Shown here: positions 1-57,510 of the stretch, piece after piece
Layout: each line of letters begins with the position of its first letter
How positions within the stretch are numbered: position 1 is the stretch's first letter
From: Nitrospiraceae bacterium
GTDB lineage: Bacteria; Nitrospirota; Thermodesulfovibrionia; UBA6902
NCBI GenBank assembly: GCA_003599275.1
Contig: QZJG01000046.1
Coordinates: 1 to 57,510 of the forward strand
Direction of reading: 5' to 3'
Length of the DNA: 57,510 nt
The notes under the pieces: generated by a model
The model's input: the letters and a program-made list of their open reading frames with translations, nothing else
What the model was told of the DNA's origin: nothing
Databases searched by the model: none
Made by a program: the position numbers and the translations under genes

Positions 1-435
1 CTCATTAACTTCTACTCTTCCGACAAGGTCTTCTGTTTCACCGATCAGCTCATTGGTAATGGGATGATAAAACGGTTTTCCCGTCCTGAAGACGGAAAAC
101 CTCATGCCCTTTTTGATGTCTCCTTCTGCTGCAAATCCGATGGACACAGTCCCGCCGGCAACGGCTGCCACCGTCCCGTTTGAAGGATTAAAATAAGACA
201 GGACCGCGTCTGTCGCCCCTTTGAGGGTTTTGTCCGTTTTCGCGTCTGTGGGAGACCCCGACGGCCATGCGCCCGTGACGAGCAATAAAGATAATATGAG
301 TGAGACCGAACAGATTAGTTGATATTCCCTGCAGCCTGCTGCAGGGAATCTAATGTAAGGAATATATTTCATTACATTCGCTCGCTTGACCCTGCAGCAG
401 GCTGCAGGGAATATGCTCACTATCCATTTATTCAT
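1..435 (-). CDS. Exported protein with possible FlgT C-terminal-like domain (partial)
   Basis: This is the N-terminal 145 codons of a gene that runs off the left edge. It starts with ATG at 435, about 30 bases after the mlaD stop, so it is probably the fourth gene of the Mla operon. The start encodes MNKWIVSI, then a 31-codon in-frame insert made of the palindromic element at 322-414, then a hydrophobic stretch (LICSVSLILSLLLVTGAWPS). Without the insert the two parts form a normal signal peptide. The mature part contains GDIKKGMRFSVFRTGKPF and HPITNELIGE, which resemble the 'G-D-x-F-x-V-y-r-x-G-x...P-x-T-G-e-x-L-G' pattern of FlgT C-terminal-like beta domains. Function is unknown, and the domain match is from memory of the pattern only. 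Confidence 0.6.
   Translation of the reverse strand, partial: MNKWIVSIFPAACCRVKRANVMKYIPYIRFPAAGCREYQLICSVSLILSLLLVTGAWPSGSPTDAKTDKTLKGATDAVLSYFNPSNGTVAAVAGGTVSIGFAAEGDIKKGMRFSVFRTGKPFYHPITNELIGETEDLVGRVEVNE
322..414. repeat. 93-bp palindromic MITE-like element inside a signal peptide
   Basis: The two ends are perfect 25-bp inverted repeats, at 322-346 and 390-414. Each contains the smaller palindrome CCCTGCAGC(C/A)(T/G)GCTGCAGGG. The interior is also largely self-complementary (AATGTAA ... TTACATT). The length is 93 bp, exactly 31 codons, with no stop in the frame of the host gene, so the element lengthens the reading frame without breaking it. No transposase is nearby. Confidence 0.75.
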
Positions 436-464
436 TAGTTTTTAACACCAGCGCTTCATGCGGT

Positions 465-1940
465 TCAGGGCAAAGACAGGCTCGGGGCTTTGCCGAACAA
501 ATATTTAAAGTCATCGTCTTCAAATTTCAGGCCGCCGCCCAGGTATATCCCACGGCGGTCGGGATTTAAAATATTGTCGATACCGGCGCTTAAAAAAACA
601 AATTTAAATAAGCTGTAATCGACCCCAATTCTTGCGTGCGCCTTGTCCGCTTCAGCTTCTTTTCCGCTGAAATCCCAGACGTCCAATTTAATTCTTCCTT
701 TGTCTTTCTGAAAAAAGTAATCAGCCCCCATTCCGAAGGTGTTTTCTGTCAGGCCTATCCTGAGAGCAAGGTCTTCAAAGCGTCTTGCATATTGTGCCGA
801 GAACTCTATTTTGTGTTTTATCTCTTCCTCGACGGTCGTGACTCCGTTTATTGTTCTGTCTGTCTCTTCCACCGACCCCATCGGATCGGTGACCACCCCG
901 AGGATGTAATATTTGTCTTTTCTGGGCTGAAGCGTCAGGTCGAAATATCCCTTCCATTCCGACTCGCCGGTGTTGTATTCGCTGTGGAAATCCAGGAAAG
1001 TCCTCAGCCCGCCTACGACGTCAAGCGTTTTGCCTGCCTGCTCGGAGACCTTGCTCAGGGAGTCATAGAGTTTACTGTCCTTCATGAGTTTGCCCAGTGT
1101 GCCTTCGCCGCTCTCTATCTTTTGTGCGATATTGGTGGCTGATTTGGAGACTGTCCTGATATTCTCCACGCTTTCTTTTAACGCATACCTGTTTTCCCCA
1201 ACAACCTCCCTGAGGTCTTTTGAAAGGGCGCTAAGGTCATCCAGCAGTTTCGGGACCTTGTCTTCGAAACTCTTTGCCGCCCTGCTCATGTCATCGACAA
1301 CCCCCGGCCCTTTGTCCGCAAGCTCTTCCGTGAATCTGTCCAACTGGGCCAGCACTTTGCGTAAGGGCTCCCTGTTTTCCTCTGAAATTTCTTTGAGGTT
1401 TTGAGCGAGGAGTTTCAGATTGTCGATCGCTTCGGAAAGCGACCGTTTCTCCTTCTCTCCGAAGACATTTTTCAGGTTTTCCGACAGTTCGCTTATATGT
1501 GCCGCTGCGGTAGTGAGCTTGTTGGCAAGCATGTCGATGTCTGCTGCGGGGATGACGGTCGTTATGGTCTCGCCGGACCTGAGGACCGGCTCGTCCGGGG
1601 TGCCTGCAGAGAGGGCGAGATACCGGTCGCCCAGAAGGCCCGACATCTTTAAAAACGCCTTTGCATTTCTGTATATTTTCACTTCGGGGTTTATGAGAAG
1701 GGTAAGCCTTGCCCTGCCTTCTTTGAGAGTGATTTTATCCACTATCCCGACGTCCACTCCGGCGACCTTGATCCGCGATTTTTCATCGAGGCCGTTTATG
1801 TCGCTGAATTCCACATACAGCCTGTAACCTTTCTCCCATAGAAAAGGCATCCTTCCGACTTTGAAGGTCATGTAGGAAAGTACCATGATTACAATTATTG
1901 CGAACAGTCCTACCTTCAGCTCCGTCGATGCGCTTTTCAT
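465..1940 (-). CDS. mlaD: MlaD-family MCE protein with barrel-like C-terminal region
   Basis: This is the substrate-binding MCE subunit of an Mla-type phospholipid or sterol ABC transport system. It has one N-terminal membrane helix (about residues 10-27), an MCE domain at about 38-115 (LYVEFSDINGLDEKSRIKVA, then GLLGDRYLAL), and a long helical or coiled-coil region at about 130-320. The last ~165 residues are rich in alternating strands ending in aromatic residues (YFDLTLQPRKDKYYILGV, then IEFSAQYARRF), which resemble an outer-membrane beta-barrel. At 491 residues it is far longer than E. coli MlaD (about 180). It may span the envelope by itself; this is inference. Its ATG overlaps the end of mlaF by 4 bases. 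Confidence 0.88.
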   Translation of the reverse strand: MKSASTELKVGLFAIIVIMVLSYMTFKVGRMPFLWEKGYRLYVEFSDINGLDEKSRIKVAGVDVGIVDKITLKEGRARLTLLINPEVKIYRNAKAFLKMSGLLGDRYLALSAGTPDEPVLRSGETITTVIPAADIDMLANKLTTAAAHISELSENLKNVFGEKEKRSLSEAIDNLKLLAQNLKEISEENREPLRKVLAQLDRFTEELADKGPGVVDDMSRAAKSFEDKVPKLLDDLSALSKDLREVVGENRYALKESVENIRTVSKSATNIAQKIESGEGTLGKLMKDSKLYDSLSKVSEQAGKTLDVVGGLRTFLDFHSEYNTGESEWKGYFDLTLQPRKDKYYILGVVTDPMGSVEETDRTINGVTTVEEEIKHKIEFSAQYARRFEDLALRIGLTENTFGMGADYFFQKDKGRIKLDVWDFSGKEAEADKAHARIGVDYSLFKFVFLSAGIDNILNPDRRGIYLGGGLKFEDDDFKYLFGKAPSLSLP

Positions 1941-2695
1941 CTCTCTATTCCCTCTATAATTATGGGGCCGGTTGACCTGCCCTCGATAAATTGCCGCACT
2001 ACCGGGTCTGATGTGTTTTTTATTTCATCGGTTGTACCCCTGGCAATAATTACACCATTATAAAGCATGGCAATAGTATCTGCAATCTTGTAGGCGCTTC
2101 TCATGTCATGCGTAATGGCGACCGACGTTACATGGAGTTTTTCCCTCATTTTTATAATAAGATCATTAATGGCGTCGGCCATTATGGGGTCCAGACCCGT
2201 GGTAGGCTCGTCATAGAGAAGTATGTCCGGCTCCATGGCGATGGCCCTTGCGAGACCGACCCTCTTTTTCATGCCTCCGGAAAGCTCGGAGGGCATCAGG
2301 CCCTCAACGCCTGTGAGTCCCACCAGTTTCAGTTTCTGCACGGCTATCTCTTTTATCTCGCGATCGGTCATGCTCGTATGGCGTTTCAGGCCGAAACCAA
2401 CATTTTCCCATACATTCATGGAATCGAAAAGCGCGGCCGACTGGAAGAGCATACCTGTTTTTTTCCTGAGCTCATTCAGCCCGTCTTCATCAAGCCGTGA
2501 GATGTCCGTCGAGTCGATTGTGACGGTCCCTTCCTCCGGCTTCAAAAGACCGATGATGTGTTTCAGCAGCACGCTCTTTCCCGAGCCGCTGCCTCCTATG
2601 ACAACAACGCTCTCGCCTTTTTCAACCTTGAGGTCGACTCCCCGCAGAACGGCTTTCTCTTCAAAGGATTTATGTATGCCCTTAAGCTCTATCAT
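1937..2695 (-). CDS. mlaF: MlaF, ATP-binding subunit of Mla lipid ABC transporter
   Basis: This is a cytoplasmic ABC ATPase of 252 residues. Visible motifs are Walker A GGSGSGKSVLLKHI, Q-loop LFQSAALFDSMNV, signature LSGGMKKRVGLARA, Walker B ILLYDEPTTGLDP and switch histidine ITHD. The stretch ELSGGMKKRV and the 'A-x-F-D-S-x-x-V-x-E-N' Q-loop are typical of the MlaF/Ttg2A group. It overlaps mlaE upstream and mlaD downstream by 4 bases each, which implies translational coupling. It energises lipid movement between inner membrane and MCE protein. Confidence 0.93.
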   Translation of the reverse strand: MIELKGIHKSFEEKAVLRGVDLKVEKGESVVVIGGSGSGKSVLLKHIIGLLKPEEGTVTIDSTDISRLDEDGLNELRKKTGMLFQSAALFDSMNVWENVGFGLKRHTSMTDREIKEIAVQKLKLVGLTGVEGLMPSELSGGMKKRVGLARAIAMEPDILLYDEPTTGLDPIMADAINDLIIKMREKLHVTSVAITHDMRSAYKIADTIAMLYNGVIIARGTTDEIKNTSDPVVRQFIEGRSTGPIIIEGIER

Positions 2696-3468
2696 TTAAA
2701 AAGCCACGCCGAGAGGAAATAGTCCGATATCAGTATGGTCATGGACGAAAACACTACGGCCCCGGTGGTCGCCTGGCCTACACCCTCGGCACCGCCTTTC
2801 GCGTAGAACCCCTTATAGCAGCTTATAAGTGTAAATGCGGCCCCGAAAAAACATGATTTAATCAGACCGCTGTAAATGTCGTCTGTTTTAAGAAAATCCC
2901 ACGTCGCTCTCATATAGGCCTTTGAACTGGCCCCGAGCCAGACCACGGTGACCAGATAGCCGCCGATTATTCCCACTATGTCGGTTACCACCGCGAGAGC
3001 CGGAAGCATTATCGTTCCCGACAAAAACCTCGGCACGACAAGATATTTCACAGGGTTTGTTGCAAGGGTCTCCAGGGCATCGATCTGTTCGGTGACCCGC
3101 ATGGTCCCAAGTTCGGCTGCCATGGCTGCGCCGGCGCGTCCCGTTACAATGAGAGCGGAAAGCACCGGACCGAGCTCCCGTGTCATGGAGAGCGCCACAA
3201 CGGAGCCGACAAGCCCCTCGGCGCCAAACCGTTTAAAGCCCGTAAAACTCTGGAGCGCCAGCACCATCCCTGTAAATATAGCCGTAATAAGAACGACGGG
3301 CAGAGAGTTGACGCCTATCTCGAGCATCTGCCCGAATATGTTCCTTATATCGAACGGGGGCTTGAAAATGTTTTTCAGAACGGAACCGAGAAGGAGCAAA
3401 GCTCTGCCGACCCCCTCCACCGGCTTCACAATAATTACGCCGAAGAATTCAATCAATCTGACAAGCAT
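2692..3468 (-). CDS. mlaE: MlaE, permease subunit of Mla lipid ABC transporter
   Basis: This is an integral membrane protein of 258 residues in the MlaE/YrbE family, with about five or six hydrophobic segments. The family hallmarks LTRELGPVLSALIVTGRAGAA (seen here as SMTRELGPVLSALIVTGR) and AELGTMRVTEQIDALETL are present. It is the first gene of the minus-strand operon mlaE-mlaF-mlaD-(exported protein). No MlaC- or MlaB-like gene is visible in the window. This permease/ATPase/MCE order without MlaC is common outside Proteobacteria. Confidence 0.93.
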   Translation of the reverse strand: MLVRLIEFFGVIIVKPVEGVGRALLLLGSVLKNIFKPPFDIRNIFGQMLEIGVNSLPVVLITAIFTGMVLALQSFTGFKRFGAEGLVGSVVALSMTRELGPVLSALIVTGRAGAAMAAELGTMRVTEQIDALETLATNPVKYLVVPRFLSGTIMLPALAVVTDIVGIIGGYLVTVVWLGASSKAYMRATWDFLKTDDIYSGLIKSCFFGAAFTLISCYKGFYAKGGAEGVGQATTGAVVFSSMTILISDYFLSAWLFK

Positions 3469-3520
3469 TTCAAATTATACGCTATTTGGCCCCTTTCTTA
3501 CAGGGTAGTAGACATATTAA

Positions 3521-3661
3521 CAGGCTGCTGAAAAAGCCTGTTGGCTGTCATTGCGAACAAAGTGAAGCAATCCGCTTCTGTATTTAATCAATATGTTTGA
3601 GATTGCTTCGTCACTACCGTTCCTCGCAATGACATTGAAAACCGACTTTTTCAGCAACCTG
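3521..3661. repeat. Composite dispersed repeat (TGTCATTGCG family inside CAGG(C/T)TGCTGAAAAAG ends)
   Basis: The outer ends CAGGCTGCTGAAAAAG (3521-3536) and the complement of CTTTTTCAGCAACCTG (3646-3661) match in 15 of 16 positions. Nested within is a second inverted pair, TGTCATTGCGAAC...GAAGCAATC and GATTGCTTC...CTCGCAATGACA. The unit fills most of the gap between mlaE and rodA. The inner part is shared with the repeats at 5501-5653 and 18206-18350. A lone copy of the outer end is at 44466-44481. Confidence 0.7.
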
Positions 3662-3687
3662 CTAAGGACTACATTATGAAAGCCACA

Positions 3688-4809
3688 TTAATAATATGAA
3701 GCGAACCTGCGCATCCTCACATTTTCTATAATACTGAGGGCGATAAAATTTGAGAGCAGCGCTGTCCCGCCGTAGCTCATAAGGGGCAGGGGTATACCGA
3801 CTACCGGCATTAAACCAAGCGTCATCCCGACGTTGATGACAAAATAAAAGGTGAACATATATGTTACGCCGAGGGCAAGAAAACGCCCGTCGCTGTCCCG
3901 CGAATTTATCGCCGTGTCAAAACCCCGCCATATAATAAACAGATACAATGAAAATAAAACCATGCTCCCGATAAATCCCCACTCCTCAGCAAAGATCGAA
4001 AAGATAAAATCGGTGTGGTTTTCCGGCAGGAATCTGTAAGGACCCTGGGTGCCCCTCGTGTATCCCTTGCCCAGAAAACCGCCTGATCCAATGGAGACCT
4101 TCGACTGTGTTATGTGATAACCGATACCCTGCGGGTCTGCCTGGGGGTCTATGAACGCGATGATCCTGTTTTTCTGGTAATCCTTAAGTCCTCCCCACAG
4201 GAATTTGCCCGCGACAGGCAGGGCCGCCACAGCGATAATGACAATTGCAACGATAAGCTTTCTTTCCATTCCAACCGTAAGCACCATTGCCGTAAAGACA
4301 AAAAGCAGGATCAGCATCGTCCCCAGGTCAGGTTGTTTGAGAATAAGGATTGAAGGCAGGACAAAAAAGCCCGCGGTAATCTTTAATAATTGCCTTGATC
4401 CGAGTTGGACGCCCGGCTCCAGGCCGGAGAAGTAGCGTGAAAGAGTGACCACAAAAAAAATTTTAAAAAACTCCGAAGGCTGAAACGAAAAGAACCCGAG
4501 GTCGATCCATCTTTGCGCCCCCATGCCTTTCCTGCCCGCGACAAGGACGATTACAAGGAAAATGATGCCGAGTACATAAAAAATATAAGCTGACCTTACA
4601 AACCAGCGGTAGTCAATGGACACCATGACGGTAAAACAGACCAGACTCAGGGTTATCCAGTTAAGCTGTTTCAGGTAGAACATCTGCTGTCCCGCATCGA
4701 GCAGCGGCCGGGTGGCGCTGTATATTGTCATCACCCCGATAAAGGACATGAGGGCGGCGACAATCAAAAAGCCCCAGTCAAAGCTTTTCAGTATCCTGCG
4801 GTCGATCAT
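3688..4809 (-). CDS. rodA: RodA, SEDS peptidoglycan glycosyltransferase of the elongasome
   Basis: This is a 373-residue membrane protein of the FtsW/RodA/SpoVE family that polymerises lipid II during side-wall growth. About ten hydrophobic helices are visible. Family motifs are KQPDLGTMLILLFVF, GSGGFLGKGYTRGTQG with LPENHTDFIFSIFAEEWGF, and the C-terminal PLPLMSYGGTALLSN. The early GMGAQRWIDLGFFSFQPSEFFK fits RodA rather than FtsW. No mreBCD or PBP2 gene lies next to it in the window; hpt follows upstream on the same strand. Confidence 0.93.
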   Translation of the reverse strand: MIDRRILKSFDWGFLIVAALMSFIGVMTIYSATRPLLDAGQQMFYLKQLNWITLSLVCFTVMVSIDYRWFVRSAYIFYVLGIIFLVIVLVAGRKGMGAQRWIDLGFFSFQPSEFFKIFFVVTLSRYFSGLEPGVQLGSRQLLKITAGFFVLPSILILKQPDLGTMLILLFVFTAMVLTVGMERKLIVAIVIIAVAALPVAGKFLWGGLKDYQKNRIIAFIDPQADPQGIGYHITQSKVSIGSGGFLGKGYTRGTQGPYRFLPENHTDFIFSIFAEEWGFIGSMVLFSLYLFIIWRGFDTAINSRDSDGRFLALGVTYMFTFYFVINVGMTLGLMPVVGIPLPLMSYGGTALLSNFIALSIIENVRMRRFASYY

Positions 4810-4875
4810 AAGATTTCAACAGTCCGGGAATGACAAAGTAAGACTTTTGCAAGGGCCTCAAATGAATAAATAAAA

Positions 4876-5397
4876 TTACGTGCTCTCTTTGAAAATGGAT
4901 ATATACGGAAGGTTTCTGAATTTATTGTCGTAATCGAGGCCGTAGCCGACCACATATTTATCGGGTATCTGAAAACCGGCATAATCTATTTTAATGTCTA
5001 CCTTTCTCCTTGATATCTTGTCAAGAAATGCGCAAATTTTCAACGAAGCAGGATTTCTTGCAAGAAGCATGTCCCTGATATATTTCAGGGTCAACCCCGT
5101 GTCGACGATATCTTCAACCAGAAGCACATGCCTGCCTTTTACGTCTTCCCTAAGATCGGCGTGGATTTTGACTTCGCCGGAGGTCTGCGTCTTTACGTAA
5201 CTGGATGCGATAAGGAAATCTATATTCATCGTCACCTGTATGTGTCTTGTGAGATCAGGCAGGAACATAAAGGCCCCTTTAAGGATCCCTACGGCAAGGA
5301 TGTCCTTTCCCTGATAGTCTGCCGAGATATTGAAGGCGAGCTCTTTTACCCTGTTTTGAATTTGTTCGACATTCAGAAAAGGTTTGCCGATTACCAT
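4876..5397 (-). CDS. hpt: Hypoxanthine phosphoribosyltransferase
   Basis: This is a 173-residue purine-salvage enzyme that joins hypoxanthine or guanine to PRPP. The PRPP-binding loop is VLLVEDIVDTGLTL. The flexible-loop SSYVKTQTSGEVKI and the base-binding end PDKYVVGYGLDYDNKFRNLPYI are typical of HPRT (Hpt/HprT). The length is normal for the family. It is transcribed away from the type II secretion operon. A TATAAT on the minus strand at 5447-5452 could be its -10 box, but no good -35 was found. Confidence 0.93.
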   Translation of the reverse strand: MVIGKPFLNVEQIQNRVKELAFNISADYQGKDILAVGILKGAFMFLPDLTRHIQVTMNIDFLIASSYVKTQTSGEVKIHADLREDVKGRHVLLVEDIVDTGLTLKYIRDMLLARNPASLKICAFLDKISRRKVDIKIDYAGFQIPDKYVVGYGLDYDNKFRNLPYISIFKEST

Positions 5398-5500
5398 CCG
5401 GTTCTCCGTAATATTAATATCAGTAATTTAAAATAAGTTAGAGACTATTATATAACTTATACGGTCCGGATTTCACAAGAATATTTAAATCCCCTCGCCT

Positions 5501-5653
5501 GTGTCCCGAAAAATAGACATGGAAAGTTGTCATTGCGAGCAAAGCGAAGCAATCTCGTAGTTTCTGATGAGATTGCCACGAACCCTTCGGGTTCTCGCAA
5601 TGACAGCTCAATCAAGTTGTTAGCGTTTCTACGTCTATTTTCCGGTGTGTCAG
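5501..5653. repeat. Dispersed MITE-like repeat, copy 2
   Basis: The outer inverted ends (CCGAAAAATAGACAT on the left, the complement-like CGTCTATTTTCCGG on the right) flank an inner inverted pair that starts TGTCATTGCGAGC and ends CTCGCAATGACA. The inner half contains CCACGAACCCTTCGGGTTC. It lies between divergent hpt and gspD and shares nearly its whole left half with the copy at 18206-18350 in reverse orientation. Confidence 0.75.
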
Positions 5654-5656
5654 TAC

Positions 5657-5685
5657 TCGAAATATATCAATTAATGTGATATAGT
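5657..5685 (+). promoter_or_regulatory. Possible sigma70-type promoter for the gsp operon
   Basis: TCGAAA (5657-5662), a 17-base spacer and TATAGT (5680-5685) precede the GTG start of gspD at 5693. If used, transcription would begin at or within a base or two of the start codon, and no Shine-Dalgarno sequence is seen. This is based on pattern only. Confidence 0.3.
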
Positions 5686-5692
5686 AACCTCT

Positions 5693-7957
5693 GTGAGGAA
5701 ATTCTCGATAATTCTGGGCTGCGTGTTTGTTTTTGCGGCGCATGTTTTTGCTCAGGGTGGGCCGCCTTCAAAGGGCGATGGCAGAATAAATGAAGAAGAT
5801 CAAAGGTCAAAGGGGACCGTATCTGCTCCACCCGTAGCACAGCAGGGTGTCCGGGACCAGACTGTGCGGCCCGTTCAGCCCAACGCTACCGGGCAGCCGG
5901 GCGTAAATTTGCCGCCCAATATCACTCCCGATCAGGTCAAATCATTTCTCTCCAGGCCTAAGGAAGATAATTACATCATACTTAATTTCGACAACGCGGA
6001 CTTGAGAGATGTAATAAACACCGTCAGCTCCATCACAAAAGAGAATTTTATTGTGACCCCCGGGGTAAGCGCGCAGGTGACTATACATTCGGCCAGGAAG
6101 ATCCCGGTCAGCGAGGTACTGAATGTATTTGAATCGGTGCTGGAGGCCAACGGTATGACACTCGTAAAATCGGGGGAATTTTACAAGATACTCCCCGGCG
6201 TCACGGCAAAGCAGAAACCGGTAGAAGTGCGGAAGGGAAATCAGTCTGAAGATATTGCTCCCCAGGACAGAGTGGTTACGCAGATAGTCCCTGTGGAGTA
6301 TGTCTCTGTAATGGAGATAACGACGGTGCTTACACCCATGCTTTCACAGTTTGGCAGTATCATTCCCAATTCGAGAAACAATCTGCTTATAATTAACGAT
6401 ACGCTGTCAAACATTAAACGGCTTTTGCAGATCCTCGAAGAAATTGACGTCAACGCCTTCCAGAATACGAGGATGCTTTTCTTTAAGCCGAAATTCTCCG
6501 ATGTGGCCGCTCTTACGGATGAATTGACAAGTGTGCTTAATGCGCTGAACCTGACAAGGGACGGCGTTGCGCTTGTGCCGATCGAAAGGATCAACAGTCT
6601 TGTGGTGTTTTCATCGAGCTCCCCTCTCCTTGAAACAGTGGAAGGCTGGCTCAGGAAACTCGATGAAGAGGTCGAGTCCGGGCAGAATATCTTTGTATAT
6701 CCCGTGCAAAACGTAAAGGCCGACAGTATAGCCGAGATATTAAAGAGTCTCTACGGGTCGGAAAACGGAACACCGGCAAAGCAGAAGACGGCCCAGCCGT
6801 CTGCACAGCCCGGCGCTCAGCCCCAGCAAAGAGCGGCGTCGGTGCAGCAGCCCCGTCCTCAGGCACAGAAGCAGCAGTCCGGCGGCAGGGTAGAGATCAT
6901 CACCTTTGAGCCGTCTAATTCGCTCATCATCCTTGCGCCTCCGGGGACTTACAGGGAAATGGTGGACACAATTAAAAAGCTCGATGTATATCCGAGGGAA
7001 GTCCTCATCGAGGCAGTTGTGGCCCAGGTGACTCTTACGGATACTGACGAGTACGGTGTTCAATGGTCGGTCCTTCATAATGTAGACTTCGGCATCAGAG
7101 ATGGAAGTGATTACAAAGCGCTTGTCAGAAACAGCATTGCTAATCTTGCAACAAGCGCGCCTACTTTGACCTCCGGGGCCGCAGGAGGTCTTTCGTATGT
7201 TTTATTCAGCAACTCCGGAAATCTTTCCGCCTTAATTAATGCGCTTACAACCAGGGGAAAGGTCAATATACTGTCAAGTCCCCGGCTCCTTGTGAGGGAC
7301 CAGGAAGAGGCAAGCATTGACGTCGGCTCCGAGATACCGACGGCCACAAGCACGACGACTTCAGCAGCTACTACAACAGACGTATTGACACAGAGTATTC
7401 AATATAAAACGGTCGGGATAAAACTGAAAATAAAACCCACTATCAGTGAGGAAAAAACAGTTGTGCTTGACCTCGAACAGGAGGTGTCTTCGCAGGGAGA
7501 AGACACGTTGGTTGGTGGACTTGAATATCCTTCTTTTAACACTACAAAAACAAAGACGTCAATCGTTGTACCCGACAAACAGGGTATTGTGATCGGCGGC
7601 ATCATGGAAGAGACAAAGGACAAAGGATATTCGGGCATTCCCCTGCTGAGCTCAATCCCGATACTCGGGCATCTCTTCCGTTATCAGAGTGACACGATAA
7701 CAAAGAAAGAGCTGGTGATCATTATAACCCCCCAGGTGGTGTCTACCAAAGAGGAAGGGCGACCTTTTACAAACGAATTCATAGGGAAGTTGAAAGAGGT
7801 CAAAAAATATCTTACGGAAAAAGAAATAGTGTATAAGGAATCTCCTGAGGCACAAAACCCGTCCGGGACCGGTAAGCCGGGATTGGAAAATAAGATGCCT
7901 GCATTGATAATAGCGCCGGAAGAGGGGAAAACTCCATACAAAACAAATGAGCCGTGA
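5693..7957 (+). CDS. gspD: GspD, type II secretion secretin
   Basis: This is the outer-membrane secretin channel of 754 residues. It has a signal peptide (MRKFSIILGCVFVFAAHVFA), an N0 domain from about residue 95 (NFDNADLRDVINTVSSIT), repeated secretin_N domains to about residue 440, and the C-terminal secretin domain ending with VPDKQGIVIGGIMEE and GIPLLSSIPILGHLF. The third N-domain carries a Gln/Pro/Ala-rich insert at about residues 360-395. The GTG start is chosen because it gives a clean signal peptide; the ATG just upstream is followed at once by a stop. It is the first gene of an 11-gene operon and its end overlaps gspE by 11 bases. Confidence 0.93.
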   Translation: MRKFSIILGCVFVFAAHVFAQGGPPSKGDGRINEEDQRSKGTVSAPPVAQQGVRDQTVRPVQPNATGQPGVNLPPNITPDQVKSFLSRPKEDNYIILNFDNADLRDVINTVSSITKENFIVTPGVSAQVTIHSARKIPVSEVLNVFESVLEANGMTLVKSGEFYKILPGVTAKQKPVEVRKGNQSEDIAPQDRVVTQIVPVEYVSVMEITTVLTPMLSQFGSIIPNSRNNLLIINDTLSNIKRLLQILEEIDVNAFQNTRMLFFKPKFSDVAALTDELTSVLNALNLTRDGVALVPIERINSLVVFSSSSPLLETVEGWLRKLDEEVESGQNIFVYPVQNVKADSIAEILKSLYGSENGTPAKQKTAQPSAQPGAQPQQRAASVQQPRPQAQKQQSGGRVEIITFEPSNSLIILAPPGTYREMVDTIKKLDVYPREVLIEAVVAQVTLTDTDEYGVQWSVLHNVDFGIRDGSDYKALVRNSIANLATSAPTLTSGAAGGLSYVLFSNSGNLSALINALTTRGKVNILSSPRLLVRDQEEASIDVGSEIPTATSTTTSAATTTDVLTQSIQYKTVGIKLKIKPTISEEKTVVLDLEQEVSSQGEDTLVGGLEYPSFNTTKTKTSIVVPDKQGIVIGGIMEETKDKGYSGIPLLSSIPILGHLFRYQSDTITKKELVIIITPQVVSTKEEGRPFTNEFIGKLKEVKKYLTEKEIVYKESPEAQNPSGTGKPGLENKMPALIIAPEEGKTPYKTNEP

Positions 7958-9668
7958 AGCAGTCAGGATAGAAAAGAAAGCCATTCTGGGGCAGATATTG
8001 CTCGACCTGGACCTCGTAACTCCCGAGAAACTCGATATAGCGCTGAAAGAACAGGCCGCATTGGACAAGGCAGCGCCCCGCCGTTTGGGGGAGATACTCG
8101 TAAGCCTCGGCTTCATATCCGAAGATGACATGCTTCTCGCCCTCAGTACTCAGCTTGGCTTAAGGTACCTGAAGTTTTCCGAGTTTCCCAAAGAAGCGCC
8201 TCCCGGCGACTATCCGACGACAAAATTCATGAAGCAATACAAGTTTGTCCCCATCGGAATTGACGATGGCCGGTTGAAGATAGCCATGTCAGACCCCCTT
8301 GATGAATATGTCTTTGAGGCCCTAAGGAATTTTACCGACAAATCACTGGGGATCTACCTGAGCAGCGAAAAAGACATCATGGAGGCCATCGAGCAGTATT
8401 TCGGCAGCAACGTGCAGATGACCAGTATCATGGAAGGAATGAGAGATGAAGACACTGCTACGGAGGAGATAGATCTTGCCGAAGACGTCCATCATCTCAG
8501 GGACATGGCCTTTGAAGCGCCCATTGTCAAGCTTGTCAATATGCTCATTACCCGCGCGGTGGAGAGCAGGACGAGCGATATCCACATAGAGCCCTTTGAA
8601 AACAACGTCAAAGTCAGATACAGGATTGATGGGGCATTGAACGAGATTGAATCACTTCCCAAACGTATACAGGCAGCAGTCATATCAAGGGTGAAAATAA
8701 TGTCCAGGCTCAACATTGCCGAGAGAAGGCTCCCGCAGGACGGAAGGATAAAGCTGAGGGTTTCGGGCAGGGACATAGACCTCAGGGTCTCCACAATACC
8801 GACGATTTACGGAGAGAGCATAGTCATGAGGATACTTGACAGGGGCACGGCCCTTGTGGTCCTCGATTATCTCGGTTTCCCCGTGGACACGGTAGAAAAA
8901 TACAGTAAGCTTATTACAACTCCCTACGGCATGCTCCTGGTCACGGGGCCTACCGGCAGTGGAAAGACAACGACACTATACGCGTCTTTGAACCAGATCA
9001 ACTCATCCGATAAAAAGATTATTACCATTGAGGACCCTATCGAGTACCAGATCGACGGCATAAACCAGATACAGGTAAAACCGCAGATAGGACTGACATT
9101 CGCAAACGGTCTCAGGCATATTGTCCGTCAGGACCCTGATGTAATTATGGTTGGTGAAATCAGGGACATCGAGACCGCCGAGATAGCGATACATTCGGCG
9201 CTTACAGGGCATCTGGTGTTCAGTACACTTCATACAAACGATGCGCCGGGCGCTGTGACAAGGCTGCTGGACATGGGCATTGAGGGTTTCCTGGTTTCAT
9301 CCTCCCTTATCGGTGTCCTTGCACAGAGGCTTGTGAGGATGATATGCCCCAAGTGCAAAGAGCCTGTCAGACCTGACAAAAAGATTGCGGACAAAGCGGA
9401 GCTGCCGGACGACATCGTTACTTATCAGGGGGCGGGATGCGAAGAGTGCAGGAATACCGGTTATCGCGGAAGGACCGGTATCTTTGAGCTGATGGCCGTC
9501 GACGGAGAGATCAGGCAGCTGATACTCGATAAGGCAAGCTCGGATGTTATCAGGCACAAGGCGGTATCGAAAGGCATGCAGGTGTTGAGGGGAAGCGGCT
9601 GGGAAAAGGTCCGGCAGGGTGTGACGACCGTTGAAGAGGTTTTAAGGGTAGCGCAGGAATGGGTCTGA
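7947..9668 (+). CDS. gspE: GspE, type II secretion ATPase
   Basis: This is the cytoplasmic hexameric ATPase (573 residues) that drives pseudopilus assembly. An N-terminal MshEN/T2SSE_N domain (LDLDLVTPEKLDIALKEQ, then RRLGEILVSLGFI) is followed by the ATPase core with Walker A GPTGSGKTTTLYASL, Asp box ITIEDPIEYQ, Walker B DPDVIMVGEIRD and His box STLHTNDAPGAVTRL. Two CxxC pairs (CPKC and CEEC) form the usual zinc site. It overlaps gspD by 11 and gspF by 10 bases. Confidence 0.95.
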   Translation: MSREAVRIEKKAILGQILLDLDLVTPEKLDIALKEQAALDKAAPRRLGEILVSLGFISEDDMLLALSTQLGLRYLKFSEFPKEAPPGDYPTTKFMKQYKFVPIGIDDGRLKIAMSDPLDEYVFEALRNFTDKSLGIYLSSEKDIMEAIEQYFGSNVQMTSIMEGMRDEDTATEEIDLAEDVHHLRDMAFEAPIVKLVNMLITRAVESRTSDIHIEPFENNVKVRYRIDGALNEIESLPKRIQAAVISRVKIMSRLNIAERRLPQDGRIKLRVSGRDIDLRVSTIPTIYGESIVMRILDRGTALVVLDYLGFPVDTVEKYSKLITTPYGMLLVTGPTGSGKTTTLYASLNQINSSDKKIITIEDPIEYQIDGINQIQVKPQIGLTFANGLRHIVRQDPDVIMVGEIRDIETAEIAIHSALTGHLVFSTLHTNDAPGAVTRLLDMGIEGFLVSSSLIGVLAQRLVRMICPKCKEPVRPDKKIADKAELPDDIVTYQGAGCEECRNTGYRGRTGIFELMAVDGEIRQLILDKASSDVIRHKAVSKGMQVLRGSGWEKVRQGVTTVEEVLRVAQEWV

Positions 9669-10885
9669 TGGATACTTATTACTACGAAGCGACAACGAGA
9701 GAAGGGGACATAGTGACAGGCAATATCGATGTGGCTAACGAGCGTCTTGCCGTAGACCGCATCCAGGAGATGGGGTACTTTCCCATCAAGATAAGCAAAA
9801 AGGTCGAGCACGAGAACATCCTCAACCGCTTTTTTTCATCCATACACGGCAGGACCAATGACAAAGATATAATAATGTTTACATACCAGCTTGGCGTGCT
9901 TCTTGACGCGGGTTTCGCCCTTGACAGGTCGCTGTCGATCCTTTCGGAGCTGAGCGAAAAAAAGAAATTCGGGGCATTGATAAATGACATACTTTCCCAG
10001 GTAAGGAGCGGTAAATCCTTTTCGGATTCACTGTCGAAATTTCCGTCGGTCTTTCCGCTGTTTTATGTAAACATGATAAGGGCCGGAGAGGCGGGTGGAT
10101 TTCTCGAAGATACGATTGCGAGGATGGCGGTTTATCTTGAAAATGCTCAGGGACTTAAGGAGGAGGTGCGGTCTGCGCTGGTCTATCCCCTTGTCCTTGC
10201 CCTGACCGGGGGCGCCGCCGTAATTGTTTTGCTTACATTCGTGGTCCCGCAGTTTACAAAGATATTCGCGGACATGGGCGAGAACCTTCCTCTTGCCACA
10301 GTGGTCCTGTTAGCCGTAAGTAACGGACTGGTAAAATACTGGTGGGTTTTCCTTATGGTTTTATCGGGTGCTTTTTACACTGGCAGGCGCTATCTGCTGA
10401 GCGAGAACGGGAGGCGTTCGTGGGACAGACGGAAGTTTGAGCTGCCCATATTCGGGAAGCTTTACAAAGAGATATCCGTGTCCCGCTTTGCAAGGACGCT
10501 CGGAACGCTTCTCGGGAGCGGAGTTCCCATACTAAGCGCACTGCAGATAGTGAGGGGCACTCTGGGAAGCGACAGGATATCCGATATAATAGCTTCCGTA
10601 AGGGAATCCGTGAGAAAGGGGCGGGGGCTTTCAGAGCCTTTGAAGAACAGCGATATTTTCCCCCCTATCGCTGTCCATATGGTGACGGTCGGCGAAGAGA
10701 CGGGAAGACTTGACGAGATGCTGATAAAGATAGCAGACAGGTTCGATCTGGAAGTGAGAACGACCGTAAAGCGCATGCTCTCTCTGCTGGAGCCCTTGCT
10801 TATCCTTGTTATGGGCATTATAGTCGGATTTATTGTAATAGCGATGCTTGTGGCGATATTCAGCATTAACGAATTGCCGTTTTAG
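9659..10885 (+). CDS. gspF: GspF, inner-membrane platform protein
   Basis: This is a polytopic platform protein of 408 residues with two T2SSF domains. The motif FTYQLGVLLDAGFALDRSL opens the first, MIRAGEAGGFLEDTI closes it, and the second shows FARTLGTLLGSGVPILSAL and VTVGEETGRLDEML. Three hydrophobic segments (about residues 175-200, 220-245 and 375-400) fit the family. The start overlaps gspE. A heptad-rich inverted repeat follows the stop and separates it from gspG. Confidence 0.94.
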   Translation: MGLMDTYYYEATTREGDIVTGNIDVANERLAVDRIQEMGYFPIKISKKVEHENILNRFFSSIHGRTNDKDIIMFTYQLGVLLDAGFALDRSLSILSELSEKKKFGALINDILSQVRSGKSFSDSLSKFPSVFPLFYVNMIRAGEAGGFLEDTIARMAVYLENAQGLKEEVRSALVYPLVLALTGGAAVIVLLTFVVPQFTKIFADMGENLPLATVVLLAVSNGLVKYWWVFLMVLSGAFYTGRRYLLSENGRRSWDRRKFELPIFGKLYKEISVSRFARTLGTLLGSGVPILSALQIVRGTLGSDRISDIIASVRESVRKGRGLSEPLKNSDIFPPIAVHMVTVGEETGRLDEMLIKIADRFDLEVRTTVKRMLSLLEPLLILVMGIIVGFIVIAMLVAIFSINELPF

Positions 10886-10892
10886 GAGAAAC

Positions 10893-10970
10893 AAGTAGTC
10901 AGTAGCAAGTAGTTAGTAGTTAAGGGAAGCGAAAATCTTCTCCTCTTAGCTTCTAATTACTTACTACTAA
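10893..10970. repeat. Inverted repeat built of AGTAGTT-like heptads, copy 1
   Basis: The left arm is a run of GTAGTCAGTAGCAAGTAGTT-like units and the right arm its approximate complement (TTACTTACTACTAA). It follows the gspF stop directly. Related inverted repeats follow the stops of the genes ending at 24614 and 27990. It can fold into a long hairpin and may stabilise or trim mRNA ends; that role is inference. Confidence 0.65.
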
Positions 10971-10985
10971 AACCATGGAGGACAC

Positions 10986-11450
10986 ATGAATAACAAAGAA
11001 AGAACACCGGACAATGGAGAATATGTAAAGAAGGCCCCTCACTCATCAAGAGGTTTTACCCTGATCGAGCTTATGGTCGTCATGATTATTCTCGGCCTTC
11101 TGGCCGCCCTTGTTGTGCCGAGGATGTTTGGAAGGGTAGGGCAGGCAAAACAAAAAGCGGCCAAGACGCAGATAGAGCTTTTGGGCACGGCGCTTGATTC
11201 CTTACGTCTCGATATCGGACGTTATCCGACGACGGCAGAGGGTCTGGATGCCCTTATTACGCAGATATCCGGGGTCGAGCAATGGGGCGGTCCGTATCTT
11301 AAAAAGAACGAACTTCCGAAAGATCCGTGGAATAACCCCTATCATTACGAATCGCCGGGGAAAAACAGTGACTATGACCTTTATTCTTTCGGGGCCGACA
11401 ATGCTGAAGGCGGCGAAGGAGAAAACGAGGACATAGTGAGCTGGAAGTGA
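10986..11450 (+). CDS. gspG: GspG, major pseudopilin
   Basis: This is the main pseudopilin of the type II system, 154 residues. The prepilin cleavage site is SRG/FTLIELMVVMIILGLLAALVV, after an unusually long 22-residue leader. The C-terminal half has the GspG signature YPTTAEGLDALI and KDPWNNPYHYESPGKNSDYDLYSFG (read in two parts), with the calcium-loop-type aspartates typical of major pseudopilins. GGAGGACAC precedes the ATG. Confidence 0.94.
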   Translation: MNNKERTPDNGEYVKKAPHSSRGFTLIELMVVMIILGLLAALVVPRMFGRVGQAKQKAAKTQIELLGTALDSLRLDIGRYPTTAEGLDALITQISGVEQWGGPYLKKNELPKDPWNNPYHYESPGKNSDYDLYSFGADNAEGGEGENEDIVSWK

Positions 11451-11452
11451 AA

Positions 11453-11553
11453 AGAGAGTCCAGTGTCCGGAGTTGAGAGTTAAGAATGAAAAGAGCAGAG
11501 CACAGAGTTCAGAAAACAGACGGCGCTATTCACTGTTCATTATTGACTATTCA
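11453..11553. repeat. Heptad-type repeat overlapping the gspH start
   Basis: The run GAGAGTCCAGTGTCCGGAGTTGAGAGTTAAG and the later TTCACTGTTCATTATTGACTATTCAC are rough inverted partners of the short AGTCA/TGACT-type repeats seen elsewhere in the window. The second half lies inside the gspH reading frame and encodes most of its leader peptide. Confidence 0.45.
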
Positions 11554-12046
11554 CTTTAATAAAGGATTCACACTCATTGAGCTTATCATCGTATTGTTCA
11601 TCCTCGGGCTTACTGCGGGGCTTGCCGGAATTTATGTCGGCAGGGGTTCGGAAGGCCGGGAGATGAAGATATTTACGAAGGAGGTCTCGGCAGTCCTCAG
11701 ATACGCGCGAAGCCAGGCCGTCGCTGCAAAAAAGACCTACTGTTTTGTCGTTGATACAGATGAGAAAAAGTATAGCCTGTATACGGACCGGGATTTGGAC
11801 GAAAATGACGAAGTGGATACGGGGGCTGAAAGTAAAGCAGAACCGGTAGTGGTCCTGAATAAAGCCATCCCTGAAACATTGCAGATAAAACTGAAGGGCA
11901 GTAAGGCGTCCCCTATTTATATAGGATTTTATCCGCTGGGAAATTCAACGGGGGGTGTCCTTGAAATCATGGGCCGGGAAGACGCAGTTTTTTCCATATC
12001 GGTAAGCAGGCTCGGGCAGGTTGAGGTTGCGAAGAGCGGGAGTTAG
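11486..12046 (+). CDS. gspH: GspH, minor pseudopilin
   Basis: This is a 186-residue minor pseudopilin. The methylation/cleavage site is NKG/FTLIELIIVLFILGLTAGLA. The ATG start at 11486 gives a 26-residue leader encoded largely by repeat-like DNA (KTDGAIHCSLLTIHF). A TTG at codon 20 would give a more usual 7-residue leader but has no visible ribosome site. The body (FTKEVSAVLRYARSQAVAAKKTY) matches the GspH/FimT type. It lies between gspG and gspI. Confidence 0.88.
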   Translation: MKRAEHRVQKTDGAIHCSLLTIHFNKGFTLIELIIVLFILGLTAGLAGIYVGRGSEGREMKIFTKEVSAVLRYARSQAVAAKKTYCFVVDTDEKKYSLYTDRDLDENDEVDTGAESKAEPVVVLNKAIPETLQIKLKGSKASPIYIGFYPLGNSTGGVLEIMGREDAVFSISVSRLGQVEVAKSGS

Positions 12047-12054
12047 GAGGCAAG

Positions 12055-12498
12055 ATCCAGGGCTTACAATTTCTGAAATTTAAGGTTTCAATTCCGGATC
12101 CGGGGAGGGAGGGCTTTACTCTTTTTGAAGTTATTATCGCTACAACCATCCTGGGGATATGCCTGGTCCTTATCATGCAGTTGTTTGCAGGCGGCTTGAG
12201 GGCGAGCAGGACTTCATGCGACTATTCACGCGCGATCATTCATGCAAAGGACAAGATAGAGGAGCTGGAAGGAGCGTCCGGTCCTCTGGTCCCGGAGAGC
12301 GGCGAATTTACAGACGGTTTTAAATGGCAGTCGGAGGTGGAGTCTTTCAGGGAGGTCAAGGTGGGAAGTAAGGCCTTTGAAGAGGACAAGCTCAGGTTAA
12401 TGAAGATAAAAGTGACGGTCGCCTGGGAGGACTCCGTGAGGAAGCCGAAATCAGTCGAGCTGGTCAGTCTGAAGACGGTGTCTGACGATGAAAAATAA
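12055..12498 (+). CDS. gspI: GspI, minor pseudopilin with a non-canonical start
   Basis: The frame encodes GREGFTLFEVIIATTILGICLVLIM from about 12103, a clear pseudopilin cleavage site and helix, followed by a GspI-like body (IIHAKDKIEELEG). There is no ATG, GTG or TTG between the gspH stop and the cleavage site. A strong AGGAGG at 12045-12050 sits four bases before an ATC at 12055, which I take as the likely start (ATC/ATT starts are known but rare). CTG at 12073 is another option. Starting at the ATG at 12175 would delete the whole prepilin signal. The 3' end overlaps gspJ by 11 bases. Confidence 0.75.
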   Translation: MQGLQFLKFKVSIPDPGREGFTLFEVIIATTILGICLVLIMQLFAGGLRASRTSCDYSRAIIHAKDKIEELEGASGPLVPESGEFTDGFKWQSEVESFREVKVGSKAFEEDKLRLMKIKVTVAWEDSVRKPKSVELVSLKTVSDDEK

Positions 12499-13081
12499 AG
12501 GCTTTACCCTTCTTGAGATAATCATTGCGGTGACCATTTTAAGCCTTGTTGCCGTAATCATCGGCGGCGCTTTCCGCCTCGGGACCAGGGCATGGGAGAG
12601 AGGCGAAAAAGATACCGCCTCGACGCAGAGGCTGCGCGTGCTGTCGAGCATGCTGTCACAACAGATCAGATCCGCATATCCGTACAGGATGGAGATCGAA
12701 GATGAAGACGTAGTGGTGTTTAAGGGCGGTCCGGATTCTCTGCTGTTAGTCACCGCGAACACTGATTTGCCTTTCGGCGGCTTCAAATGGGTGAAGTATT
12801 CTTACAGGGACGGCGGTCTTTATTACAAAGAAGGTTTTCTGCCCGACAAGAAATTAACGGACAGGATAGACGGAGAAGGGGAGGCGGTGGACCTGGAGGT
12901 AGGTGAGTTTAAATTTTCTTATCTTTATCCGGAAGAAGATGAATGGAAGGAATCACGGGATTTCGAAAAAGATTTGCCCAGGGCCGTCATGGTGAAGATA
13001 TCCGCTTATGAGCCCTTTGTTGTCAATTTACCCATGGGATTAAAAAAGGATGATACAGAAGAGGACGATGCAGCGCTTTGA
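12488..13081 (+). CDS. gspJ: GspJ, minor pseudopilin
   Basis: This is a 197-residue minor pseudopilin with a very short leader: MKNKG/FTLLEIIIAVTILSLVAVII. The following RAWERGEKDTASTQRLRVL and QQIRSAYPY fit GspJ, which sits with GspI and GspK at the pseudopilus tip. The C-terminus is acidic and lysine-rich. The gene overlaps gspI at its start and gspK at its end. Confidence 0.88.
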   Translation: MKNKGFTLLEIIIAVTILSLVAVIIGGAFRLGTRAWERGEKDTASTQRLRVLSSMLSQQIRSAYPYRMEIEDEDVVVFKGGPDSLLLVTANTDLPFGGFKWVKYSYRDGGLYYKEGFLPDKKLTDRIDGEGEAVDLEVGEFKFSYLYPEEDEWKESRDFEKDLPRAVMVKISAYEPFVVNLPMGLKKDDTEEDDAAL

Positions 13082-14003
13082 GAAAAGGAGACTACTCTCG
13101 GACCAGACCGGCGGGGTGGCCCTCATTCTCGTTATTTGGGTAATAGTGGTGTTGATCGCCGTAGTCGGAGAATTTTCGTACTCGATGAGGACGGAGGTGA
13201 ACATCGCGAGGAATTTTAAAGAGGACATTGAGGCGTATCAGCTTGCCCTTGCGGGAATAGAGGCCGCAAAGGCGGAGATACTGTCAGTGAAGGACCCGTC
13301 CAGGATGTATGTTGACGGAGAGGGTCTCCTGGTCCTGGACCCGGAAGCGGAGGAGAAACCCGCGAGGGAGGAAGAACTTGGGAAAGGGATTTTCAGGTAT
13401 ATTATTACTGATGAGGACGGCAGGCTGAACATCAACGCCGCCACGCCGCCGCAACTGAAAAACATCTTCCTGGCGGCCGGTGTCGATAATACGGATGCCG
13501 ATGCGATTGTGAATTCGATCATGGACTGGAGAGATACGGATGACCTGCACATGCTGAACGGCGCGGAAGAGGATTACTATCAGGCACTGCCCGAACCGTA
13601 TAGCTGCAAGGACGGACCGATGGACTCGGTGGAGGAGCTGCTTCTTGTAAAAGGCATGACGCCGGATATTTTTAAAGGCTCCAAAGGCGGCCAGGATGAA
13701 AAGACATATGAAGGAGTTGTACAATATTTTACTGTGATGAATACCGGTGTTATTAATATCAATACGGCCCCGCAGGCTGTCCTCGAGGCGGTTTTGGGCA
13801 TTGATGCGGCAAAAAGCATACTCATGCAGAGAGAAACAGGACCGGTAGCGCAGGCGGCCGGCGGCAAGGTCGCATCCGATTTCTTTACGATTGTCTCTAC
13901 CGGGGCCGTTTCGAACGGCAAAATCAAAAGGACCGTCAAGACCATATTGCAAAAAAAAGACAACAAAATGGTGAGTGTTTACTGGAATGACAACATTATT
14001 TGA
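13068..14003 (+). CDS. gspK: GspK, tip pseudopilin
   Basis: This is a large minor pseudopilin of the GspK type. The N-terminal SDQTGGVALILVIWVIVVLIAVV lacks the usual Glu+5, as expected for GspK. LNINAATPPQLKNIF and ININTAPQAVLEAVLG are the two helix-hairpin-helix-like GspK motifs, and SIMDWRDTDDLHMLNGAEEDYY is the conserved acidic segment. The ATG at 13068 is preferred because it has AGAGGA in front; an in-frame ATG at 13050 is an alternative. It overlaps gspJ by 14 bases. Confidence 0.9.
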   Translation: MQRFEKRRLLSDQTGGVALILVIWVIVVLIAVVGEFSYSMRTEVNIARNFKEDIEAYQLALAGIEAAKAEILSVKDPSRMYVDGEGLLVLDPEAEEKPAREEELGKGIFRYIITDEDGRLNINAATPPQLKNIFLAAGVDNTDADAIVNSIMDWRDTDDLHMLNGAEEDYYQALPEPYSCKDGPMDSVEELLLVKGMTPDIFKGSKGGQDEKTYEGVVQYFTVMNTGVININTAPQAVLEAVLGIDAAKSILMQRETGPVAQAAGGKVASDFFTIVSTGAVSNGKIKRTVKTILQKKDNKMVSVYWNDNII

Positions 14004-15495
14004 TAAACTCGGAACATTTGCAGGCATAGAGCTCAGAGAGGACTCCGTGGTAGTCACGCATCTGAAAAACAGTCTTGCAGGGATGACCCTGCTTTCCACC
14101 TCGACTTTCCCCCTGAGAAATTTGAAGGACAACGAAAGCGCGGTCAATGATATCCGTGATTATATGGGCAAGCATGGCCCGGTAAGCCGGATATTTGTCA
14201 GCATACCCGACAGATGGGCGATTACAAAGTTTGCAGATGTGCCGTCGGTCAAGGGAAAAGGCAGGGGCTCCCTCGGCAATCTGATGAGCTTCGAGATAGA
14301 GCGCCATATACCTTTTAATATTGACGAGGTAGCATACGATTTTCTTGTCCTGAAGGAGACTGGCGCTGTTTGTTCTGCGCTTTTCGTCGCCGTCCATAAG
14401 GCGAAGATGGATTTTGTGAGAGATTTCTTCGAGAAGCTGTCTTTGCGTCCCGGGGCCGTGACCGTCTCATCGTTTGCGGTGTTGAATATGCTTGAATCTG
14501 GCGGGACTTCGGCCGGCGGTTTGCAGGACATCATGGGGATTTCGGGGAAGTCGAAGTTCCAGGGCAAAAAGGGTGAGGCGGTCATTTCACTTTATATTGA
14601 CGGCGTGAATGCCGGCTTCTCATTGCTCAGGGACGGCATCTGTGTCCATCAGAAGTCTTTTAATGCGGAAAAGCCGCTGGAGGATTTCCTGGATGATACC
14701 TCAAAATACCTTGACGGGCTCAGGTCCAGGCTCTCGATAGAGAAGTTCAAAGGCCTGGTGCTTTCAGACGCGACCTCTTCTTTTCCGGGGCTTGCGGAAG
14801 GATTAAAGGAAAGGACCGGGTTGAATGTTACGGGTATCGACAGGATCTTGAAGTTGCCCGGGAACGTTAAAGGCATCGAGATAAATAATGCGGTTTCTTC
14901 TATAGGCGCGTGTTTTGCGGGACTCGGCATCGGGACTTACGCGATCAATCTGCTGCCGCACAGTAAGGAATACGAAACAGCCAGGTCTGCGCCGGTGACT
15001 ACAAAGGTACTTCTGGTCCTGATATTGATTCTGGTTGCCGGCATATTCACGGCCGAGGCTGTCAAGCGTAAGAACTTTTTGACCAGGATAGATGAGGAGC
15101 TGAAGAAGAACGAACCGGTTGTGGCGTCACTGGAAAAACTCACATCCGAAACCGGAGAGAAGAAAAAGCGGATCGGACTGCTGCAGGGACTGAAAGAAAG
15201 CGAAGTTACTCTCGATATATTAGCCGAGCTTGCGGGTTTGCTTCCGAAGGAGGCGTGGATCACGACGCTTGACTATAAAGGTTTTGAGGTCAAGGATGGA
15301 AAGAAGACGGGGGGCGAATTGACGATAAGCGGTTATGCCGCTTCCTCCTCCACGCTTGTGCCCCTTCTGGAGGACTCTCCATATTTCGAGAAGGTTGGGT
15401 TTGTGGGGCCCATTAAAAAGGCGGGAGACAAGGAACTGTTCAAGCTGAGCGCAAAGATTGTGATACCGGCAAAACAGGAAACAAAGCCTCAATAG
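13975..15495 (+). CDS. gspL: GspL, PilM/PilN-like inner-membrane protein
   Basis: The N-terminal half (about 1-330) is an actin-like PilM/GspL cytoplasmic domain (FAGIELREDSVVVTHLK, then SFEIERHIPFNIDEVAYDF). A membrane helix at about 345-365 (TTKVLLVLILILVAGIFTAE) is followed by a PilN-like coiled-coil and periplasmic domain (LAGLLPKEAWITTLDYKGF). It therefore joins the PilM and PilN roles in one chain of 506 residues and links the GspE ATPase to the pseudopilus machinery. The start is GTG at 13975 or ATG at 13987. It overlaps gspK. Confidence 0.87.
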   Translation: MFTGMTTLFDKLGTFAGIELREDSVVVTHLKNSLAGMTLLSTSTFPLRNLKDNESAVNDIRDYMGKHGPVSRIFVSIPDRWAITKFADVPSVKGKGRGSLGNLMSFEIERHIPFNIDEVAYDFLVLKETGAVCSALFVAVHKAKMDFVRDFFEKLSLRPGAVTVSSFAVLNMLESGGTSAGGLQDIMGISGKSKFQGKKGEAVISLYIDGVNAGFSLLRDGICVHQKSFNAEKPLEDFLDDTSKYLDGLRSRLSIEKFKGLVLSDATSSFPGLAEGLKERTGLNVTGIDRILKLPGNVKGIEINNAVSSIGACFAGLGIGTYAINLLPHSKEYETARSAPVTTKVLLVLILILVAGIFTAEAVKRKNFLTRIDEELKKNEPVVASLEKLTSETGEKKKRIGLLQGLKESEVTLDILAELAGLLPKEAWITTLDYKGFEVKDGKKTGGELTISGYAASSSTLVPLLEDSPYFEKVGFVGPIKKAGDKELFKLSAKIVIPAKQETKPQ

Positions 15496-15510
15496 ATATG
15501 ATACGGAGGG

Positions 15511-16116
15511 ATGACATTGAAGCTGCCGTTTAAAGTTAGCGCAAGGGAAAAAAAGTTTTTAATAGTGTGCGGCCTCGCCGTGGTCTTTACGATTTTATTT
15601 GCGGGATATTACAGATACGCAGACTTTAAAAAAAGCGCCGATGACTTTCTGGACGCCAGACGTCTTGTGCTTGAAAAGCAGTTAAACAGGATATCCGCCA
15701 GGAGTGAGGTCGAGCGTAGCGCCGATGCGTTTAAAAAGGAGCTTGAAGAACAGGAGAAGGCGCTGCTGCAGGGCGATAAACCTCCGGTCGCCGCCGCGGC
15801 GCTCCAGAGACTTCTCAAGGAAACGGCTGCTTCCCAGGGGATTGATATTACGTCGGAGCGGACGCTGAACCCGGTCGAGGACATCTCTTATACAGGTGTC
15901 CCGGTCGAGATAGGATTTGCGACAACGACGGGGAAATTGAGGGACTTCATGTACCGGCTGAGAATCACGCCTTTCCAGCTTAACGTCTCCGGAATAAAAG
16001 TCAGGGTGACCAATATCAGCAACCCGACTGACATATATACCACAATTGTGGTTACGGGTTTCATAAAGAAGCCCGTTGCGGATGCAAAAGGCAAAGATGG
16101 CAAGAATGCTGCGTAA
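15511..16116 (+). CDS. gspM: GspM, PilO-like inner-membrane protein
   Basis: This is a 201-residue bitopic protein: a cytoplasmic N-terminus (SAREKKFLIVCGLAVVFTILF gives the membrane helix at about 10-30), a coiled-coil at 35-90, and a ferredoxin-like periplasmic domain with LLKETAASQGIDITSER and FMYRLRITPFQLNVSGIKV. It pairs with GspL as PilO pairs with PilN. GGAGGG precedes the ATG directly. It overlaps gspC by a few codons. Confidence 0.85.
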   Translation: MTLKLPFKVSAREKKFLIVCGLAVVFTILFAGYYRYADFKKSADDFLDARRLVLEKQLNRISARSEVERSADAFKKELEEQEKALLQGDKPPVAAAALQRLLKETAASQGIDITSERTLNPVEDISYTGVPVEIGFATTTGKLRDFMYRLRITPFQLNVSGIKVRVTNISNPTDIYTTIVVTGFIKKPVADAKGKDGKNAA

Positions 16117-16768
16117 TTACTTTTTTATAAATATTTTGCTGCTGGCACTAACGGGCCTGTTAGGGTTTAAATTGTACGGGACGCTTTCTTATAAGATGGA
16201 AATGCCTGTCGCTGCAAAGCAGGAAAAGAAAGAGGGCGCTCCCCCGAGGCGCGAAGAGAAGGTCGTCCTAAATGAAGCCCCTTTTCAGGTAATATCGCGT
16301 CTCGATCTCTTCCGTCCGACGAGATCTCCCGCGCCTCCGGTCAGTATGCAGCAGGCGGCGCCGAAGGTCCCGCCGAGACTCTTCGGCACGGTCATCCTTA
16401 ACAATGAGAAAAGCGCGATACTTGAGGACCCCGGCACAAAGCTGACGAGGGCATACCGCGTTAATGATTCGATAGCGGGTTTTGTGGTGTCGGACATACT
16501 GGAAGACAAGGTGGTCCTGAAGTCGGACGGAGACAGGGTCGAGGTGAGGTTGAGAGAGGTGAAAAAGGGGATCGTGCCGAAGGGGCAGCCGATGCAGAGG
16601 CCCGCGCCCCATATTCAGCCCCAGGGCCGGCCGCAAACGCCTCCACAGAACCGGCGTCCAATTCCGAGGCCTGCTCCGCCTCCTCCAGCTCCGCAGCCTC
16701 AGATGCCCCCGGAATTTCCTTCCGACGCCGGAGAAAATATAAATGAGCCGGAGCCGGAACATCCCTGA
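16097..16768 (+). CDS. gspC: GspC-like protein with HR domain and proline-rich tail
   Basis: It has a membrane helix near the N-terminus (NYFFINILLLALTGLLGFKL), a linker with RLDLFRPTRSP, and a homology-region domain (PPRLFGTVILNNEKSAILED, then YRVNDSIAGFVVSDILEDKVVLK). The HR domain normally binds the secretin N0 domain. There is no PDZ or coiled-coil C-terminus; instead the last ~65 residues are Pro/Gln-rich. The position as last gene, after gspM, differs from the usual first position. The reading frame is open back to a TTG at 16076; ATGs at 16082, 16097 and 16106 are possible starts. Confidence 0.82.
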   Translation: MARMLRNYFFINILLLALTGLLGFKLYGTLSYKMEMPVAAKQEKKEGAPPRREEKVVLNEAPFQVISRLDLFRPTRSPAPPVSMQQAAPKVPPRLFGTVILNNEKSAILEDPGTKLTRAYRVNDSIAGFVVSDILEDKVVLKSDGDRVEVRLREVKKGIVPKGQPMQRPAPHIQPQGRPQTPPQNRRPIPRPAPPPPAPQPQMPPEFPSDAGENINEPEPEHP

Positions 16769-16790
16769 GCTCTCAGGGGGTTTCTATCCC
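16763..16790. terminator. Hairpin made from the two convergent stop codons
   Basis: CCCTGA-GCTC-TCAGGG forms a perfect 6-bp stem. The TGA of gspC (16766-16768) is in the left arm and the complement of the ntrX-like stop (16773-16775) is in the right arm. GGTTTCT follows on the plus strand. It is a plausible weak bidirectional terminator. Confidence 0.45.
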
Positions 16791-18125
16791 CAGGGACTTC
16801 ATTTTCCGGTGGAGATTGCTTCTTTCTATATCGAGCTCCTCTGCTGTCTTTGAGACATTCCAGTTGTTTTCCTGGAGTTTTTTCATTATGAAATCTTTTT
16901 CAAACTGCTCGCGGGCTTCCCGCAGCGTTTTAAAACCGGCGTAATCGGTTTTCGTCACCCTGAAGGAAGGGACAACTTTTACGTCGATAACGTCGGATGT
17001 ATTCATGATTACAAACCGTTCGATGGTATTTTTCAGTTCGCGCACATTGCCCGGCCAGTCATAGTTTATCAGGGCGTCCAGTGAGGACTTGCTTATCTTC
17101 TTTGTTTTCCGGCCGTACTGCGCGGCAAAATTTTTCAGGAAGTATTCGACGAGGAGAGGGATGTCGTCTTTTCTTTCCCTGAGGGGCGGGACATGTATGG
17201 GGACGACGCTGAGCCGGAAATAGAGGTCTTCCCTGAAATTTGTTTTCCTGATCTCCTCTTCAAGATCTTTGTTGGTCGCGGCGATTATCCTGACATCGAC
17301 CTTTATGTTCCTGCTTCCGCCTACCTTCTGAAACTCCTGCGTCTCGAGCACCCTGAGCAGTTTTGCCTGTGTGGCAAGGGACATGTCCCCGATTTCATCG
17401 AGGAAGAGGGTCCCTTCATCAGCGAGCTCGAACTTGCCTTTTTTGGATTCAAAAGCCCCCGTGAACGAGCCTTTCTCATGGCCGAACAACTCGCTTTCGA
17501 TAAGCTCATGAGGGATCGCAGCACAGTTTACCTCTATGAAATTTTTGTTCTTTCTGTCGCTTTCGTTGTGCAGCGCCCTTGCTATAAGCTCTTTGCCGGT
17601 CCCGCTCTCGCCGGTGATGATGACCCTGCCCTGGGATGTGGCCGCCTTGATTATCCTGTCCTTCAGGTCAAGCATCCCGGCGCTCTCGCCGATAATGTCC
17701 CACTGCTGGGACATGCTGCTTCTCAGCTCGATGTTTTCCTTCTCGAGGCTGCGCTTTTCGAGGGCCCTCCTGACGAGAATAAGCACTTTATCAAGCGACA
17801 GGGGTTTTTCGAGAAAGTCATACGCGCCTAATTTAATGGCGTGCACTGCGGTGTCGATAGCGCTGTGACCGGAGATCATTATCACGCAGACATCCATGCT
17901 TTTTTGTCTGATGTTTTTCAGGGCTTCAAGGCCGTCCATCTCCGGCATCCATACGTCCATGAGAACAATGTCCGGCGGTGATTCGTTGAAATACTCCAGC
18001 GCTTTTTTGCCTGACGATGCAGTGACGACCTCGTGTCCTTCGTCCTCGAGTATCCCGGTCAGGGTTTCGCGTATGTTCTCTTCATCGTCGACTACAAGAA
18101 TGGTGGCCTTTGTGGATTTTGCCAT
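16773..18125 (-). CDS. NtrX-like sigma54-dependent response regulator
   Basis: This is a 450-residue activator: receiver domain (ILVVDDEENIRETL, phospho-acceptor Asp in DIVLMDVWMPEMDG), AAA+ domain (Walker A GESGTGKELIARA) and C-terminal Fis-type helix-turn-helix (NWNVSKTAEELDIERSNLHRKM). The sigma54-contact loop reads GSFTGA instead of GAFTGA, the only such case among the four sigma54 activators here. The end (ERSNLHRKMKSLGI) is typical of the NtrX branch. No partner kinase is adjacent. It converges on the gsp operon with 4 bases between stops. Confidence 0.9.
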   Translation of the reverse strand: MAKSTKATILVVDDEENIRETLTGILEDEGHEVVTASSGKKALEYFNESPPDIVLMDVWMPEMDGLEALKNIRQKSMDVCVIMISGHSAIDTAVHAIKLGAYDFLEKPLSLDKVLILVRRALEKRSLEKENIELRSSMSQQWDIIGESAGMLDLKDRIIKAATSQGRVIITGESGTGKELIARALHNESDRKNKNFIEVNCAAIPHELIESELFGHEKGSFTGAFESKKGKFELADEGTLFLDEIGDMSLATQAKLLRVLETQEFQKVGGSRNIKVDVRIIAATNKDLEEEIRKTNFREDLYFRLSVVPIHVPPLRERKDDIPLLVEYFLKNFAAQYGRKTKKISKSSLDALINYDWPGNVRELKNTIERFVIMNTSDVIDVKVVPSFRVTKTDYAGFKTLREAREQFEKDFIMKKLQENNWNVSKTAEELDIERSNLHRKMKSLGIETP

Positions 18126-18205
18126 AAATTATGGGTCTCCCGGCTGAAAAATTGTTTGATTTTAAATTATACATTACCTGACGTATTTTGGGTGCTCCGG
18201 GGAGT

Positions 18206-18350
18206 CCACCGAAAAATAGGCATAGAACTGTAAGCGCTTGAATTACCTGTCATTGCGAGAACCCGAAGGGTTCGTGGCAATCTCCTTGTAACAGCTTGAG
18301 ATTGCTTCGCTTCGCTCGCAATGACAACTTTCCATGTCTATTTTTAGAAG
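18206..18350. repeat. Dispersed MITE-like repeat, copy 3
   Basis: The ends CCACCGAAAAATAGGCAT and ATGTCTATTTTTAGAAG are inverted; the inner pair TGTCATTGCGAGAACCCG and CTTCGCTCGCAATGACA matches the copy at 5501-5653 read in the opposite direction, including the sequence ATGGAAAGT next to the left end. It ends at the truA stop codon. Confidence 0.75.
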
Positions 18351-18351
18351 T

Positions 18352-19137
18352 TCACTCTGCCTGATAATAAATCTGTTCCAGAAACAATCCGCATGCCGGG
18401 GCGGTTTTTCCTGCAAGGCTTCTGTCTTTCGATTCGAGGATTTCTTTCATTCTCCCCGGCTTCGACTTCCCCCTGCCGATTTCAACAAGCGTCCCCGCAA
18501 TGTTTCTCGCCATATGCCTGAGAAAGGCGTTTGCGGTAATGCTGATCTTTATAATCGGGGCGTTAAACTGAAAACCGATAAATCCTATTGAAGGGGACCC
18601 GTTTATTTCAATGCGGTGTATGGTCCTGACAGGATGTTTGGAGCTGCATCCGGAGGCGCGGAAACAGGCAAAGTCGTGCGTCCCGGCAAGATACTGCGCG
18701 GCTTCTCTCATTTCATCGCTGTTCAATTTATACGGCATGTTCCATGAATATCTTTTCAGGAAAACGGAATAAGCCCCCGTATGTGTAATGATATATGAAT
18801 ACGTCTTGTTACCGGCGTCGTATCTCGGATGAAAATCCGCGTCGCATTCTTCCGCATTCACTACCCTGATGTCATAAGGCAGATTTGCATTCAATGCGCG
18901 GACAAGGGTTTGGGTCTCCAGTCCGGATCCGGTGCTGAATGACGCGACCTGCTCCAGCGCATGTACGCCTGCATCTGTCCTCGCCGCTCCCGTGACCCTT
19001 GAGTGTTCGCCGGTCACGGAAAACACGGCGTCATTCAGAAGCCCCTGGATTGTGGTCCCATTTTTCTGGACCTGCCAGCCGGAGTAATCGGTCCCGTCGT
19101 ATTGAAGAGTAAGCTTGATGTTCCTCGCGTTATTCAT
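18352..19137 (-). CDS. truA: tRNA pseudouridine(38-40) synthase TruA
   Basis: This enzyme isomerises uridines 38-40 in the tRNA anticodon arm. The catalytic aspartate is in GAARTDAGVHALEQVASF, and LQYDGTDYSGWQVQKNGTTI and FLRHMARNIAGTLVEIG are TruA signatures. The length (about 261 residues) is normal. The reading frame extends five codons upstream to a TTG at 19152; ATG at 19137 is preferred as it starts near the first conserved strand. A dispersed repeat abuts the stop. Confidence 0.94.
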   Translation of the reverse strand: MNNARNIKLTLQYDGTDYSGWQVQKNGTTIQGLLNDAVFSVTGEHSRVTGAARTDAGVHALEQVASFSTGSGLETQTLVRALNANLPYDIRVVNAEECDADFHPRYDAGNKTYSYIITHTGAYSVFLKRYSWNMPYKLNSDEMREAAQYLAGTHDFACFRASGCSSKHPVRTIHRIEINGSPSIGFIGFQFNAPIIKISITANAFLRHMARNIAGTLVEIGRGKSKPGRMKEILESKDRSLAGKTAPACGLFLEQIYYQAE

Positions 19138-19301
19138 GGTTTTCAATTGCAAAACCGGGTGATATATATTACCAGAATAATCCGTGTAATAAAGTTTTTC
19201 CTTAATATGCCGATATATTTAACAAGCTGCACGTTGCGGCTTCAATCGGAAGGGAGGTCAAACTTAAAAGCAGAAAACAAAAATTCAGGAAGGAGAAAAA
19301 A

Positions 19302-19748
19302 ATGAAAAAATTATTTGCATTGTTTTTTGTCGTGTCTTTTTTATTGGTTGGGATTGCGGCGGCGGAAGATGTGCCGACGCCGACGAAGCTTGAAGGGGTC
19401 AAGATAGCTTCAACCGCAGAAGTGAAAGCGCTGTTGGGACAAAAAGGCGTATATATCTTTGATATGAGAAAGGCCCTGAACTACGGCAAAGGACATCTTC
19501 AAGGCGCAAAATCACTTCCTTTGAAATGGCTCTCGGAAGGGGCGGACCCGAGCGTTCGCAAGGGCGAATTTGATATGGCTGTTCTGCCTCCGGACAAAAA
19601 CGCGAAGATCATCTTTTACAGCGACGGGCCGAATGGATGGAAATCCTATAATGCGGCCAAAATGACCAAAGAGGCCGGTTATAAGAATGTAATATGGATG
19701 AGAGAAGGTTCGGCGGCCTGGGAAGGCAAAGGCTATCCGATGGAATAA
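19302..19748 (+). CDS. Exported rhodanese-like protein lacking the catalytic cysteine
   Basis: A signal peptide (MKKLFALFFVVSFLLVGIAAA) is followed by one rhodanese domain: IFDMRKALNYGKGHLQGAKS, then IIFYSDGPNGWKSYNAAKM and EGSAAWEGKGYPM. Active rhodaneses have Cys where this protein has Asp (YSDGPNGWKS), and the whole protein has no cysteine. It is therefore probably not a sulfurtransferase; it may bind a ligand or act as a structural or sensory domain. AAGGAG precedes the ATG. It lies upstream of the chemoreceptor, 137 bases apart. Confidence 0.88.
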   Translation: MKKLFALFFVVSFLLVGIAAAEDVPTPTKLEGVKIASTAEVKALLGQKGVYIFDMRKALNYGKGHLQGAKSLPLKWLSEGADPSVRKGEFDMAVLPPDKNAKIIFYSDGPNGWKSYNAAKMTKEAGYKNVIWMREGSAAWEGKGYPME

Positions 19749-19794
19749 CTGCTTCGCTTTGCATTATTCAAAGCCCGGGCAGCAATGACATACT

Positions 19795-19829
19795 TGCCGG
19801 ACTGAGGAACATTCCGTGGTCCGGCAGGC
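19795..19829. other. Long hairpin upstream of the chemoreceptor gene
   Basis: TGCCGGACTGAGGAA and TTCCGTGGTCCGGCA form an almost continuous stem with a two-base loop. The surrounding DNA also has fragments of the TGTCATTGC repeat (AGCAATGACA at 19781-19790). It may be a terminator-like or repeat-derived structure; no T-run follows. Confidence 0.35.
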
Positions 19830-19885
19830 GATAAGTTTTGATCAGGGATCGAAAGCCACCGGGCGCCGTAAAGGGAGAAAATATC

Positions 19886-21472
19886 ATGACGATCAGGAAA
19901 AAGCTCCAGTTTGCGCTGATTTTAGTATTTACGGTAATGATGACTACGGGTTTGATTACCTGGGTCGCTTATAAATTTATAGATGGCAAGGCCGACACCG
20001 TCAGGACATTAGACGAAAGCAGAATATATGTGCAAATGATGTTGAGGGGCATCAATGAAGTCATTATTACCGAAGGCACACCTGCGTCAGTTGAGATTGT
20101 AAAGAACGGCTTGACCGGCTTTGAGGAAATGCTCACAACATTAGTCTCAGGAAAAGACAATGCCCGCTTGCAAGAAGCACTGGGTCAAATATCTCCCGAA
20201 TGGGAGACCATAAAAGAGGGGGCGGCCCCTTTTCTGAAAACACATATCAACAGCTCTGATGACAATTTGATGATCTCTTACGGCAAATTAATATCAAAAA
20301 CCGCATCGCTGTCCGGACAAATTGATTCCCTTTCGTCCGAGTTGAGAAAAGACATCAACTCAAATTTGCAAACCGTGTATATTATAGCCGGTGTTCTTGC
20401 CTTGTTGAGTGTAATAGCCATATCCCTGATCTTCTATATGCTCATAAATGCCATTAACTCTCCTATCAAAGATATGAAAGTGGTGGCCGAGGGCTTCAGT
20501 AAAGGAGACCTGAGCATCAACATGGATGAATCCAAGAAGGACGAGTTCGGCTCATTGGCCATGTATTTTAACAGGGCCATAGCAAATCTGAGCGATATGA
20601 TAAAGAATGTGAAATCATCAGCCGACACACTTGCTTCAAACTCAGTGGATCTTTTTGCGTCAACCGCGCAGATAGCCTCTCATAGCCGCGAACAGTCGTC
20701 CCAGACCACCCAGGCCGCATCCGCAACTGAAGAGCTGAACATGTCCTTCTCCGATGTTGCAAATAACTTCGCCGCCGCCGCCGATTCTGCAAAAAAAGCC
20801 GCAGAGCTTGCGGGCAAAGGCGGAGATGCGGTCAATATGACCAAAGAAGAGATGAGTATGATAGCCCGCTCGGTCGGAGAATCAGCAAGGGCCATCGAGA
20901 TATTGGGCAGGAATTCAGAAAAGATCGGCGAGATTGTGAGCGTGATCAGCGACATAGCGGAACAGACCAACCTTCTCGCATTGAATGCCGCGATAGAAGC
21001 CGCGCGCGCAGGCGAACAGGGAAGGGGGTTTTCCGTGGTGGCTGACGAAGTGAGAAAACTGGCAGAGAAAACCACTTCCGCAACAAAGGAGATAGTGAAT
21101 ACTATTCAACTCATTCAAAAAGACACAGGCAACGCAGTAGAGGCGATGCAGGTAGGCACCAGGGAGGTGGCCGTGGGTGTCGAATTGGCCAATCAGGCGG
21201 GCGAGGCATTGCAGCAGATAGTATTGTCGGTCCGGAACGTTACCGACAGCCTGCAGCACATATCCGCTGCCGTTGAAGAGCAGACAAATGCCGGAAGGGA
21301 CATAGCGAAAAATCTCGATACGGTTGCTGTCTTGACAAATCAAACCGCGGAGAGCGCCCAGCATTCATCCAATGCTACCGAGAACCTCAATAACCTTGCC
21401 ATGCAGCTGCAGACCTCGATAAGCAACTTTAAGCTCCTCGACGCCGGCAACCCCGGCATGGCAAGATCTTAA
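19886..21472 (+). CDS. Methyl-accepting chemotaxis protein
   Basis: This is a transmembrane chemoreceptor of about 528 residues. It has a first membrane helix ([21 protein letters not shown]), a ~150-residue periplasmic helical sensor domain, a second helix ([21 protein letters not shown]), HAMP, and a cytoplasmic signalling hairpin with the conserved tip [23 protein letters not shown] at 19886 has AAGGGAG in front; the longer frame to 19838 uses a TTG. No chemotaxis operon is adjacent, so the partner CheA/CheW must be elsewhere. Confidence 0.93.
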
Positions 21473-21595
21473 TATTACCTTTCACTTTTCTCCCTATCTC
21501 CAGGAGATAGCGGCTGCTTCGCAGACGAGTCACGTAATATAACTTTGGCCCTTTCTCAAAATCCGAAAAATATTGTATTCTTACAACTGACACGA

Positions 21596-23296
21596 ATGAA
21601 CCTTAAAATCTGGCATAAGATGAGCATCGGCATCGCCATCCCGTCCCTTATTGCAATGGTCGGCGTAATGCTGAGTTATGAATATGTAAACAAGGTCAAA
21701 AACAGGCAGGGCTTTGTCCAGATTGCCGATGATCTGAGCGAAAAAGTGTTAGAGGTAAGGAGAAACGAGAAGAATTTTGTCCTTCATAAAACGGAAGAGT
21801 ATTACAAATATTGCCAGGATGCCATATCCACCTTCAGTAATTCGGTAAACAGTATTTCAGCGGAAATCGTTGTGCAGGTCGGGAAAGAGGATTTTTCGCT
21901 CCTTCGCAATTCCATCCATACGTATTCCGTATTTACCCATTCGCTGCTGCAGAATTATCAGCAGGAAGCAGGGCTTGTCGAGCAGGTCAGGGAAGAAGGA
22001 AGAAAGCTGGAATCGTTCGTCGCGGCGGAAAAGCACATCAACCACCTTTCAACGGATTTTATTCTCAACCTCAGGAGACTGGAAAAAAATTACATGCTTT
22101 TCCGTGATATTGACTCTTTTGACAGGCTGAATACCGCGCTTTTGGAATTAAAGAGTACAAAACACATTTGTATTGAGTGCATTCAGTACATCAGCGCTAT
22201 CAGCAGTCTTTTCTCTGTCTATCAGAAGAGCGACTCACTGGTAAATGATCTGCAGGTAGTGGGCGCAAGGCTTGAGGAAATCACGAACAAACTGGCCGCC
22301 AGCGAAAGACAGAAGATCAGCTCCTTTCTTACATTGACACAGCGCAACCTGCTCATAGCTCTCATACTGCTTTTATTCCTGGGGCCGTTTTTCGTGTATA
22401 CGACCGCAAACTATATAGTCGCCCCGATTAAAAGGCTTGACGACATAACAAGAAAGATCACAGAAGGTGATTTGACGCAGAGGGCGCCGATCAGGGAACG
22501 CGATGAGACATATTCACTGGCCCTTTCGTTTAACAAGATGCTGGACCACCTGCAGCTTACCCAGGAGTCCCTCGAAAAAAGCATGGAGCTTCTGCGTGAA
22601 AAACAGGCGTTGCTTGTAGAGTCCGAGAAACTCGCATCTCTTGGAACACTTGCCTCCGGCGTTGCCCACGAGCTGAATAATCCATTGAACAACATCTATC
22701 TTGCCACCCAGACGCTCTATAATGAGCTGGACATCGAGCACAGTCCGGGTATCGTCAAGGAAAGCGTAAAAGATATTTTTTCCCAGACCCTGAGGGTCAA
22801 AAGGATAGTCGGCGACCTCCTTGAGTTTGCAAGAGGGAAGGGGCCTGAACTGGGCCGGATAAGGATAATCGACATAGCTAACAAGGTGCTGAAGCGTATG
22901 ACGGCAACCGGAGAAATTGCGCGCGTAGAATACAATATTCAGGCCGCTGAAGATACCGAGATAGACGCGGACGGGCTTATGCTCGAGCAGGTCTTTGTCA
23001 ACCTCTTCAGCAACGCAGTAGACGCAATGAGCGGCGAAGGCTCATTGAATATTTCAATCGGCCCGGTTGATGGTTCCGTCAGGATAAATATTTCCGACAC
23101 CGGCAGGGGGATTTCGCCGGAGAACCTGCTGAAGGTTTTTGACCCGTTCTTTACGACAAAGGAAAAAGGCACGGGTTTGGGACTTGCAATCGTTTACAAT
23201 ATAATAAAGAAGCACAACGGAGAAATAGACGTAAAGAGCGAAGTGAACAAAGGTACGACTTTTATGATAACCTTGCCGAGGCAACATGGGTCTTAA
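21596..23296 (+). CDS. Cassette A: membrane sensor histidine kinase with HBM-like sensor
   Basis: This kinase opens cassette A. It has membrane helix 1 (IGIAIPSLIAMVGVMLSYEY), a periplasmic helical domain of about 230 residues with two R-x-E-K-N motifs (EVRRNEKNFVLHKTEEYY and LRRLEKNYMLFRD), membrane helix 2 (LIALILLLFLGPFFVYTTA), HAMP, HisKA (GTLASGVAHELNNPLNNI) and HATPase (NLFSNAVDAM, DTGRGI, TGLGLAIV). The paired R-x-E-K motifs resemble helical bimodular (HBM) sensor domains. The start at MNLKIWHKM matches the paralogues at 36569 and 46637. It overlaps the next regulator by 11 bases. Confidence 0.9.
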   Translation: MNLKIWHKMSIGIAIPSLIAMVGVMLSYEYVNKVKNRQGFVQIADDLSEKVLEVRRNEKNFVLHKTEEYYKYCQDAISTFSNSVNSISAEIVVQVGKEDFSLLRNSIHTYSVFTHSLLQNYQQEAGLVEQVREEGRKLESFVAAEKHINHLSTDFILNLRRLEKNYMLFRDIDSFDRLNTALLELKSTKHICIECIQYISAISSLFSVYQKSDSLVNDLQVVGARLEEITNKLAASERQKISSFLTLTQRNLLIALILLLFLGPFFVYTTANYIVAPIKRLDDITRKITEGDLTQRAPIRERDETYSLALSFNKMLDHLQLTQESLEKSMELLREKQALLVESEKLASLGTLASGVAHELNNPLNNIYLATQTLYNELDIEHSPGIVKESVKDIFSQTLRVKRIVGDLLEFARGKGPELGRIRIIDIANKVLKRMTATGEIARVEYNIQAAEDTEIDADGLMLEQVFVNLFSNAVDAMSGEGSLNISIGPVDGSVRINISDTGRGISPENLLKVFDPFFTTKEKGTGLGLAIVYNIIKKHNGEIDVKSEVNKGTTFMITLPRQHGS

Positions 23297-24614
23297 TATC
23301 CTCATAGCGGAAGACGAAGAAATCACTCTGAGGCATCTCAGATATGCACTGGAGAAAGAAGGCTACAACCTGACATGCGTCAAGAACGGGGCCGATGCGC
23401 TCGACAGGTTCGGTGAGGAAGATTTCGACATCCTTATAGCAGACATTAAAATGCCGAAGATGGACGGTTTGACGCTGTTAAGCAGGGTCAGGGAAAAATA
23501 TCCCGATACGGAAGTGATAATTATTACCGGCTTCGGCAGTATCGAGTCCGCGGTCAATGCGATGAAGAAAGGCGCAACGGACTATATCACCAAACCCTTC
23601 AACCTCGACGAGCTGAATCTCAAGATCAAAAAGATCCAGGAAAAAAAAAGCTTAAAGAAGGAAAACCTCGCACTTAAGGTTTCGCTCGCACTCGATAAGG
23701 ACACGCCCTTCATCGCAAAAAGCAAACCGATGCAGAGGGTGATAGAGGTCATCAGGAGCATCTCCAATTCCGACTGCAACGTTTTGATCACCGGTGAAAG
23801 CGGCGTCGGCAAGGGTCTCGTGGCAAAACTTATCCACCATACAGGCTTGCGAAAAGGCAAGCCCTTCCTGGCGATAAACTGCGCTATCTTTACTGAAGAG
23901 CTTCTGGCAAGCGAGCTTTTCGGACATGAAAGGGGCGCCTTTACCGGGGCCGTTGCAGCAAAACAGGGCCTGATTGAAATCGCCGACAGCGGCACCCTCT
24001 TTCTCGATGAGATTGCGGAGATGCCGCCGAATCTTCAGGCGAAGCTGTTGAAGGTCATAGAGGACAAGGAATTTTTCAGGGTCGGCGGCACGCGCCCCAT
24101 AAGGGTCGACGTCAGGTTTATGGCCGCTACAAATCAGAATATAAATGCGCTTGTTTCGTCCGGCAGATTCAGGGAGGATTTATACTACCGGCTGAATGTG
24201 ATGGATATTTATATCCCGCCTCTCAGGGAAAGGAAAAAAGACATTATTCCTCTGAGCAAACATTTTTTGGATAAACATTCAAGGAAGGCCAATAAAAAGA
24301 TAACGGATTTTTCCGGAGAAGCAATGGATATAGTCCTGGCCTATGGATTTCCCGGCAATGTGAGGGAACTCGAAAACATCATAGAGCGTGCCGTGATCCT
24401 GGAGAAAACTTCGAATATAACCCCCGAATGCCTGCCTCAAAGCATAAAGCTTTTTCATGTTGAAGCCATCAACCCTCAAAATATCAAGACAATCGATGAG
24501 ATCAATAAAGAATACGCTGAAAAGATCCTTGAATTTGCAGAGGACAACAAAACAAAGGCCTCGGAGCTTCTGGGCATCTCAAGGACGAGCCTCTGGAGGA
24601 TATTGAAAAAGTAG
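23286..24614 (+). CDS. Cassette A: sigma54-dependent response regulator
   Basis: Receiver (ILIAEDEEITLRHL, acceptor Asp in DILIADIKMPKMDG), AAA+ domain with GESGVGKGLVAKL, loop GAFTGA and FLDEIAEMPP, then a Fis-type HTH (NKTKASELLGISRTSLWRIL). It is 442 residues long and translationally coupled to the kinase upstream, its probable partner. A sigma54-like promoter lies 154 bases beyond its stop, in front of the FAEAGE-Usp gene, a likely target. It is closely related to the regulator at 29813. Confidence 0.93.
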   Translation: MGLNILIAEDEEITLRHLRYALEKEGYNLTCVKNGADALDRFGEEDFDILIADIKMPKMDGLTLLSRVREKYPDTEVIIITGFGSIESAVNAMKKGATDYITKPFNLDELNLKIKKIQEKKSLKKENLALKVSLALDKDTPFIAKSKPMQRVIEVIRSISNSDCNVLITGESGVGKGLVAKLIHHTGLRKGKPFLAINCAIFTEELLASELFGHERGAFTGAVAAKQGLIEIADSGTLFLDEIAEMPPNLQAKLLKVIEDKEFFRVGGTRPIRVDVRFMAATNQNINALVSSGRFREDLYYRLNVMDIYIPPLRERKKDIIPLSKHFLDKHSRKANKKITDFSGEAMDIVLAYGFPGNVRELENIIERAVILEKTSNITPECLPQSIKLFHVEAINPQNIKTIDEINKEYAEKILEFAEDNKTKASELLGISRTSLWRILKK

Positions 24615-24681
24615 TTGGTAGCAGGTAGTAAGTAGTTAAGGGAACAACTTCAGAAAATTTTCTCCTTAACTACTTACTACG
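24611..24681. repeat. Inverted AGTAGTT-type repeat, copy 2
   Basis: AAGTAGTTGGTAGCAGGTAG and later CTTAACTACTTACTACG form an imperfect hairpin directly after the regulator stop. It belongs to the same family as 10893-10970 and 27991-28070. Confidence 0.6.
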
Positions 24682-24767
24682 TAAATTCGTTCACCCCCGT
24701 TTATATCTGAAACAATAATTCAGCCTCCGAAATTTTCAATCTTCTTTTATTTCACCTGCTTCCACTC

Positions 24768-24783
24768 TGGCACGTTTTTTGGA
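24768..24783 (+). promoter_or_regulatory. Sigma54-like promoter of cassette A
   Basis: TGGCACG-TTTT-TTGGA: the -24 element is perfect and the spacing is right, but the -12 dinucleotide is GG where GC is usual. A 17-bp dyad, CTGAA-N7-TTCAG (24707-24723), lies about 45 bases upstream and could be an activator site. It precedes the FAEAGE-Usp gene at 24895. Confidence 0.5.
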
Positions 24784-24815
24784 TTAACAAGTGTGTTTTT
24801 GAGTTAACGGAAGGC

Positions 24816-24878
24816 GTCATTCTGAGGGGCAATGTCCCGAAAAACCTGTAACGAGACCCTTCGCTACGCTCAGGATGA
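24816..24878. repeat. GTCATTCTGAG-type dispersed repeat in a 5' leader
   Basis: GTCATTCTGAGGGGC at the left and GACCCTTCGCTACGCTCAGGATGA at the right (quoted as ends CTACGCTCAGGATGA) are the two ends of a familiar bacterial dispersed palindrome. It sits between the sigma54-like promoter and the FAEAGE-Usp start and creates a spurious upstream ATG at 24832. Confidence 0.5.
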
Positions 24879-24894
24879 AAAAGGAGGCTTTAAT

Positions 24895-25386
24895 TTGGAA
24901 CTGAAAGAAAAACTTTTATTCGTGACAAAAGGAGGTGAGGATTGCGACAAAGGTTTTACCTATATCCTTGAGCTTGCAAAGACCCTCGATGCGGGAATAG
25001 CGATGCTGATGGTTTACAGCAAAAAAGTGATGCAGACATATGAAGATGTGATGGCTGCTGTCGCATTTGCAGAGGCAGGAGACCGCGAAACGGTAAAGCA
25101 ACTGATGCAGGCGCAGGAAAATGATATTAAAGAGATATCTGACAGGAAGATTGCAGAAATGGTCGAACGCTGCAGGGAGAATTCGATCTCTTTCACTTAT
25201 ACCGTAGTCGCTGATGACGCTGTCAGCGCGATAAAGGATTTCCTGAAAACCAGGCCTGAAGTTGACATGGTACTGTTAAGCCCGAATCTTTCAGTAAGCA
25301 AAAAGAGCATTGACCTTAAAAAATTGCTTAAGAACATAACAAAACCGATCGTTACCGTCTCGATACCCGTCAGGTCGGAAGCGTAA
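24895..25386 (+). CDS. Cassette A: Usp-like protein with inserted FAEAGE module
   Basis: This is a 163-residue cytoplasmic protein. The N-terminal strand (KEKLLFVTKGG) and the C-terminal part (VDMVLLSPNL, then ITKPIVTVSIP) resemble a Usp/HUP Rossmann-like fold, but the ATP-binding G-2x-G-9x-G motif is missing. Between the second strand and next helix lies the module EDVMAAVAFAEAGDRETVKQL. A TTG start at 24895 with GGAGG in front is preferred; the frame is open to ATG 24832, but those codons come from a dispersed repeat. The alignment with the protein at 31374 supports the short start. Role unknown. Confidence 0.75.
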   Translation: MELKEKLLFVTKGGEDCDKGFTYILELAKTLDAGIAMLMVYSKKVMQTYEDVMAAVAFAEAGDRETVKQLMQAQENDIKEISDRKIAEMVERCRENSISFTYTVVADDAVSAIKDFLKTRPEVDMVLLSPNLSVSKKSIDLKKLLKNITKPIVTVSIPVRSEA

Positions 25387-25463
25387 CACAATTTCACCAT
25401 CCCTTGACGCCTGCCTGTCCGGTAGGCAGGGGAGGGATTAAGAAAAATTAAGGAGGAAACAAG

Positions 25464-25631
25464 ATGAAAAAACTTTTCAGGAAATTAGAGGACATTTATG
25501 CAGCAGCAGCATTTGCTGAGGCAGGAGAGTCTGAAACCGCAAGAGAGATTATCAGTGGGAGAAAAACAGCGGAAAAGCAGCTCCGGAAAAGAGCGGACAA
25601 AGAGCAGCGTCCGAGAATAAGGGCAAACTGA
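25464..25631 (+). CDS. Cassette A: stand-alone 55-residue FAEAGE protein
   Basis: This is a small gene with a perfect AGGAGG ahead of its ATG. It encodes 55 residues: a helical N-terminus (KKLFRKLEDIYAAAAFAEAG), the core GESETAREII, and a basic tail rich in Lys/Arg. It is equal in length and clearly related to the protein at 46719-46886 in cassette C, and to modules inside the Usp-like proteins of all three cassettes. No known family was recognised. Confidence 0.78.
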   Translation: MKKLFRKLEDIYAAAAFAEAGESETAREIISGRKTAEKQLRKRADKEQRPRIRAN

Positions 25632-25632
25632 G

Positions 25633-25675
25633 GGTCAAGGGTCAAGGGTCAAGGGGCCAGGGTCCAGGGTCCAGA
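25633..25675. repeat. Tandem GGGTCAA/GGGTCCA heptads
   Basis: Heptads GGGTCAA x3 followed by GGGTCCA-type units lie directly after the small FAEAGE gene. Downstream CCGGACCC can pair with GGGTCC to give a hairpin before the next gene. Confidence 0.55.
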
Positions 25676-25746
25676 AAAATCCGGCTTCCGGACCCGGGCC
25701 GCTGGTCCCATAAATTAAACACTTTTTAATTCCAAAAGGAGGAAAT

Positions 25747-25998
25747 ATGTCGGAAAGTAAAGTCAGAAAAAAGCCCATAGGCAAGATGCTTTTCATGGGC
25801 GTAATCTCAACAGCGCTTTATGCAGCTCTGCTTATGAAACAGGATTTTTTAAATGAGGTTTTCGGAAAAGGCGGGGTATACGCCTTCCTGCCGATAATTA
25901 CGGCGTTTGTATTCTCATTCATTCACGGCTCATTCACCGGTGACTTCTGGACCGTAATGGGCATAGAGGCCGCCAAAAAGAAAAAGGAGGTAAAGTAA
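25747..25998 (+). CDS. Cassette A: small two-helix membrane protein
   Basis: This is an 83-residue protein with two hydrophobic segments (MLFMGVISTALYAALLM and YAFLPIITAFVFSFIHGSF) and charged ends (KKPIGK and a C-terminal run of lysines). GGAGG precedes the ATG. It ends two bases before the TauE/SafE gene and is probably an accessory subunit of that exporter; this is inference from position only. I do not recognise a named family. Confidence 0.72.
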   Translation: MSESKVRKKPIGKMLFMGVISTALYAALLMKQDFLNEVFGKGGVYAFLPIITAFVFSFIHGSFTGDFWTVMGIEAAKKKKEVK

Positions 25999-25999
25999 C

Positions 26000-27085
26000 A
26001 TGCACGATATAGCTCAGGCGGCATCAAATTTTATAAATCTCGATACTATAAATATCGTTTATCTTTTCCTTGTCGGTTTTGTGGGTGGACTCGTAAGCGG
26101 ATTCATAGGTTCAGGTGGCGCGTTTGTGCTTACTCCTGCCATGATGAGCATGGGGGTCCCCGGTCTTGTAGCAGTGGCAAGTAACATGTGCCACAAGTTT
26201 CCTAAAGCCCTTATCGGTTCCATTAAACGCGCAAAATACGGACAGGTTGACGTTAAGTTAGGCATAGTCCTCGGCATCTCTGCGGAGGCCGGCGTCCTTT
26301 ACGGCGCGCATATCCAGGAAGGCATCAAGAAGTCATTCGGAGAAGCAGGTTCTAATCTTTATGTGAGCGCGGCGTTTGTTGTGATACTCGCAATTGTTGG
26401 AGGCTTTGTTCTGCTCGATGCCTGGAAGACCAAAAAGTCCGGAAATACAAACGCGGAAGAAAAGGTCACCAAACTTGCCCGCTGGGTGCAGTCCGTCAAC
26501 ATTCCGGGCACAATGGTATATTTCAAAAGCCTGAACGCGAAGGTCTCTGTCCTGTTCACCATTCCCCTGGGTTTTGCGACAGGCATGCTGGCAGCTACGA
26601 TTGCTGTAGGCGGGTTTGTCGGCGTTCCTTCGATGATTTACGTGCTCGGCGCTCCAAGTCTTATGGCTTCCGCGACTGAGCTGGTCATCGCCTTTGTAAT
26701 GGGATTAGGCGGGTCCTTTAAATTTGCCATGAGCGGCCTGGTGGATATCCGGCTTGCGATGATCATTCTTGCAGGCTCTCTCTTCGGGATACAGTTGGGC
26801 GCGATAGGAACAACTTACGTAAAACCGTACATGATTAAAATGGTCATGGGTGTTATCATGGTCATCGTGCTCTTCAGCCGCGGCCTGATGGTCCCGGTAT
26901 ATATGTCACAATTAGGATTAATTCAGGAAATCAGCGAAAGCTCGGCAAAGCTGATGAAGGGTGTGAGTTTTGGCATAATGATATTCGCGCTGGCTCTTGG
27001 GGCGTTTATTGTGCTTAAGGCAATGTGGCAGGGACGCAGGGAGCAGCGGCTTGCCGCACAGGAAGCTTTTGAACATGTTAAGTAG
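26000..27085 (+). CDS. Cassette A: TauE/SafE-family membrane exporter
   Basis: This is a 361-residue permease with about eight hydrophobic segments and the duplicated TauE/SafE (formerly DUF81) repeat: GGLVSGFIGSGGAFVLTPAMM in the first half and GMLAATIAVGGFVGVPSMIYVLG in the second. The family exports sulfite, sulfoacetate and related anions in some bacteria; the substrate here is not known. A cytoplasmic loop of about 60 residues separates the halves. It is co-transcribed with the 83-residue protein and a tandem Usp. Confidence 0.88.
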   Translation: MHDIAQAASNFINLDTINIVYLFLVGFVGGLVSGFIGSGGAFVLTPAMMSMGVPGLVAVASNMCHKFPKALIGSIKRAKYGQVDVKLGIVLGISAEAGVLYGAHIQEGIKKSFGEAGSNLYVSAAFVVILAIVGGFVLLDAWKTKKSGNTNAEEKVTKLARWVQSVNIPGTMVYFKSLNAKVSVLFTIPLGFATGMLAATIAVGGFVGVPSMIYVLGAPSLMASATELVIAFVMGLGGSFKFAMSGLVDIRLAMIILAGSLFGIQLGAIGTTYVKPYMIKMVMGVIMVIVLFSRGLMVPVYMSQLGLIQEISESSAKLMKGVSFGIMIFALALGAFIVLKAMWQGRREQRLAAQEAFEHVK

Positions 27086-27135
27086 TTAACTCCCTCCCCC
27101 GTCAATGGGGAGGGAATACGAAGGCAGGTATAATA

Positions 27136-27990
27136 ATGGGTATGTACAGGAAAATACTCGTTGCTTTTGACGGTTCGGACTCAGGCGTGAATGCCCTCAT
27201 GCAGGCATTCACGCTTGCGAACGACGAGAAGTGCTGGATAACGGTGGCTAATGTCGTGCCCTCTTATGAAGGCGATCTGGACCTTACGGGAGTGAATGAC
27301 ATACACAAAACTCTGAGACACACCGGAGAAGAAATCCTGTCCAGGGCAAAGGGAATCGCGGAAAAAGAACGGGTGCTCATAAAAACCGTGCTCGAAGAAG
27401 GTGTCCCGTATGAAAAATTAGCAGAGATCGCTGAAGCGGATAACTGCGGCATCATCGTCATGGGAAGACGCGGCAAGTCCCGCATTGAGAAGGCTTTTAT
27501 CGGAAGCGTAACGGCACGCGTTATAGGACAGAGTGCAAGAGACGTCCTGGTCGTGCCTGAACATGCGGCAATCGGATGGAAGAACATCCTCTTTGCTACG
27601 GACGGCTCGGTATGCAGCAAAGCTGCTGCGGACAAGGCCGTAGAATTTTCGAAGGCATACGGCGCTGATCTCAAGGTCATATCGGTTGTAGATGTGCCTT
27701 CCGAGTTCTACGCAGAAGCGCCGAAGGCCGTTGAAGACCTCACGAGAAAGGCCAAAGGGTTTGTTGCTGATGTAAGAAAAGCGTCGGAATCGTCCGGCAT
27801 CAAGACCTCGACCTTTGTCGGAGAAGGCGAGGCATATCAGGTAATAACCGATTTTGCAAAAAATGAGAAGGCCGACGTCATTATCCTCGGAAGTCACGGA
27901 CGCACAGGTCTCAAAAGACTTCTCATGGGGAGCGTTACCGAGAAGGTCATCGGTTATGCCCCCTGTCCCGTGCTGATTGCAAAGTCGTAA
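27136..27990 (+). CDS. Cassette A: tandem universal stress protein
   Basis: Two Usp domains are joined in 284 residues. Both keep the ATP-binding pattern G-2x-G-9x-G(S): GRRGKSRIEKAFIGSVT in the first and GSHGRTGLKRLLMGSVT in the second. The first domain carries the local feature NDEKCWITVANVVPSYEGDL, shared with the Usp proteins at 34651 and 46927. It is the last gene of cassette A. The heptad repeat 27991-28070 follows directly. Confidence 0.92.
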   Translation: MGMYRKILVAFDGSDSGVNALMQAFTLANDEKCWITVANVVPSYEGDLDLTGVNDIHKTLRHTGEEILSRAKGIAEKERVLIKTVLEEGVPYEKLAEIAEADNCGIIVMGRRGKSRIEKAFIGSVTARVIGQSARDVLVVPEHAAIGWKNILFATDGSVCSKAAADKAVEFSKAYGADLKVISVVDVPSEFYAEAPKAVEDLTRKAKGFVADVRKASESSGIKTSTFVGEGEAYQVITDFAKNEKADVIILGSHGRTGLKRLLMGSVTEKVIGYAPCPVLIAKS

Positions 27991-28070
27991 CAGTCAGTAG
28001 CAAGTAGTTAGTAGTTGGTAGCTAAGGGACATGTTCCCCCTCCCCTTAACTACTTGCTGCTAACTACTAT
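27991..28070. repeat. Inverted AGTAGTT-type repeat, copy 3
   Basis: CAGTCAGTAGCAAGTAGTTA and the distal CTTAACTACTTGCTGCTAAC form a hairpin starting at the base after the Usp stop. Same family as 10893-10970 and 24611-24681. Confidence 0.65.
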
Positions 28071-28122
28071 TTCTCAGTCGCGGACTACCCGTTTTCATCT
28101 ATTGGTGATATTATAGCTCACT

Positions 28123-29694
28123 ATGTCGCTCAAGAAAAAAATAATCCTCGGCTTTCTCACAAGCTCCGTAATCATTGCGGTCCTTGTCGTCTTTGGGTTT
28201 ATTAGCTTTATTGAAATCAGAAAGGAGATCCGCTACCTTGAGTTATCGGACAATTTAAGGGGCAAGTCCCTGCAGCTCCGGAGGCATGAGAAGAACTTTT
28301 TCCTCTACGGCGAGCTTGAAGAAGTCGAAAACGTCCACACGTATTTAAGGGACTTGAAGACCCTCATGGAGCAGAGCAGGCGCACATATAAAAACGATGA
28401 ATTAGCTGCACTCGAAAAGAAAACAGTTGAATATGAGCAGAAGTTTTTCCGCATTGAAAAAATCTTCACCGAGGTCCGGGCAGAGCTTGATCAAATCGAA
28501 CCGTTGAATTCAAAATATGCAGTCCTCTTCCGCCTCGTCGAATCGACATTTCTTGAGCGGCCACTCGTGAATGCAGAGCTTTTGCAGAAAACCTTCTCCC
28601 TGCGTGAAGGAGACCCTGTAATACAATGCCTGCAGGAGTTGCATATATTGACGGCTGCGCTGAGGAAAGACGGTGAGGAGGTCCTGACAATTTCCAGAGA
28701 GCTGGACAAATCGGCAAGGGAAAATGCGGAAAGGTTTATAAGCCTGTCACAAACGACCGCGCTGATATTGCTGCCCCTCTTCTTCGGCATCGGACTGCTC
28801 GCGCTCTTCGTTATCAGTCATGGCATTGTAAAACGTCTGAAGATTTTGTCGGATGCGATAGAAAGGACAGGGAAAGGGGATTTCTCGATGCTGTCCGTGC
28901 CGGAAAAACAGGACGAGGTAGGGGTGCTGATAGGGGCATTTAACAGGATGGAGACCGATCTGGTCGCAAGGGACAGGGAACTCACAAAAAAGAATGAGGA
29001 ATTGCATCAGAGCAGAAAACTCGCCTCCATCGGAACTCTTGCATCAGGGGTCGCACATGAGCTCAATAATCCGCTGAACAATATTTATACTACCGCTCAG
29101 AGGCTCATCAAAAAACCCGGCGAATGTCCGCCGTCCGTTATGAAAGGTCTTGACGATATCTTCAGCCAGGCGATGAGGGTCAAAAAAATTGTCGGCGACC
29201 TCCTTGAGTTTGCAAGAGGAAGAGATCCGCAGCTCAGGGAGACGGAATTGAGGGCTCTTGTCGCAAAGGCATATCAGTTTGTCGGCGCTTCTTCAGATAC
29301 CGGAAATATTCAATTTTCCATTGAGAGTAACGTGGACAGCGTTTCAATTCCCGTTGATACGGAACAGATGGAACAGGTCTTTATCAATCTTTTTAACAAT
29401 GCAGTTGAAGCAATGTCAGGAAGAGGCAATATAAATGTTGAGATAGAGTCTTCCGGCGACTTGGTGAAAATACTGGTGACCGATACAGGGCAAGGCATCT
29501 CCCGTGAAAATGCCGAAAAAATATTTGAACCCTTCTTTACTACTAAAGACAAGGGTACCGGGCTGGGACTTGCCATCGTTTTCAATATAATTCAGAAACA
29601 CAATGGTCATATAAACGTACAGAGTGAAGAAAGAAAAGGGACCACGTTTACCATTACGTTGCCGTACAGGCAAACAGGTCCCGAGAAGCACTAA
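28123..29694 (+). CDS. Cassette B: membrane sensor histidine kinase
   Basis: This is a 523-residue kinase: helix 1 (IILGFLTSSVIIAVLVVFGF), a periplasmic helical domain with the motif LQLRRHEKNFFLYGELEE, helix 2 (ALILLPLFFGIGLLALFVIS), HAMP, HisKA (GTLASGVAHELNNPLNNIYT) and HATPase (NLFNNAVEAM, DTGQGI, TGLGLAIV). It is a diverged paralogue of the kinase at 21596, with only one clear R-x-E-K-N motif in the sensor. It is followed by its likely partner regulator at 29813. Confidence 0.92.
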   Translation: MSLKKKIILGFLTSSVIIAVLVVFGFISFIEIRKEIRYLELSDNLRGKSLQLRRHEKNFFLYGELEEVENVHTYLRDLKTLMEQSRRTYKNDELAALEKKTVEYEQKFFRIEKIFTEVRAELDQIEPLNSKYAVLFRLVESTFLERPLVNAELLQKTFSLREGDPVIQCLQELHILTAALRKDGEEVLTISRELDKSARENAERFISLSQTTALILLPLFFGIGLLALFVISHGIVKRLKILSDAIERTGKGDFSMLSVPEKQDEVGVLIGAFNRMETDLVARDRELTKKNEELHQSRKLASIGTLASGVAHELNNPLNNIYTTAQRLIKKPGECPPSVMKGLDDIFSQAMRVKKIVGDLLEFARGRDPQLRETELRALVAKAYQFVGASSDTGNIQFSIESNVDSVSIPVDTEQMEQVFINLFNNAVEAMSGRGNINVEIESSGDLVKILVTDTGQGISRENAEKIFEPFFTTKDKGTGLGLAIVFNIIQKHNGHINVQSEERKGTTFTITLPYRQTGPEKH

Positions 29695-29697
29695 GGC

Positions 29698-29765
29698 GTC
29701 ATTCCCGCGAAGGCGGGCCCCATATGCAAAAGAATAGATTCCCGCTTAAAAACTGCGGGAATGAC
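29698..29765. repeat. GTCATTCCCGCG-type dispersed palindrome
   Basis: GTCATTCCCGCGAAGGCGGG at the left and AACTGCGGGAATGAC at the right are inverted ends of a common bacterial intergenic palindrome. It fills the gap between kinase and regulator of cassette B, which overlap in cassette A. Confidence 0.65.
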
Positions 29766-29812
29766 AAACCAGGGGCAAACCCTGTTATGTTATAGAAGAA
29801 AGGTCCTATTTT

Positions 29813-31144
29813 ATGAGCTTTAAAATACTTGTTGCAGAAGACGAAGAAATAACATTGAACAATATCACCGATACGCTTCGTGAAGAGGGCTATGAAGTCA
29901 CTGCCGCGAGAGACGGACGCGGGGCGATGGATAAAGCCGAAAGCGGCCATTTTGACGTGCTCATCACCGACATAAAAATGCCTTATGTCAACGGGCTCGA
30001 CCTTCTTGAAAAAGTAAAAGAAAAAGACCCCGAGATCGAGGCAATAATAATCACCGGCTTTGGAAGTATCGGCTCGGCTGTGGAGGCCATGAAAAAAGGG
30101 GCGTATGACTATATTACAAAACCTTTCGACCTGGATGAGCTGTCTCTGCGCGTGAAAAAAATTTATGAACAGAAGACCCTCAGGAAAGAGAATATCGCGT
30201 TAAAGACATTTTTCGGGATGAACAGGGAAGCCCCCGTCATTGCTAAAAGCGAGCGCATGAAGAAAATATTAACGGTTATCGACGGGATGAAGGGTTCGGA
30301 CTGCAGCGTACTTCTCACCGGAGAAAGCGGCGTCGGTAAGAACCTTATAGCCAAAATTATTTATGCTACGAGCATGAGGAAGGACAAGCCTTTCATTTCA
30401 ATAAACTGCGCGACCCTTACCGAGGAGCTCCTTTCCAGTGAATTGTTCGGACACGAAAAAGGCGCGTTCACTGGCGCGATCACGACAAAACACGGACTCG
30501 TAGAAATAGCGGACACCGGCACCCTGTTTCTTGACGAGATATCCGAGCTGTCTCCAAGTCTGCAGGCAAAGCTGCTGAAAGTCGTCGAGGAAGGAGAATT
30601 CTTCCGCGTCGGAGGAACAAGACCGTTGAATGTGGATGTAAGATTCGTTGCAGCAACCAACCAGGACGTAAAACGTCTGATCTCCGATGGCAGGTTCAGG
30701 GAAGATCTGTATTACAGGCTGAATGTCATGGAGATAAACATTCCGCCGCTGAGAGAGCGGACCGAAGATATAAGACCCCTGAGTTTGTATTTTCTGCAGA
30801 AGCACCTGCCGAAGTCCGGTAAGAAAATAAAGGGGTTTTCAGACGAGGCGATGGATATTCTCATGAATTACAGTTTCCCCGGCAATGTCAGGGAGCTTGA
30901 AAATATCATTGAAAGGGCGATCATCCTTGAAAAGACTTCCCTGATAATTCCTGAAAGCATACCTCAGAGCATCCGTCTGCTGCAAATAGAGACCATAGAT
31001 CCCGATAAACTTAAGACCATCGATGAATTAATCAAAGACTACGCTGAAAAAGTCCTGAAGATGTTCGGAGGTAACAGGACCAGGGCAGCGGAGGTATTGG
31101 GCATATCGAGGACGAGTTTGTGGAAGATTATGAAGGAAGAATAG
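29813..31144 (+). CDS. Cassette B: sigma54-dependent response regulator
   Basis: This is a 443-residue activator: receiver (ILVAEDEEITLNNITD, Asp in DVLITDIKMPYVNG), AAA+ (GESGVGKNLIAKI, GAFTGA, FLDEISELSP) and Fis-type HTH (NRTRAAEVLGISRTSLWKIM). It is very similar to the regulator at 23286, including the C-terminal linker (IDELIKDYAEKVL compared with IDEINKEYAEKIL). A sigma54-like promoter with canonical spacing lies about 190 bases beyond its stop. Confidence 0.93.
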   Translation: MSFKILVAEDEEITLNNITDTLREEGYEVTAARDGRGAMDKAESGHFDVLITDIKMPYVNGLDLLEKVKEKDPEIEAIIITGFGSIGSAVEAMKKGAYDYITKPFDLDELSLRVKKIYEQKTLRKENIALKTFFGMNREAPVIAKSERMKKILTVIDGMKGSDCSVLLTGESGVGKNLIAKIIYATSMRKDKPFISINCATLTEELLSSELFGHEKGAFTGAITTKHGLVEIADTGTLFLDEISELSPSLQAKLLKVVEEGEFFRVGGTRPLNVDVRFVAATNQDVKRLISDGRFREDLYYRLNVMEINIPPLRERTEDIRPLSLYFLQKHLPKSGKKIKGFSDEAMDILMNYSFPGNVRELENIIERAIILEKTSLIIPESIPQSIRLLQIETIDPDKLKTIDELIKDYAEKVLKMFGGNRTRAAEVLGISRTSLWKIMKEE

Positions 31145-31336
31145 CGTTAACACTGTCCATATTCTAAACACCGCACAAATCCTCTCATTCCGTTCAGGCA
31201 ATCTCTTTCCAAATCAATAGATTATCATTATTTTATCCTGAAGAATTCCATCAACACCCCTTCTTCACGCCGTTCATATTTTTAACGCATTTTTAATCCC
31301 TCCCAATTTATCGTTTATTTTCAATTAAGTTGATGT

Positions 31337-31352
31337 TGGCATGCTTCATGCT
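31337..31352 (+). promoter_or_regulatory. Sigma54 promoter of cassette B
   Basis: TGGCATG-CTTC-ATGCT has GG at 31338-31339 and GC at 31350-31351, exactly ten bases apart. Transcription would start near 31362, just before the FAEAGE-Usp ATG at 31374. TTCAG/CTGAA half-sites occur in the 150 bases upstream, but such short motifs could be chance. Confidence 0.6.
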
Positions 31353-31373
31353 CTTCTTTAAATGTAATTCGGG

Positions 31374-31862
31374 ATGTTCAATATGAAAAAACAGATACTG
31401 CTTGTCACTTATCTGAATGAAGATTTTGATGAAGGTTTGTCATATGCAATTGATCTTGCAAAGGCAATGAATGAGGACTTGACCATACTACTTGCTCATA
31501 AAAATAAATTGCTTCAGAGGGTTGAAGAGATAATGTCGGCAATTACCTTTGCCGAGGCCGGTGAATCTGAAACCGCGAGAGAGGTCCTCTCCGCCGGTCC
31601 TGACAGCGGTTCCCGATCAAAGTTGAATGCCCTGATTGAAAAGTGCCATAACGCAGGGGTCGCTGCGAAGGTATATACGGTAGCGCTGGATGCGGGTCCC
31701 GCGATAAAAGATTTCCTCAGCCAGAAGAATTCTGTCGACATGGTCCTGTTGGGACCGAGTGTAACGGAGAACGGCAATATTTCGTCAGGCGAATTACAGA
31801 AGATCGTAAGGACGGTTTCACGGCCGATTGTAACAATGGCAAAGCAGTGTTCCGCTGCATAA
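31374..31862 (+). CDS. Cassette B: Usp-like protein with inserted FAEAGE module
   Basis: This is a 162-residue paralogue of the protein at 24895. The Usp-like frame (KKQILLVTYLN ... LTILLAHKNK ... VDMVLLGPSV ... RPIVTMAKQ) encloses the module VEEIMSAITFAEAGESETAR (Phe at about residue 59). The ATP-binding glycine motif is absent. The start is ATG at 31374 or 31383. It is the first gene after the sigma54 promoter. Function unknown. Confidence 0.8.
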   Translation: MFNMKKQILLVTYLNEDFDEGLSYAIDLAKAMNEDLTILLAHKNKLLQRVEEIMSAITFAEAGESETAREVLSAGPDSGSRSKLNALIEKCHNAGVAAKVYTVALDAGPAIKDFLSQKNSVDMVLLGPSVTENGNISSGELQKIVRTVSRPIVTMAKQCSAA

Positions 31863-31880
31863 GTTTACCTTTTTACAAAA

Positions 31881-31955
31881 TCTCCCCTCGCCCCTCTTTG
31901 GCAAAGAGGGGTTAAACAGTCCCCCTTTGAAAAAGGGGGATTAAAGGGGGATTTT
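31881..31955. repeat. Paired CCCCTCTTTG / CCCCCTTTGA hairpins
   Basis: CCCCTCTTTGGCAAAGAGGGG and CCCCCTTTGAAAAAGGGGG-type palindromes (each a short stem with a small loop) lie back to back between the FAEAGE-Usp and TauE/SafE genes of cassette B. They could act as attenuating or mRNA-processing hairpins. Confidence 0.6.
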
Positions 31956-31993
31956 GAATAAAAAGAGCGAAATCATACAAGGAGAGAATCACG

Positions 31994-32929
31994 ATGGATT
32001 TTATGTATCTTTATTTACCTGTAGCATTGACAAGTATTAATATCCTGGTCCCGGTGGGATTGGGCCTTGCAGTCGGATTGTTGTCCGGCCTGTTCGGTGT
32101 GGGGGGCGGGTTCCTGATGACGCCGCTTTTAATAATGTTCGGCATACCTTCTACAGTAGCGGCGGCCACGGACTCCAACCAGATAGTTGCGGCTTCCACG
32201 TCAGGGACATACGCCCACTGGAAGGTAGGCAATGTGGATTTCAAGATGGGGCTTTATCTCCTCATCGGGGGTTTTATCGGGGGACTTTTCGGTGTACAGG
32301 CGATCAAGATACTCAAGGCAACGGGCAATGCAGATTTTGTAATAAAGATGACCTATGTGATCATGTTAGGAGTCGTGGGGACGTATATGTTCATCGAGAG
32401 TCTGAACAGCATGAAGAAGTCGAAAAATCAGAGTCAGGAGTCAGTAGTCAGGAGTCAGGAATCAGGTATGACAAAGTTTCTCAAGTCGCTTCCCTTTCAG
32501 ACGCATTTTGAAAAATCGGGGGTAACGCATTCCACCCTGCTACCGATAATCTTCGGCGGCTTTGTAGGAGTGCTCGCGGCAATCATGGGCGTAGGCGGCG
32601 GGTTTTTGATGGTACCTGTCATGGTTTACATCCTGAGGATGCCGATGCACGTGGTGGTGGGCACGAGCCTTTTCCAGATATTGTTTAACTGCATAGAAGT
32701 CACATTTCTTCAGGCATACACAAACCACAACGTGGATTTCATACTCGCTGTCCTGCTGTTGTTAGGTTCAACAGTCGGCGCGCAAGTAGGGGCAGTTTTC
32801 GGAAGAAAGCTCAAGGGCGAACAGCTCAAGATAATCCTCGCAGTCATCGTGCTCGTCGTGACTGCTGAAATCGTATTGGAACTTACATTGACGCCGTCGC
32901 TGCTTATAGCACAGGGAGGAGGACACTGA
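31994..32929 (+). CDS. Cassette B: TauE/SafE-family membrane exporter
   Basis: This is a 311-residue permease with the duplicated motif: GLLSGLFGVGGGFLMTPLLIM and GVLAAIMGVGGGFLMVPVMV. ATDSNQIVAAS and GTSLFQILFNCIEVTF are further family positions. It is closer to classical TauE/SafE than the cassette A protein. The cytoplasmic loop between halves contains NQSQESVVRSQESG, encoded by AGTCAGGAGTC repeat DNA inserted in frame. It overlaps the next gene by one base. Confidence 0.92.
   Translation: MDFMYLYLPVALTSINILVPVGLGLAVGLLSGLFGVGGGFLMTPLLIMFGIPSTVAAATDSNQIVAASTSGTYAHWKVGNVDFKMGLYLLIGGFIGGLFGVQAIKILKATGNADFVIKMTYVIMLGVVGTYMFIESLNSMKKSKNQSQESVVRSQESGMTKFLKSLPFQTHFEKSGVTHSTLLPIIFGGFVGVLAAIMGVGGGFLMVPVMVYILRMPMHVVVGTSLFQILFNCIEVTFLQAYTNHNVDFILAVLLLLGSTVGAQVGAVFGRKLKGEQLKIILAVIVLVVTAEIVLELTLTPSLLIAQGGGH
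32429..32466. repeat. AGTCAGG heptad repeat within a coding sequence
   Basis: Units of the form GAGTCAGGAGTCAGTAGTC are inserted in frame in the central loop of the TauE/SafE gene and encode roughly 13 residues. Similar heptads occur at 32937-32967, 36504-36520 and, on the other strand, 49919-49940. Confidence 0.65.
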
Positions 32930-33741
32930 TGAAAAAAGTCAGAAGTCGGAAGTCAGAAGTCAGAAGTTTAACAAACATATTGGTAATGACTTTACTTTTT
33001 CTGTTTGGATTGACATTGTCAGCAACGAAAGCATCAGCGGACCTTACGATAAAGGCAAACCATGACCATATAAAAGTAGACTTCTTTTATCACGGAAGTT
33101 CGGTAAGCGTTGCCGGCGATGCCGATTCAGGCACTGACCTTATTATAAAGATAGCTTCTCCCGACGGGCACGAGGTCCTGAAGCAGAAAGGGAAGGTCGG
33201 GGGGCTCTTATGGATGAATACGGGGACGCTGAATTTCGAACAGACGCCGGACCTTTATTCAATCCACAGCACAAAGAAGATTGAAGATATCCTGGGGCCG
33301 GAAGAAACGGACAAGTATGTGATCGGTTATCCGGCTTTAAGCAGGCATATTCGGATATCGCCTGCCCTGGGTGAAGAAGAAAAAGAAAAGTGGTTCGGGG
33401 AGTTTGTGAAATACAAGGAATCTTCAAATCTCTATACAGCTTCTTCGGGAAAAATAATGACTACCGTCAAAGACGGAAAACAGACTTACTATATCATGAC
33501 GCAGTGGCCTTATCAGGCCCCTCCGGGTGATTATCTCGTTACCGTGTACGCAGTAAAAGATAAACAGGTCATTGAAAAAGCAGAAACAAATGTGTCGGTT
33601 GAACAGGTCGGGACCATAAAGGCGCTTGCCGGGATGGCAAAAAACAGGGCCGCCTTATACGGCGTTATATCCATAATCGCGGCACTGGCTGCCGGTTTCG
33701 GCGTCGGCCTGATTTTCAGAAAAGGCGGAGGGGCGCATTAA
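32929..33741 (+). CDS. Cassette B: Alph_Pro_TM-like exported membrane protein
   Basis: This is a 270-residue protein: signal peptide (TNILVMTLLFLFGLTLSATKASA) preceded by a repeat-encoded n-region (SRKSEVRS), a periplasmic beta-rich domain with GLLWMNTGTLNFEQTPDLYS, and one C-terminal membrane helix (GVISIIAALAAGFGVGLIF). The layout and the W-M-N-x-G motif match the putative transmembrane family TIGR02186/PF09608, often found beside TauE/SafE exporters. It is likely an accessory protein of the exporter upstream. Start codon overlaps the exporter stop. Confidence 0.78.
   Translation: MKKVRSRKSEVRSLTNILVMTLLFLFGLTLSATKASADLTIKANHDHIKVDFFYHGSSVSVAGDADSGTDLIIKIASPDGHEVLKQKGKVGGLLWMNTGTLNFEQTPDLYSIHSTKKIEDILGPEETDKYVIGYPALSRHIRISPALGEEEKEKWFGEFVKYKESSNLYTASSGKIMTTVKDGKQTYYIMTQWPYQAPPGDYLVTVYAVKDKQVIEKAETNVSVEQVGTIKALAGMAKNRAALYGVISIIAALAAGFGVGLIFRKGGGAH
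32937..32967. repeat. AGTCAGA heptad repeat within a signal peptide n-region
   Basis: AGTCAGAAGTCGGAAGTCAG-type units start eight bases after the ATG of the Alph_Pro_TM-like gene and encode RSRKSEVRS. They extend the positive n-region of the signal peptide without breaking the frame. Confidence 0.65.
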
Positions 33742-33743
33742 TC

Positions 33744-34604
33744 ATGTATAAAACGATATTGGTTGGATTCGATGACTCACAGTACAGCAAGTCGGCCCTT
33801 GTCGAGGCGGCAAACCTGATAAAGAGGCACGGAGGAAAACTTGTCCTCGTCCATGCCGTATATTTTGATACCGAGGAATTCGGGATTGCCCCGGAACAGT
33901 TGGAAAAACGCTTTAAGGTCGGAGAAAAGGCGTGTGTTCAGACAAAAGAGATGTTGACTTCAGAGTTCGGTATCGAAGTTCAGTCCCTGCTCTGCGAGGG
34001 CGATCCTCCGACTGTCATAGTTGACATTGCAAAGGAAAAGAAGGCGGACCTTATCGTGTTAGGCACCTACGGAAGGAAGGGATTGAACAGGCTGCTCATG
34101 GGAAGCGTAACATCACAGGTCATTGTAAACTCCCCTGCAGATGTTCTTGTAATAAAAAAAACCTGCACCGAATGCACGGGTGAATATAAATCCATTCTTG
34201 TCCCCTTTGACGCCTCGGTCCCCAGTCAGATAGCCCTGAACCGCGCGCTCCATCTGGCCAGGATGAACAGCGCAGAGATGACGGTGCAGTATGTAATCCC
34301 CCGTTACGAAGAGATGATCGGTTTTTTCAGGACGGAATCGATCAAAAAAAGCCTGCACGACGAGGCGCAGAAAATACTCGATACCGCAACAAGGATCGCC
34401 TCAAGGAACGGGGGGGTGCCGATAAAGACCGACATCCGGGAAGGCCAGGCGGGAGGGGAGATTGTGAAGGCGGCATCCGAAATGAAAAATGATTTGATAG
34501 TCATGGGCAGTTACGGCTATAGAGGCGTTGACAAGGCGATCATGGGAAGCACCACTGAAAGGGTCATTATGAACGCCTCCTGTCCGGTGCTGGTTGTGAA
34601 GTGA
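33744..34604 (+). CDS. Cassette B: tandem universal stress protein
   Basis: Two Usp domains in 286 residues, both with an intact nucleotide motif: GTYGRKGLNRLLMGSVT and GSYGYRGVDKAIMGSTT. The linker contains a CTEC pair (KKTCTECTGEYKS) between the domains, an uncommon feature that could bind metal or form a disulfide. It starts two bases after the Alph_Pro_TM-like gene. Confidence 0.92.
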   Translation: MYKTILVGFDDSQYSKSALVEAANLIKRHGGKLVLVHAVYFDTEEFGIAPEQLEKRFKVGEKACVQTKEMLTSEFGIEVQSLLCEGDPPTVIVDIAKEKKADLIVLGTYGRKGLNRLLMGSVTSQVIVNSPADVLVIKKTCTECTGEYKSILVPFDASVPSQIALNRALHLARMNSAEMTVQYVIPRYEEMIGFFRTESIKKSLHDEAQKILDTATRIASRNGGVPIKTDIREGQAGGEIVKAASEMKNDLIVMGSYGYRGVDKAIMGSTTERVIMNASCPVLVVK

Positions 34605-34612
34605 ATTGCAAT

Positions 34613-34638
34613 TCCCCTCTCCCCTTGAGGGAGAGGGG
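34613..34638. repeat. CCCCTCTCCCC palindrome before a Usp gene
   Basis: CCCCTCTCCCC-TTGAGG-GAGAGGGG forms a strong stem. It lies between two Usp genes, 13 bases before the next ATG, and its last bases merge with the ribosome site. Confidence 0.55.
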
Positions 34639-34650
34639 AAGGAGAATATA

Positions 34651-35073
34651 ATGAAAGGTTACAGGAAAATATTAATAGCGGTAAACGGTTCAGCTTCCAT
34701 TGTCAGGCAGGGACTGAAGCTCGCGCATGATGAAAAATGCTGGGTCACTGTCGTAAAGGTGTTGCCGCCTTACGAGGGCGATTTACACCTTACCGGGATA
34801 AAAAATGTCGGGGACGTGTTGACCGGCGGAAGCCGAAAAGAAGTTTCCGCCATAGAACGTATTGCCGAGACCGAAGGGGCCTTGATAAAAACGAGACTGG
34901 AAGAAGGAGATGTGCATAAAAAGATTATCGAAGTCGCGGAAGAAGAGAGATGCGATCTCATCATATTAGGCCTGCGGAAAAAGAAAGGCTGGCTCAGCAG
35001 GCTCTTTGGAGACAATGTAGTTGAAAAGGTCATTAACCAGGCTCCATGCCCTGTTTTTATAGTTGCCGCTTAA
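34651..35073 (+). CDS. Cassette B: single-domain Usp with degenerate ATP motif
   Basis: This is a 140-residue Usp related to the first domain of the tandem Usp at 27136 (YRKILIAVNGSASI, DEKCWVTVVKVLPPYEGDLH). The glycine motif is replaced by GLRKKKGWLSRLFGDNV, so ATP binding is doubtful. The ATG at 34651 has GGAAGGAG ahead; the frame upstream reads through the palindrome and is not used. It closes cassette B. Confidence 0.85.
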   Translation: MKGYRKILIAVNGSASIVRQGLKLAHDEKCWVTVVKVLPPYEGDLHLTGIKNVGDVLTGGSRKEVSAIERIAETEGALIKTRLEEGDVHKKIIEVAEEERCDLIILGLRKKKGWLSRLFGDNVVEKVINQAPCPVFIVAA

Positions 35074-35320
35074 ACTCCGCTGTACAATCAACTGCGCCTG
35101 CAAGTCCTCCTGCCTTAAAGGCTTTCAGATTAACTCCCGGGCCCGCAAATTAATTTAGCTTCGTGAACTTGATGGCGATAATCAATCTGATGTAACTTCT
35201 CGTGTAATTTGTTAATCTTATATACTTGAAATTATCAACTGATAAACATCAGAGAAAAACTAAAACATTCGTGCAACGGGACGGGCAGACCGCTTCCTCG
35301 AATGCGCTGACAAGAAAACT
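35074..35320. other. Gap before nhaA
   Basis: These 247 bases hold no convincing gene. AT-rich DNA at 35200-35250 could carry a promoter for nhaA, but no clear -35/-10 pair or sigma54 element was found. Confidence 0.4.
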
Positions 35321-36469
35321 GTGAAAAAACGAATCAACCTCCTGCGTGAATTTTCCATCCCGCTCTTTACGGGCGTGGCAGCGGCCCTTATCTGGGCCAA
35401 CTACGCTCCTGAAAGCTACCATCATTTTCTCCACGGACCTTTCATCGGGAACCTCACCTTTCACTTCCTGACAAACGACATTTTCATGGTCTTTTTCTTC
35501 GGCATCGCCGCAGTTGAAATTACCCAGAGCTTCCTGCCGGGCGGCGACCTCAATCCTGTGAAAAAGGCTGTGAACCCGCTCATGGCAACAGCGGGAGGTG
35601 TAATCGGTCCCGCAATAGTTTACCTGACCCTCAACCATTTTATCGGTTCTGAGGAACTGCTCAGGGGATGGGGGGTCCCGACGGCAACGGACATTGCTTT
35701 TGCGTGGCTTGCCGCCAGTGTGGTCTTCGGGAGAAAACACCCGGCGATATCCTTTCTGCTGCTGCTTGCCGTAGCCGACGACGGGATAGGCCTTGCCATC
35801 ATCGCGGTCTTTTATCCTGATCCGAACTTGCCTGTTGAGCCCTTGTGGCTTATTCTGACGGCCGGCGGCATGCTCGTCGCTTACGCGCTGCGCAGACTGC
35901 GTGTCCGTTCATACTGGCCGTACGTGTTGTTAGGGGGCGGACTCACCTGGGGAGGATTGTTCAATGCCCACCTCCATCCGGCCCTGGCGCTTGTCTTTAT
36001 AATCCCTTTCCTTCCTCACGCGAAGATGGAAAAAATGCACTTGTTCGAGGAGAGCCTGGCGGACCATTCCGCCATCGCCCGGTTCGAGCATGAGTGGAAA
36101 ATCATCGTAGATTTCGGCCTGTTCATGTTCGGGATTGCAAATGCCGGTGTAGAATTTTCCAGTGCCGGGACCGTGACCTGGCTTGTTGCCGCCGCGTTGA
36201 TTATCGGAAAAACCGCCGGGATATTTACTATGGGCTTCATTGCCGAAAAACTCGGGTATCACCTGCCGAATAAGGTGAGAAAGAAGGAACTGTTCGTGAT
36301 CGGGATCATCAGCGGGATCGGTTTTACTGTTGCGCTCTTCGTTGCCGGGGAAGCCTTTGTCGACCCTGCGCTGAAAGGCGCGGCCAAGATGGGGGCCATG
36401 CTGAGCTGTTTGTCCGCGCTTGCCGCCTTCGTTGCGGGTAAGGCCCTGAAGATCCGTAAGATTCCTTAG
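35321..36469 (+). CDS. nhaA: NhaA-type Na+/H+ antiporter
   Basis: This is a 382-residue inner-membrane antiporter. The transport-site aspartates are in LLLLAVADDGIGLAIIAVF, and the unwound-helix region is GWGVPTATDIAFAWLAASVV. ISGIGFTVALFVAGEAF is the conserved C-terminal helix. The start is GTG at 35321 and fits the family's short cytoplasmic N-terminus. It lies right after cassette B and before the truncated kinase at 36569; a Kef/NapA-type antiporter occupies a comparable place beside cassette C. Confidence 0.92.
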   Translation: MKKRINLLREFSIPLFTGVAAALIWANYAPESYHHFLHGPFIGNLTFHFLTNDIFMVFFFGIAAVEITQSFLPGGDLNPVKKAVNPLMATAGGVIGPAIVYLTLNHFIGSEELLRGWGVPTATDIAFAWLAASVVFGRKHPAISFLLLLAVADDGIGLAIIAVFYPDPNLPVEPLWLILTAGGMLVAYALRRLRVRSYWPYVLLGGGLTWGGLFNAHLHPALALVFIIPFLPHAKMEKMHLFEESLADHSAIARFEHEWKIIVDFGLFMFGIANAGVEFSSAGTVTWLVAAALIIGKTAGIFTMGFIAEKLGYHLPNKVRKKELFVIGIISGIGFTVALFVAGEAFVDPALKGAAKMGAMLSCLSALAAFVAGKALKIRKIP

Positions 36470-36568
36470 AGGAGACAGGATTTACCGATTTTCGCTTTTC
36501 TTTCTGACTCCTGACTCCTGAATTCTTTTTTTATCCCCTCAGAATATTGAATCCTTAGAGGGCAAACC

Positions 36569-37879
36569 ATGCAATTGAAAATCTGGCATAAGATGATTAT
36601 CGGCATTTCCATCCCCGTTCTCCTGGCGCTCATCGGCGGTCTGTGGGCCTACGGGTATATAGATGACGTCAAGAAAAGGCATGGTTATGTGCAGATCGCC
36701 GCCGACCTGCGGGAAGACATTCTTGAAGTCAGGCGAAACGAAAAGAATTATATGCATTACAAGGATGCCGAGCACTTCAGGTATCTCTCCGTCAGCATCA
36801 ACACTTTTATCAAAGCAATAAACGGCATACCTCCCGCGACTGTCGCTGAAATAGGAAAAAGCGACCTCATGCTTCTGGACAGCACCTCGGATGGGTATAC
36901 ATCCATCATCAGGGACCTCCACGACAATTTTCAATTAGAGATGCAGAGTATCGAAAGGGTCCGCAGGGAAGGGAAGAAGCTGGAAACGCTTGCCGCGTCC
37001 GGAGAACACGCGGCAGGGCTTTCGTCAATTTTCATTCTCAACCTGAGACGCCTGGAGAAAAACTATATGCTCTTCCGGGACAAAGATTCCCTGGCGAAAC
37101 TGGACGGCGCCCTGTCCCAGATGGAAATGATAGTCCCGTCCTGTAATGAGTGCAGGTCGTATATCGCGGCCATCCGCTACCTTTTTGTACGTTACGAAGA
37201 AAACGATTCGATCATCAGTGAACTCCAGGTCGCGGGGAATACCCTCGAAGACATCACCGACAGAATCGCGCTGCGGGAAAGGCAGTATATCGATACGTTC
37301 TTTTCAAAGACACAGCGGCTTATGCTTGTCGCGCTCATTTTACTCTGTACCCTGGGGCCTCTGTTTGTATACCGGACAGCCACGAATATCGTCGCGCCGA
37401 TAATAAGGCTCACGGAAATTACGAAGAAGATAGCGGAAGGCGACTCCTCTGTCCGGGCGCCCATCAAGGAGCACGATGAAACATATACCCTCGCACTATC
37501 TTTCAATACGATGTTAGACCACCTGCAGCTTTCTCACAAGTCCCTTGAAAAAAGCATGGCGCTCCTGAGGGAAAAACAGGAGGAGGTGGAAAAATGCGCG
37601 TCTGTCGGACTCCTTGTATCAGGTGTCGCGCACGAGATGAATGATCCGCTCAATAATATTTCTCTGACTGCTGGTCCCCTCCGACTTGCCCAGGAACAGA
37701 TACCCTCCGGGATTGAGAGCGAAATTGAAAAGCGGAATGATTTTAGTCTGCGTGTCGGTGTCGAGATAGATCAGGAGATTACGGCAACTGATAATGTCCA
37801 TTTTGGAAAAGGGAGGGTCGGTGCAGGCCCATGCGTCGTTCGATGCGTCGGACGATGGTGCTCTTCTTATATGCTCTGA
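36569..37879 (+). pseudogene. Truncated HBM-type sensor histidine kinase (fourth paralogue)
   Basis: The first ~365 codons match the kinases at 21596 and 46637 very closely: MQLKIWHKMIIGISIPVLL, EVRRNEKNYMHYKDAEHF, LRRLEKNYMLFRDKDSL, HAMP, and the H-box GVAHEMNDPLNNISLTA. Homology stops at about 37670, just after the phospho-accepting His. The remaining ~70 codons are antisense to a CheR fragment. The ATPase domain is gone, so it cannot be a working kinase, though a membrane sensor stub might still be made. No response regulator follows. Confidence 0.85.
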
Positions 37880-38422
37880 AATCGCTGCCCTTTTGGGCCT
37901 TGACCAGTGACAGAATTTCCTGAAGGTTTCCGCGCTCACCTTCGGCCTCAAGCAAAGCCGCCTGTTCTCCACCCCTGAGATAAGGATGCCGCAGGTAGTT
38001 CAGGAGGGCATCCGGATGCCGTCACGGGTGACGGGTGCTGCCAGGAAAAGAACTCCCTTGCGGAGGAGCAGGTATTGGTTGGGCGGAATCACGTAAACGC
38101 AGTTAGGTTCAACCGGCAGCGCATCTCTGGCTTGAATGACCTTCATGCGTGTGCTGGGCCAGGAGCTCTGCCAGCAGGCTTACATGCCTGGGGGCCAGAT
38201 GCTGTATAACTACAAAGGCGGCCCCGCTGTCAGAGGGCATGGTTGTGAAGAAAGTCCTGAAGGCCTCCAGAGAACCCGCCGACCCGCCGAGGCCGACAAC
38301 CGGGATGCCCGAAGATCTGTCTGCCGGTTTTGCGGCTTCTTTATCAGGCCCGGCCTGCTTGAGGGATTCATCCCGGCATTGAGCGTGTCCGGCTGCCTCC
38401 GCTGCCTGGTTTTTTTTGTCAT
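37668..38422 (-). pseudogene. Decayed CheB-CheR fusion gene
   Basis: Read on the minus strand from 38422, successive frames give a CheB start (PVVGLGGSAGSLEAFRTFF, VVIQHLAPRHVSLLAELLAQ), then DALPVEPNCVYVIPPNQYLL, then CheR pieces (LQEILSLVKAQKGSDFRAYK, TIVRRIERRMGLHR) and the CheR end (MDIISCRNLLIYLDTDTQTK, NPGGYLFLGKSEGTSSQ). At least three frame changes are needed, the first in a run of eight A where nine would restore the frame. Much of CheB and the CheR core are deleted. The 3' end is fused to the truncated kinase. Confidence 0.82.
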
Positions 38423-38562
38423 ATATTCATTCCGGCAATTCGGACGACTATGAAATAAACTGCTTGAAGCATTGACAACCATCCGATTATTTGATAATTG
38501 ATTAATTGAAAAAATGAGATAAGAAATTTATTGCCAATTTGAAAGGTCCAGAAAAAATCTGC

Positions 38563-39933
38563 ATGAGCATGAAGAGAATTTCCTTTATCGAGGCCGGGGC
38601 GCCGGGGTCACATATTTTCAGCAAATTCCCTGTAGCGCGGGTCGGTACAGTATTGCTTTCGACAATCCTGAAAGAAAAGGGTCACGAGGTAAAGGCATTC
38701 ATTGAAGATATTTCTTCACCCGACTGGAAGTTTATTGAAAGCTCCGACTTTGTCTGTATCTCCACGCTGACGTCCACGGCAATCAGGGCTTATTCGCTAA
38801 GCAAAAGACTTAAGGCCAAAGGGATACCGGTCATAATGGGCGGAGCACATCCGACATTTATGCCGGAGGAAGCTTTGCAATATGCGGATTTTGTGGTAAG
38901 GGGAGAAGGTGATTTTACTCTGCCCGAGCTTATGAGTTGTCTTGATTGCGGCTCTCCGGCAATCGAAACGATACAAGGGCTGTCTTACAGGGACAGCGCC
39001 GGCAAATTTTTCCATAATCCGGACAGGCGGCTTCTTAAAGAGGAGGAGCTCGACTCACTTCCCGTTCCTGATTTCTCGCTGGTCCATAACTGGAAACCTT
39101 CGCTCCTGTATTCCGTATCCACATCGAGAGGCTGTCCTTTTGCATGCAGGTTCTGTTCAGTTATCCATATATTCGGCAAAAAATACAGGTTTAAATCGAG
39201 CGGGTCGGTACTGAAGGAATTAATGCATGTAAGTTCTGTTTCAAATGGCACCAGGTTTTTTGTCGATGACAATTTTACCGCAAACAGGGAGCGAAGCAAG
39301 GAGCTGTTACGGGTGATGATCGCGGAAAAACTGACTTCGGACTGGACTGCCCAGGTGAGAACGGATGCGGCCTCCGATCCGGAACTTCTCCGCCTCATGG
39401 CTGATGCAGGCTGCCACACAGTCCATATCGGTTTCGAATCGGTCAATCCAGGGACTCTCCGTCACTATAATAAAAAACAGACCCTTGAAGATATAGTCGG
39501 AAGCATCAGAGCGTTCAGGGACCACAGTATTCATATCCACGGCATGTTCGTGATCGGAGCTGATACCGATGATGTTGATGTGATAAAAAGGACAATCGAT
39601 TTTGCCGTACATAACGGCATAGACACAATCCAGCTTATGGCGCTTACGCCTCTGCCCGGGACCCCGCTTTTTAAGGAGATGAAGGAAAGCGGCAGATTAC
39701 TTCATTCCGACTGGAGCAAATACGATGCGCATCATGCCGTCTTCAGGCCCGCCCTGATGAGCGCAAAGACACTTCAGATTGAAACACTAAAGGGTATGGG
39801 GCGGTTTTACTCATGGGAGTATATTTTGAAGCATCTGGCAAAACTCGACCTGCACTATGCAGGTATCGGATTGTATGGAAAAACAACAGTCAATAAAACG
39901 CTCAGGCGTATCCGGCGTCATTCAGCGGCCTGA
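38563..39933 (+). CDS. B12-binding-domain radical SAM protein
   Basis: The N-terminal ~150 residues are a cobalamin-binding Rossmann-like domain (VGTVLLSTILKEKGHEVKAF, IPVIMGGAHPTFMPEEAL), followed by a radical SAM domain with the cluster motif RGCPFACRFC and the strand motif HIGFESVNPGTLRHYNKK. Such proteins (BchE/MiaB-like superfamily) do methylations or ring chemistry; the substrate here is unknown. The longest frame begins at a TTG (38539); ATG at 38563 or 38569 is more likely. The 3' end overlaps the convergent gene by 16 bases. Confidence 0.87.
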   Translation: MSMKRISFIEAGAPGSHIFSKFPVARVGTVLLSTILKEKGHEVKAFIEDISSPDWKFIESSDFVCISTLTSTAIRAYSLSKRLKAKGIPVIMGGAHPTFMPEEALQYADFVVRGEGDFTLPELMSCLDCGSPAIETIQGLSYRDSAGKFFHNPDRRLLKEEELDSLPVPDFSLVHNWKPSLLYSVSTSRGCPFACRFCSVIHIFGKKYRFKSSGSVLKELMHVSSVSNGTRFFVDDNFTANRERSKELLRVMIAEKLTSDWTAQVRTDAASDPELLRLMADAGCHTVHIGFESVNPGTLRHYNKKQTLEDIVGSIRAFRDHSIHIHGMFVIGADTDDVDVIKRTIDFAVHNGIDTIQLMALTPLPGTPLFKEMKESGRLLHSDWSKYDAHHAVFRPALMSAKTLQIETLKGMGRFYSWEYILKHLAKLDLHYAGIGLYGKTTVNKTLRRIRRHSAA

Positions 39934-40988
39934 TTATATTCTTGTATTAATGTTTCAATCAGCTTTTTCACCGGAACAATTTCCTTGCATCTGTACGCGT
40001 TTGACCCCGCAAAGACGAACCCTTCCTCAAGGTTCCCTTCCGCCGCATTTGTCAGCGCCCTGGCAATGCAATACGGGGCGGTTTTGGGATCGCAGGTTTT
40101 CAGGCAGCGGTACTTGCAGGACTTGGGTTTAGTCTGACCTTTTTTAATGTCCTCGACAAACCTGCTTTTGATCACCCTGCCGGGCAATCCGACCGGACTT
40201 TTTATGATTACCATGTCTTCTTTTTCTGCTTTTATGAACGCCTGTTTGAAATTTTCATGGACATCACATTCATCCGTGCAGACAAACCGGGTCCCCATTT
40301 GTACGCCTGAAGCCCCTAATCCAAGAACGCGGGCAATGTCGCTGCCGTCAAAAATTCCTCCGGCGGCAATGACCGGGACAGGAGGACCAAACGTGTTTGC
40401 AAACTTCACAATTTCAACAATCAGTTCATCAAGCGCGGGCGCCTTCCCATCAACCATATCCTGGAAGTCATAGCCGACATGACCGCCCGCCTTGGGGCCT
40501 TCAACTATCACGGCGTCCGGCAGCCTGTTGAAATTTCTTTTCCACTTGCTGCAAATGATGTTCAAAGCCCTTACCGATGAAACTATCGGGACCAGCTTTA
40601 TATTTTTCCCCTCGACGAATTTCGGCAGTTCTAAAGGTAGTCCGGCCCCGGATATGATCAGGTCAACGCCTTCATCCGCAGCGGTCCTTGCCAGCGATTC
40701 ATAATTGGAAAGCGCGACCAGCAGGTTCACGCCGATTATGCCTTTGCTCATGCTCCTGGCTTTTCTTATCTCCGCCTTTAAAGCCTCATTATTCACGGCT
40801 TCATATTCCAAACGCGGCAAGTCTTCAAACTTTCCGAGCCCGACGCCTGCAATCACCCCTACACAACCTTCATTTGCAACTGCCGCGGCAAGCCTCGAGC
40901 GTGAGACTCTTACCCCCATACCGCCCTGTATAATGGGAGGATAAATTGTTAAGTCGCCTATTCGTAATTCAGGTAATTTCATTTTCAT
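39918..40988 (-). CDS. Nitronate monooxygenase / 2-nitropropane dioxygenase-like flavoprotein
   Basis: This is a 356-residue TIM-barrel FMN enzyme: PPIIQGGMGVRVSRSRLAAA at the start, EGPKAGGHVGYD (active-site His region), PVIAAGGIFDGSDIARVLGL and GASGVQMGTRFVCTDE. The C-terminus has a cysteine cluster (SCKYRCLKTCDPKTAPYC) not needed for nitronate oxidation and found in a subset of these proteins, suggesting metal or Fe-S binding. The true reaction may differ, for example an enoyl-ACP-reductase-like role. Convergent with the radical SAM gene. Confidence 0.87.
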   Translation of the reverse strand: MKMKLPELRIGDLTIYPPIIQGGMGVRVSRSRLAAAVANEGCVGVIAGVGLGKFEDLPRLEYEAVNNEALKAEIRKARSMSKGIIGVNLLVALSNYESLARTAADEGVDLIISGAGLPLELPKFVEGKNIKLVPIVSSVRALNIICSKWKRNFNRLPDAVIVEGPKAGGHVGYDFQDMVDGKAPALDELIVEIVKFANTFGPPVPVIAAGGIFDGSDIARVLGLGASGVQMGTRFVCTDECDVHENFKQAFIKAEKEDMVIIKSPVGLPGRVIKSRFVEDIKKGQTKPKSCKYRCLKTCDPKTAPYCIARALTNAAEGNLEEGFVFAGSNAYRCKEIVPVKKLIETLIQEYNQAAE

Positions 40989-41301
40989 CTTAATGTCTTA
41001 CTTTTCCTTGAGAAGATTCTGATGCCTATTAAAAACAGGTTTTTGCTGATATGGCAGCCTTTGTCTCCGAAATCTATTTTTCAAGCAGATTGGAGGTAAC
41101 TCCGGCAGACATTTTGTCTGAATAGATCCCCCGGATAATGTTAAAATCCTGCAATGTTCCTGAATATCATAACCCCCTTACGCCGTGATTTTCAAGAGAG
41201 GCGGGACAGCCCCTGAAAGTTAACATGTTTTTTGCAGGCCGTCGTTGCCTAATCAAAACTCAAATTGGTATTATCACAATGTATATGATGCTTTCTAAAA
41301 A
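40989..41301. other. Gap between divergent genes, no gene seen
   Basis: About 313 bases separate the flavoprotein and receiver-Lon genes. No ORF, clear promoter or repeat family was recognised. CCCCTTACGCCG and short inverted stretches are present but not diagnostic. Confidence 0.4.
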
Positions 41302-43308
41302 ATGAACTTCTTCAGGAAATCAGACGAAAAACTTCAGGCCGAAGCCATAGAGGAATTGCGGCAAAAGGTCGATTCCGCAAAACTGCCTGCCGATATTCAG
41401 CGCGTAGCAAACGACGAGATCGAGATGCTGTCGAAGATGAGCTCTTCCCTGGCTGAATACACTATAGGGCTTAATTATATCGACTACCTGATAGGCCTGC
41501 CCTGGAACAAAAAGACTGAAGATAATCTCGACCTTGAAAGGGCGGAGAAGGTACTGAATGAAAGGCATTACGGATTGAGCGAGATCAAGGAAAGGATAGT
41601 CGAGCACCTTGCCGTGAAGATACTGGCGACCCGCAGAAAACCCCGCATACTGGTAGTAGACGATGAAAAAATTGTCGTGAAAAATCTGGACCACGTGCTT
41701 AAAAAAGAAGGTTACGCGGTGACCACGGCAGACAGCGGGACAGAGGCCCTGAAGAAACTGGAGGAGTCTGATTTCGATGTTGTCATCACCGACCTCAGGA
41801 TGGAAGGGACCACGGGGATTGATATTCTGGAGAAGGCGAAGCACAAATACCCGGATACCCAGGTCATCATGATAACCGGTTATGCGTCTGTTGATTCCGC
41901 AATAGACGCCATTAAAAAAGGCGCTTATCATTATATTGCGAAACCCTTCAAACTCGACGACGTGTGTGATACCGTGAAGAAGGCGCTTGAGAAAAAGTTC
42001 TCTGCCAGAACGACAAAGGGCTACGTTCTCTGTTTTGCAGGACCTCCGGGGACAGGGAAGACCTCTCTCGGCAGGGCCATCGCGGATGCGCTCGGGAGAA
42101 AATTTGCAAGGATTTCATTGGGCGGCATAAAAGATGAAGCGGAGATAAGGGGGCACAGAAGGACGTATGCGGGCGCAATGCCCGGCCGGATTATAGAGGA
42201 GATCAGCAGGGTCGAATCGGCCAATCCCGTTATCATGCTGGACGAGCTGGACAAAATAGGCCATGATTTCAAGGGAGACCCGGCTTCGGCATTGCTTGAA
42301 GTCCTCGATCCGGAACAGAACCGCCAATTTACCGATCATTACGTTGACGTGCCGTTTGACCTCTCAAGCGTTATGTTTATTGTAACGGCAAACATCGCCG
42401 ACAATATCCAGGACGCCCTCAGGGACCGCATGGAGGTCATTGAATTCTCGGGCTATACGGAAGACGAGAAGACAAAGATCGCCCTTAAGTATCTTGTGCC
42501 GAAACAGATATATGAAAAAGGCCTTACGGAATATCCTCCTGAATTTACAACAGACGCTGTATTGAAGATAATCCGGGAATATACCCGTGAGGCAGGCATA
42601 AGAAACCTTGAGAGACAGATTGCAGCGGTCAACAGGAAGATAGCTTCCGACTTTGTTCATCATCGGGAAGGAAGAGTGATAAAGGTAACGCCGGACATGG
42701 TTGAAAAATATCTCGGCCCCGGGAGGTATTTTTTTGAAGTAGCGGACGAAAAAAACCGCGTAGGGGTCGCCACGGGCCTTGTATGGACCGAGGTGGGAGG
42801 TGCCATCATTTTTGTCGAGGCTGCGAAGATGAAGGGGAAAGGCGAGCTGATACTGACGGGCTCCCTTGGCAATATTATGCGCGAATCAGCGCAGGCCGCT
42901 TTGAGTTATTTACGGAGCAATGCGTCATCTTTGAATATTGATGAGAATTTTTTCGAGTCCCGGGACATCCATGTGCATGTGCCTGCAGGGGCCATTCCCA
43001 AAGACGGGCCTTCCGCCGGGACCACCATCGCGATTTCGCTTATGTCCCTGTTAACGGGAAGACCGGCGAAAAGGGACGTGGCGGTTTCCGGAGAAATAAC
43101 ATTAAGCGGACGGGTACTGCCTGTCGGGGGAGTAAAAGAGAAACTTTTAGCGGCACGCAGGGCCGGGGTCAAATCGGTAATCCTGCCGTTGAAAAACAGG
43201 GTGGATATCGACGTTTTGTCTCATGACGTCAAAAAGGACATGGACATCAGGATGGTTGACAGGCTTGAGGAGATGATCGATCTTGTTCTGGTGAAAGAAA
43301 GGGTATGA
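41302..43308 (+). CDS. Lon-family protease with an inserted response-regulator receiver
   Basis: This is a 668-residue chimera. Residues 1-110 match the helical region just ahead of the Lon ATPase (YIDYLIGLPWNKKTEDNLDL, HYGLSEIKERIVEHLAV). Residues ~115-230 are a full receiver (ILVVDDEKIVVKNL, acceptor Asp in DVVITDLRMEGTTG, MITGYASVDSA, IAKPFK). Lon resumes with Walker A CFAGPPGTGKTSLGRAIADA, Walker B VIMLDELDKIG and the protease domain with catalytic Ser in PKDGPSAGTT and Lys in GGVKEKLLAARRAG. The usual ~300-residue N-terminal substrate domain is missing. Phosphorylation may gate ATPase or protease activity (inference). Confidence 0.93.
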   Translation: MNFFRKSDEKLQAEAIEELRQKVDSAKLPADIQRVANDEIEMLSKMSSSLAEYTIGLNYIDYLIGLPWNKKTEDNLDLERAEKVLNERHYGLSEIKERIVEHLAVKILATRRKPRILVVDDEKIVVKNLDHVLKKEGYAVTTADSGTEALKKLEESDFDVVITDLRMEGTTGIDILEKAKHKYPDTQVIMITGYASVDSAIDAIKKGAYHYIAKPFKLDDVCDTVKKALEKKFSARTTKGYVLCFAGPPGTGKTSLGRAIADALGRKFARISLGGIKDEAEIRGHRRTYAGAMPGRIIEEISRVESANPVIMLDELDKIGHDFKGDPASALLEVLDPEQNRQFTDHYVDVPFDLSSVMFIVTANIADNIQDALRDRMEVIEFSGYTEDEKTKIALKYLVPKQIYEKGLTEYPPEFTTDAVLKIIREYTREAGIRNLERQIAAVNRKIASDFVHHREGRVIKVTPDMVEKYLGPGRYFFEVADEKNRVGVATGLVWTEVGGAIIFVEAAKMKGKGELILTGSLGNIMRESAQAALSYLRSNASSLNIDENFFESRDIHVHVPAGAIPKDGPSAGTTIAISLMSLLTGRPAKRDVAVSGEITLSGRVLPVGGVKEKLLAARRAGVKSVILPLKNRVDIDVLSHDVKKDMDIRMVDRLEEMIDLVLVKERV

Positions 43309-43315
43309 GCGGTTT

Positions 43316-44461
43316 TTACCACTTCAGTTTTCGTATAAAGACCGGCGTGAGAATTGTGGTTATCAGCGACATGAGCACTATCGCCACATAAATTTCCTGG
43401 CTGATGATCTTTGAGGTCAGCCCTATCAGCGCAACTATCATGGCGACTTCGCCCCTCGGAGACATCCCGAAGCCGATGACTAATGATTCGCTCCTGCTGA
43501 AACCGGCCATTTTCGCGGTGATCCCGCATCCTATTACTTTCGTCAGCACGGCGACAATAATCAATGCCGCAAAAAAGGCCGACATGCCGAATGTCAGGTC
43601 CCTCAGGTTGGCCAGTATCCCCAGGCTGATGAAAAATATTGCGCCGAAGATGACATGAAGATATTCCGCCCCTTCTTTGAGGTCTTTGCTGTTTTTAAAC
43701 TTCACACCCTCCAGCGCGGCCCCTGACAGAAAGGCGCCGACTATTGCCGATAATCCGATGACCTCCGCTATCGACGCATAAAGGAAGCAGAACATTATCG
43801 CGGTCATGAAAAGGAAATGCGGGAACTCTCTCGCAAGCCTTTTTTCGTCCAGCTTGACGAAGAGCTTTTTTATATGCGGGGCCGCGAAAATCCCGGCGGT
43901 CAGAAAGACGGCCGCCTTCATTACGGTAATGAATATCTCCGTGAACGCTATATCGCCCTTTGCCGACTGAACGGCAATGGACATGGCCAATAAACCGAGT
44001 ACGTCGTCTATGACTGCCGCCCCGATTATGGCCCGCGACGCGGGGGCGGTCAACTTCTTCATCTCTTCAAGCACCTTTGCGGTGATGGCTATGCTGGTTG
44101 CCGTTAATGAAACGCCTATGATCATCGATACATTAAACGGGTAGCCGAACAGATACCCCAGGAAATACCCTGCTCCCCACGGGACGACAATCCCTGCCAG
44201 CGCTATGAGCGCGTATTTCAACTGATAGATGTCTCTGATCCTGAATTCCAGCCCGATCGCAAACAGGAGCATTATCGCGCCCAGATGCGCCAGCATCTCG
44301 ATGGCGTCACTGTATTTCACAATCGACAGGAGGCTGGGGCCGATTATTATCCCGATGATTATTATCCCTACGACGGCGGACTGGTTTATCCTCGACGACA
44401 GGAGATAACCCGCCAGCGAAAAGAACAGCACCAGACTTATCTGTAATTCAATTGAAAGCAT
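43316..44461 (-). CDS. Kef/NapA-type cation/proton antiporter (CPA2)
   Basis: This is a 381-residue membrane antiporter with about 12 hydrophobic segments. The ion-site motif is AAVIDDVLGLLAMSIAV, with two adjacent aspartates as in electrogenic NapA-like proteins. Other family positions are LLFAIGLEFRIRDI, ATSIAITAKVLEEM and GFGMSPRGEVAMIVA. No TrkA-N or TrkA-C regulatory domain follows. It converges on the Lon-receiver gene with 7 bases between stops and lies downstream of the cassette C regulator. Confidence 0.9.
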   Translation of the reverse strand: MLSIELQISLVLFFSLAGYLLSSRINQSAVVGIIIIGIIIGPSLLSIVKYSDAIEMLAHLGAIMLLFAIGLEFRIRDIYQLKYALIALAGIVVPWGAGYFLGYLFGYPFNVSMIIGVSLTATSIAITAKVLEEMKKLTAPASRAIIGAAVIDDVLGLLAMSIAVQSAKGDIAFTEIFITVMKAAVFLTAGIFAAPHIKKLFVKLDEKRLAREFPHFLFMTAIMFCFLYASIAEVIGLSAIVGAFLSGAALEGVKFKNSKDLKEGAEYLHVIFGAIFFISLGILANLRDLTFGMSAFFAALIIVAVLTKVIGCGITAKMAGFSRSESLVIGFGMSPRGEVAMIVALIGLTSKIISQEIYVAIVLMSLITTILTPVFIRKLKW

Positions 44462-44465
44462 TTGT

Positions 44466-44481
44466 CTTTTTCAGCAACCTG
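44466..44481. repeat. Solo end of the CAGG(C/T)TGCTGAAAAAG repeat
   Basis: CTTTTTCAGCAACCTG is identical over 16 bases to the right end of the composite repeat at 3521-3661. No partner end lies nearby, so it may be the remnant of an excised or deleted copy just upstream of the antiporter start. Confidence 0.5.
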
Positions 44482-44532
44482 TTAACAAGTTTATTATAGT
44501 TTCCTCAGGCCTTGCGCCGGTCCATCGTTATT

Positions 44533-44922
44533 TTACCCAGTGGGCGGTTTGCGTAATGCCGAACAGGCCCTTCTTACAATTTCTCTGAGCTCATCAATTT
44601 TAAACGGTTTTATTATAAACGCAAAGGCGCCTTTATGACAGGCCTCGGCGGCCGTTTCTTTTTTGCCGAAACCCGTGATGATTATCACCCGTATGTCAGG
44701 ACAGTTAGCTTTGGCAAATTCGAGCACCTTCATGCCGTCAACAACGCCCATCATGAGATCCGTTATGACTATGTCGAAATGTTTTTTTTTCAGTTCATCA
44801 ATAGCAGCAGAGCCCCTGGTAAATGTCTCGACTGCAAACCCTTCTTTTTCAAACAGCCGTTTGAGTCTCTTCCCGACAATCGGCTCATCATCGACAATCA
44901 TGAGACGGGGCTTGTCACTCAT
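44533..44922 (-). CDS. Cassette C: single-domain receiver protein
   Basis: This is a 129-residue CheY-like receiver (LMIVDDEPIVGKRLKRLFEK, acceptor Asp in DIVITDLMMGVVDG, IITGFGKKETAAEA, Lys in IIKPFK) with no output domain. It starts 5 bases after the kinase stop and is probably phosphorylated by that kinase. In cassettes A and B the regulator in this position is a full sigma54 activator. It might pass the phosphate to another partner or compete for it. Confidence 0.92.
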   Translation of the reverse strand: MSDKPRLMIVDDEPIVGKRLKRLFEKEGFAVETFTRGSAAIDELKKKHFDIVITDLMMGVVDGMKVLEFAKANCPDIRVIIITGFGKKETAAEACHKGAFAFIIKPFKIDELREIVRRACSALRKPPTG

Positions 44923-44927
44923 GGTTT

Positions 44928-46637
44928 TCAGTCCGTCTCCTCATAAAGCGGGAACCTTACCGTAAAGGTCGTGCCTTCGCCGACCTTGCTCCTGACATTA
45001 ATATCGCCTGAATGCTTTTCAACAAGACTGTGTGTTACGGCCAGGCCGAGTCCTGTTCCCCCGCCGGACTGTTTGGTGGTATAAAAAGGCTCAAAAATAT
45101 TTTTCAGGTCTTTTCCCGGTATCCCGCATCCCGTATCGCTTATTTCAACGGTAATGAATTTCCCCTGCCCGTCAGGTCCGGCGCAGATGGAAAGGTCCCC
45201 GGACCCTTTCATGGCATGGATGGCGTTGACCATTATGTTGACAAATATTTCTTCGAGCTTGCTCTGGTTGCCTCTTATGAAGACAGGTGTTTTATGAATG
45301 TCTTTTTTCAGATGTATGTGTGAGACCTTCAACTGGTTTGCAACGAGATTGATGGATTCCGCAAGTACATTGATGATGTCTGTCTTTTCCATGGCGGTAG
45401 ACTTTCGGGCGCCTGCGAAGTCAAGGAGGTCCTCGATGATGTGCTTTGCGCGTTCGCTCTGAGAAATTATGTCCTGGATATGCTCTTTAAGCTCTTCAGC
45501 GGAAAGCTCATTAAGGTCCTCCTTCATCGTCTCCGCCGTAAGGGAGATATTGTTGAGCGGATTGTTGAGCTCGTGCGCGACCCCCGAAACGAGAAACCCC
45601 AGGGACGCGCGCTTTTCAACTTCCACATGCTTTTCATGGAGAAGCTCAAGGCTTTTTTCCAGCGAGCTGCGGGTAAGCTGCAGATGGTCCAGCATCCTGT
45701 TGAAGGACACTGCAAGGGTGTATGTTTCGTCATGTTCTTTAATCGGCGCCCTCAATGTCATGTCGCCCTGTGAAATTTTCCGTGTGATATCGGCAAGCCG
45801 TTTTATCGGTGTAACGATATATGAGGCGGTCTGGTAGACGAGCAGCGGGCCGAATGTGCAGAGCAGGATAAGGGCGATAAGCAGAAGCCGTTGTGTGGAT
45901 GAGAAAAAAGCATTTACCTTTTGCCGCTCGCTCCGGGCTATCCTGTCTGTCGTTTCTTCAAGCGTGTTGCCGATCCCCTGCAGGTCGTTTTCCATCCCGG
46001 TTATTTTGTTGTAGACTGAAATGAGATTGTTGATCGCAGTTGTGTACTGTACGCAGTATAAACAGAAAGGCGCGAGATTGTTGAAACCGGCAAGCGCATC
46101 GTTCAGCCTGTCAAAGGACGTCTTGTCGCGGAACAGCATGTAGTTTTTTTCAAGGCGCCTGAGGTCCAGGACAAAGTTCGGCGAGAGCTCCCGGTCGTGG
46201 TTTTCCGCTTTGACAAAGGCCTCTAATTTTCTCCCTTCCTCCCTTACCTTTTCAACGCTAAGGTCCTCCTGCCGGTAATTTTTCAGTAAGGCGTGTATAA
46301 GGTCTGAATATGTCCGGAGCGAATCGCGAAGGAGTAAAAATTCATCATTCCCTGCCTGGGCGACTATTTCAGGCGATATGTTGTTGAGCGATTTATTTAA
46401 AGTGTCCGTCGCGTCTTTGCTGTATCTGTAATATTCGTCTGTCTTGTGGAGGAGGAAATTTTTTTCATTTCGTCTGACTTCAAGCACCCGTTCCCTCAGA
46501 TCGTCCGCTATCTCGACAAAACCATGCCGGAGTTTTACATCGTTGATGTAGGCATAAGTAAAAAAACCTCCTATCAGGGTGATAAGGGCGGGGATGGAGA
46601 TGCCGATGATCATCTTATGCCAGATTTTCAGGTTCAT
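44928..46637 (-). CDS. Cassette C: membrane sensor histidine kinase with HBM-like sensor
   Basis: This is a 569-residue paralogue of the kinases at 21596 and 36569: MNLKIWHKMIIGISIPALIT, EVRRNEKNFLLHKTDEYY, LRRLEKNYMLFRDKTSF, second membrane helix (LLIALILLCTFGPLLVY), HAMP, HisKA (GFLVSGVAHELNNPLNNISL) and HATPase (NIMVNAIHAM, DTGCGIPG, GGGTGLGLAVTH). A CxxC in the sensor (PFCLYC) matches CIEC at the same place in the kinase at 21596 and CNEC in the truncated copy; this may be a metal or redox site. Confidence 0.93.
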   Translation of the reverse strand: MNLKIWHKMIIGISIPALITLIGGFFTYAYINDVKLRHGFVEIADDLRERVLEVRRNEKNFLLHKTDEYYRYSKDATDTLNKSLNNISPEIVAQAGNDEFLLLRDSLRTYSDLIHALLKNYRQEDLSVEKVREEGRKLEAFVKAENHDRELSPNFVLDLRRLEKNYMLFRDKTSFDRLNDALAGFNNLAPFCLYCVQYTTAINNLISVYNKITGMENDLQGIGNTLEETTDRIARSERQKVNAFFSSTQRLLLIALILLCTFGPLLVYQTASYIVTPIKRLADITRKISQGDMTLRAPIKEHDETYTLAVSFNRMLDHLQLTRSSLEKSLELLHEKHVEVEKRASLGFLVSGVAHELNNPLNNISLTAETMKEDLNELSAEELKEHIQDIISQSERAKHIIEDLLDFAGARKSTAMEKTDIINVLAESINLVANQLKVSHIHLKKDIHKTPVFIRGNQSKLEEIFVNIMVNAIHAMKGSGDLSICAGPDGQGKFITVEISDTGCGIPGKDLKNIFEPFYTTKQSGGGTGLGLAVTHSLVEKHSGDINVRSKVGEGTTFTVRFPLYEETD

Positions 46638-46679
46638 CCTTAAACAGGATACAACATTATCGGGGTTTTGAGAAAGCAG

Positions 46680-46710
46680 GGGGCGCAGCGTATGCTACGC
46701 CCCTTTATTT
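46680..46710. terminator. Hairpin between the FAEAGE protein and kinase genes
   Basis: GGGGCGCAGC-GTAT-GCTACGCCCC is a 10-bp stem with one mismatch, followed on the plus strand by TTTATTT. It could terminate or attenuate transcription between the small FAEAGE gene and the kinase. Confidence 0.45.
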
Positions 46711-46718
46711 GCAACACG

Positions 46719-46886
46719 TCATGTCCTGAGCTGGTTATTCGGGCGCGCTGAAGGCCTGGTGGTATCTCTTTTGTCATACCGCTTCTCTTCCTCCCTCATT
46801 ATCTCTCGCGCGGTATCGTGTTCTCCTGCCTCGGCGAATGCCGTCGCCGTCATAATGTTCTCCAGTTTTTTTATCAGTTTTTTCAT
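46719..46886 (-). CDS. Cassette C: stand-alone 55-residue FAEAGE protein
   Basis: ATG at 46886 is preceded by AAAGGAGG on the minus strand. The protein has 55 residues: KKLIKKLENIMTATAFAEAG, GEHDTAREIM, then a charged, Arg/Lys-rich tail. It has the same length as the small protein at 25464-25631 and the same first 31-residue pattern; the tails differ. It lies directly downstream of the tandem Usp and upstream of the kinase. No known family recognised. Confidence 0.78.
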   Translation of the reverse strand: MKKLIKKLENIMTATAFAEAGEHDTAREIMREEEKRYDKRDTTRPSARPNNQLRT

Positions 46887-46926
46887 GGCAACCTCCTTTT
46901 ACAGGCTGACGGCTGTCCGCTGTCAG

Positions 46927-47784
46927 CTATCGGCTTTCTTTTACAATGAGCACCGGACACGGCGCATACCCTATGACTTTCTCCGTGACGTTTCCGATGA
47001 AAAATCTCCTGACTCCTGTCCTTCCGTGGCTCCCCATTACGATGATATCGGACTTGGCATCCCCGGCAAGCTTTGTGATTACTTTGTATGTCTCTCCTTC
47101 ACGGACCAGCGCTGTAAAGTTTATTCCGTCGGCCCTCTTTCCGATATCTTCCGTATACCGTTTTGCCTTTACGACAAGCTCTTCGACGGCGTCAGGCGCC
47201 TGCGCGGAGAATTCATCCGTAACATCTACGACCGACACAACCATTAAGCTGCCGCCGTAAGAAGCTGCGAGCTCCATCGCCTTTTCCGATGCGAAACCGC
47301 TGTATTTCGATCCATCAGTCGGGAGAAGGATATTTTTCCATCCTAATCCGGCATCTTTGGGAACAATCAGCACGTCCCTCCTGCTGTGCGCTATGACGCC
47401 GGCGGTAACGCTTCCCACAAGCGTCCTTTCGATATGGGACATACCCCGTCTTCCCATGACGATCAGGTCGAAGTTGTTATCTTCGGCGGCATCGAGAATC
47501 ACTTCGAACGGACTCCCCTCTTTCAGCATTGTCCTGATGACGGTATCTTCCTCCTTTGCGGTCCTGATTATTCCTGCGAGGATTTTTTCTCCTTCTTCCA
47601 GCAGAGTCCTCGTCACTTTTTCCTTCATGCTCAGCACATCGAACTGGTCCTGGAAAACGGGGACTGCGGTAATAACGGTTATCCAGCTCTTGTCGTCACG
47701 GGCGACCCTGCATGCCTGTCTGAAGGCGTTTCTGCTTGTATCGGAACCGTCAACCGCCACCAGTATTTTTCTGTATTTTGACAT
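46927..47784 (-). CDS. Cassette C: tandem universal stress protein
   Basis: Two Usp domains in 285 residues. The first has GRRGMSHIERTLVGSVT; the second GSHGRTGVRRFFIGNVT, where the last Ser is Asn. The opening YRKILVAVDGSDTSRNAFRQ and DDKSWITVITAVP show it is the counterpart of the tandem Usp at 27136. It follows the membrane protein at 47825 and precedes the small FAEAGE gene. Confidence 0.92.
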   Translation of the reverse strand: MSKYRKILVAVDGSDTSRNAFRQACRVARDDKSWITVITAVPVFQDQFDVLSMKEKVTRTLLEEGEKILAGIIRTAKEEDTVIRTMLKEGSPFEVILDAAEDNNFDLIVMGRRGMSHIERTLVGSVTAGVIAHSRRDVLIVPKDAGLGWKNILLPTDGSKYSGFASEKAMELAASYGGSLMVVSVVDVTDEFSAQAPDAVEELVVKAKRYTEDIGKRADGINFTALVREGETYKVITKLAGDAKSDIIVMGSHGRTGVRRFFIGNVTEKVIGYAPCPVLIVKESR

Positions 47785-47824
47785 TGATTCTCCCTGAACT
47801 TTAAGGGCCCCTTGACCCTTTTTT

Positions 47825-48538
47825 CTATGCTTCCTTCTTTACCTTTGCCTTTTTCATGCTGAGTCCTATCCCGTCAAAGATGTAAAATATGGCATATCCC
47901 CACCACATGGTATAGGCCACGTAGAATATCAGGAGTCCGGACATCATGCCTGCATGGTCGGCGACCTTGTTCGCGTCGATCTTGTAGAAATTGTAGCCGG
48001 GCTCCACGCCTTTTTTAATCACATCGGAAACTGCTTTTGCCTCGGCAACGAGTTTGTCCTTTTTAAGGGCCTTATCTATCCCGCTTAACGCCGTCCACCA
48101 GTTTTTCATTACGTGCTTTTCATCATATCCATAGCGTTCGGAAACTGCTTTGCCGTCATTTTTGAACATGGAATCGGAATCGGCAAGCGCGCTCTGAAGG
48201 ACTGCCCCGAGATCGCCTTCTATCCTGAGAAGCTGCGCATCTTTCACCTCTACGCTTGCGCCGGCAGTGGTGAAGAGCTTTGCAGTGTTTTCGGCTTCCT
48301 CAGCCTTTTCAAGTTTTATGGTAACGGAAAGGGGTTTTCCCGCAAACCCTTCAACAGACTTTGCAACTTTCGGGATGAAGTATGATGATCCCTTTGAAAG
48401 TTTATTGAACATATCGTCGGAAAAGACGAGTCCGTTTTTGCCGTTGAATACGGGTGAAAAGATCAGGACCAGAACGGCAAGGAACGATATTGCAAATACA
48501 ACCCCGACTGTAAATGGTTTTTTATTCCTTATCAGCAT
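47825..48538 (-). CDS. Cassette C: unrecognised two-helix membrane protein
   Basis: This is a 237-residue protein with an N-terminal membrane helix (FTVGVVFAISFLAVLVLIFS), an extracytoplasmic domain of about 160 residues (KPLSVTIKLEKAEEAENTAK, then VMKNWWTALSGIDKALK), and a C-terminal helix rich in aromatics (LLIFYVAYTMWWGYAIFYIF). It starts one base after the TauE/SafE stop and is likely an exporter partner, analogous in position to the 83-residue and Alph_Pro_TM-like proteins of cassettes A and B, though not related in sequence that I can see. Confidence 0.75.
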   Translation of the reverse strand: MLIRNKKPFTVGVVFAISFLAVLVLIFSPVFNGKNGLVFSDDMFNKLSKGSSYFIPKVAKSVEGFAGKPLSVTIKLEKAEEAENTAKLFTTAGASVEVKDAQLLRIEGDLGAVLQSALADSDSMFKNDGKAVSERYGYDEKHVMKNWWTALSGIDKALKKDKLVAEAKAVSDVIKKGVEPGYNFYKIDANKVADHAGMMSGLLIFYVAYTMWWGYAIFYIFDGIGLSMKKAKVKKEA

Positions 48539-48539
48539 G

Positions 48540-49823
48540 TTATGCCTCCTCCTTTACAAGCACGGGGCTTACCTGTTCTTCTTCACCCCTGAGTACACTG
48601 ATATTCGCTATGAATTTCCCGATGACCCATGCTGCAAAAACCGCCACGACTATCCAGAAAATGTAGTTACCTGCGGTTTCGATCCCGCTGACAACCGGTT
48701 TGGACCAGTTGATGACTTCAAGCTCCACGAGTTTTTTCGGAAGCGTTGCCGCCCTGTTGATAAAACCGGCCAGGATCGATACTGCGTAGAAACCTCTGAT
48801 ATGGATGCCCTTCACGACCTTTGTGGTAAGGGCCCCGACCTGGATGCCGATAAGCGATCCGAGAAGCATTCCCATGGCGAGTGTGTAAAAAACATAACCG
48901 TAAATCGCATATTGGGTTATCGCGCCAAGTCCTGCTGTGAATATAATTTGCAGGATGTCCGTTCCAACGGTTGTCATTGAAGATACGCCGAATACATAGA
49001 CGAACATGGGGAATGTTATGAACCCGCCGCCGACGCCCATTATTGCCGCCATAAGGCCGACTACTACGCCGCCGAGGGCGACGATTACGCCGGAGATCTT
49101 TCTGCCGCCCGGCACAAAGTCTTCATCAAACCTGATCGCGGGCGGGATGTTTACATTCTGCACCTTGAGGGCGAGATTTGTCATGCCAGAGCCGCCGCCA
49201 TGCGCATCTCCCGTGTCGTGAGATTTTCTTGATTTAAGAAAGTCTGCAAGGGCATAGAAGCCGAGAAAGCCGAGAAGCACTGCGTAAATAAGGCTGATGA
49301 AGGTTTCACTCAGGTTCGGGTCATAATTGTAAAGAGTGTGGTTGATGGCGCCGCCTATGAAGGTGCCGCCTGCTGAACCGACAAGGAAGGCTATCGCAAG
49401 TTTACCCGAGACATTACCGAGTTTCTTGTGGACCGCTGTTCCCATAATCGCCTTTGCGAAGATATGGAAAAGGTCGGTGCCGACCGCAAGAATACCTTTT
49501 ACCCCCGCTGCCATCAAAGCAGGGGTGATGATGAAACCTCCGCCCGCCCCGATACATCCTGTTATCAGTCCTGCACATAAACCGATAGCTATGGATATCA
49601 GAAAGATATTGGTTGAATAAAATGCAGGCGCATATGCAGTCTTGCTGCCCAGCATGTCTCCAGCCTCAACAAAAGCGACCGCGATTATCGGCAGAAGCAT
49701 GATAAACAGAAGCCACATCTTCTTCCTCTTCTTTAAGATACTCATTGAGACTTCGTAGTCCCATTTGGCGTGCTCAATCGACGCCATCTTCAGGAACTCA
49801 AACACACGTCTTCCCGTTCCCAT
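48540..49823 (-). CDS. Cassette C: TauE/SafE-family membrane exporter, long form
   Basis: This is a 427-residue permease with the duplicated motif GLITGCIGAGGGFIITPALM and GLMAAIMGVGGGFITFPMFVY. Compared with the cassette B protein it has an extra N-terminal amphipathic stretch and helix (KMWLLFIMLLPIIAVAFVEA) and a longer central loop with GDAHGGGSG. TDLFHIFAKAIMG and TDILQIIFTAGLG are conserved transport positions. Substrate unknown; family members export sulfite or organosulfonates. Confidence 0.88.
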   Translation of the reverse strand: MGTGRRVFEFLKMASIEHAKWDYEVSMSILKKRKKMWLLFIMLLPIIAVAFVEAGDMLGSKTAYAPAFYSTNIFLISIAIGLCAGLITGCIGAGGGFIITPALMAAGVKGILAVGTDLFHIFAKAIMGTAVHKKLGNVSGKLAIAFLVGSAGGTFIGGAINHTLYNYDPNLSETFISLIYAVLLGFLGFYALADFLKSRKSHDTGDAHGGGSGMTNLALKVQNVNIPPAIRFDEDFVPGGRKISGVIVALGGVVVGLMAAIMGVGGGFITFPMFVYVFGVSSMTTVGTDILQIIFTAGLGAITQYAIYGYVFYTLAMGMLLGSLIGIQVGALTTKVVKGIHIRGFYAVSILAGFINRAATLPKKLVELEVINWSKPVVSGIETAGNYIFWIVVAVFAAWVIGKFIANISVLRGEEEQVSPVLVKEEA

Positions 49824-49916
49824 TTTGTTCTCCTCCTTGTTTATTTGGTTTTATTCACGGGCGGGCTTGAAACCCGCCACTACTACTGGGCAGACACAGG
49901 GTCTGTCCCTACTAAA

Positions 49917-49941
49917 CCTTGACTCATGACTCTTGACTCTG
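49917..49941. repeat. TGACTCA-type heptads
   Basis: CTTGACTCATGACTCTTGAC is the opposite-strand form of the AGTCA heptads at 32429 and 32937. A nearby GGGCGGGCTTGAAACCCGCC hairpin also occupies this gap between the FAEAGE-Usp and TauE/SafE genes. Confidence 0.5.
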
Positions 49942-49944
49942 TCT

Positions 49945-50418
49945 TTATGCCGTTGAAGGCATTTCACTTTTTGAAACAACCACCAATGGACATTTCAGTT
50001 TCTTCCACGCCTCCGAGAGCGCTTTGCCACCTCCTTTGCATTCGATATTAAGCTCCGGTGTCGAGCCGATTACTACAAACAATACGTCCTTCTTCTTTTC
50101 CGTGTAGTCGAGTATCGCCTTTTTCATGCATCCTTCTTCCGTGACCAGATTGCACCGTATCCCCTCTCTCGCTGCCTCTGAAAGGAATTCATGCAGTGCA
50201 TTGTTTTTTGCTTCCGATATTTTCAGGTAAAGAACATCTATGGCCGCCTTAATTCTTCTGCTTATGTTTATGGCGTACTTAAAGACATTTGTATCGAATT
50301 TCTCTTCAGAAAGCGCAAGCAATATCGTGTTCTTGCTCTTGAGTATCTCCCTTGCCTTTTCATGCTCACCTGCTTCCGCAAAGGTTATCGCCGACATCAG
50401 GTCATCAAAATTTTTCAT
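49945..50418 (-). CDS. Cassette C: Usp-like protein with N-terminal FAEAGE module
   Basis: This is a protein of about 157 residues. The module comes first (KNFDDLMSAITFAEAGEHEK), followed by an uninterrupted Usp-like fold (NTILLALSEEKFDTNVFKYA, then FVVIGSTPEL and KCPLVVVSKSE). In the paralogues at 24895 and 31374 the module is inside the fold, so domain order differs. ATG at 50418 is preferred over 50424 on ribosome-site spacing. A sigma54-like element lies about 65 bases upstream. Confidence 0.78.
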   Translation of the reverse strand: MKNFDDLMSAITFAEAGEHEKAREILKSKNTILLALSEEKFDTNVFKYAINISRRIKAAIDVLYLKISEAKNNALHEFLSEAAREGIRCNLVTEEGCMKKAILDYTEKKKDVLFVVIGSTPELNIECKGGGKALSEAWKKLKCPLVVVSKSEMPSTA

Positions 50419-50482
50419 GGTCATGTCCTGTAAATTTATCGTTTAAAGAATGGCGTCGTTTCTCTGAAATTGAGATGATGTA

Positions 50483-50499
50483 TTTCAATAACCGTGCCA
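50483..50499 (-). promoter_or_regulatory. Sigma54-like promoter of cassette C
   Basis: On the minus strand TGGCACG-GTTA-TTGAA gives a perfect -24 element with correct spacing and a -12 of TTGA instead of TTGC. It points toward the FAEAGE-Usp gene. The sigma54 activator at 50712 is divergent and may act here. Confidence 0.5.
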
Positions 50500-50654
50500 C
50501 AGCGTAAGCAGGATGTATCTCGCTGAAATCATTGCTTTCCGGGACAATAGTCACTGCGCCGGAACATTGCAGAATGCATCGCGGTTGCATAATAAACCTG
50601 TAACTCTTTCAGCAATAAGGGTTTTTATCTATGTTGCGCAGATATTGCCTAATG

Positions 50655-50697
50655 TTGTAATTTGCAATGAATGATGGTAGGATTTAACGTTGTTAAA
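50655..50697 (+). promoter_or_regulatory. Promoter with palindromic operator before the sigma54 regulator
   Basis: TTGTAA (50655-50660), 17-base spacer, TAGGAT (50678-50683). Overlapping the -10 and start is a perfect 15-bp palindrome TTTAAC-GTT-GTTAAA (50683-50697). GGGAGAG follows as ribosome site. The palindrome could bind a repressor or the product itself. Confidence 0.4.
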
Positions 50698-50711
50698 TTT
50701 AGGGAGAGACA

Positions 50712-52073
50712 ATGGAGCACAGGGTAAAAATATTGATTGCCGACGATGAGTCGATCGCGCTCAAAAATCTGGTCAACGTGATGCAGAAAGAAGGATACGC
50801 CGTTACGGGGACACTGAAAGGGGCGCAGGCGCTGAAACTGATTGAAGAACAGAGGTTCGACGTCGTGCTTACTGATCTGAAGATGGAAAAGGTTGACGGT
50901 ATGCAGATACTGAAAAGATGTCGCGAACTCTATCCCGACATAGAGGTAATAATGATAACGGGATATGCAAGCGTCCAGACTGCCATCCAGGCAATTAAAA
51001 AAGGGGCCTACGACTATATTGCAAAACCGTTCAAGCTTGACGAGGTCAGAAGGGTTGTCAGAGAGGCGATTGAGAAAGTTAAGCTGAAAAAGGAGAACGC
51101 GCAACTCCGGGAGCAGCTTGAAAAATTTGAAGGCAAGGTCAAAATTATTACACAGGACCCTGCAATGCATACGCTGCTTGAGACATCGAGACAGATAGCG
51201 CCGACGGATTGCAATATTCTCCTGAGTGGAGAAAGCGGCACGGGAAAGGAGATGTTCGCGCGTTATATACATTTCAACAGCGCAAGGGGGGCCGGACCTT
51301 TTTTCGCGATAAACTGCGGCGCGTTTACGGAGGAGCTTTTGTCCAATGAGCTGTTCGGTCATGAAAAAGGCGCATTCACCGGCGCGACAGCCGGGAAGAA
51401 AGGACTCATCGAAATGGCATCGGGAGGGACTTTGTTCCTCGACGAGATTACTGAGATGCCTGCGTCCATGCAGGTCAAGTTATTAAGGGTCATCCAGGAA
51501 AAAGAGGTTTTGCGTGTCGGCGCTACAAAATCTCTCAAGGTGGACGTCAGGTTCATAGCGGCAACAAACAGGGACATAAATGACGCCATCAGAAGCGGCA
51601 ATTTCAGACAGGATTTGTATTTCAGGCTGAACGTTGTTTCTATCCGCATCCCTCCGCTTTCTGAAAGGAAAGACGATATCCCGTTCTTAAGCTACTACTT
51701 CCTCAAAAAATATGCGGCCCTTATGAAAAAGGACATCCGGGAAATATCCCAGGAGGTAATGGCTGTGCTGATGAATTATGATTTTCCGGGAAATGTGCGG
51801 GAGCTGGAAAACATAATCGAACGGGGCGTTGCTCTCTCAAACAGCGGCACGATTGAAATGGCGCACCTTCCCGAAGACCTGAAGGAGCTGAGTATCAGGA
51901 CCTTCAGGAAAAAAGAAGGTAAGATCCCCTCCCTTGAAGAGCAGGAAGAGTCATACATTAAATGGGTCCTGAAAGAAGCAGGCGGCAACAGGACAGCGGC
52001 TGCGCAGATACTGGGAATTGACCGAGTTTCACTCTGGCGGAAGCTTAAAAAATACGGGCTGGAAGAAGGATAG
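50712..52073 (+). CDS. Sigma54-dependent response regulator, divergent from cassette C
   Basis: This is a 453-residue activator: receiver (ILIADDESIALKNLVNVM, Asp in DVVLTDLKMEKVDG), AAA+ with GESGTGKEMFARYI, GAFTGA, FLDEITEMPA, and HTH (NRTAAAQILGIDRVSLWRKL). No kinase is adjacent; the cassette C kinase, whose own regulator lacks an output domain, is a candidate partner. It differs more from the A and B regulators than they do from each other. A Crp/Fnr gene follows 81 bases later. Confidence 0.92.
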   Translation: MEHRVKILIADDESIALKNLVNVMQKEGYAVTGTLKGAQALKLIEEQRFDVVLTDLKMEKVDGMQILKRCRELYPDIEVIMITGYASVQTAIQAIKKGAYDYIAKPFKLDEVRRVVREAIEKVKLKKENAQLREQLEKFEGKVKIITQDPAMHTLLETSRQIAPTDCNILLSGESGTGKEMFARYIHFNSARGAGPFFAINCGAFTEELLSNELFGHEKGAFTGATAGKKGLIEMASGGTLFLDEITEMPASMQVKLLRVIQEKEVLRVGATKSLKVDVRFIAATNRDINDAIRSGNFRQDLYFRLNVVSIRIPPLSERKDDIPFLSYYFLKKYAALMKKDIREISQEVMAVLMNYDFPGNVRELENIIERGVALSNSGTIEMAHLPEDLKELSIRTFRKKEGKIPSLEEQEESYIKWVLKEAGGNRTAAAQILGIDRVSLWRKLKKYGLEEG

Positions 52074-52154
52074 GGCAATGCCGCTGAAATATGATATAAT
52101 TTCTTCGGAAAGCGCGCGTGTATCCGGCCTTAAACAGAGGGACTGATCAGACAT

Positions 52155-52859
52155 ATGAAAAAAGCTGCCGAAGCAGATCAACAGATATCCGAAATCCTGA
52201 AAAGGGGCGAGATATTTTCCGCCCTCAAGGAGCCGGAAATAAAAAAACTGGCCGCCTTTTTTGAAAAAATCACATTCAGAAATGATGAAACAATTTTTTC
52301 GGAGGGTGACCCTTCGGACAAATTTTACATACTTGCGGAAGGGAATGTAAAAATACTGAAGCACACGATGATGGGGAAAGACATCATCCTCGAAATCATG
52401 TCCCCCGGCGATATATTCGGCGGCGTGGCGGTGCTGGATAAAAAACCGTATCCGGCTTCAGCCCAGGCCATGGAATCCACGACGGCCATCAGGATCAGCC
52501 GTCAGAACCTGCTTAAGATCATGGAAGAGTATCCCATACTGAAGCTCGAGATAGTCAGGTATTTCAGCGACAAGCTCAGGGACGCCCATGAGATGCTGAA
52601 GAACATAGCGACAGAAAGGGTTGAAAAAAGGGTGGCCGCGCTGCTGCTTAAGCTTTCCGAAAAAGTGGGAGTCGAGGACAGCGGCTTCAGGAAGATAGAT
52701 TTCCCTCTCACCCGTCAGGAAATCGCCGAGATGGTAGGAACGACTGTCGAGACCTGCATCAGGACGATGAGCAAGTTCCAGAAAAGCGGTCTGGTCAGGT
52801 CCACGAGCGGAAGGATATCAATAAAGGCCGCTTCGCTTCAGAGATTTCTTGAAGAGTAG
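52155..52859 (+). CDS. Crp/Fnr-family transcription regulator
   Basis: This is a 234-residue regulator: N-terminal cyclic-nucleotide-binding-type jelly roll (DETIFSEGDPSDKFYILAEG, MSPGDIFGGVAVLDKKPYPA), dimer helix, and C-terminal winged helix (LTRQEIAEMVGTTVETCIRT, then GLVRSTSGRISI). The N-terminal cysteines of oxygen-sensing FNR are absent, and the cAMP-pocket RxS motif is not evident (PYPASAQA instead). The effector is unknown. It may be co-transcribed with the sigma54 regulator. Confidence 0.92.
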   Translation: MKKAAEADQQISEILKRGEIFSALKEPEIKKLAAFFEKITFRNDETIFSEGDPSDKFYILAEGNVKILKHTMMGKDIILEIMSPGDIFGGVAVLDKKPYPASAQAMESTTAIRISRQNLLKIMEEYPILKLEIVRYFSDKLRDAHEMLKNIATERVEKRVAALLLKLSEKVGVEDSGFRKIDFPLTRQEIAEMVGTTVETCIRTMSKFQKSGLVRSTSGRISIKAASLQRFLEE

Positions 52860-52865
52860 ATTGGT

Positions 52866-53378
52866 TTACAGCTTATTCAGCGCCTGGATTTTTCTCTTAT
52901 CCTTTTTCGACAATTTCCCGGAAGCGCCTTTCCGGCGGGCCGGGGCGCAGTCAACATCCTCATCTTCCGCAGAAGAAGACTCTTCAGGATTATCAGGATT
53001 GCATTCATCGAGGGCCGAATAAAGCTTTCTTTCGAATTCATCCGAGGTAATTGCGGCGAAATCTTTCCTCTCAGCAAAATCATAGATCTCCCGGTCCGAA
53101 CTTACAACAATCCATTGTGTAGCTGTTTCGGACAATTTATTCCTGATGACCTGATCGGCCTTTTCGCCGAGCCTGGAGTATATGACGGTCACACAGCCGG
53201 CCTTTGTCCTCGATTCTACAGGTTGCCCGTTCTTCCATCCGTCGAAGACAAGGGTGATGTCGTGCCCTCTTGTGTCCGCATATTTGTAGAGCTTTTGGAT
53301 AAGATCATTGCGTGCCATTTCAAGATTCCCGTGGGCGATGCCGATGAGGTTGTAGCCGTCGATGAGGATGTGCGCCAT
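52866..53378 (-). CDS. YacP-like NYN-domain protein
   Basis: This is a 170-residue protein of the YacP/Rae1-like NYN family with a PIN-like fold. The motif ILIDGYNLIG with the first metal-binding Asp, DITLVFDGWKNG, and WIVVSSDREIYDFAE (acidic cluster) support ribonuclease-type activity. YacP/Rae1 in Bacillus cleaves mRNA at the ribosome; function here is inferred. The C-terminal ~45 residues are charged and low-complexity. It converges on the Crp/Fnr gene with 6 bases between. Confidence 0.85.
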   Translation of the reverse strand: MAHILIDGYNLIGIAHGNLEMARNDLIQKLYKYADTRGHDITLVFDGWKNGQPVESRTKAGCVTVIYSRLGEKADQVIRNKLSETATQWIVVSSDREIYDFAERKDFAAITSDEFERKLYSALDECNPDNPEESSSAEDEDVDCAPARRKGASGKLSKKDKRKIQALNKL

Positions 53379-53493
53379 GAGATATTATACAACGGGCCGC
53401 AGGGGTAAAATATGATTGAGTTGTCACAGGATAAATATAAAAAAGGAACTTGTTGTCTGTTCTGCTGTCTTTTGACGAGACACTTAAAAAAAC

Positions 53494-55566
53494 TCACATC
53501 CGCAGATCATCCAGGAACTCTGATGGGACATCCCCGCTCGTCACCAGCAGATGGTCCCGCGCACGGGTGCAGGCAACATACAAAAGGTGACGCTCGGTGT
53601 CGTAGACTTCCTGAAGGTCAGCGTCGTCAGTAACCGTTTCGATGCGTTCCTGAAGTGGGACAATCTCGTCATCACATGCCATAACAACAACGGCACGAAA
53701 CTCCAATCCCTTTGCGAGGTGCATAGTGCTGATCGATATGTGACCTATAGTTGTCTCAACATTTTCATCAAGCATTTTGAAGGGAATCTTAGCCTTTTCA
53801 ACTGCGGCACGGGCGCGGTCAAGCTCAGCCTCTGATCTCACGAATACACCTATTTCATGGGGCTTGAGTCCCTCATCGATTCGGTAGGCAAGCCATTGCC
53901 CGACTGTTTCAATTTCCTTTTCCGGATAGTCCAATGCCGTGATGACCGGATCGGGGCCGTTAAACACTGATACAGTGCCGCGCCGATCCTCTATATTGCC
54001 GTCAACATCGGACAATTCGGGGCCTAATAATTTATCTGCCTGCATCCTGATTTGATGAGAAGTCCGGTAATTGATGCGCAGGCCCCTGGAGCGTCCGCGA
54101 ATATCGACGCCAAGTGTCTTCCACGAGAAAGGCTGCTGGAAGATCCGTTGTCCAAGGTCACCGGCAAAAAAGAGGCTGTTTGGTCGTCCTCCGCCCAGCG
54201 CAGCAAGAAACCGCAATTGTGACACATTAATATCCTGTGCCTCATCCACAACAGTGAAATCGAATGGTGGATGTTTGCTGTCAGCAAGCCGTGGCGCCAG
54301 TCTGCTGAACATGCCGGCATACGTAACAAGATTGCGACCCATCAGTTGAGATCGGACCTGCTCGAAGATTGACCAGAGCTGCTGCCGCTTTTGTTCCGGC
54401 AATCTGGTTTTTCGTCCCAGCCGCGAGACGTCACGATACGCATCCCACGTATCCAACTGCCACGCATCAACCACCTGTTCCCACTCAGTCCGCAGGAAGT
54501 GAAGGCTGAACTTGTGCCCGGCTACAGCGTCTGAAGCCTCCTCAAGCAGCTTGACCATAATAGACTTTGATACTATCTGTGGCCGGCCAAAATTCAATTC
54601 ATAGAGCCGACGGCCGATTGCATCCATGGCATGCACTTCCAGCCTGTCGCCAAGACGAGGTTCGTTGCCGATCAAGCGTCTCAGTTTGGTTCTCAATGCA
54701 TTAGCCAATGTATCGGAAAAGGTGGTAAGTAGTACTCGTGCATCGGGATTGGCACGTGTAAGGAAGACAGCCCGGTGCAAGGCTACAATCGTTTTGCCTG
54801 TCCCTGCTGATCCTGAGACCCGAGAGGGTCCGCTGTAATCCCGCTCAACTAATTGCCGCTGTGCCGGATGGAGAAAGACCGTCCACTTCTCCCAGGGATA
54901 TTCGAGTGCGCGCTCCAGTTCTTCAATGTTGTTCATCACCCGGAACCTGCGCTGTGCGTCTGGGTGATCAAAGGGACTGATCCCCGCTGTTACAGGTTGC
55001 TGGATTTGCGGCGTTACACCAGTTGCCAGATCAAGCAGCGCCTCGGCAGCCTCGCCGGGCAGATGATCTGCCAGGGCCAAGAGGGAATCTTCATCGGCCT
55101 TTTTCACATCATCAATCCATTCTTCAGGCACACCATAATCAAGCAAGACATTATCAGAGACTTGCGCAAACAAGGGCAGCTTGCGAGGGGCCGGTTGTAC
55201 CGCCTCAACGTATTTGGGAATAATGATTTCCTGTACGGTCTCACGAATTTCCACTAATTGTGCCGCTCCGGTTTTGGGGTGTATTTCGAGCTTGCGCTTT
55301 TCAGCCCAACGGTAAGCTGGGTCGTGGTGATTCACATAGCAAAGGAGGAGACTTTCGCTGGTCTTATGGACAATGATCCTGAGGTCGCTGCTGACCCGCA
55401 CTGACCAGAAGTTTTTGTCCTTCGCCTTATCGAGCTTGTGGAACTGCATGCCTGGATTAGCAGGGTTCAGTTGGAGATCAAAGGCTGTGGTTTTTACAGC
55501 CTTCTGCTCGTCGCCGGTCAGCTTCGCGAGGCTATCAGTAAATGTGTCGGCTATGCGGAATTGCAT
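53494..55566 (-). CDS. RelE/ParE-like domain fused to UvrD/Rep-type helicase
   Basis: This is a 690-residue fusion. Residues 1-~92 resemble a RelE/ParE toxin fold (FRIADTFTDSLAKLTGDEQK, NFWSVRVSSDLRIIVHK). From ~230 it is a superfamily 1 helicase: Walker A SGSAGTGKTIVALHRA, Walker B FTVVDEAQDINVSQLRFL, GLRINYRTSHQIR, STMHLAKGLEFRAVVVM, and YVACTRARDHLLV. The middle (95-225) is unrecognised. It lies downstream of a TumA/TumE-like pair, with 8 bases to the TumE-like stop. It may be a defence or stress nuclease/helicase; the activity is not shown. Confidence 0.88.
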   Translation of the reverse strand: MQFRIADTFTDSLAKLTGDEQKAVKTTAFDLQLNPANPGMQFHKLDKAKDKNFWSVRVSSDLRIIVHKTSESLLLCYVNHHDPAYRWAEKRKLEIHPKTGAAQLVEIRETVQEIIIPKYVEAVQPAPRKLPLFAQVSDNVLLDYGVPEEWIDDVKKADEDSLLALADHLPGEAAEALLDLATGVTPQIQQPVTAGISPFDHPDAQRRFRVMNNIEELERALEYPWEKWTVFLHPAQRQLVERDYSGPSRVSGSAGTGKTIVALHRAVFLTRANPDARVLLTTFSDTLANALRTKLRRLIGNEPRLGDRLEVHAMDAIGRRLYELNFGRPQIVSKSIMVKLLEEASDAVAGHKFSLHFLRTEWEQVVDAWQLDTWDAYRDVSRLGRKTRLPEQKRQQLWSIFEQVRSQLMGRNLVTYAGMFSRLAPRLADSKHPPFDFTVVDEAQDINVSQLRFLAALGGGRPNSLFFAGDLGQRIFQQPFSWKTLGVDIRGRSRGLRINYRTSHQIRMQADKLLGPELSDVDGNIEDRRGTVSVFNGPDPVITALDYPEKEIETVGQWLAYRIDEGLKPHEIGVFVRSEAELDRARAAVEKAKIPFKMLDENVETTIGHISISTMHLAKGLEFRAVVVMACDDEIVPLQERIETVTDDADLQEVYDTERHLLYVACTRARDHLLVTSGDVPSEFLDDLRM

Positions 55567-55574
55567 TGGGCTTT

Positions 55575-55958
55575 CTATCCTGATGCTTCCATGGCCTCCT
55601 GTACAACTTGTTCAATATCAGGTTGATCGGAGGCAATTACTTTGTCAGGCAGATGTTTGTGATATGGAGAATTCGGCAAATAAGGAAAGTGAGGTGTACT
55701 GTCATAGCGGAAAACCAAACGGTTCTGTTCATCCTGGCAATGGTAGCGATAATCAAGGGCAACAAGTTTGTTATCAACAATCACCACTGCTTCGTTAATT
55801 TCCAGGAGATGACCCTGTTCAAACCTGATACGAATCCGGATGCTGGCCCGGTCCGATGTCAGTATTTCCTCTGTGTAGCGCTCGACATATGCATTGTGGC
55901 ACTGGAGAATTGCACGTTCAACACGCTCAAGATATGCAGCCAGGACCTCATGCAACAC
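55575..55958 (-). CDS. tumE: TumE-family (DUF6516) toxin-like protein
   Basis: This is a 127-residue protein with the DUF6516 pattern: SIRIRIRFEQGHLLEINEAV, ALDYRYHCQDEQNRLVFRYD and the aromatic/His end FPYLPNSPYHKHL. TumE is the toxin-like partner in TumA/TumE pairs. The start is GTG at 55958 inside the upstream gene's last codons (11-base overlap), typical of translationally coupled toxin-antitoxin genes. The identification rests on remembered family pattern. Confidence 0.8.
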   Translation of the reverse strand: MLHEVLAAYLERVERAILQCHNAYVERYTEEILTSDRASIRIRIRFEQGHLLEINEAVVIVDNKLVALDYRYHCQDEQNRLVFRYDSTPHFPYLPNSPYHKHLPDKVIASDQPDIEQVVQEAMEASG

Positions 55959-56178
55959 TTTGCAGCCTTTTTTCTAATTCCTGATGAAGATGCAGATAGT
56001 GACGGTAATCATTGGCCCACTCCACAAACACAGAATCATCCGGCATTTGCCCCCGATTGTATTTATCAAAAAATTCCTCGGAGTCCATCCGGTGCTGATT
56101 TTCAAAAGAATTCAGTCGCTTGGCCACTGCAATCAGCGCATCCAGGGGCGATGTATATTGAATCGTTTGTTTAAGCAT
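55948..56178 (-). CDS. tumA: TumA-like antitoxin
   Basis: This is a 76-residue acidic, helical protein (ALIAVAKRLNSFENQHRMDS, EEFFDKYNRGQMPDD, FVEWANDYRHYLHLHQELEK). The pattern 'S-x-E-F-F-x-x-x-x-x-G-x-x-x-D-x-x-F-V-E-W' is typical of antitoxins encoded before TumE/DUF6516 toxins. AAGGAGG precedes its ATG. It overlaps the TumE-like gene by 11 bases. Confidence 0.78.
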   Translation of the reverse strand: MLKQTIQYTSPLDALIAVAKRLNSFENQHRMDSEEFFDKYNRGQMPDDSVFVEWANDYRHYLHLHQELEKRLQSVA

Positions 56179-56262
56179 TCGAACCTCCTTTGTTCATTCC
56201 TGAGTTTTATGCTGCTGTCTTAATCTGCCCTATCGAAACGGTACCGGCAATATGTAATTCTA

Positions 56263-56451
56263 TCATTTAACAATAAGCATTTCATCATCTCTTACCCCAA
56301 AATGGGTTATTCCCTCATCGGTAGAACTGCATACCCGGATCGCTGGGTTCAGTTGCAGGTCAAAGGCTGTGGTCTTCACGGCCTTCTGCTCTTCGCCGGT
56401 TAGTTTGGAGAGGCTGTCGGTAAAGATGTCGGCTATGCGGAATATCATCAT
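56263..56451 (-). pseudogene. Decayed second copy of the RelE-like start of the helicase fusion
   Basis: From ATG at 56451 the frame gives IFRIADIFTDSLSKLTGEEQ and KAVKTTAFDLQLNPA, nearly identical to residues 1-35 of the helicase fusion at 55566. It then shifts frame by one base (the next codons in the other frame read SDPGMQFYR, matching NPGMQF) and shows an internal deletion before FGVRDDEMLIVK, which resembles the toxin fold's later strand. It has no helicase part. Confidence 0.7.
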
Positions 56452-56452
56452 T

Positions 56453-56617
56453 TCACACTTCGGCGGCAGTTGTTTCCAAAATGGAACTAACTGATTTTTT
56501 ATCAAGTAGCTTTGTTGACTCTTTTATTGTCGGCGGCAGTTGTTCGAATCTTTCGAATAACTGAATTTTCGCCCAACTTGTCGCTCTTGAATATGTGTCG
56601 GCGATGCGAAAGTCCAT
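56453..56617 (-). pseudogene. Further short remnant of a RelE-like gene
   Basis: From ATG at 56617 the frame starts MDFRIADTYSRATSWAKIQL, again like the MQFRIADTF start, and then loses homology. The segment contains a direct repeat: GGCGGCAGTTGTT...AACTGA occurs at 56462-56491 and again near 56530-56561. Probably debris from repeated toxin-gene duplication. Confidence 0.45.
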
Positions 56618-56639
56618 ATACCACTCTATTCTTGAAACA

Positions 56640-57449
56640 TTATTCCATCATTGATGGAGAACTGACAACAACACACCCACCCATGCTCGGAATTTTCAGT
56701 ATACCCTCCCTGAATTTGGCATGCTCTTGCGTTGAGCGGGTATGATCCCACAGAAAACTGACTATCCGTGCATCCTTATATGTCGGGTCGGAACGATAAA
56801 GCGAAACATCTTCTGCAACTTCGCCAATCAGTAGCGAAAAAGTTTTTTTTGTGTCTTTACGGTATTTCACTTCGATTATCGTATGGATAGATGGCAGATA
56901 AATATCTACGCGCGGAGTCTTCTGCCCAACGGGCTGAAGATAGACCTCCTCCGAAACATCCTCGAATATCGGAGCCAAAAGCACATAGAGGAGGTTCTGG
57001 ACGTGATACTCATTTTCTATGGGCCATTTGACAGGGGTAGCTTTCTTGGTGCGTCTGGCATCCTCCCAAGTCCATCTTTTCAGGCCAATTGGAATGCGTT
57101 CAAGGAAGCTAAGAAGGTCATCTAGAGCCCAGCCATTCGGAGGAACTATCGCGATGTCCTGGTTTACCTTGTCAAAGACGTAGATCATCAGGCAGATAAG
57201 CGCTGTTGGGGTATCAACAGTCGGCCGCTCCCTGAACTCTCCCATGAATTTGGCGATAAGGGATTGTCTGTCCTTATGATCAGTTATTCTTTGTATCTCA
57301 TGATAGTGCAGGAAAAGCGGAATACATGCTGAAGAATAGGCCGTTTCTTCAGAAATGGTGATATAGCGTGTGATATCCGTTTCATAAATATTGAGTCTAC
57401 CGCTTTTCACCTGACCTCGGATGTCAATAATGGACACCAAACCTTTCAT
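56640..57449 (-). CDS. PD-(D/E)XK-type nuclease-like protein, possibly 5'-truncated by an IS
   Basis: This is a 269-residue protein. The C-terminal half (about 145-269) fits a restriction-endonuclease-like fold: ENEYHVQNLLYVLLAPIF, then RVDIYLPSIHTIIEVKYRKD with the Asp and the Glu-x-Lys of the active site, and a distal ARIVSFLWDH strand. The N-terminal half has no recognised domain. The first codons (KGLVSIIDIRGQ) lie where the terminal inverted repeat of the upstream IS3-type element would be expected, so the native start may be lost and translation may begin inside the IS. Confidence 0.72.
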   Translation of the reverse strand: MKGLVSIIDIRGQVKSGRLNIYETDITRYITISEETAYSSACIPLFLHYHEIQRITDHKDRQSLIAKFMGEFRERPTVDTPTALICLMIYVFDKVNQDIAIVPPNGWALDDLLSFLERIPIGLKRWTWEDARRTKKATPVKWPIENEYHVQNLLYVLLAPIFEDVSEEVYLQPVGQKTPRVDIYLPSIHTIIEVKYRKDTKKTFSLLIGEVAEDVSLYRSDPTYKDARIVSFLWDHTRSTQEHAKFREGILKIPSMGGCVVVSSPSMME

Positions 57450-57510
57450 GCTGCTCTCTGTTCAGCATAGAATCTTTGTTCGTATGCAGCGGGGGATAAG
57501 TACCCCAGCC
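57446..57510 (-). mobile_element. 3' end of an IS3-family transposase (partial)
   Basis: The minus-strand frame entering from the right edge reads LGYLSPAAYEQRFYAEQRAA and then stops at 57446. This is the standard C-terminus of IS3-family OrfB/IS481-type integrases (A-L-G-Y-x-S-P-x-x-Y/F-E). Its TGA overlaps the ATG of the nuclease-like gene. The rest of the element is outside the window. Confidence 0.75.

Follow-up and report, generated by a model that had tools for sequence, protein, structure and literature searches.

In D. vulgaris, DVU3298-DVU3305 forms a three-component regulon (Rajeev et al., 2011, PMC3333781; 2023 fitness study, PMC10102598), described as a kinase, a sigma54 regulator, a receiver-containing Lon, Usp-domain and membrane proteins, and a putative anion transporter, with orthologs of the regulator and Lon reported in Thermodesulfovibrio yellowstonii. 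Expression of DVU3298-3305 goes up at high pH, upon heat shock, and when cells enter stationary phase (PMC3333781). In chlorate, the "putative anion transporter" DVU3299, which is controlled by DVU3305, has a fitness of -2.3, and the signaling genes DVU3303-3305 (cofitness > 0.9) are detrimental while the transporter helps (PMC10102598), so that control could be of either sign. The molybdate-responsive DVU0539-DVU0545 is likewise described with a kinase, a regulator, two Usp, an anion transporter, and a 133-aa TM protein, but its transporter belongs to the PSE family (TC 2.A.98), not to TauE. The named characterized members of the TauE family itself (C. necator TauE, PF01925) are reported to be exporters. 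In TeaD/TeaABC (Halomonas) and Rv2623/Rv1747, a Usp reportedly acts on a transporter. Usp regulation of the TeaABC transporter is the subject of a title in the references of PMC9453808.

The window, i.e., the whole stretch of DNA analyzed here, comprises 57,510 nt of a Nitrospiraceae bacterium (GTDB lineage Bacteria; Nitrospirota; Thermodesulfovibrionia; UBA6902), namely positions 1 to 57,510 on the forward strand of contig QZJG01000046.1 (GCA_003599275.1). It carries three cassettes (A, B, and C), each with a HAMP/HisKA/HATPase kinase, a protein containing FAEAGE, which is a ~25-residue TPR-like module, a PF01925 TauE/SafE transporter, and a tandem Usp (Pfam).

Cassette A:
21596..23296, +, sensor histidine kinase (HAMP, HisKA, HATPase_c; longer ORF from TTG at 21545, ATG at 21596 likelier)
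23286..24614, +, NtrC-type sigma54 response regulator (Response_reg, Sigma54_activat, HTH_8; GAFTGA loop)
24768..24783, +, sigma54-like promoter TGGCACGTTTTTTGGA, variant -12
24895..25386, +, FAEAGE-Usp (putative TTG start after AAAGGAGG; longer frame from 24832; Usp score below cut-off)
25464..25631, +, 55-aa FAEAGE micro-protein (E 2.6e-8 to FAEAGE alignment A1; AAGGAGG upstream)
25747..25998, +, 83-aa membrane protein (TM83), type-A partner
26000..27085, +, TauE/SafE transporter (PF01925, 9.4e-35)
27136..27990, +, tandem Usp (PF00582, 1.9e-61; two nucleotide-binding motifs)

Cassette B:
28123..29694, +, sensor histidine kinase (Pfam domains)
29813..31144, +, NtrC-type sigma54 response regulator (Pfam domains)
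31337..31352, +, sigma54-like promoter TGGCATGCTTCATGCT, upstream of FAEAGE-Usp
31374..31862, +, FAEAGE-Usp (Usp score below cut-off; modeled fold)
31994..32929, +, TauE/SafE transporter (PF01925, 4.8e-52)
32929..33741, +, Alph_Pro_TM membrane protein (PF09608, 2.6e-49)
33744..34604, +, tandem Usp (two nucleotide-binding motifs)
34606..35073, +, single Usp (PF00582, 2e-19; without nucleotide motif)

Cassette C and neighboring genes:
36569..37879, +, truncated kinase without HATPase, related to kinases A and C (domains, tree)
41302..43308, +, REC-Lon, a Lon protease with inserted receiver (Lon_C 3e-83, Response_reg 4.8e-30, AAA 5e-25)
44533..44922, -, lone receiver (Pfam)
44928..46637, -, sensor histidine kinase (Pfam; McpS-like helical sensor)
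46719..46886, -, 55-aa FAEAGE micro-protein (E 3.1e-9 to A1; GGAGG upstream)
46927..47784, -, tandem Usp (Pfam; nucleotide-motif scan)
47825..48538, -, 237-aa membrane protein, type-C partner
48540..49823, -, TauE/SafE transporter (PF01925, 2.5e-37)
49945..50424, -, FAEAGE-Usp (motif N-terminal)
50484..50499, -, sigma54-like promoter TGGCACGGTTATTGAA, variant -12
50712..52073, +, NtrC-type sigma54 regulator divergent from C (GAFTGA loop; sigma54-regulator query; nearest L099, 68%)

Elsewhere the window encodes NhaA and a Na/H exchanger. The initial annotation had assigned a kinase, regulator, FAEAGE-Usp, TauE, accessory membrane protein, and tandem Usp to all three cassettes, which holds except that the in-operon regulator of C is a lone receiver. 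Its statement that no such system had been described is too strong, DVU3298-3305 and DVU0539-0545 being closely similar by description (PMC3333781; PMC10102598). The window shares with DVU3298-3305 a sigma54 regulator and kinase beside Usp and transporter genes and a Lon fused with a receiver, and in three related loci (L120, L122, and L123) the kinase, sigma54 regulator, REC-Lon, FAEAGE-Usp, TM83, TauE, and tandem Usp lie in a single cluster. It differs in that its cassettes number three, each with its own partner type, and in its REC-Lon, which does not adjoin A or B and has its closest FAEAGE gene 3.5 kb away.

All three transporters score above the PF01925 cut-off of 32.6 bits (A, 120.8; B, 177.4; C, 129.3), like C. 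necator TauE, from which they appear to differ in their association with Usp proteins, with a membrane partner particular to each type, and with two-component control. The window holds 3 of the 6 TauE and 7 of the 19 Usp matches of the genome. Identity among the TauE proteins is 31% (A-B) and 33% (A-C), in line with the old, retained paralogy proposed for the cassettes. They are, however, not copies made locally: since TauE_A resembles the TauE of other MAGs (97%, L089) more closely than it resembles B or C, and TauE_B is 90% identical to that of L044, a recent triple duplication in this genome is rejected. The accessory membrane protein indeed differs in each cassette; the 83-aa (A) and 237-aa (C) proteins gave no hit to Pfam or NCBIfam models at E 0.01, and that of B exceeded the PF09608 cut-off (168.5 bits) and reached just 74.8 bits against the 255.25 of NCBIfam TIGR02186.

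Types A and B occur across Nitrospirota and Actinomycetes-labelled MAGs, and type C was found in three other genomes among those examined (L117, L119, and L124). The conserved order is HK-RR-FAEAGE-Usp-micro-TM83-TauE-UspUsp in type A and HK-RR-FAEAGE-Usp-TauE-Alph_Pro_TM-UspUsp-Usp in type B. A same-strand TauE gene follows 70 of the 76 FAEAGE-Usp genes whose downstream sequence extends for 3 kb or more, so that the cassette is not a product of chance. Partners are fixed to exporter type: TM83, a family of 42 ORFs in the collected loci, accompanies TauE_A in 41/42 of its cassettes (the remaining one is cut by the locus end), and Alph_Pro_TM accompanies TauE_B in 36/38. A Usp-plus-two-TM fusion before TauE in two loci (L086 and L118) was tried and set aside; it is Usp-like by eye, and the L086 copy matched neither Pfam at E 5 nor the TM83 model.

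In trees built with FastTree without bootstrap, with 17 of 98 cassettes lacking a called partner, the exporter and the tandem Usp appear to split by type. The TM83 cassettes occupied one side of one branch of the TauE tree (39 rows) and the Alph_Pro_TM cassettes required 2 changes (38 rows); the tandem-Usp tree gave 2 and 1, respectively. The trees of FAEAGE-Usp (18 label changes; minimum 3, shuffled 43.4), the regulator (11; minimum 4, shuffled 25.2), and the kinase (12; minimum 4, shuffled 22.4) seem to split less cleanly, and clean co-inheritance of all parts is rejected on these numbers. Kinases A and C form a younger clade with the truncated kinase, independent of exporter type. Unrelated histories in a non-conserved neighborhood, named beforehand as what would speak against a cassette, are therefore not seen for the exporter and tandem Usp, and separate history holds partly for the kinases, through this younger group.

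In A, B, C, and most relatives, FAEAGE-Usp is preceded by a sigma54-like promoter. Scored with a matrix that was loosened after the window's own sites were read, and with FAEAGE-Usp regions shifted to the homologous start and controls unshifted, sites of at least 21/25 were present in 35/42 type A, 29/38 type B, 1/1 window C, and 10/16 other regions, compared with 10/325 other ORFs, 1/87 TauE, 1/73 tandem Usp, 0/58 response regulator, and 0/53 kinase regions. The strict consensus gave at least 10 matches in 10 of the 98 upstream regions, type A being mostly blank; among the 35 type-A sites with a score of 21 or more, 30 have GG or GA in place of the -12 GC. These sites, the RpoN gene of the genome, and the GAFTGA loops of the regulators support the sigma54 control originally proposed.

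FAEAGE is carried by Usp proteins, ~55-aa micro-proteins, PPDK-like proteins (inserted, at two sites), and lone receivers (as a C-terminal tail). The two micro-ORFs of the window (25464-25631, +; 46886-46719, -) were overlooked at first and have ribosome-site-like sequence upstream. In the FAEAGE-Usp of C the helix precedes the Usp part on its N-terminal side, and in those of A and B it lies inside it; the PF00582 scores of the three (A, 18.9; B, 19.9; C, 17.7 bits) are all below the cut-off of 24. The AF2 model of the B protein (pLDDT 76.3; hairpin region about 53-62) has a Usp fold, its best Foldseek matches being Usp proteins (E 2.8e-6), TeaD among them. The systems of TeaD and Rv2623 differ in their transporter families, and the window FAEAGE-Usps lack the nucleotide motif; scanned in the collected loci as G-x2-G-x(8-10)-G-[STN], this motif occurs in 0/98 FAEAGE-Usp, 71/73 tandem Usp, and 0/34 single Usp. 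Matches of tandem FAEAGE proteins to TPR models are weak, the best being 23.6 bits (TPR_12, cut-off 30.1) and 23.2 (TPR_4, cut-off 27), and FAEAGE residues agree with positions 8, 11, 15, 20, and 24 of the TPR consensus. Unlike TPR, FAEAGE stays below these Pfam cut-offs, is mostly a single repeat, and is inserted in unrelated proteins. A PDB sequence search with micro-protein and FAEAGE-Usp queries gave no match, and literature searches for the string "FAEAGE" (a description under another name is still possible), for Alph_Pro_TM, and for Thermodesulfovibrio with Usp and sulfite exporter retrieved no paper.

FAEAGE-Usp matches tend to occur together with dsrA. In a Nitrospirota sample (n = 148; counts ignore phylogeny), 45 genomes had both a FAEAGE-Usp match and dsrA, 7 FAEAGE alone, 19 dsrA alone, and 77 neither; dsrA was thus present in 45 of 52 FAEAGE-positive genomes (best match weaker than 1e-10 in 11 of the 52, one of them, G112, probably false), and 19 of 64 dsrA genomes were without a FAEAGE match. 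In a second class, to which an Actinomycetes-labelled MAG belongs (n = 149; counts again ignore phylogeny), the numbers were 17, 1, 1, and 130, i.e., dsrA in 17 of 18 positives, with 6 of the 18 matches confined to motif columns and 2 outside the motif. Among six loci inspected there, the motif was present in four (L126-L129) and not intact in two (L130 and L131).

From gene content, type-wise conservation, promoter-like sites, dsrA association, the nucleotide-motif split among Usps, and a module in unrelated proteins, we consider, with a probability of roughly 0.55, that the cassettes are three sigma54-controlled anion-transport modules of a dsr-bearing organism in which Usp proteins adjust the transporter; signal, cargo, direction, docking, and gating are what we infer. 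A membrane kinase with a McpS-like two-bundle sensor would phosphorylate the NtrC-type regulator, which would open the sigma54 promoter ahead of FAEAGE-Usp. This would yield a TauE-family transporter, its type-specific membrane partner, an ATP-motif tandem Usp that may report nucleotide state, and one or two Usps that lack the motif. Whether carried by a Usp, a free micro-protein, a lone receiver, or a PPDK-like protein, the FAEAGE hairpin would dock these soluble components onto each other or onto the transporter and so set its activity. Inorganic oxyanions of sulfur, or toxic anions that resemble them, would be the likely cargo. The proposed role of FAEAGE as a docking module is what is novel here. 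We propose only tentatively that FAEAGE is an undescribed transposable ~25-residue docking module wiring Usp, micro-proteins, receivers, and PPDK-like ATP/PEP-type proteins into one complex, that in dsr-bearing organisms the operons containing them control the switching and gating of anion transporters, that micro-proteins are free competitors or bridges, and that a receiver-controlled Lon, where present, is a further client or editor.

The sensor region of the kinase had no Pfam sensor match, and the top four Foldseek matches of the C sensor model were McpS chains (E 1.7e-4 to 7.7e-4, TMq 0.37-0.48). If this resemblance holds, it would point to sensing of organic acids instead of anions, against the anion-transport reading. 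The Usp matches, together with the responses to chlorate, heat, pH, and stationary phase described in D. vulgaris, would also fit general stress operons, with Usp central, the transporter one of several envelope-stress effectors, and no tie to sulfur. The rise of DVU3298-3305 (PMC3333781) favors this, as do FAEAGE carriers beside a Na/Ca exchanger (L117), a SulP-like protein (L077, by eye), and the window's NhaA and Na/H exchanger; we find it doubtful, however, judging from the coincidence of FAEAGE-Usp with dsrA in two lineages and the regular TauE neighbor. The dsrA association would equally suit import of sulfate, sulfite, or thiosulfate by TauE for respiration, and sulfite import has been put forward as a possible function of a highly expressed Archaeoglobus tauE homolog (PMC3949148). 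This is rather unlikely too, since the characterized members named above are exporters and since at least three sigma54-gated paralogs, accompanied by stress proteins, are more in keeping with tolerance than with uptake in bulk.

FAEAGE might instead be a recognition tag for receiver-containing Lon, leading to phosphorylation-controlled proteolysis of its carriers. REC-Lon was found in 20/148 genomes of the phylum sample, all within the 52 FAEAGE-positive ones, its distance to the nearest FAEAGE among the matches listed being at most 1 kb in 14/20 and at most 5 kb in 16/20, and the cofitness of DVU3303-3305 points the same way. We nevertheless regard such a tag as quite unlikely, and REC-Lon as a universal FAEAGE reader is weakened, because 32/52 positives (some incomplete) have no REC-Lon, nor was any found at E 1e-180 in the 149 genomes of the second class, a set without positive control, where 18 have a FAEAGE-Usp-family match. 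That common families, as Usp and NtrC regulators are, merely clustered by chance is refuted by an order and partner types that recur in loci of many genomes.

Organisms with dissimilatory sulfite reductase must handle toxic sulfite and look-alike anions, and little is known about how this anion traffic is regulated. The dsrA-coincident cassettes of two lineages, with exporter types and their fixed partners, are testable candidates. The FAEAGE micro-proteins add a micro-protein family overlooked by annotation. If the docking proposal is true, the occurrence of one short module in Usp, micro-proteins, receivers, and PPDK-like proteins would account for the way in which many orphan Usps reach their targets.

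The window is one entire 57,510-base contig of a 3.05-Mb genome (89% complete) in which dsrA lies above the curated cut-off and an RpoN gene was also found. Open reading frames and domain matches confirmed the positions that the initial annotation had given to cassettes A (21596-27990, forward), B (28123-35073, forward) and C (50424-44533, reverse), each with a sensor kinase, a FAEAGE-Usp protein (Usp-like, bearing the ~25-residue TPR-like FAEAGE module), a TauE/SafE exporter, a membrane partner (TM83, of 83 residues, in A; Alph_Pro_TM in B; TM237, of 237 residues, in C) and tandem Usp. The response regulator assigned to cassette C had to be revised: the gene within the operon encodes a lone receiver, and the sigma54 regulator is divergent (50712-52073). 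Cassette B has one additional single Usp. Two 55-residue FAEAGE micro-ORFs, both with a ribosome-site-like sequence, had been overlooked, and the interval between B and C contains NhaA, a Na/H exchanger and the last four genes listed here:

25464-25631, forward: FAEAGE micro-protein gene of cassette A, below usual annotation length
46886-46719, reverse: FAEAGE micro-protein gene of cassette C, below usual annotation length
36569-37879: truncated kinase with sensor, HAMP and the start of HisKA, without HATPase; sister of kinase C
38539-39933: radical SAM/B12 protein
39918-40988: nitronate monooxygenase-like protein
41302-43308, forward: REC-Lon, a Lon protease whose N-terminal part and AAA domain are separated by an inserted receiver

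At 5693-15495 the window carries genes resembling those for type II secretion/type IV pili (secretin, ATPase, F protein, PilN/PilM). Elsewhere in the same genome (L114:8143-11031; G000:C1), another TauE gene is accompanied by tandem and partial Usp genes, and FAEAGE was not found there.

The cassettes are real; they are conserved, linked to sulfur and associated with sigma54. When 84,980 species genomes were scanned with an alignment of 20 FAEAGE-Usp sequences, 272 pattern matches were obtained, where uniform DNA would give about 10, together with 152 relatives; the 76 loci kept (limit 80) came nearly all from Nitrospirota MAGs (3 Actinomycetes-labelled, 1 Deferribacteres). The same gene order recurs across these loci, bearing out the expectation that the neighbourhood is kept in other genomes, and, of the 76 FAEAGE-Usp genes followed by 3 kb or more of sequence, 70 have TauE behind them. 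The window and kept loci together yielded 98 called cassettes: TM83 occurs in 42 (41 with exporter type TauE_A, the remaining one cut by the locus end), Alph_Pro_TM in 38 (36 with TauE_B, 2 with TauE_A) and TM237 in the window's own C; no partner was called in 17. Type C was later seen in three further genomes (L117, L119 and L124, the last without tandem Usp), and a fourth exporter group, without FAEAGE, pairs TauE with a 145-residue membrane protein (8 loci). Cassettes A and B sometimes adjoin each other: with 8 kb of flank on each side, 7/17 B loci also have a TM83 gene, and Alph_Pro_TM was found in 0/7 A loci. At L117:6793-13544, a Na/sulfate symporter, two CitMHS-type transporters and a Na/Ca exchanger adjoin FAEAGE-Usp genes.

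The fit of gene trees (FastTree) to cassette type was counted in label changes and compared with shuffles. In the TauE tree, the 39 TM83-cassette rows form one side of a single branch (support 100) and the 38 Alph_Pro_TM rows need two changes; tandem Usp needs 2 (TM83) and 1 (Alph_Pro_TM). FAEAGE-Usp, regulators and kinases need 18, 11 and 12 changes respectively, a looser fit to type but with counts still below the shuffles. Window kinases A and C cluster with the fragment at 36569 (support 95-98). The exporter types are thus old and retained, and the sensors are swapped. The kinase-C sensor model (pLDDT 86.5) most resembles McpS ligand-binding domains, with modest TM scores.

Among 148 Nitrospirota genomes (FAEAGE at E 0.001; dsrA at E 1e-80, a limit chosen after the list was viewed so that fragments count), 45 had both, 7 FAEAGE alone, 19 dsrA alone and 77 neither (Fisher 1.8e-15, phylogeny ignored). 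The class to which an Actinomycetes-labelled MAG belongs gave counts of 17, 1, 1 and 130 over 149 genomes (Fisher 3.4e-20, phylogeny ignored), the FAEAGE matches including motif-only and motif-poor ones. Of six genomes behind chosen loci, five had dsrA above the cut-off, including all three Actinomycetes-labelled.

With a loosened sigma54 matrix (threshold at least 21 of 25), candidate sites were called 5' of FAEAGE-Usp in 35/42 type A cassettes, 29/38 type B, 10/16 without a called partner and the window's C, as against 10/325, 1/87, 1/73, 0/58 and 0/53 control regions at the same threshold; a strict-consensus scan of the FAEAGE-Usp upstream regions gave far fewer sites. The -24 element of type B sites is mostly TGGCAT. 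In 30/35 type A sites, TTGG or TTGA replaces TTGC at -12, and such variants may constitute a distinct class of sigma54 promoter. Two promoter-like sites in the window have this replacement, which recurs in type-A relatives:

24768-24783: cassette A
50484-50499: cassette C

REC-Lon (full-length match, at least 900 bits) occurs in 20 of the 148 Nitrospirota genomes, every one FAEAGE-positive (20/52 vs 0/96; Fisher 4.6e-11), and was not found in the 149 second-class genomes. Among the matches listed, the nearest FAEAGE is within 1 kb in 14/20 and within 5 kb in 16/20, these distances being upper bounds. In L120, L122 and L123, a sensor kinase, an NtrC-type sigma54 regulator, REC-Lon, FAEAGE-Usp, TM83, TauE and tandem Usp form a single cluster.

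A FAEAGE motif model (seeds picked by regular expression), run on the window and loci L038-L125, found the module in 108 ORFs of the FAEAGE-Usp class, 57 ORFs no longer than 110 residues, 3 receivers and 3 PPDK-like proteins (non-independent ORFs). Its tandem forms match TPR models under the cut-off, and the model of FAEAGE-Usp B shows a Usp fold in which two helices lie at the module (low confidence). The nucleotide motif is present in 71/73 tandem Usp and was not found in FAEAGE-Usp (0/98) or single Usp (0/34). Micro-ORFs were called in 32/42 TM83 cassettes, a separate gene-order survey marking one in 7 of the remaining 10, and in 0/38 Alph_Pro_TM cassettes; 32 of 35 testable ones have a ribosome-site core. 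In the PPDK-like proteins the module is an insertion, missing from most of 14 aligned rows, at site one in L086 and L118 (both matching PPDK_N) and at site two in L117 (degenerate in L096):

L086:12649-15312: PPDK-like protein with FAEAGE insertion
L118:1832-4492: the same
L117:2769-5405: the same

In other loci, FAEAGE-free PPDK-like relatives come after genes for kinases and receivers.

In D. vulgaris, DVU3302-3298, some of which have UspA domains, are under the control of DVU3305, DVU3304 and DVU3303, the last a regulator that includes a Lon protease; orthologs are reported in T. yellowstonii (PMC3333781). The putative anion transporter DVU3299 is required in chlorate, and the DVU0539-0545 cluster (kinase, regulator, Usp, PSE transporter and TM protein) has molybdate phenotypes (PMC10102598). 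The likeness of cassette gene order to DVU3302-3298 is drawn from published descriptions rather than from sequences. The cassettes represent a variant of the kind of regulon previously mapped in D. vulgaris. No published description was found of the exporter-partner typing, the micro-proteins or a FAEAGE module common to several proteins.
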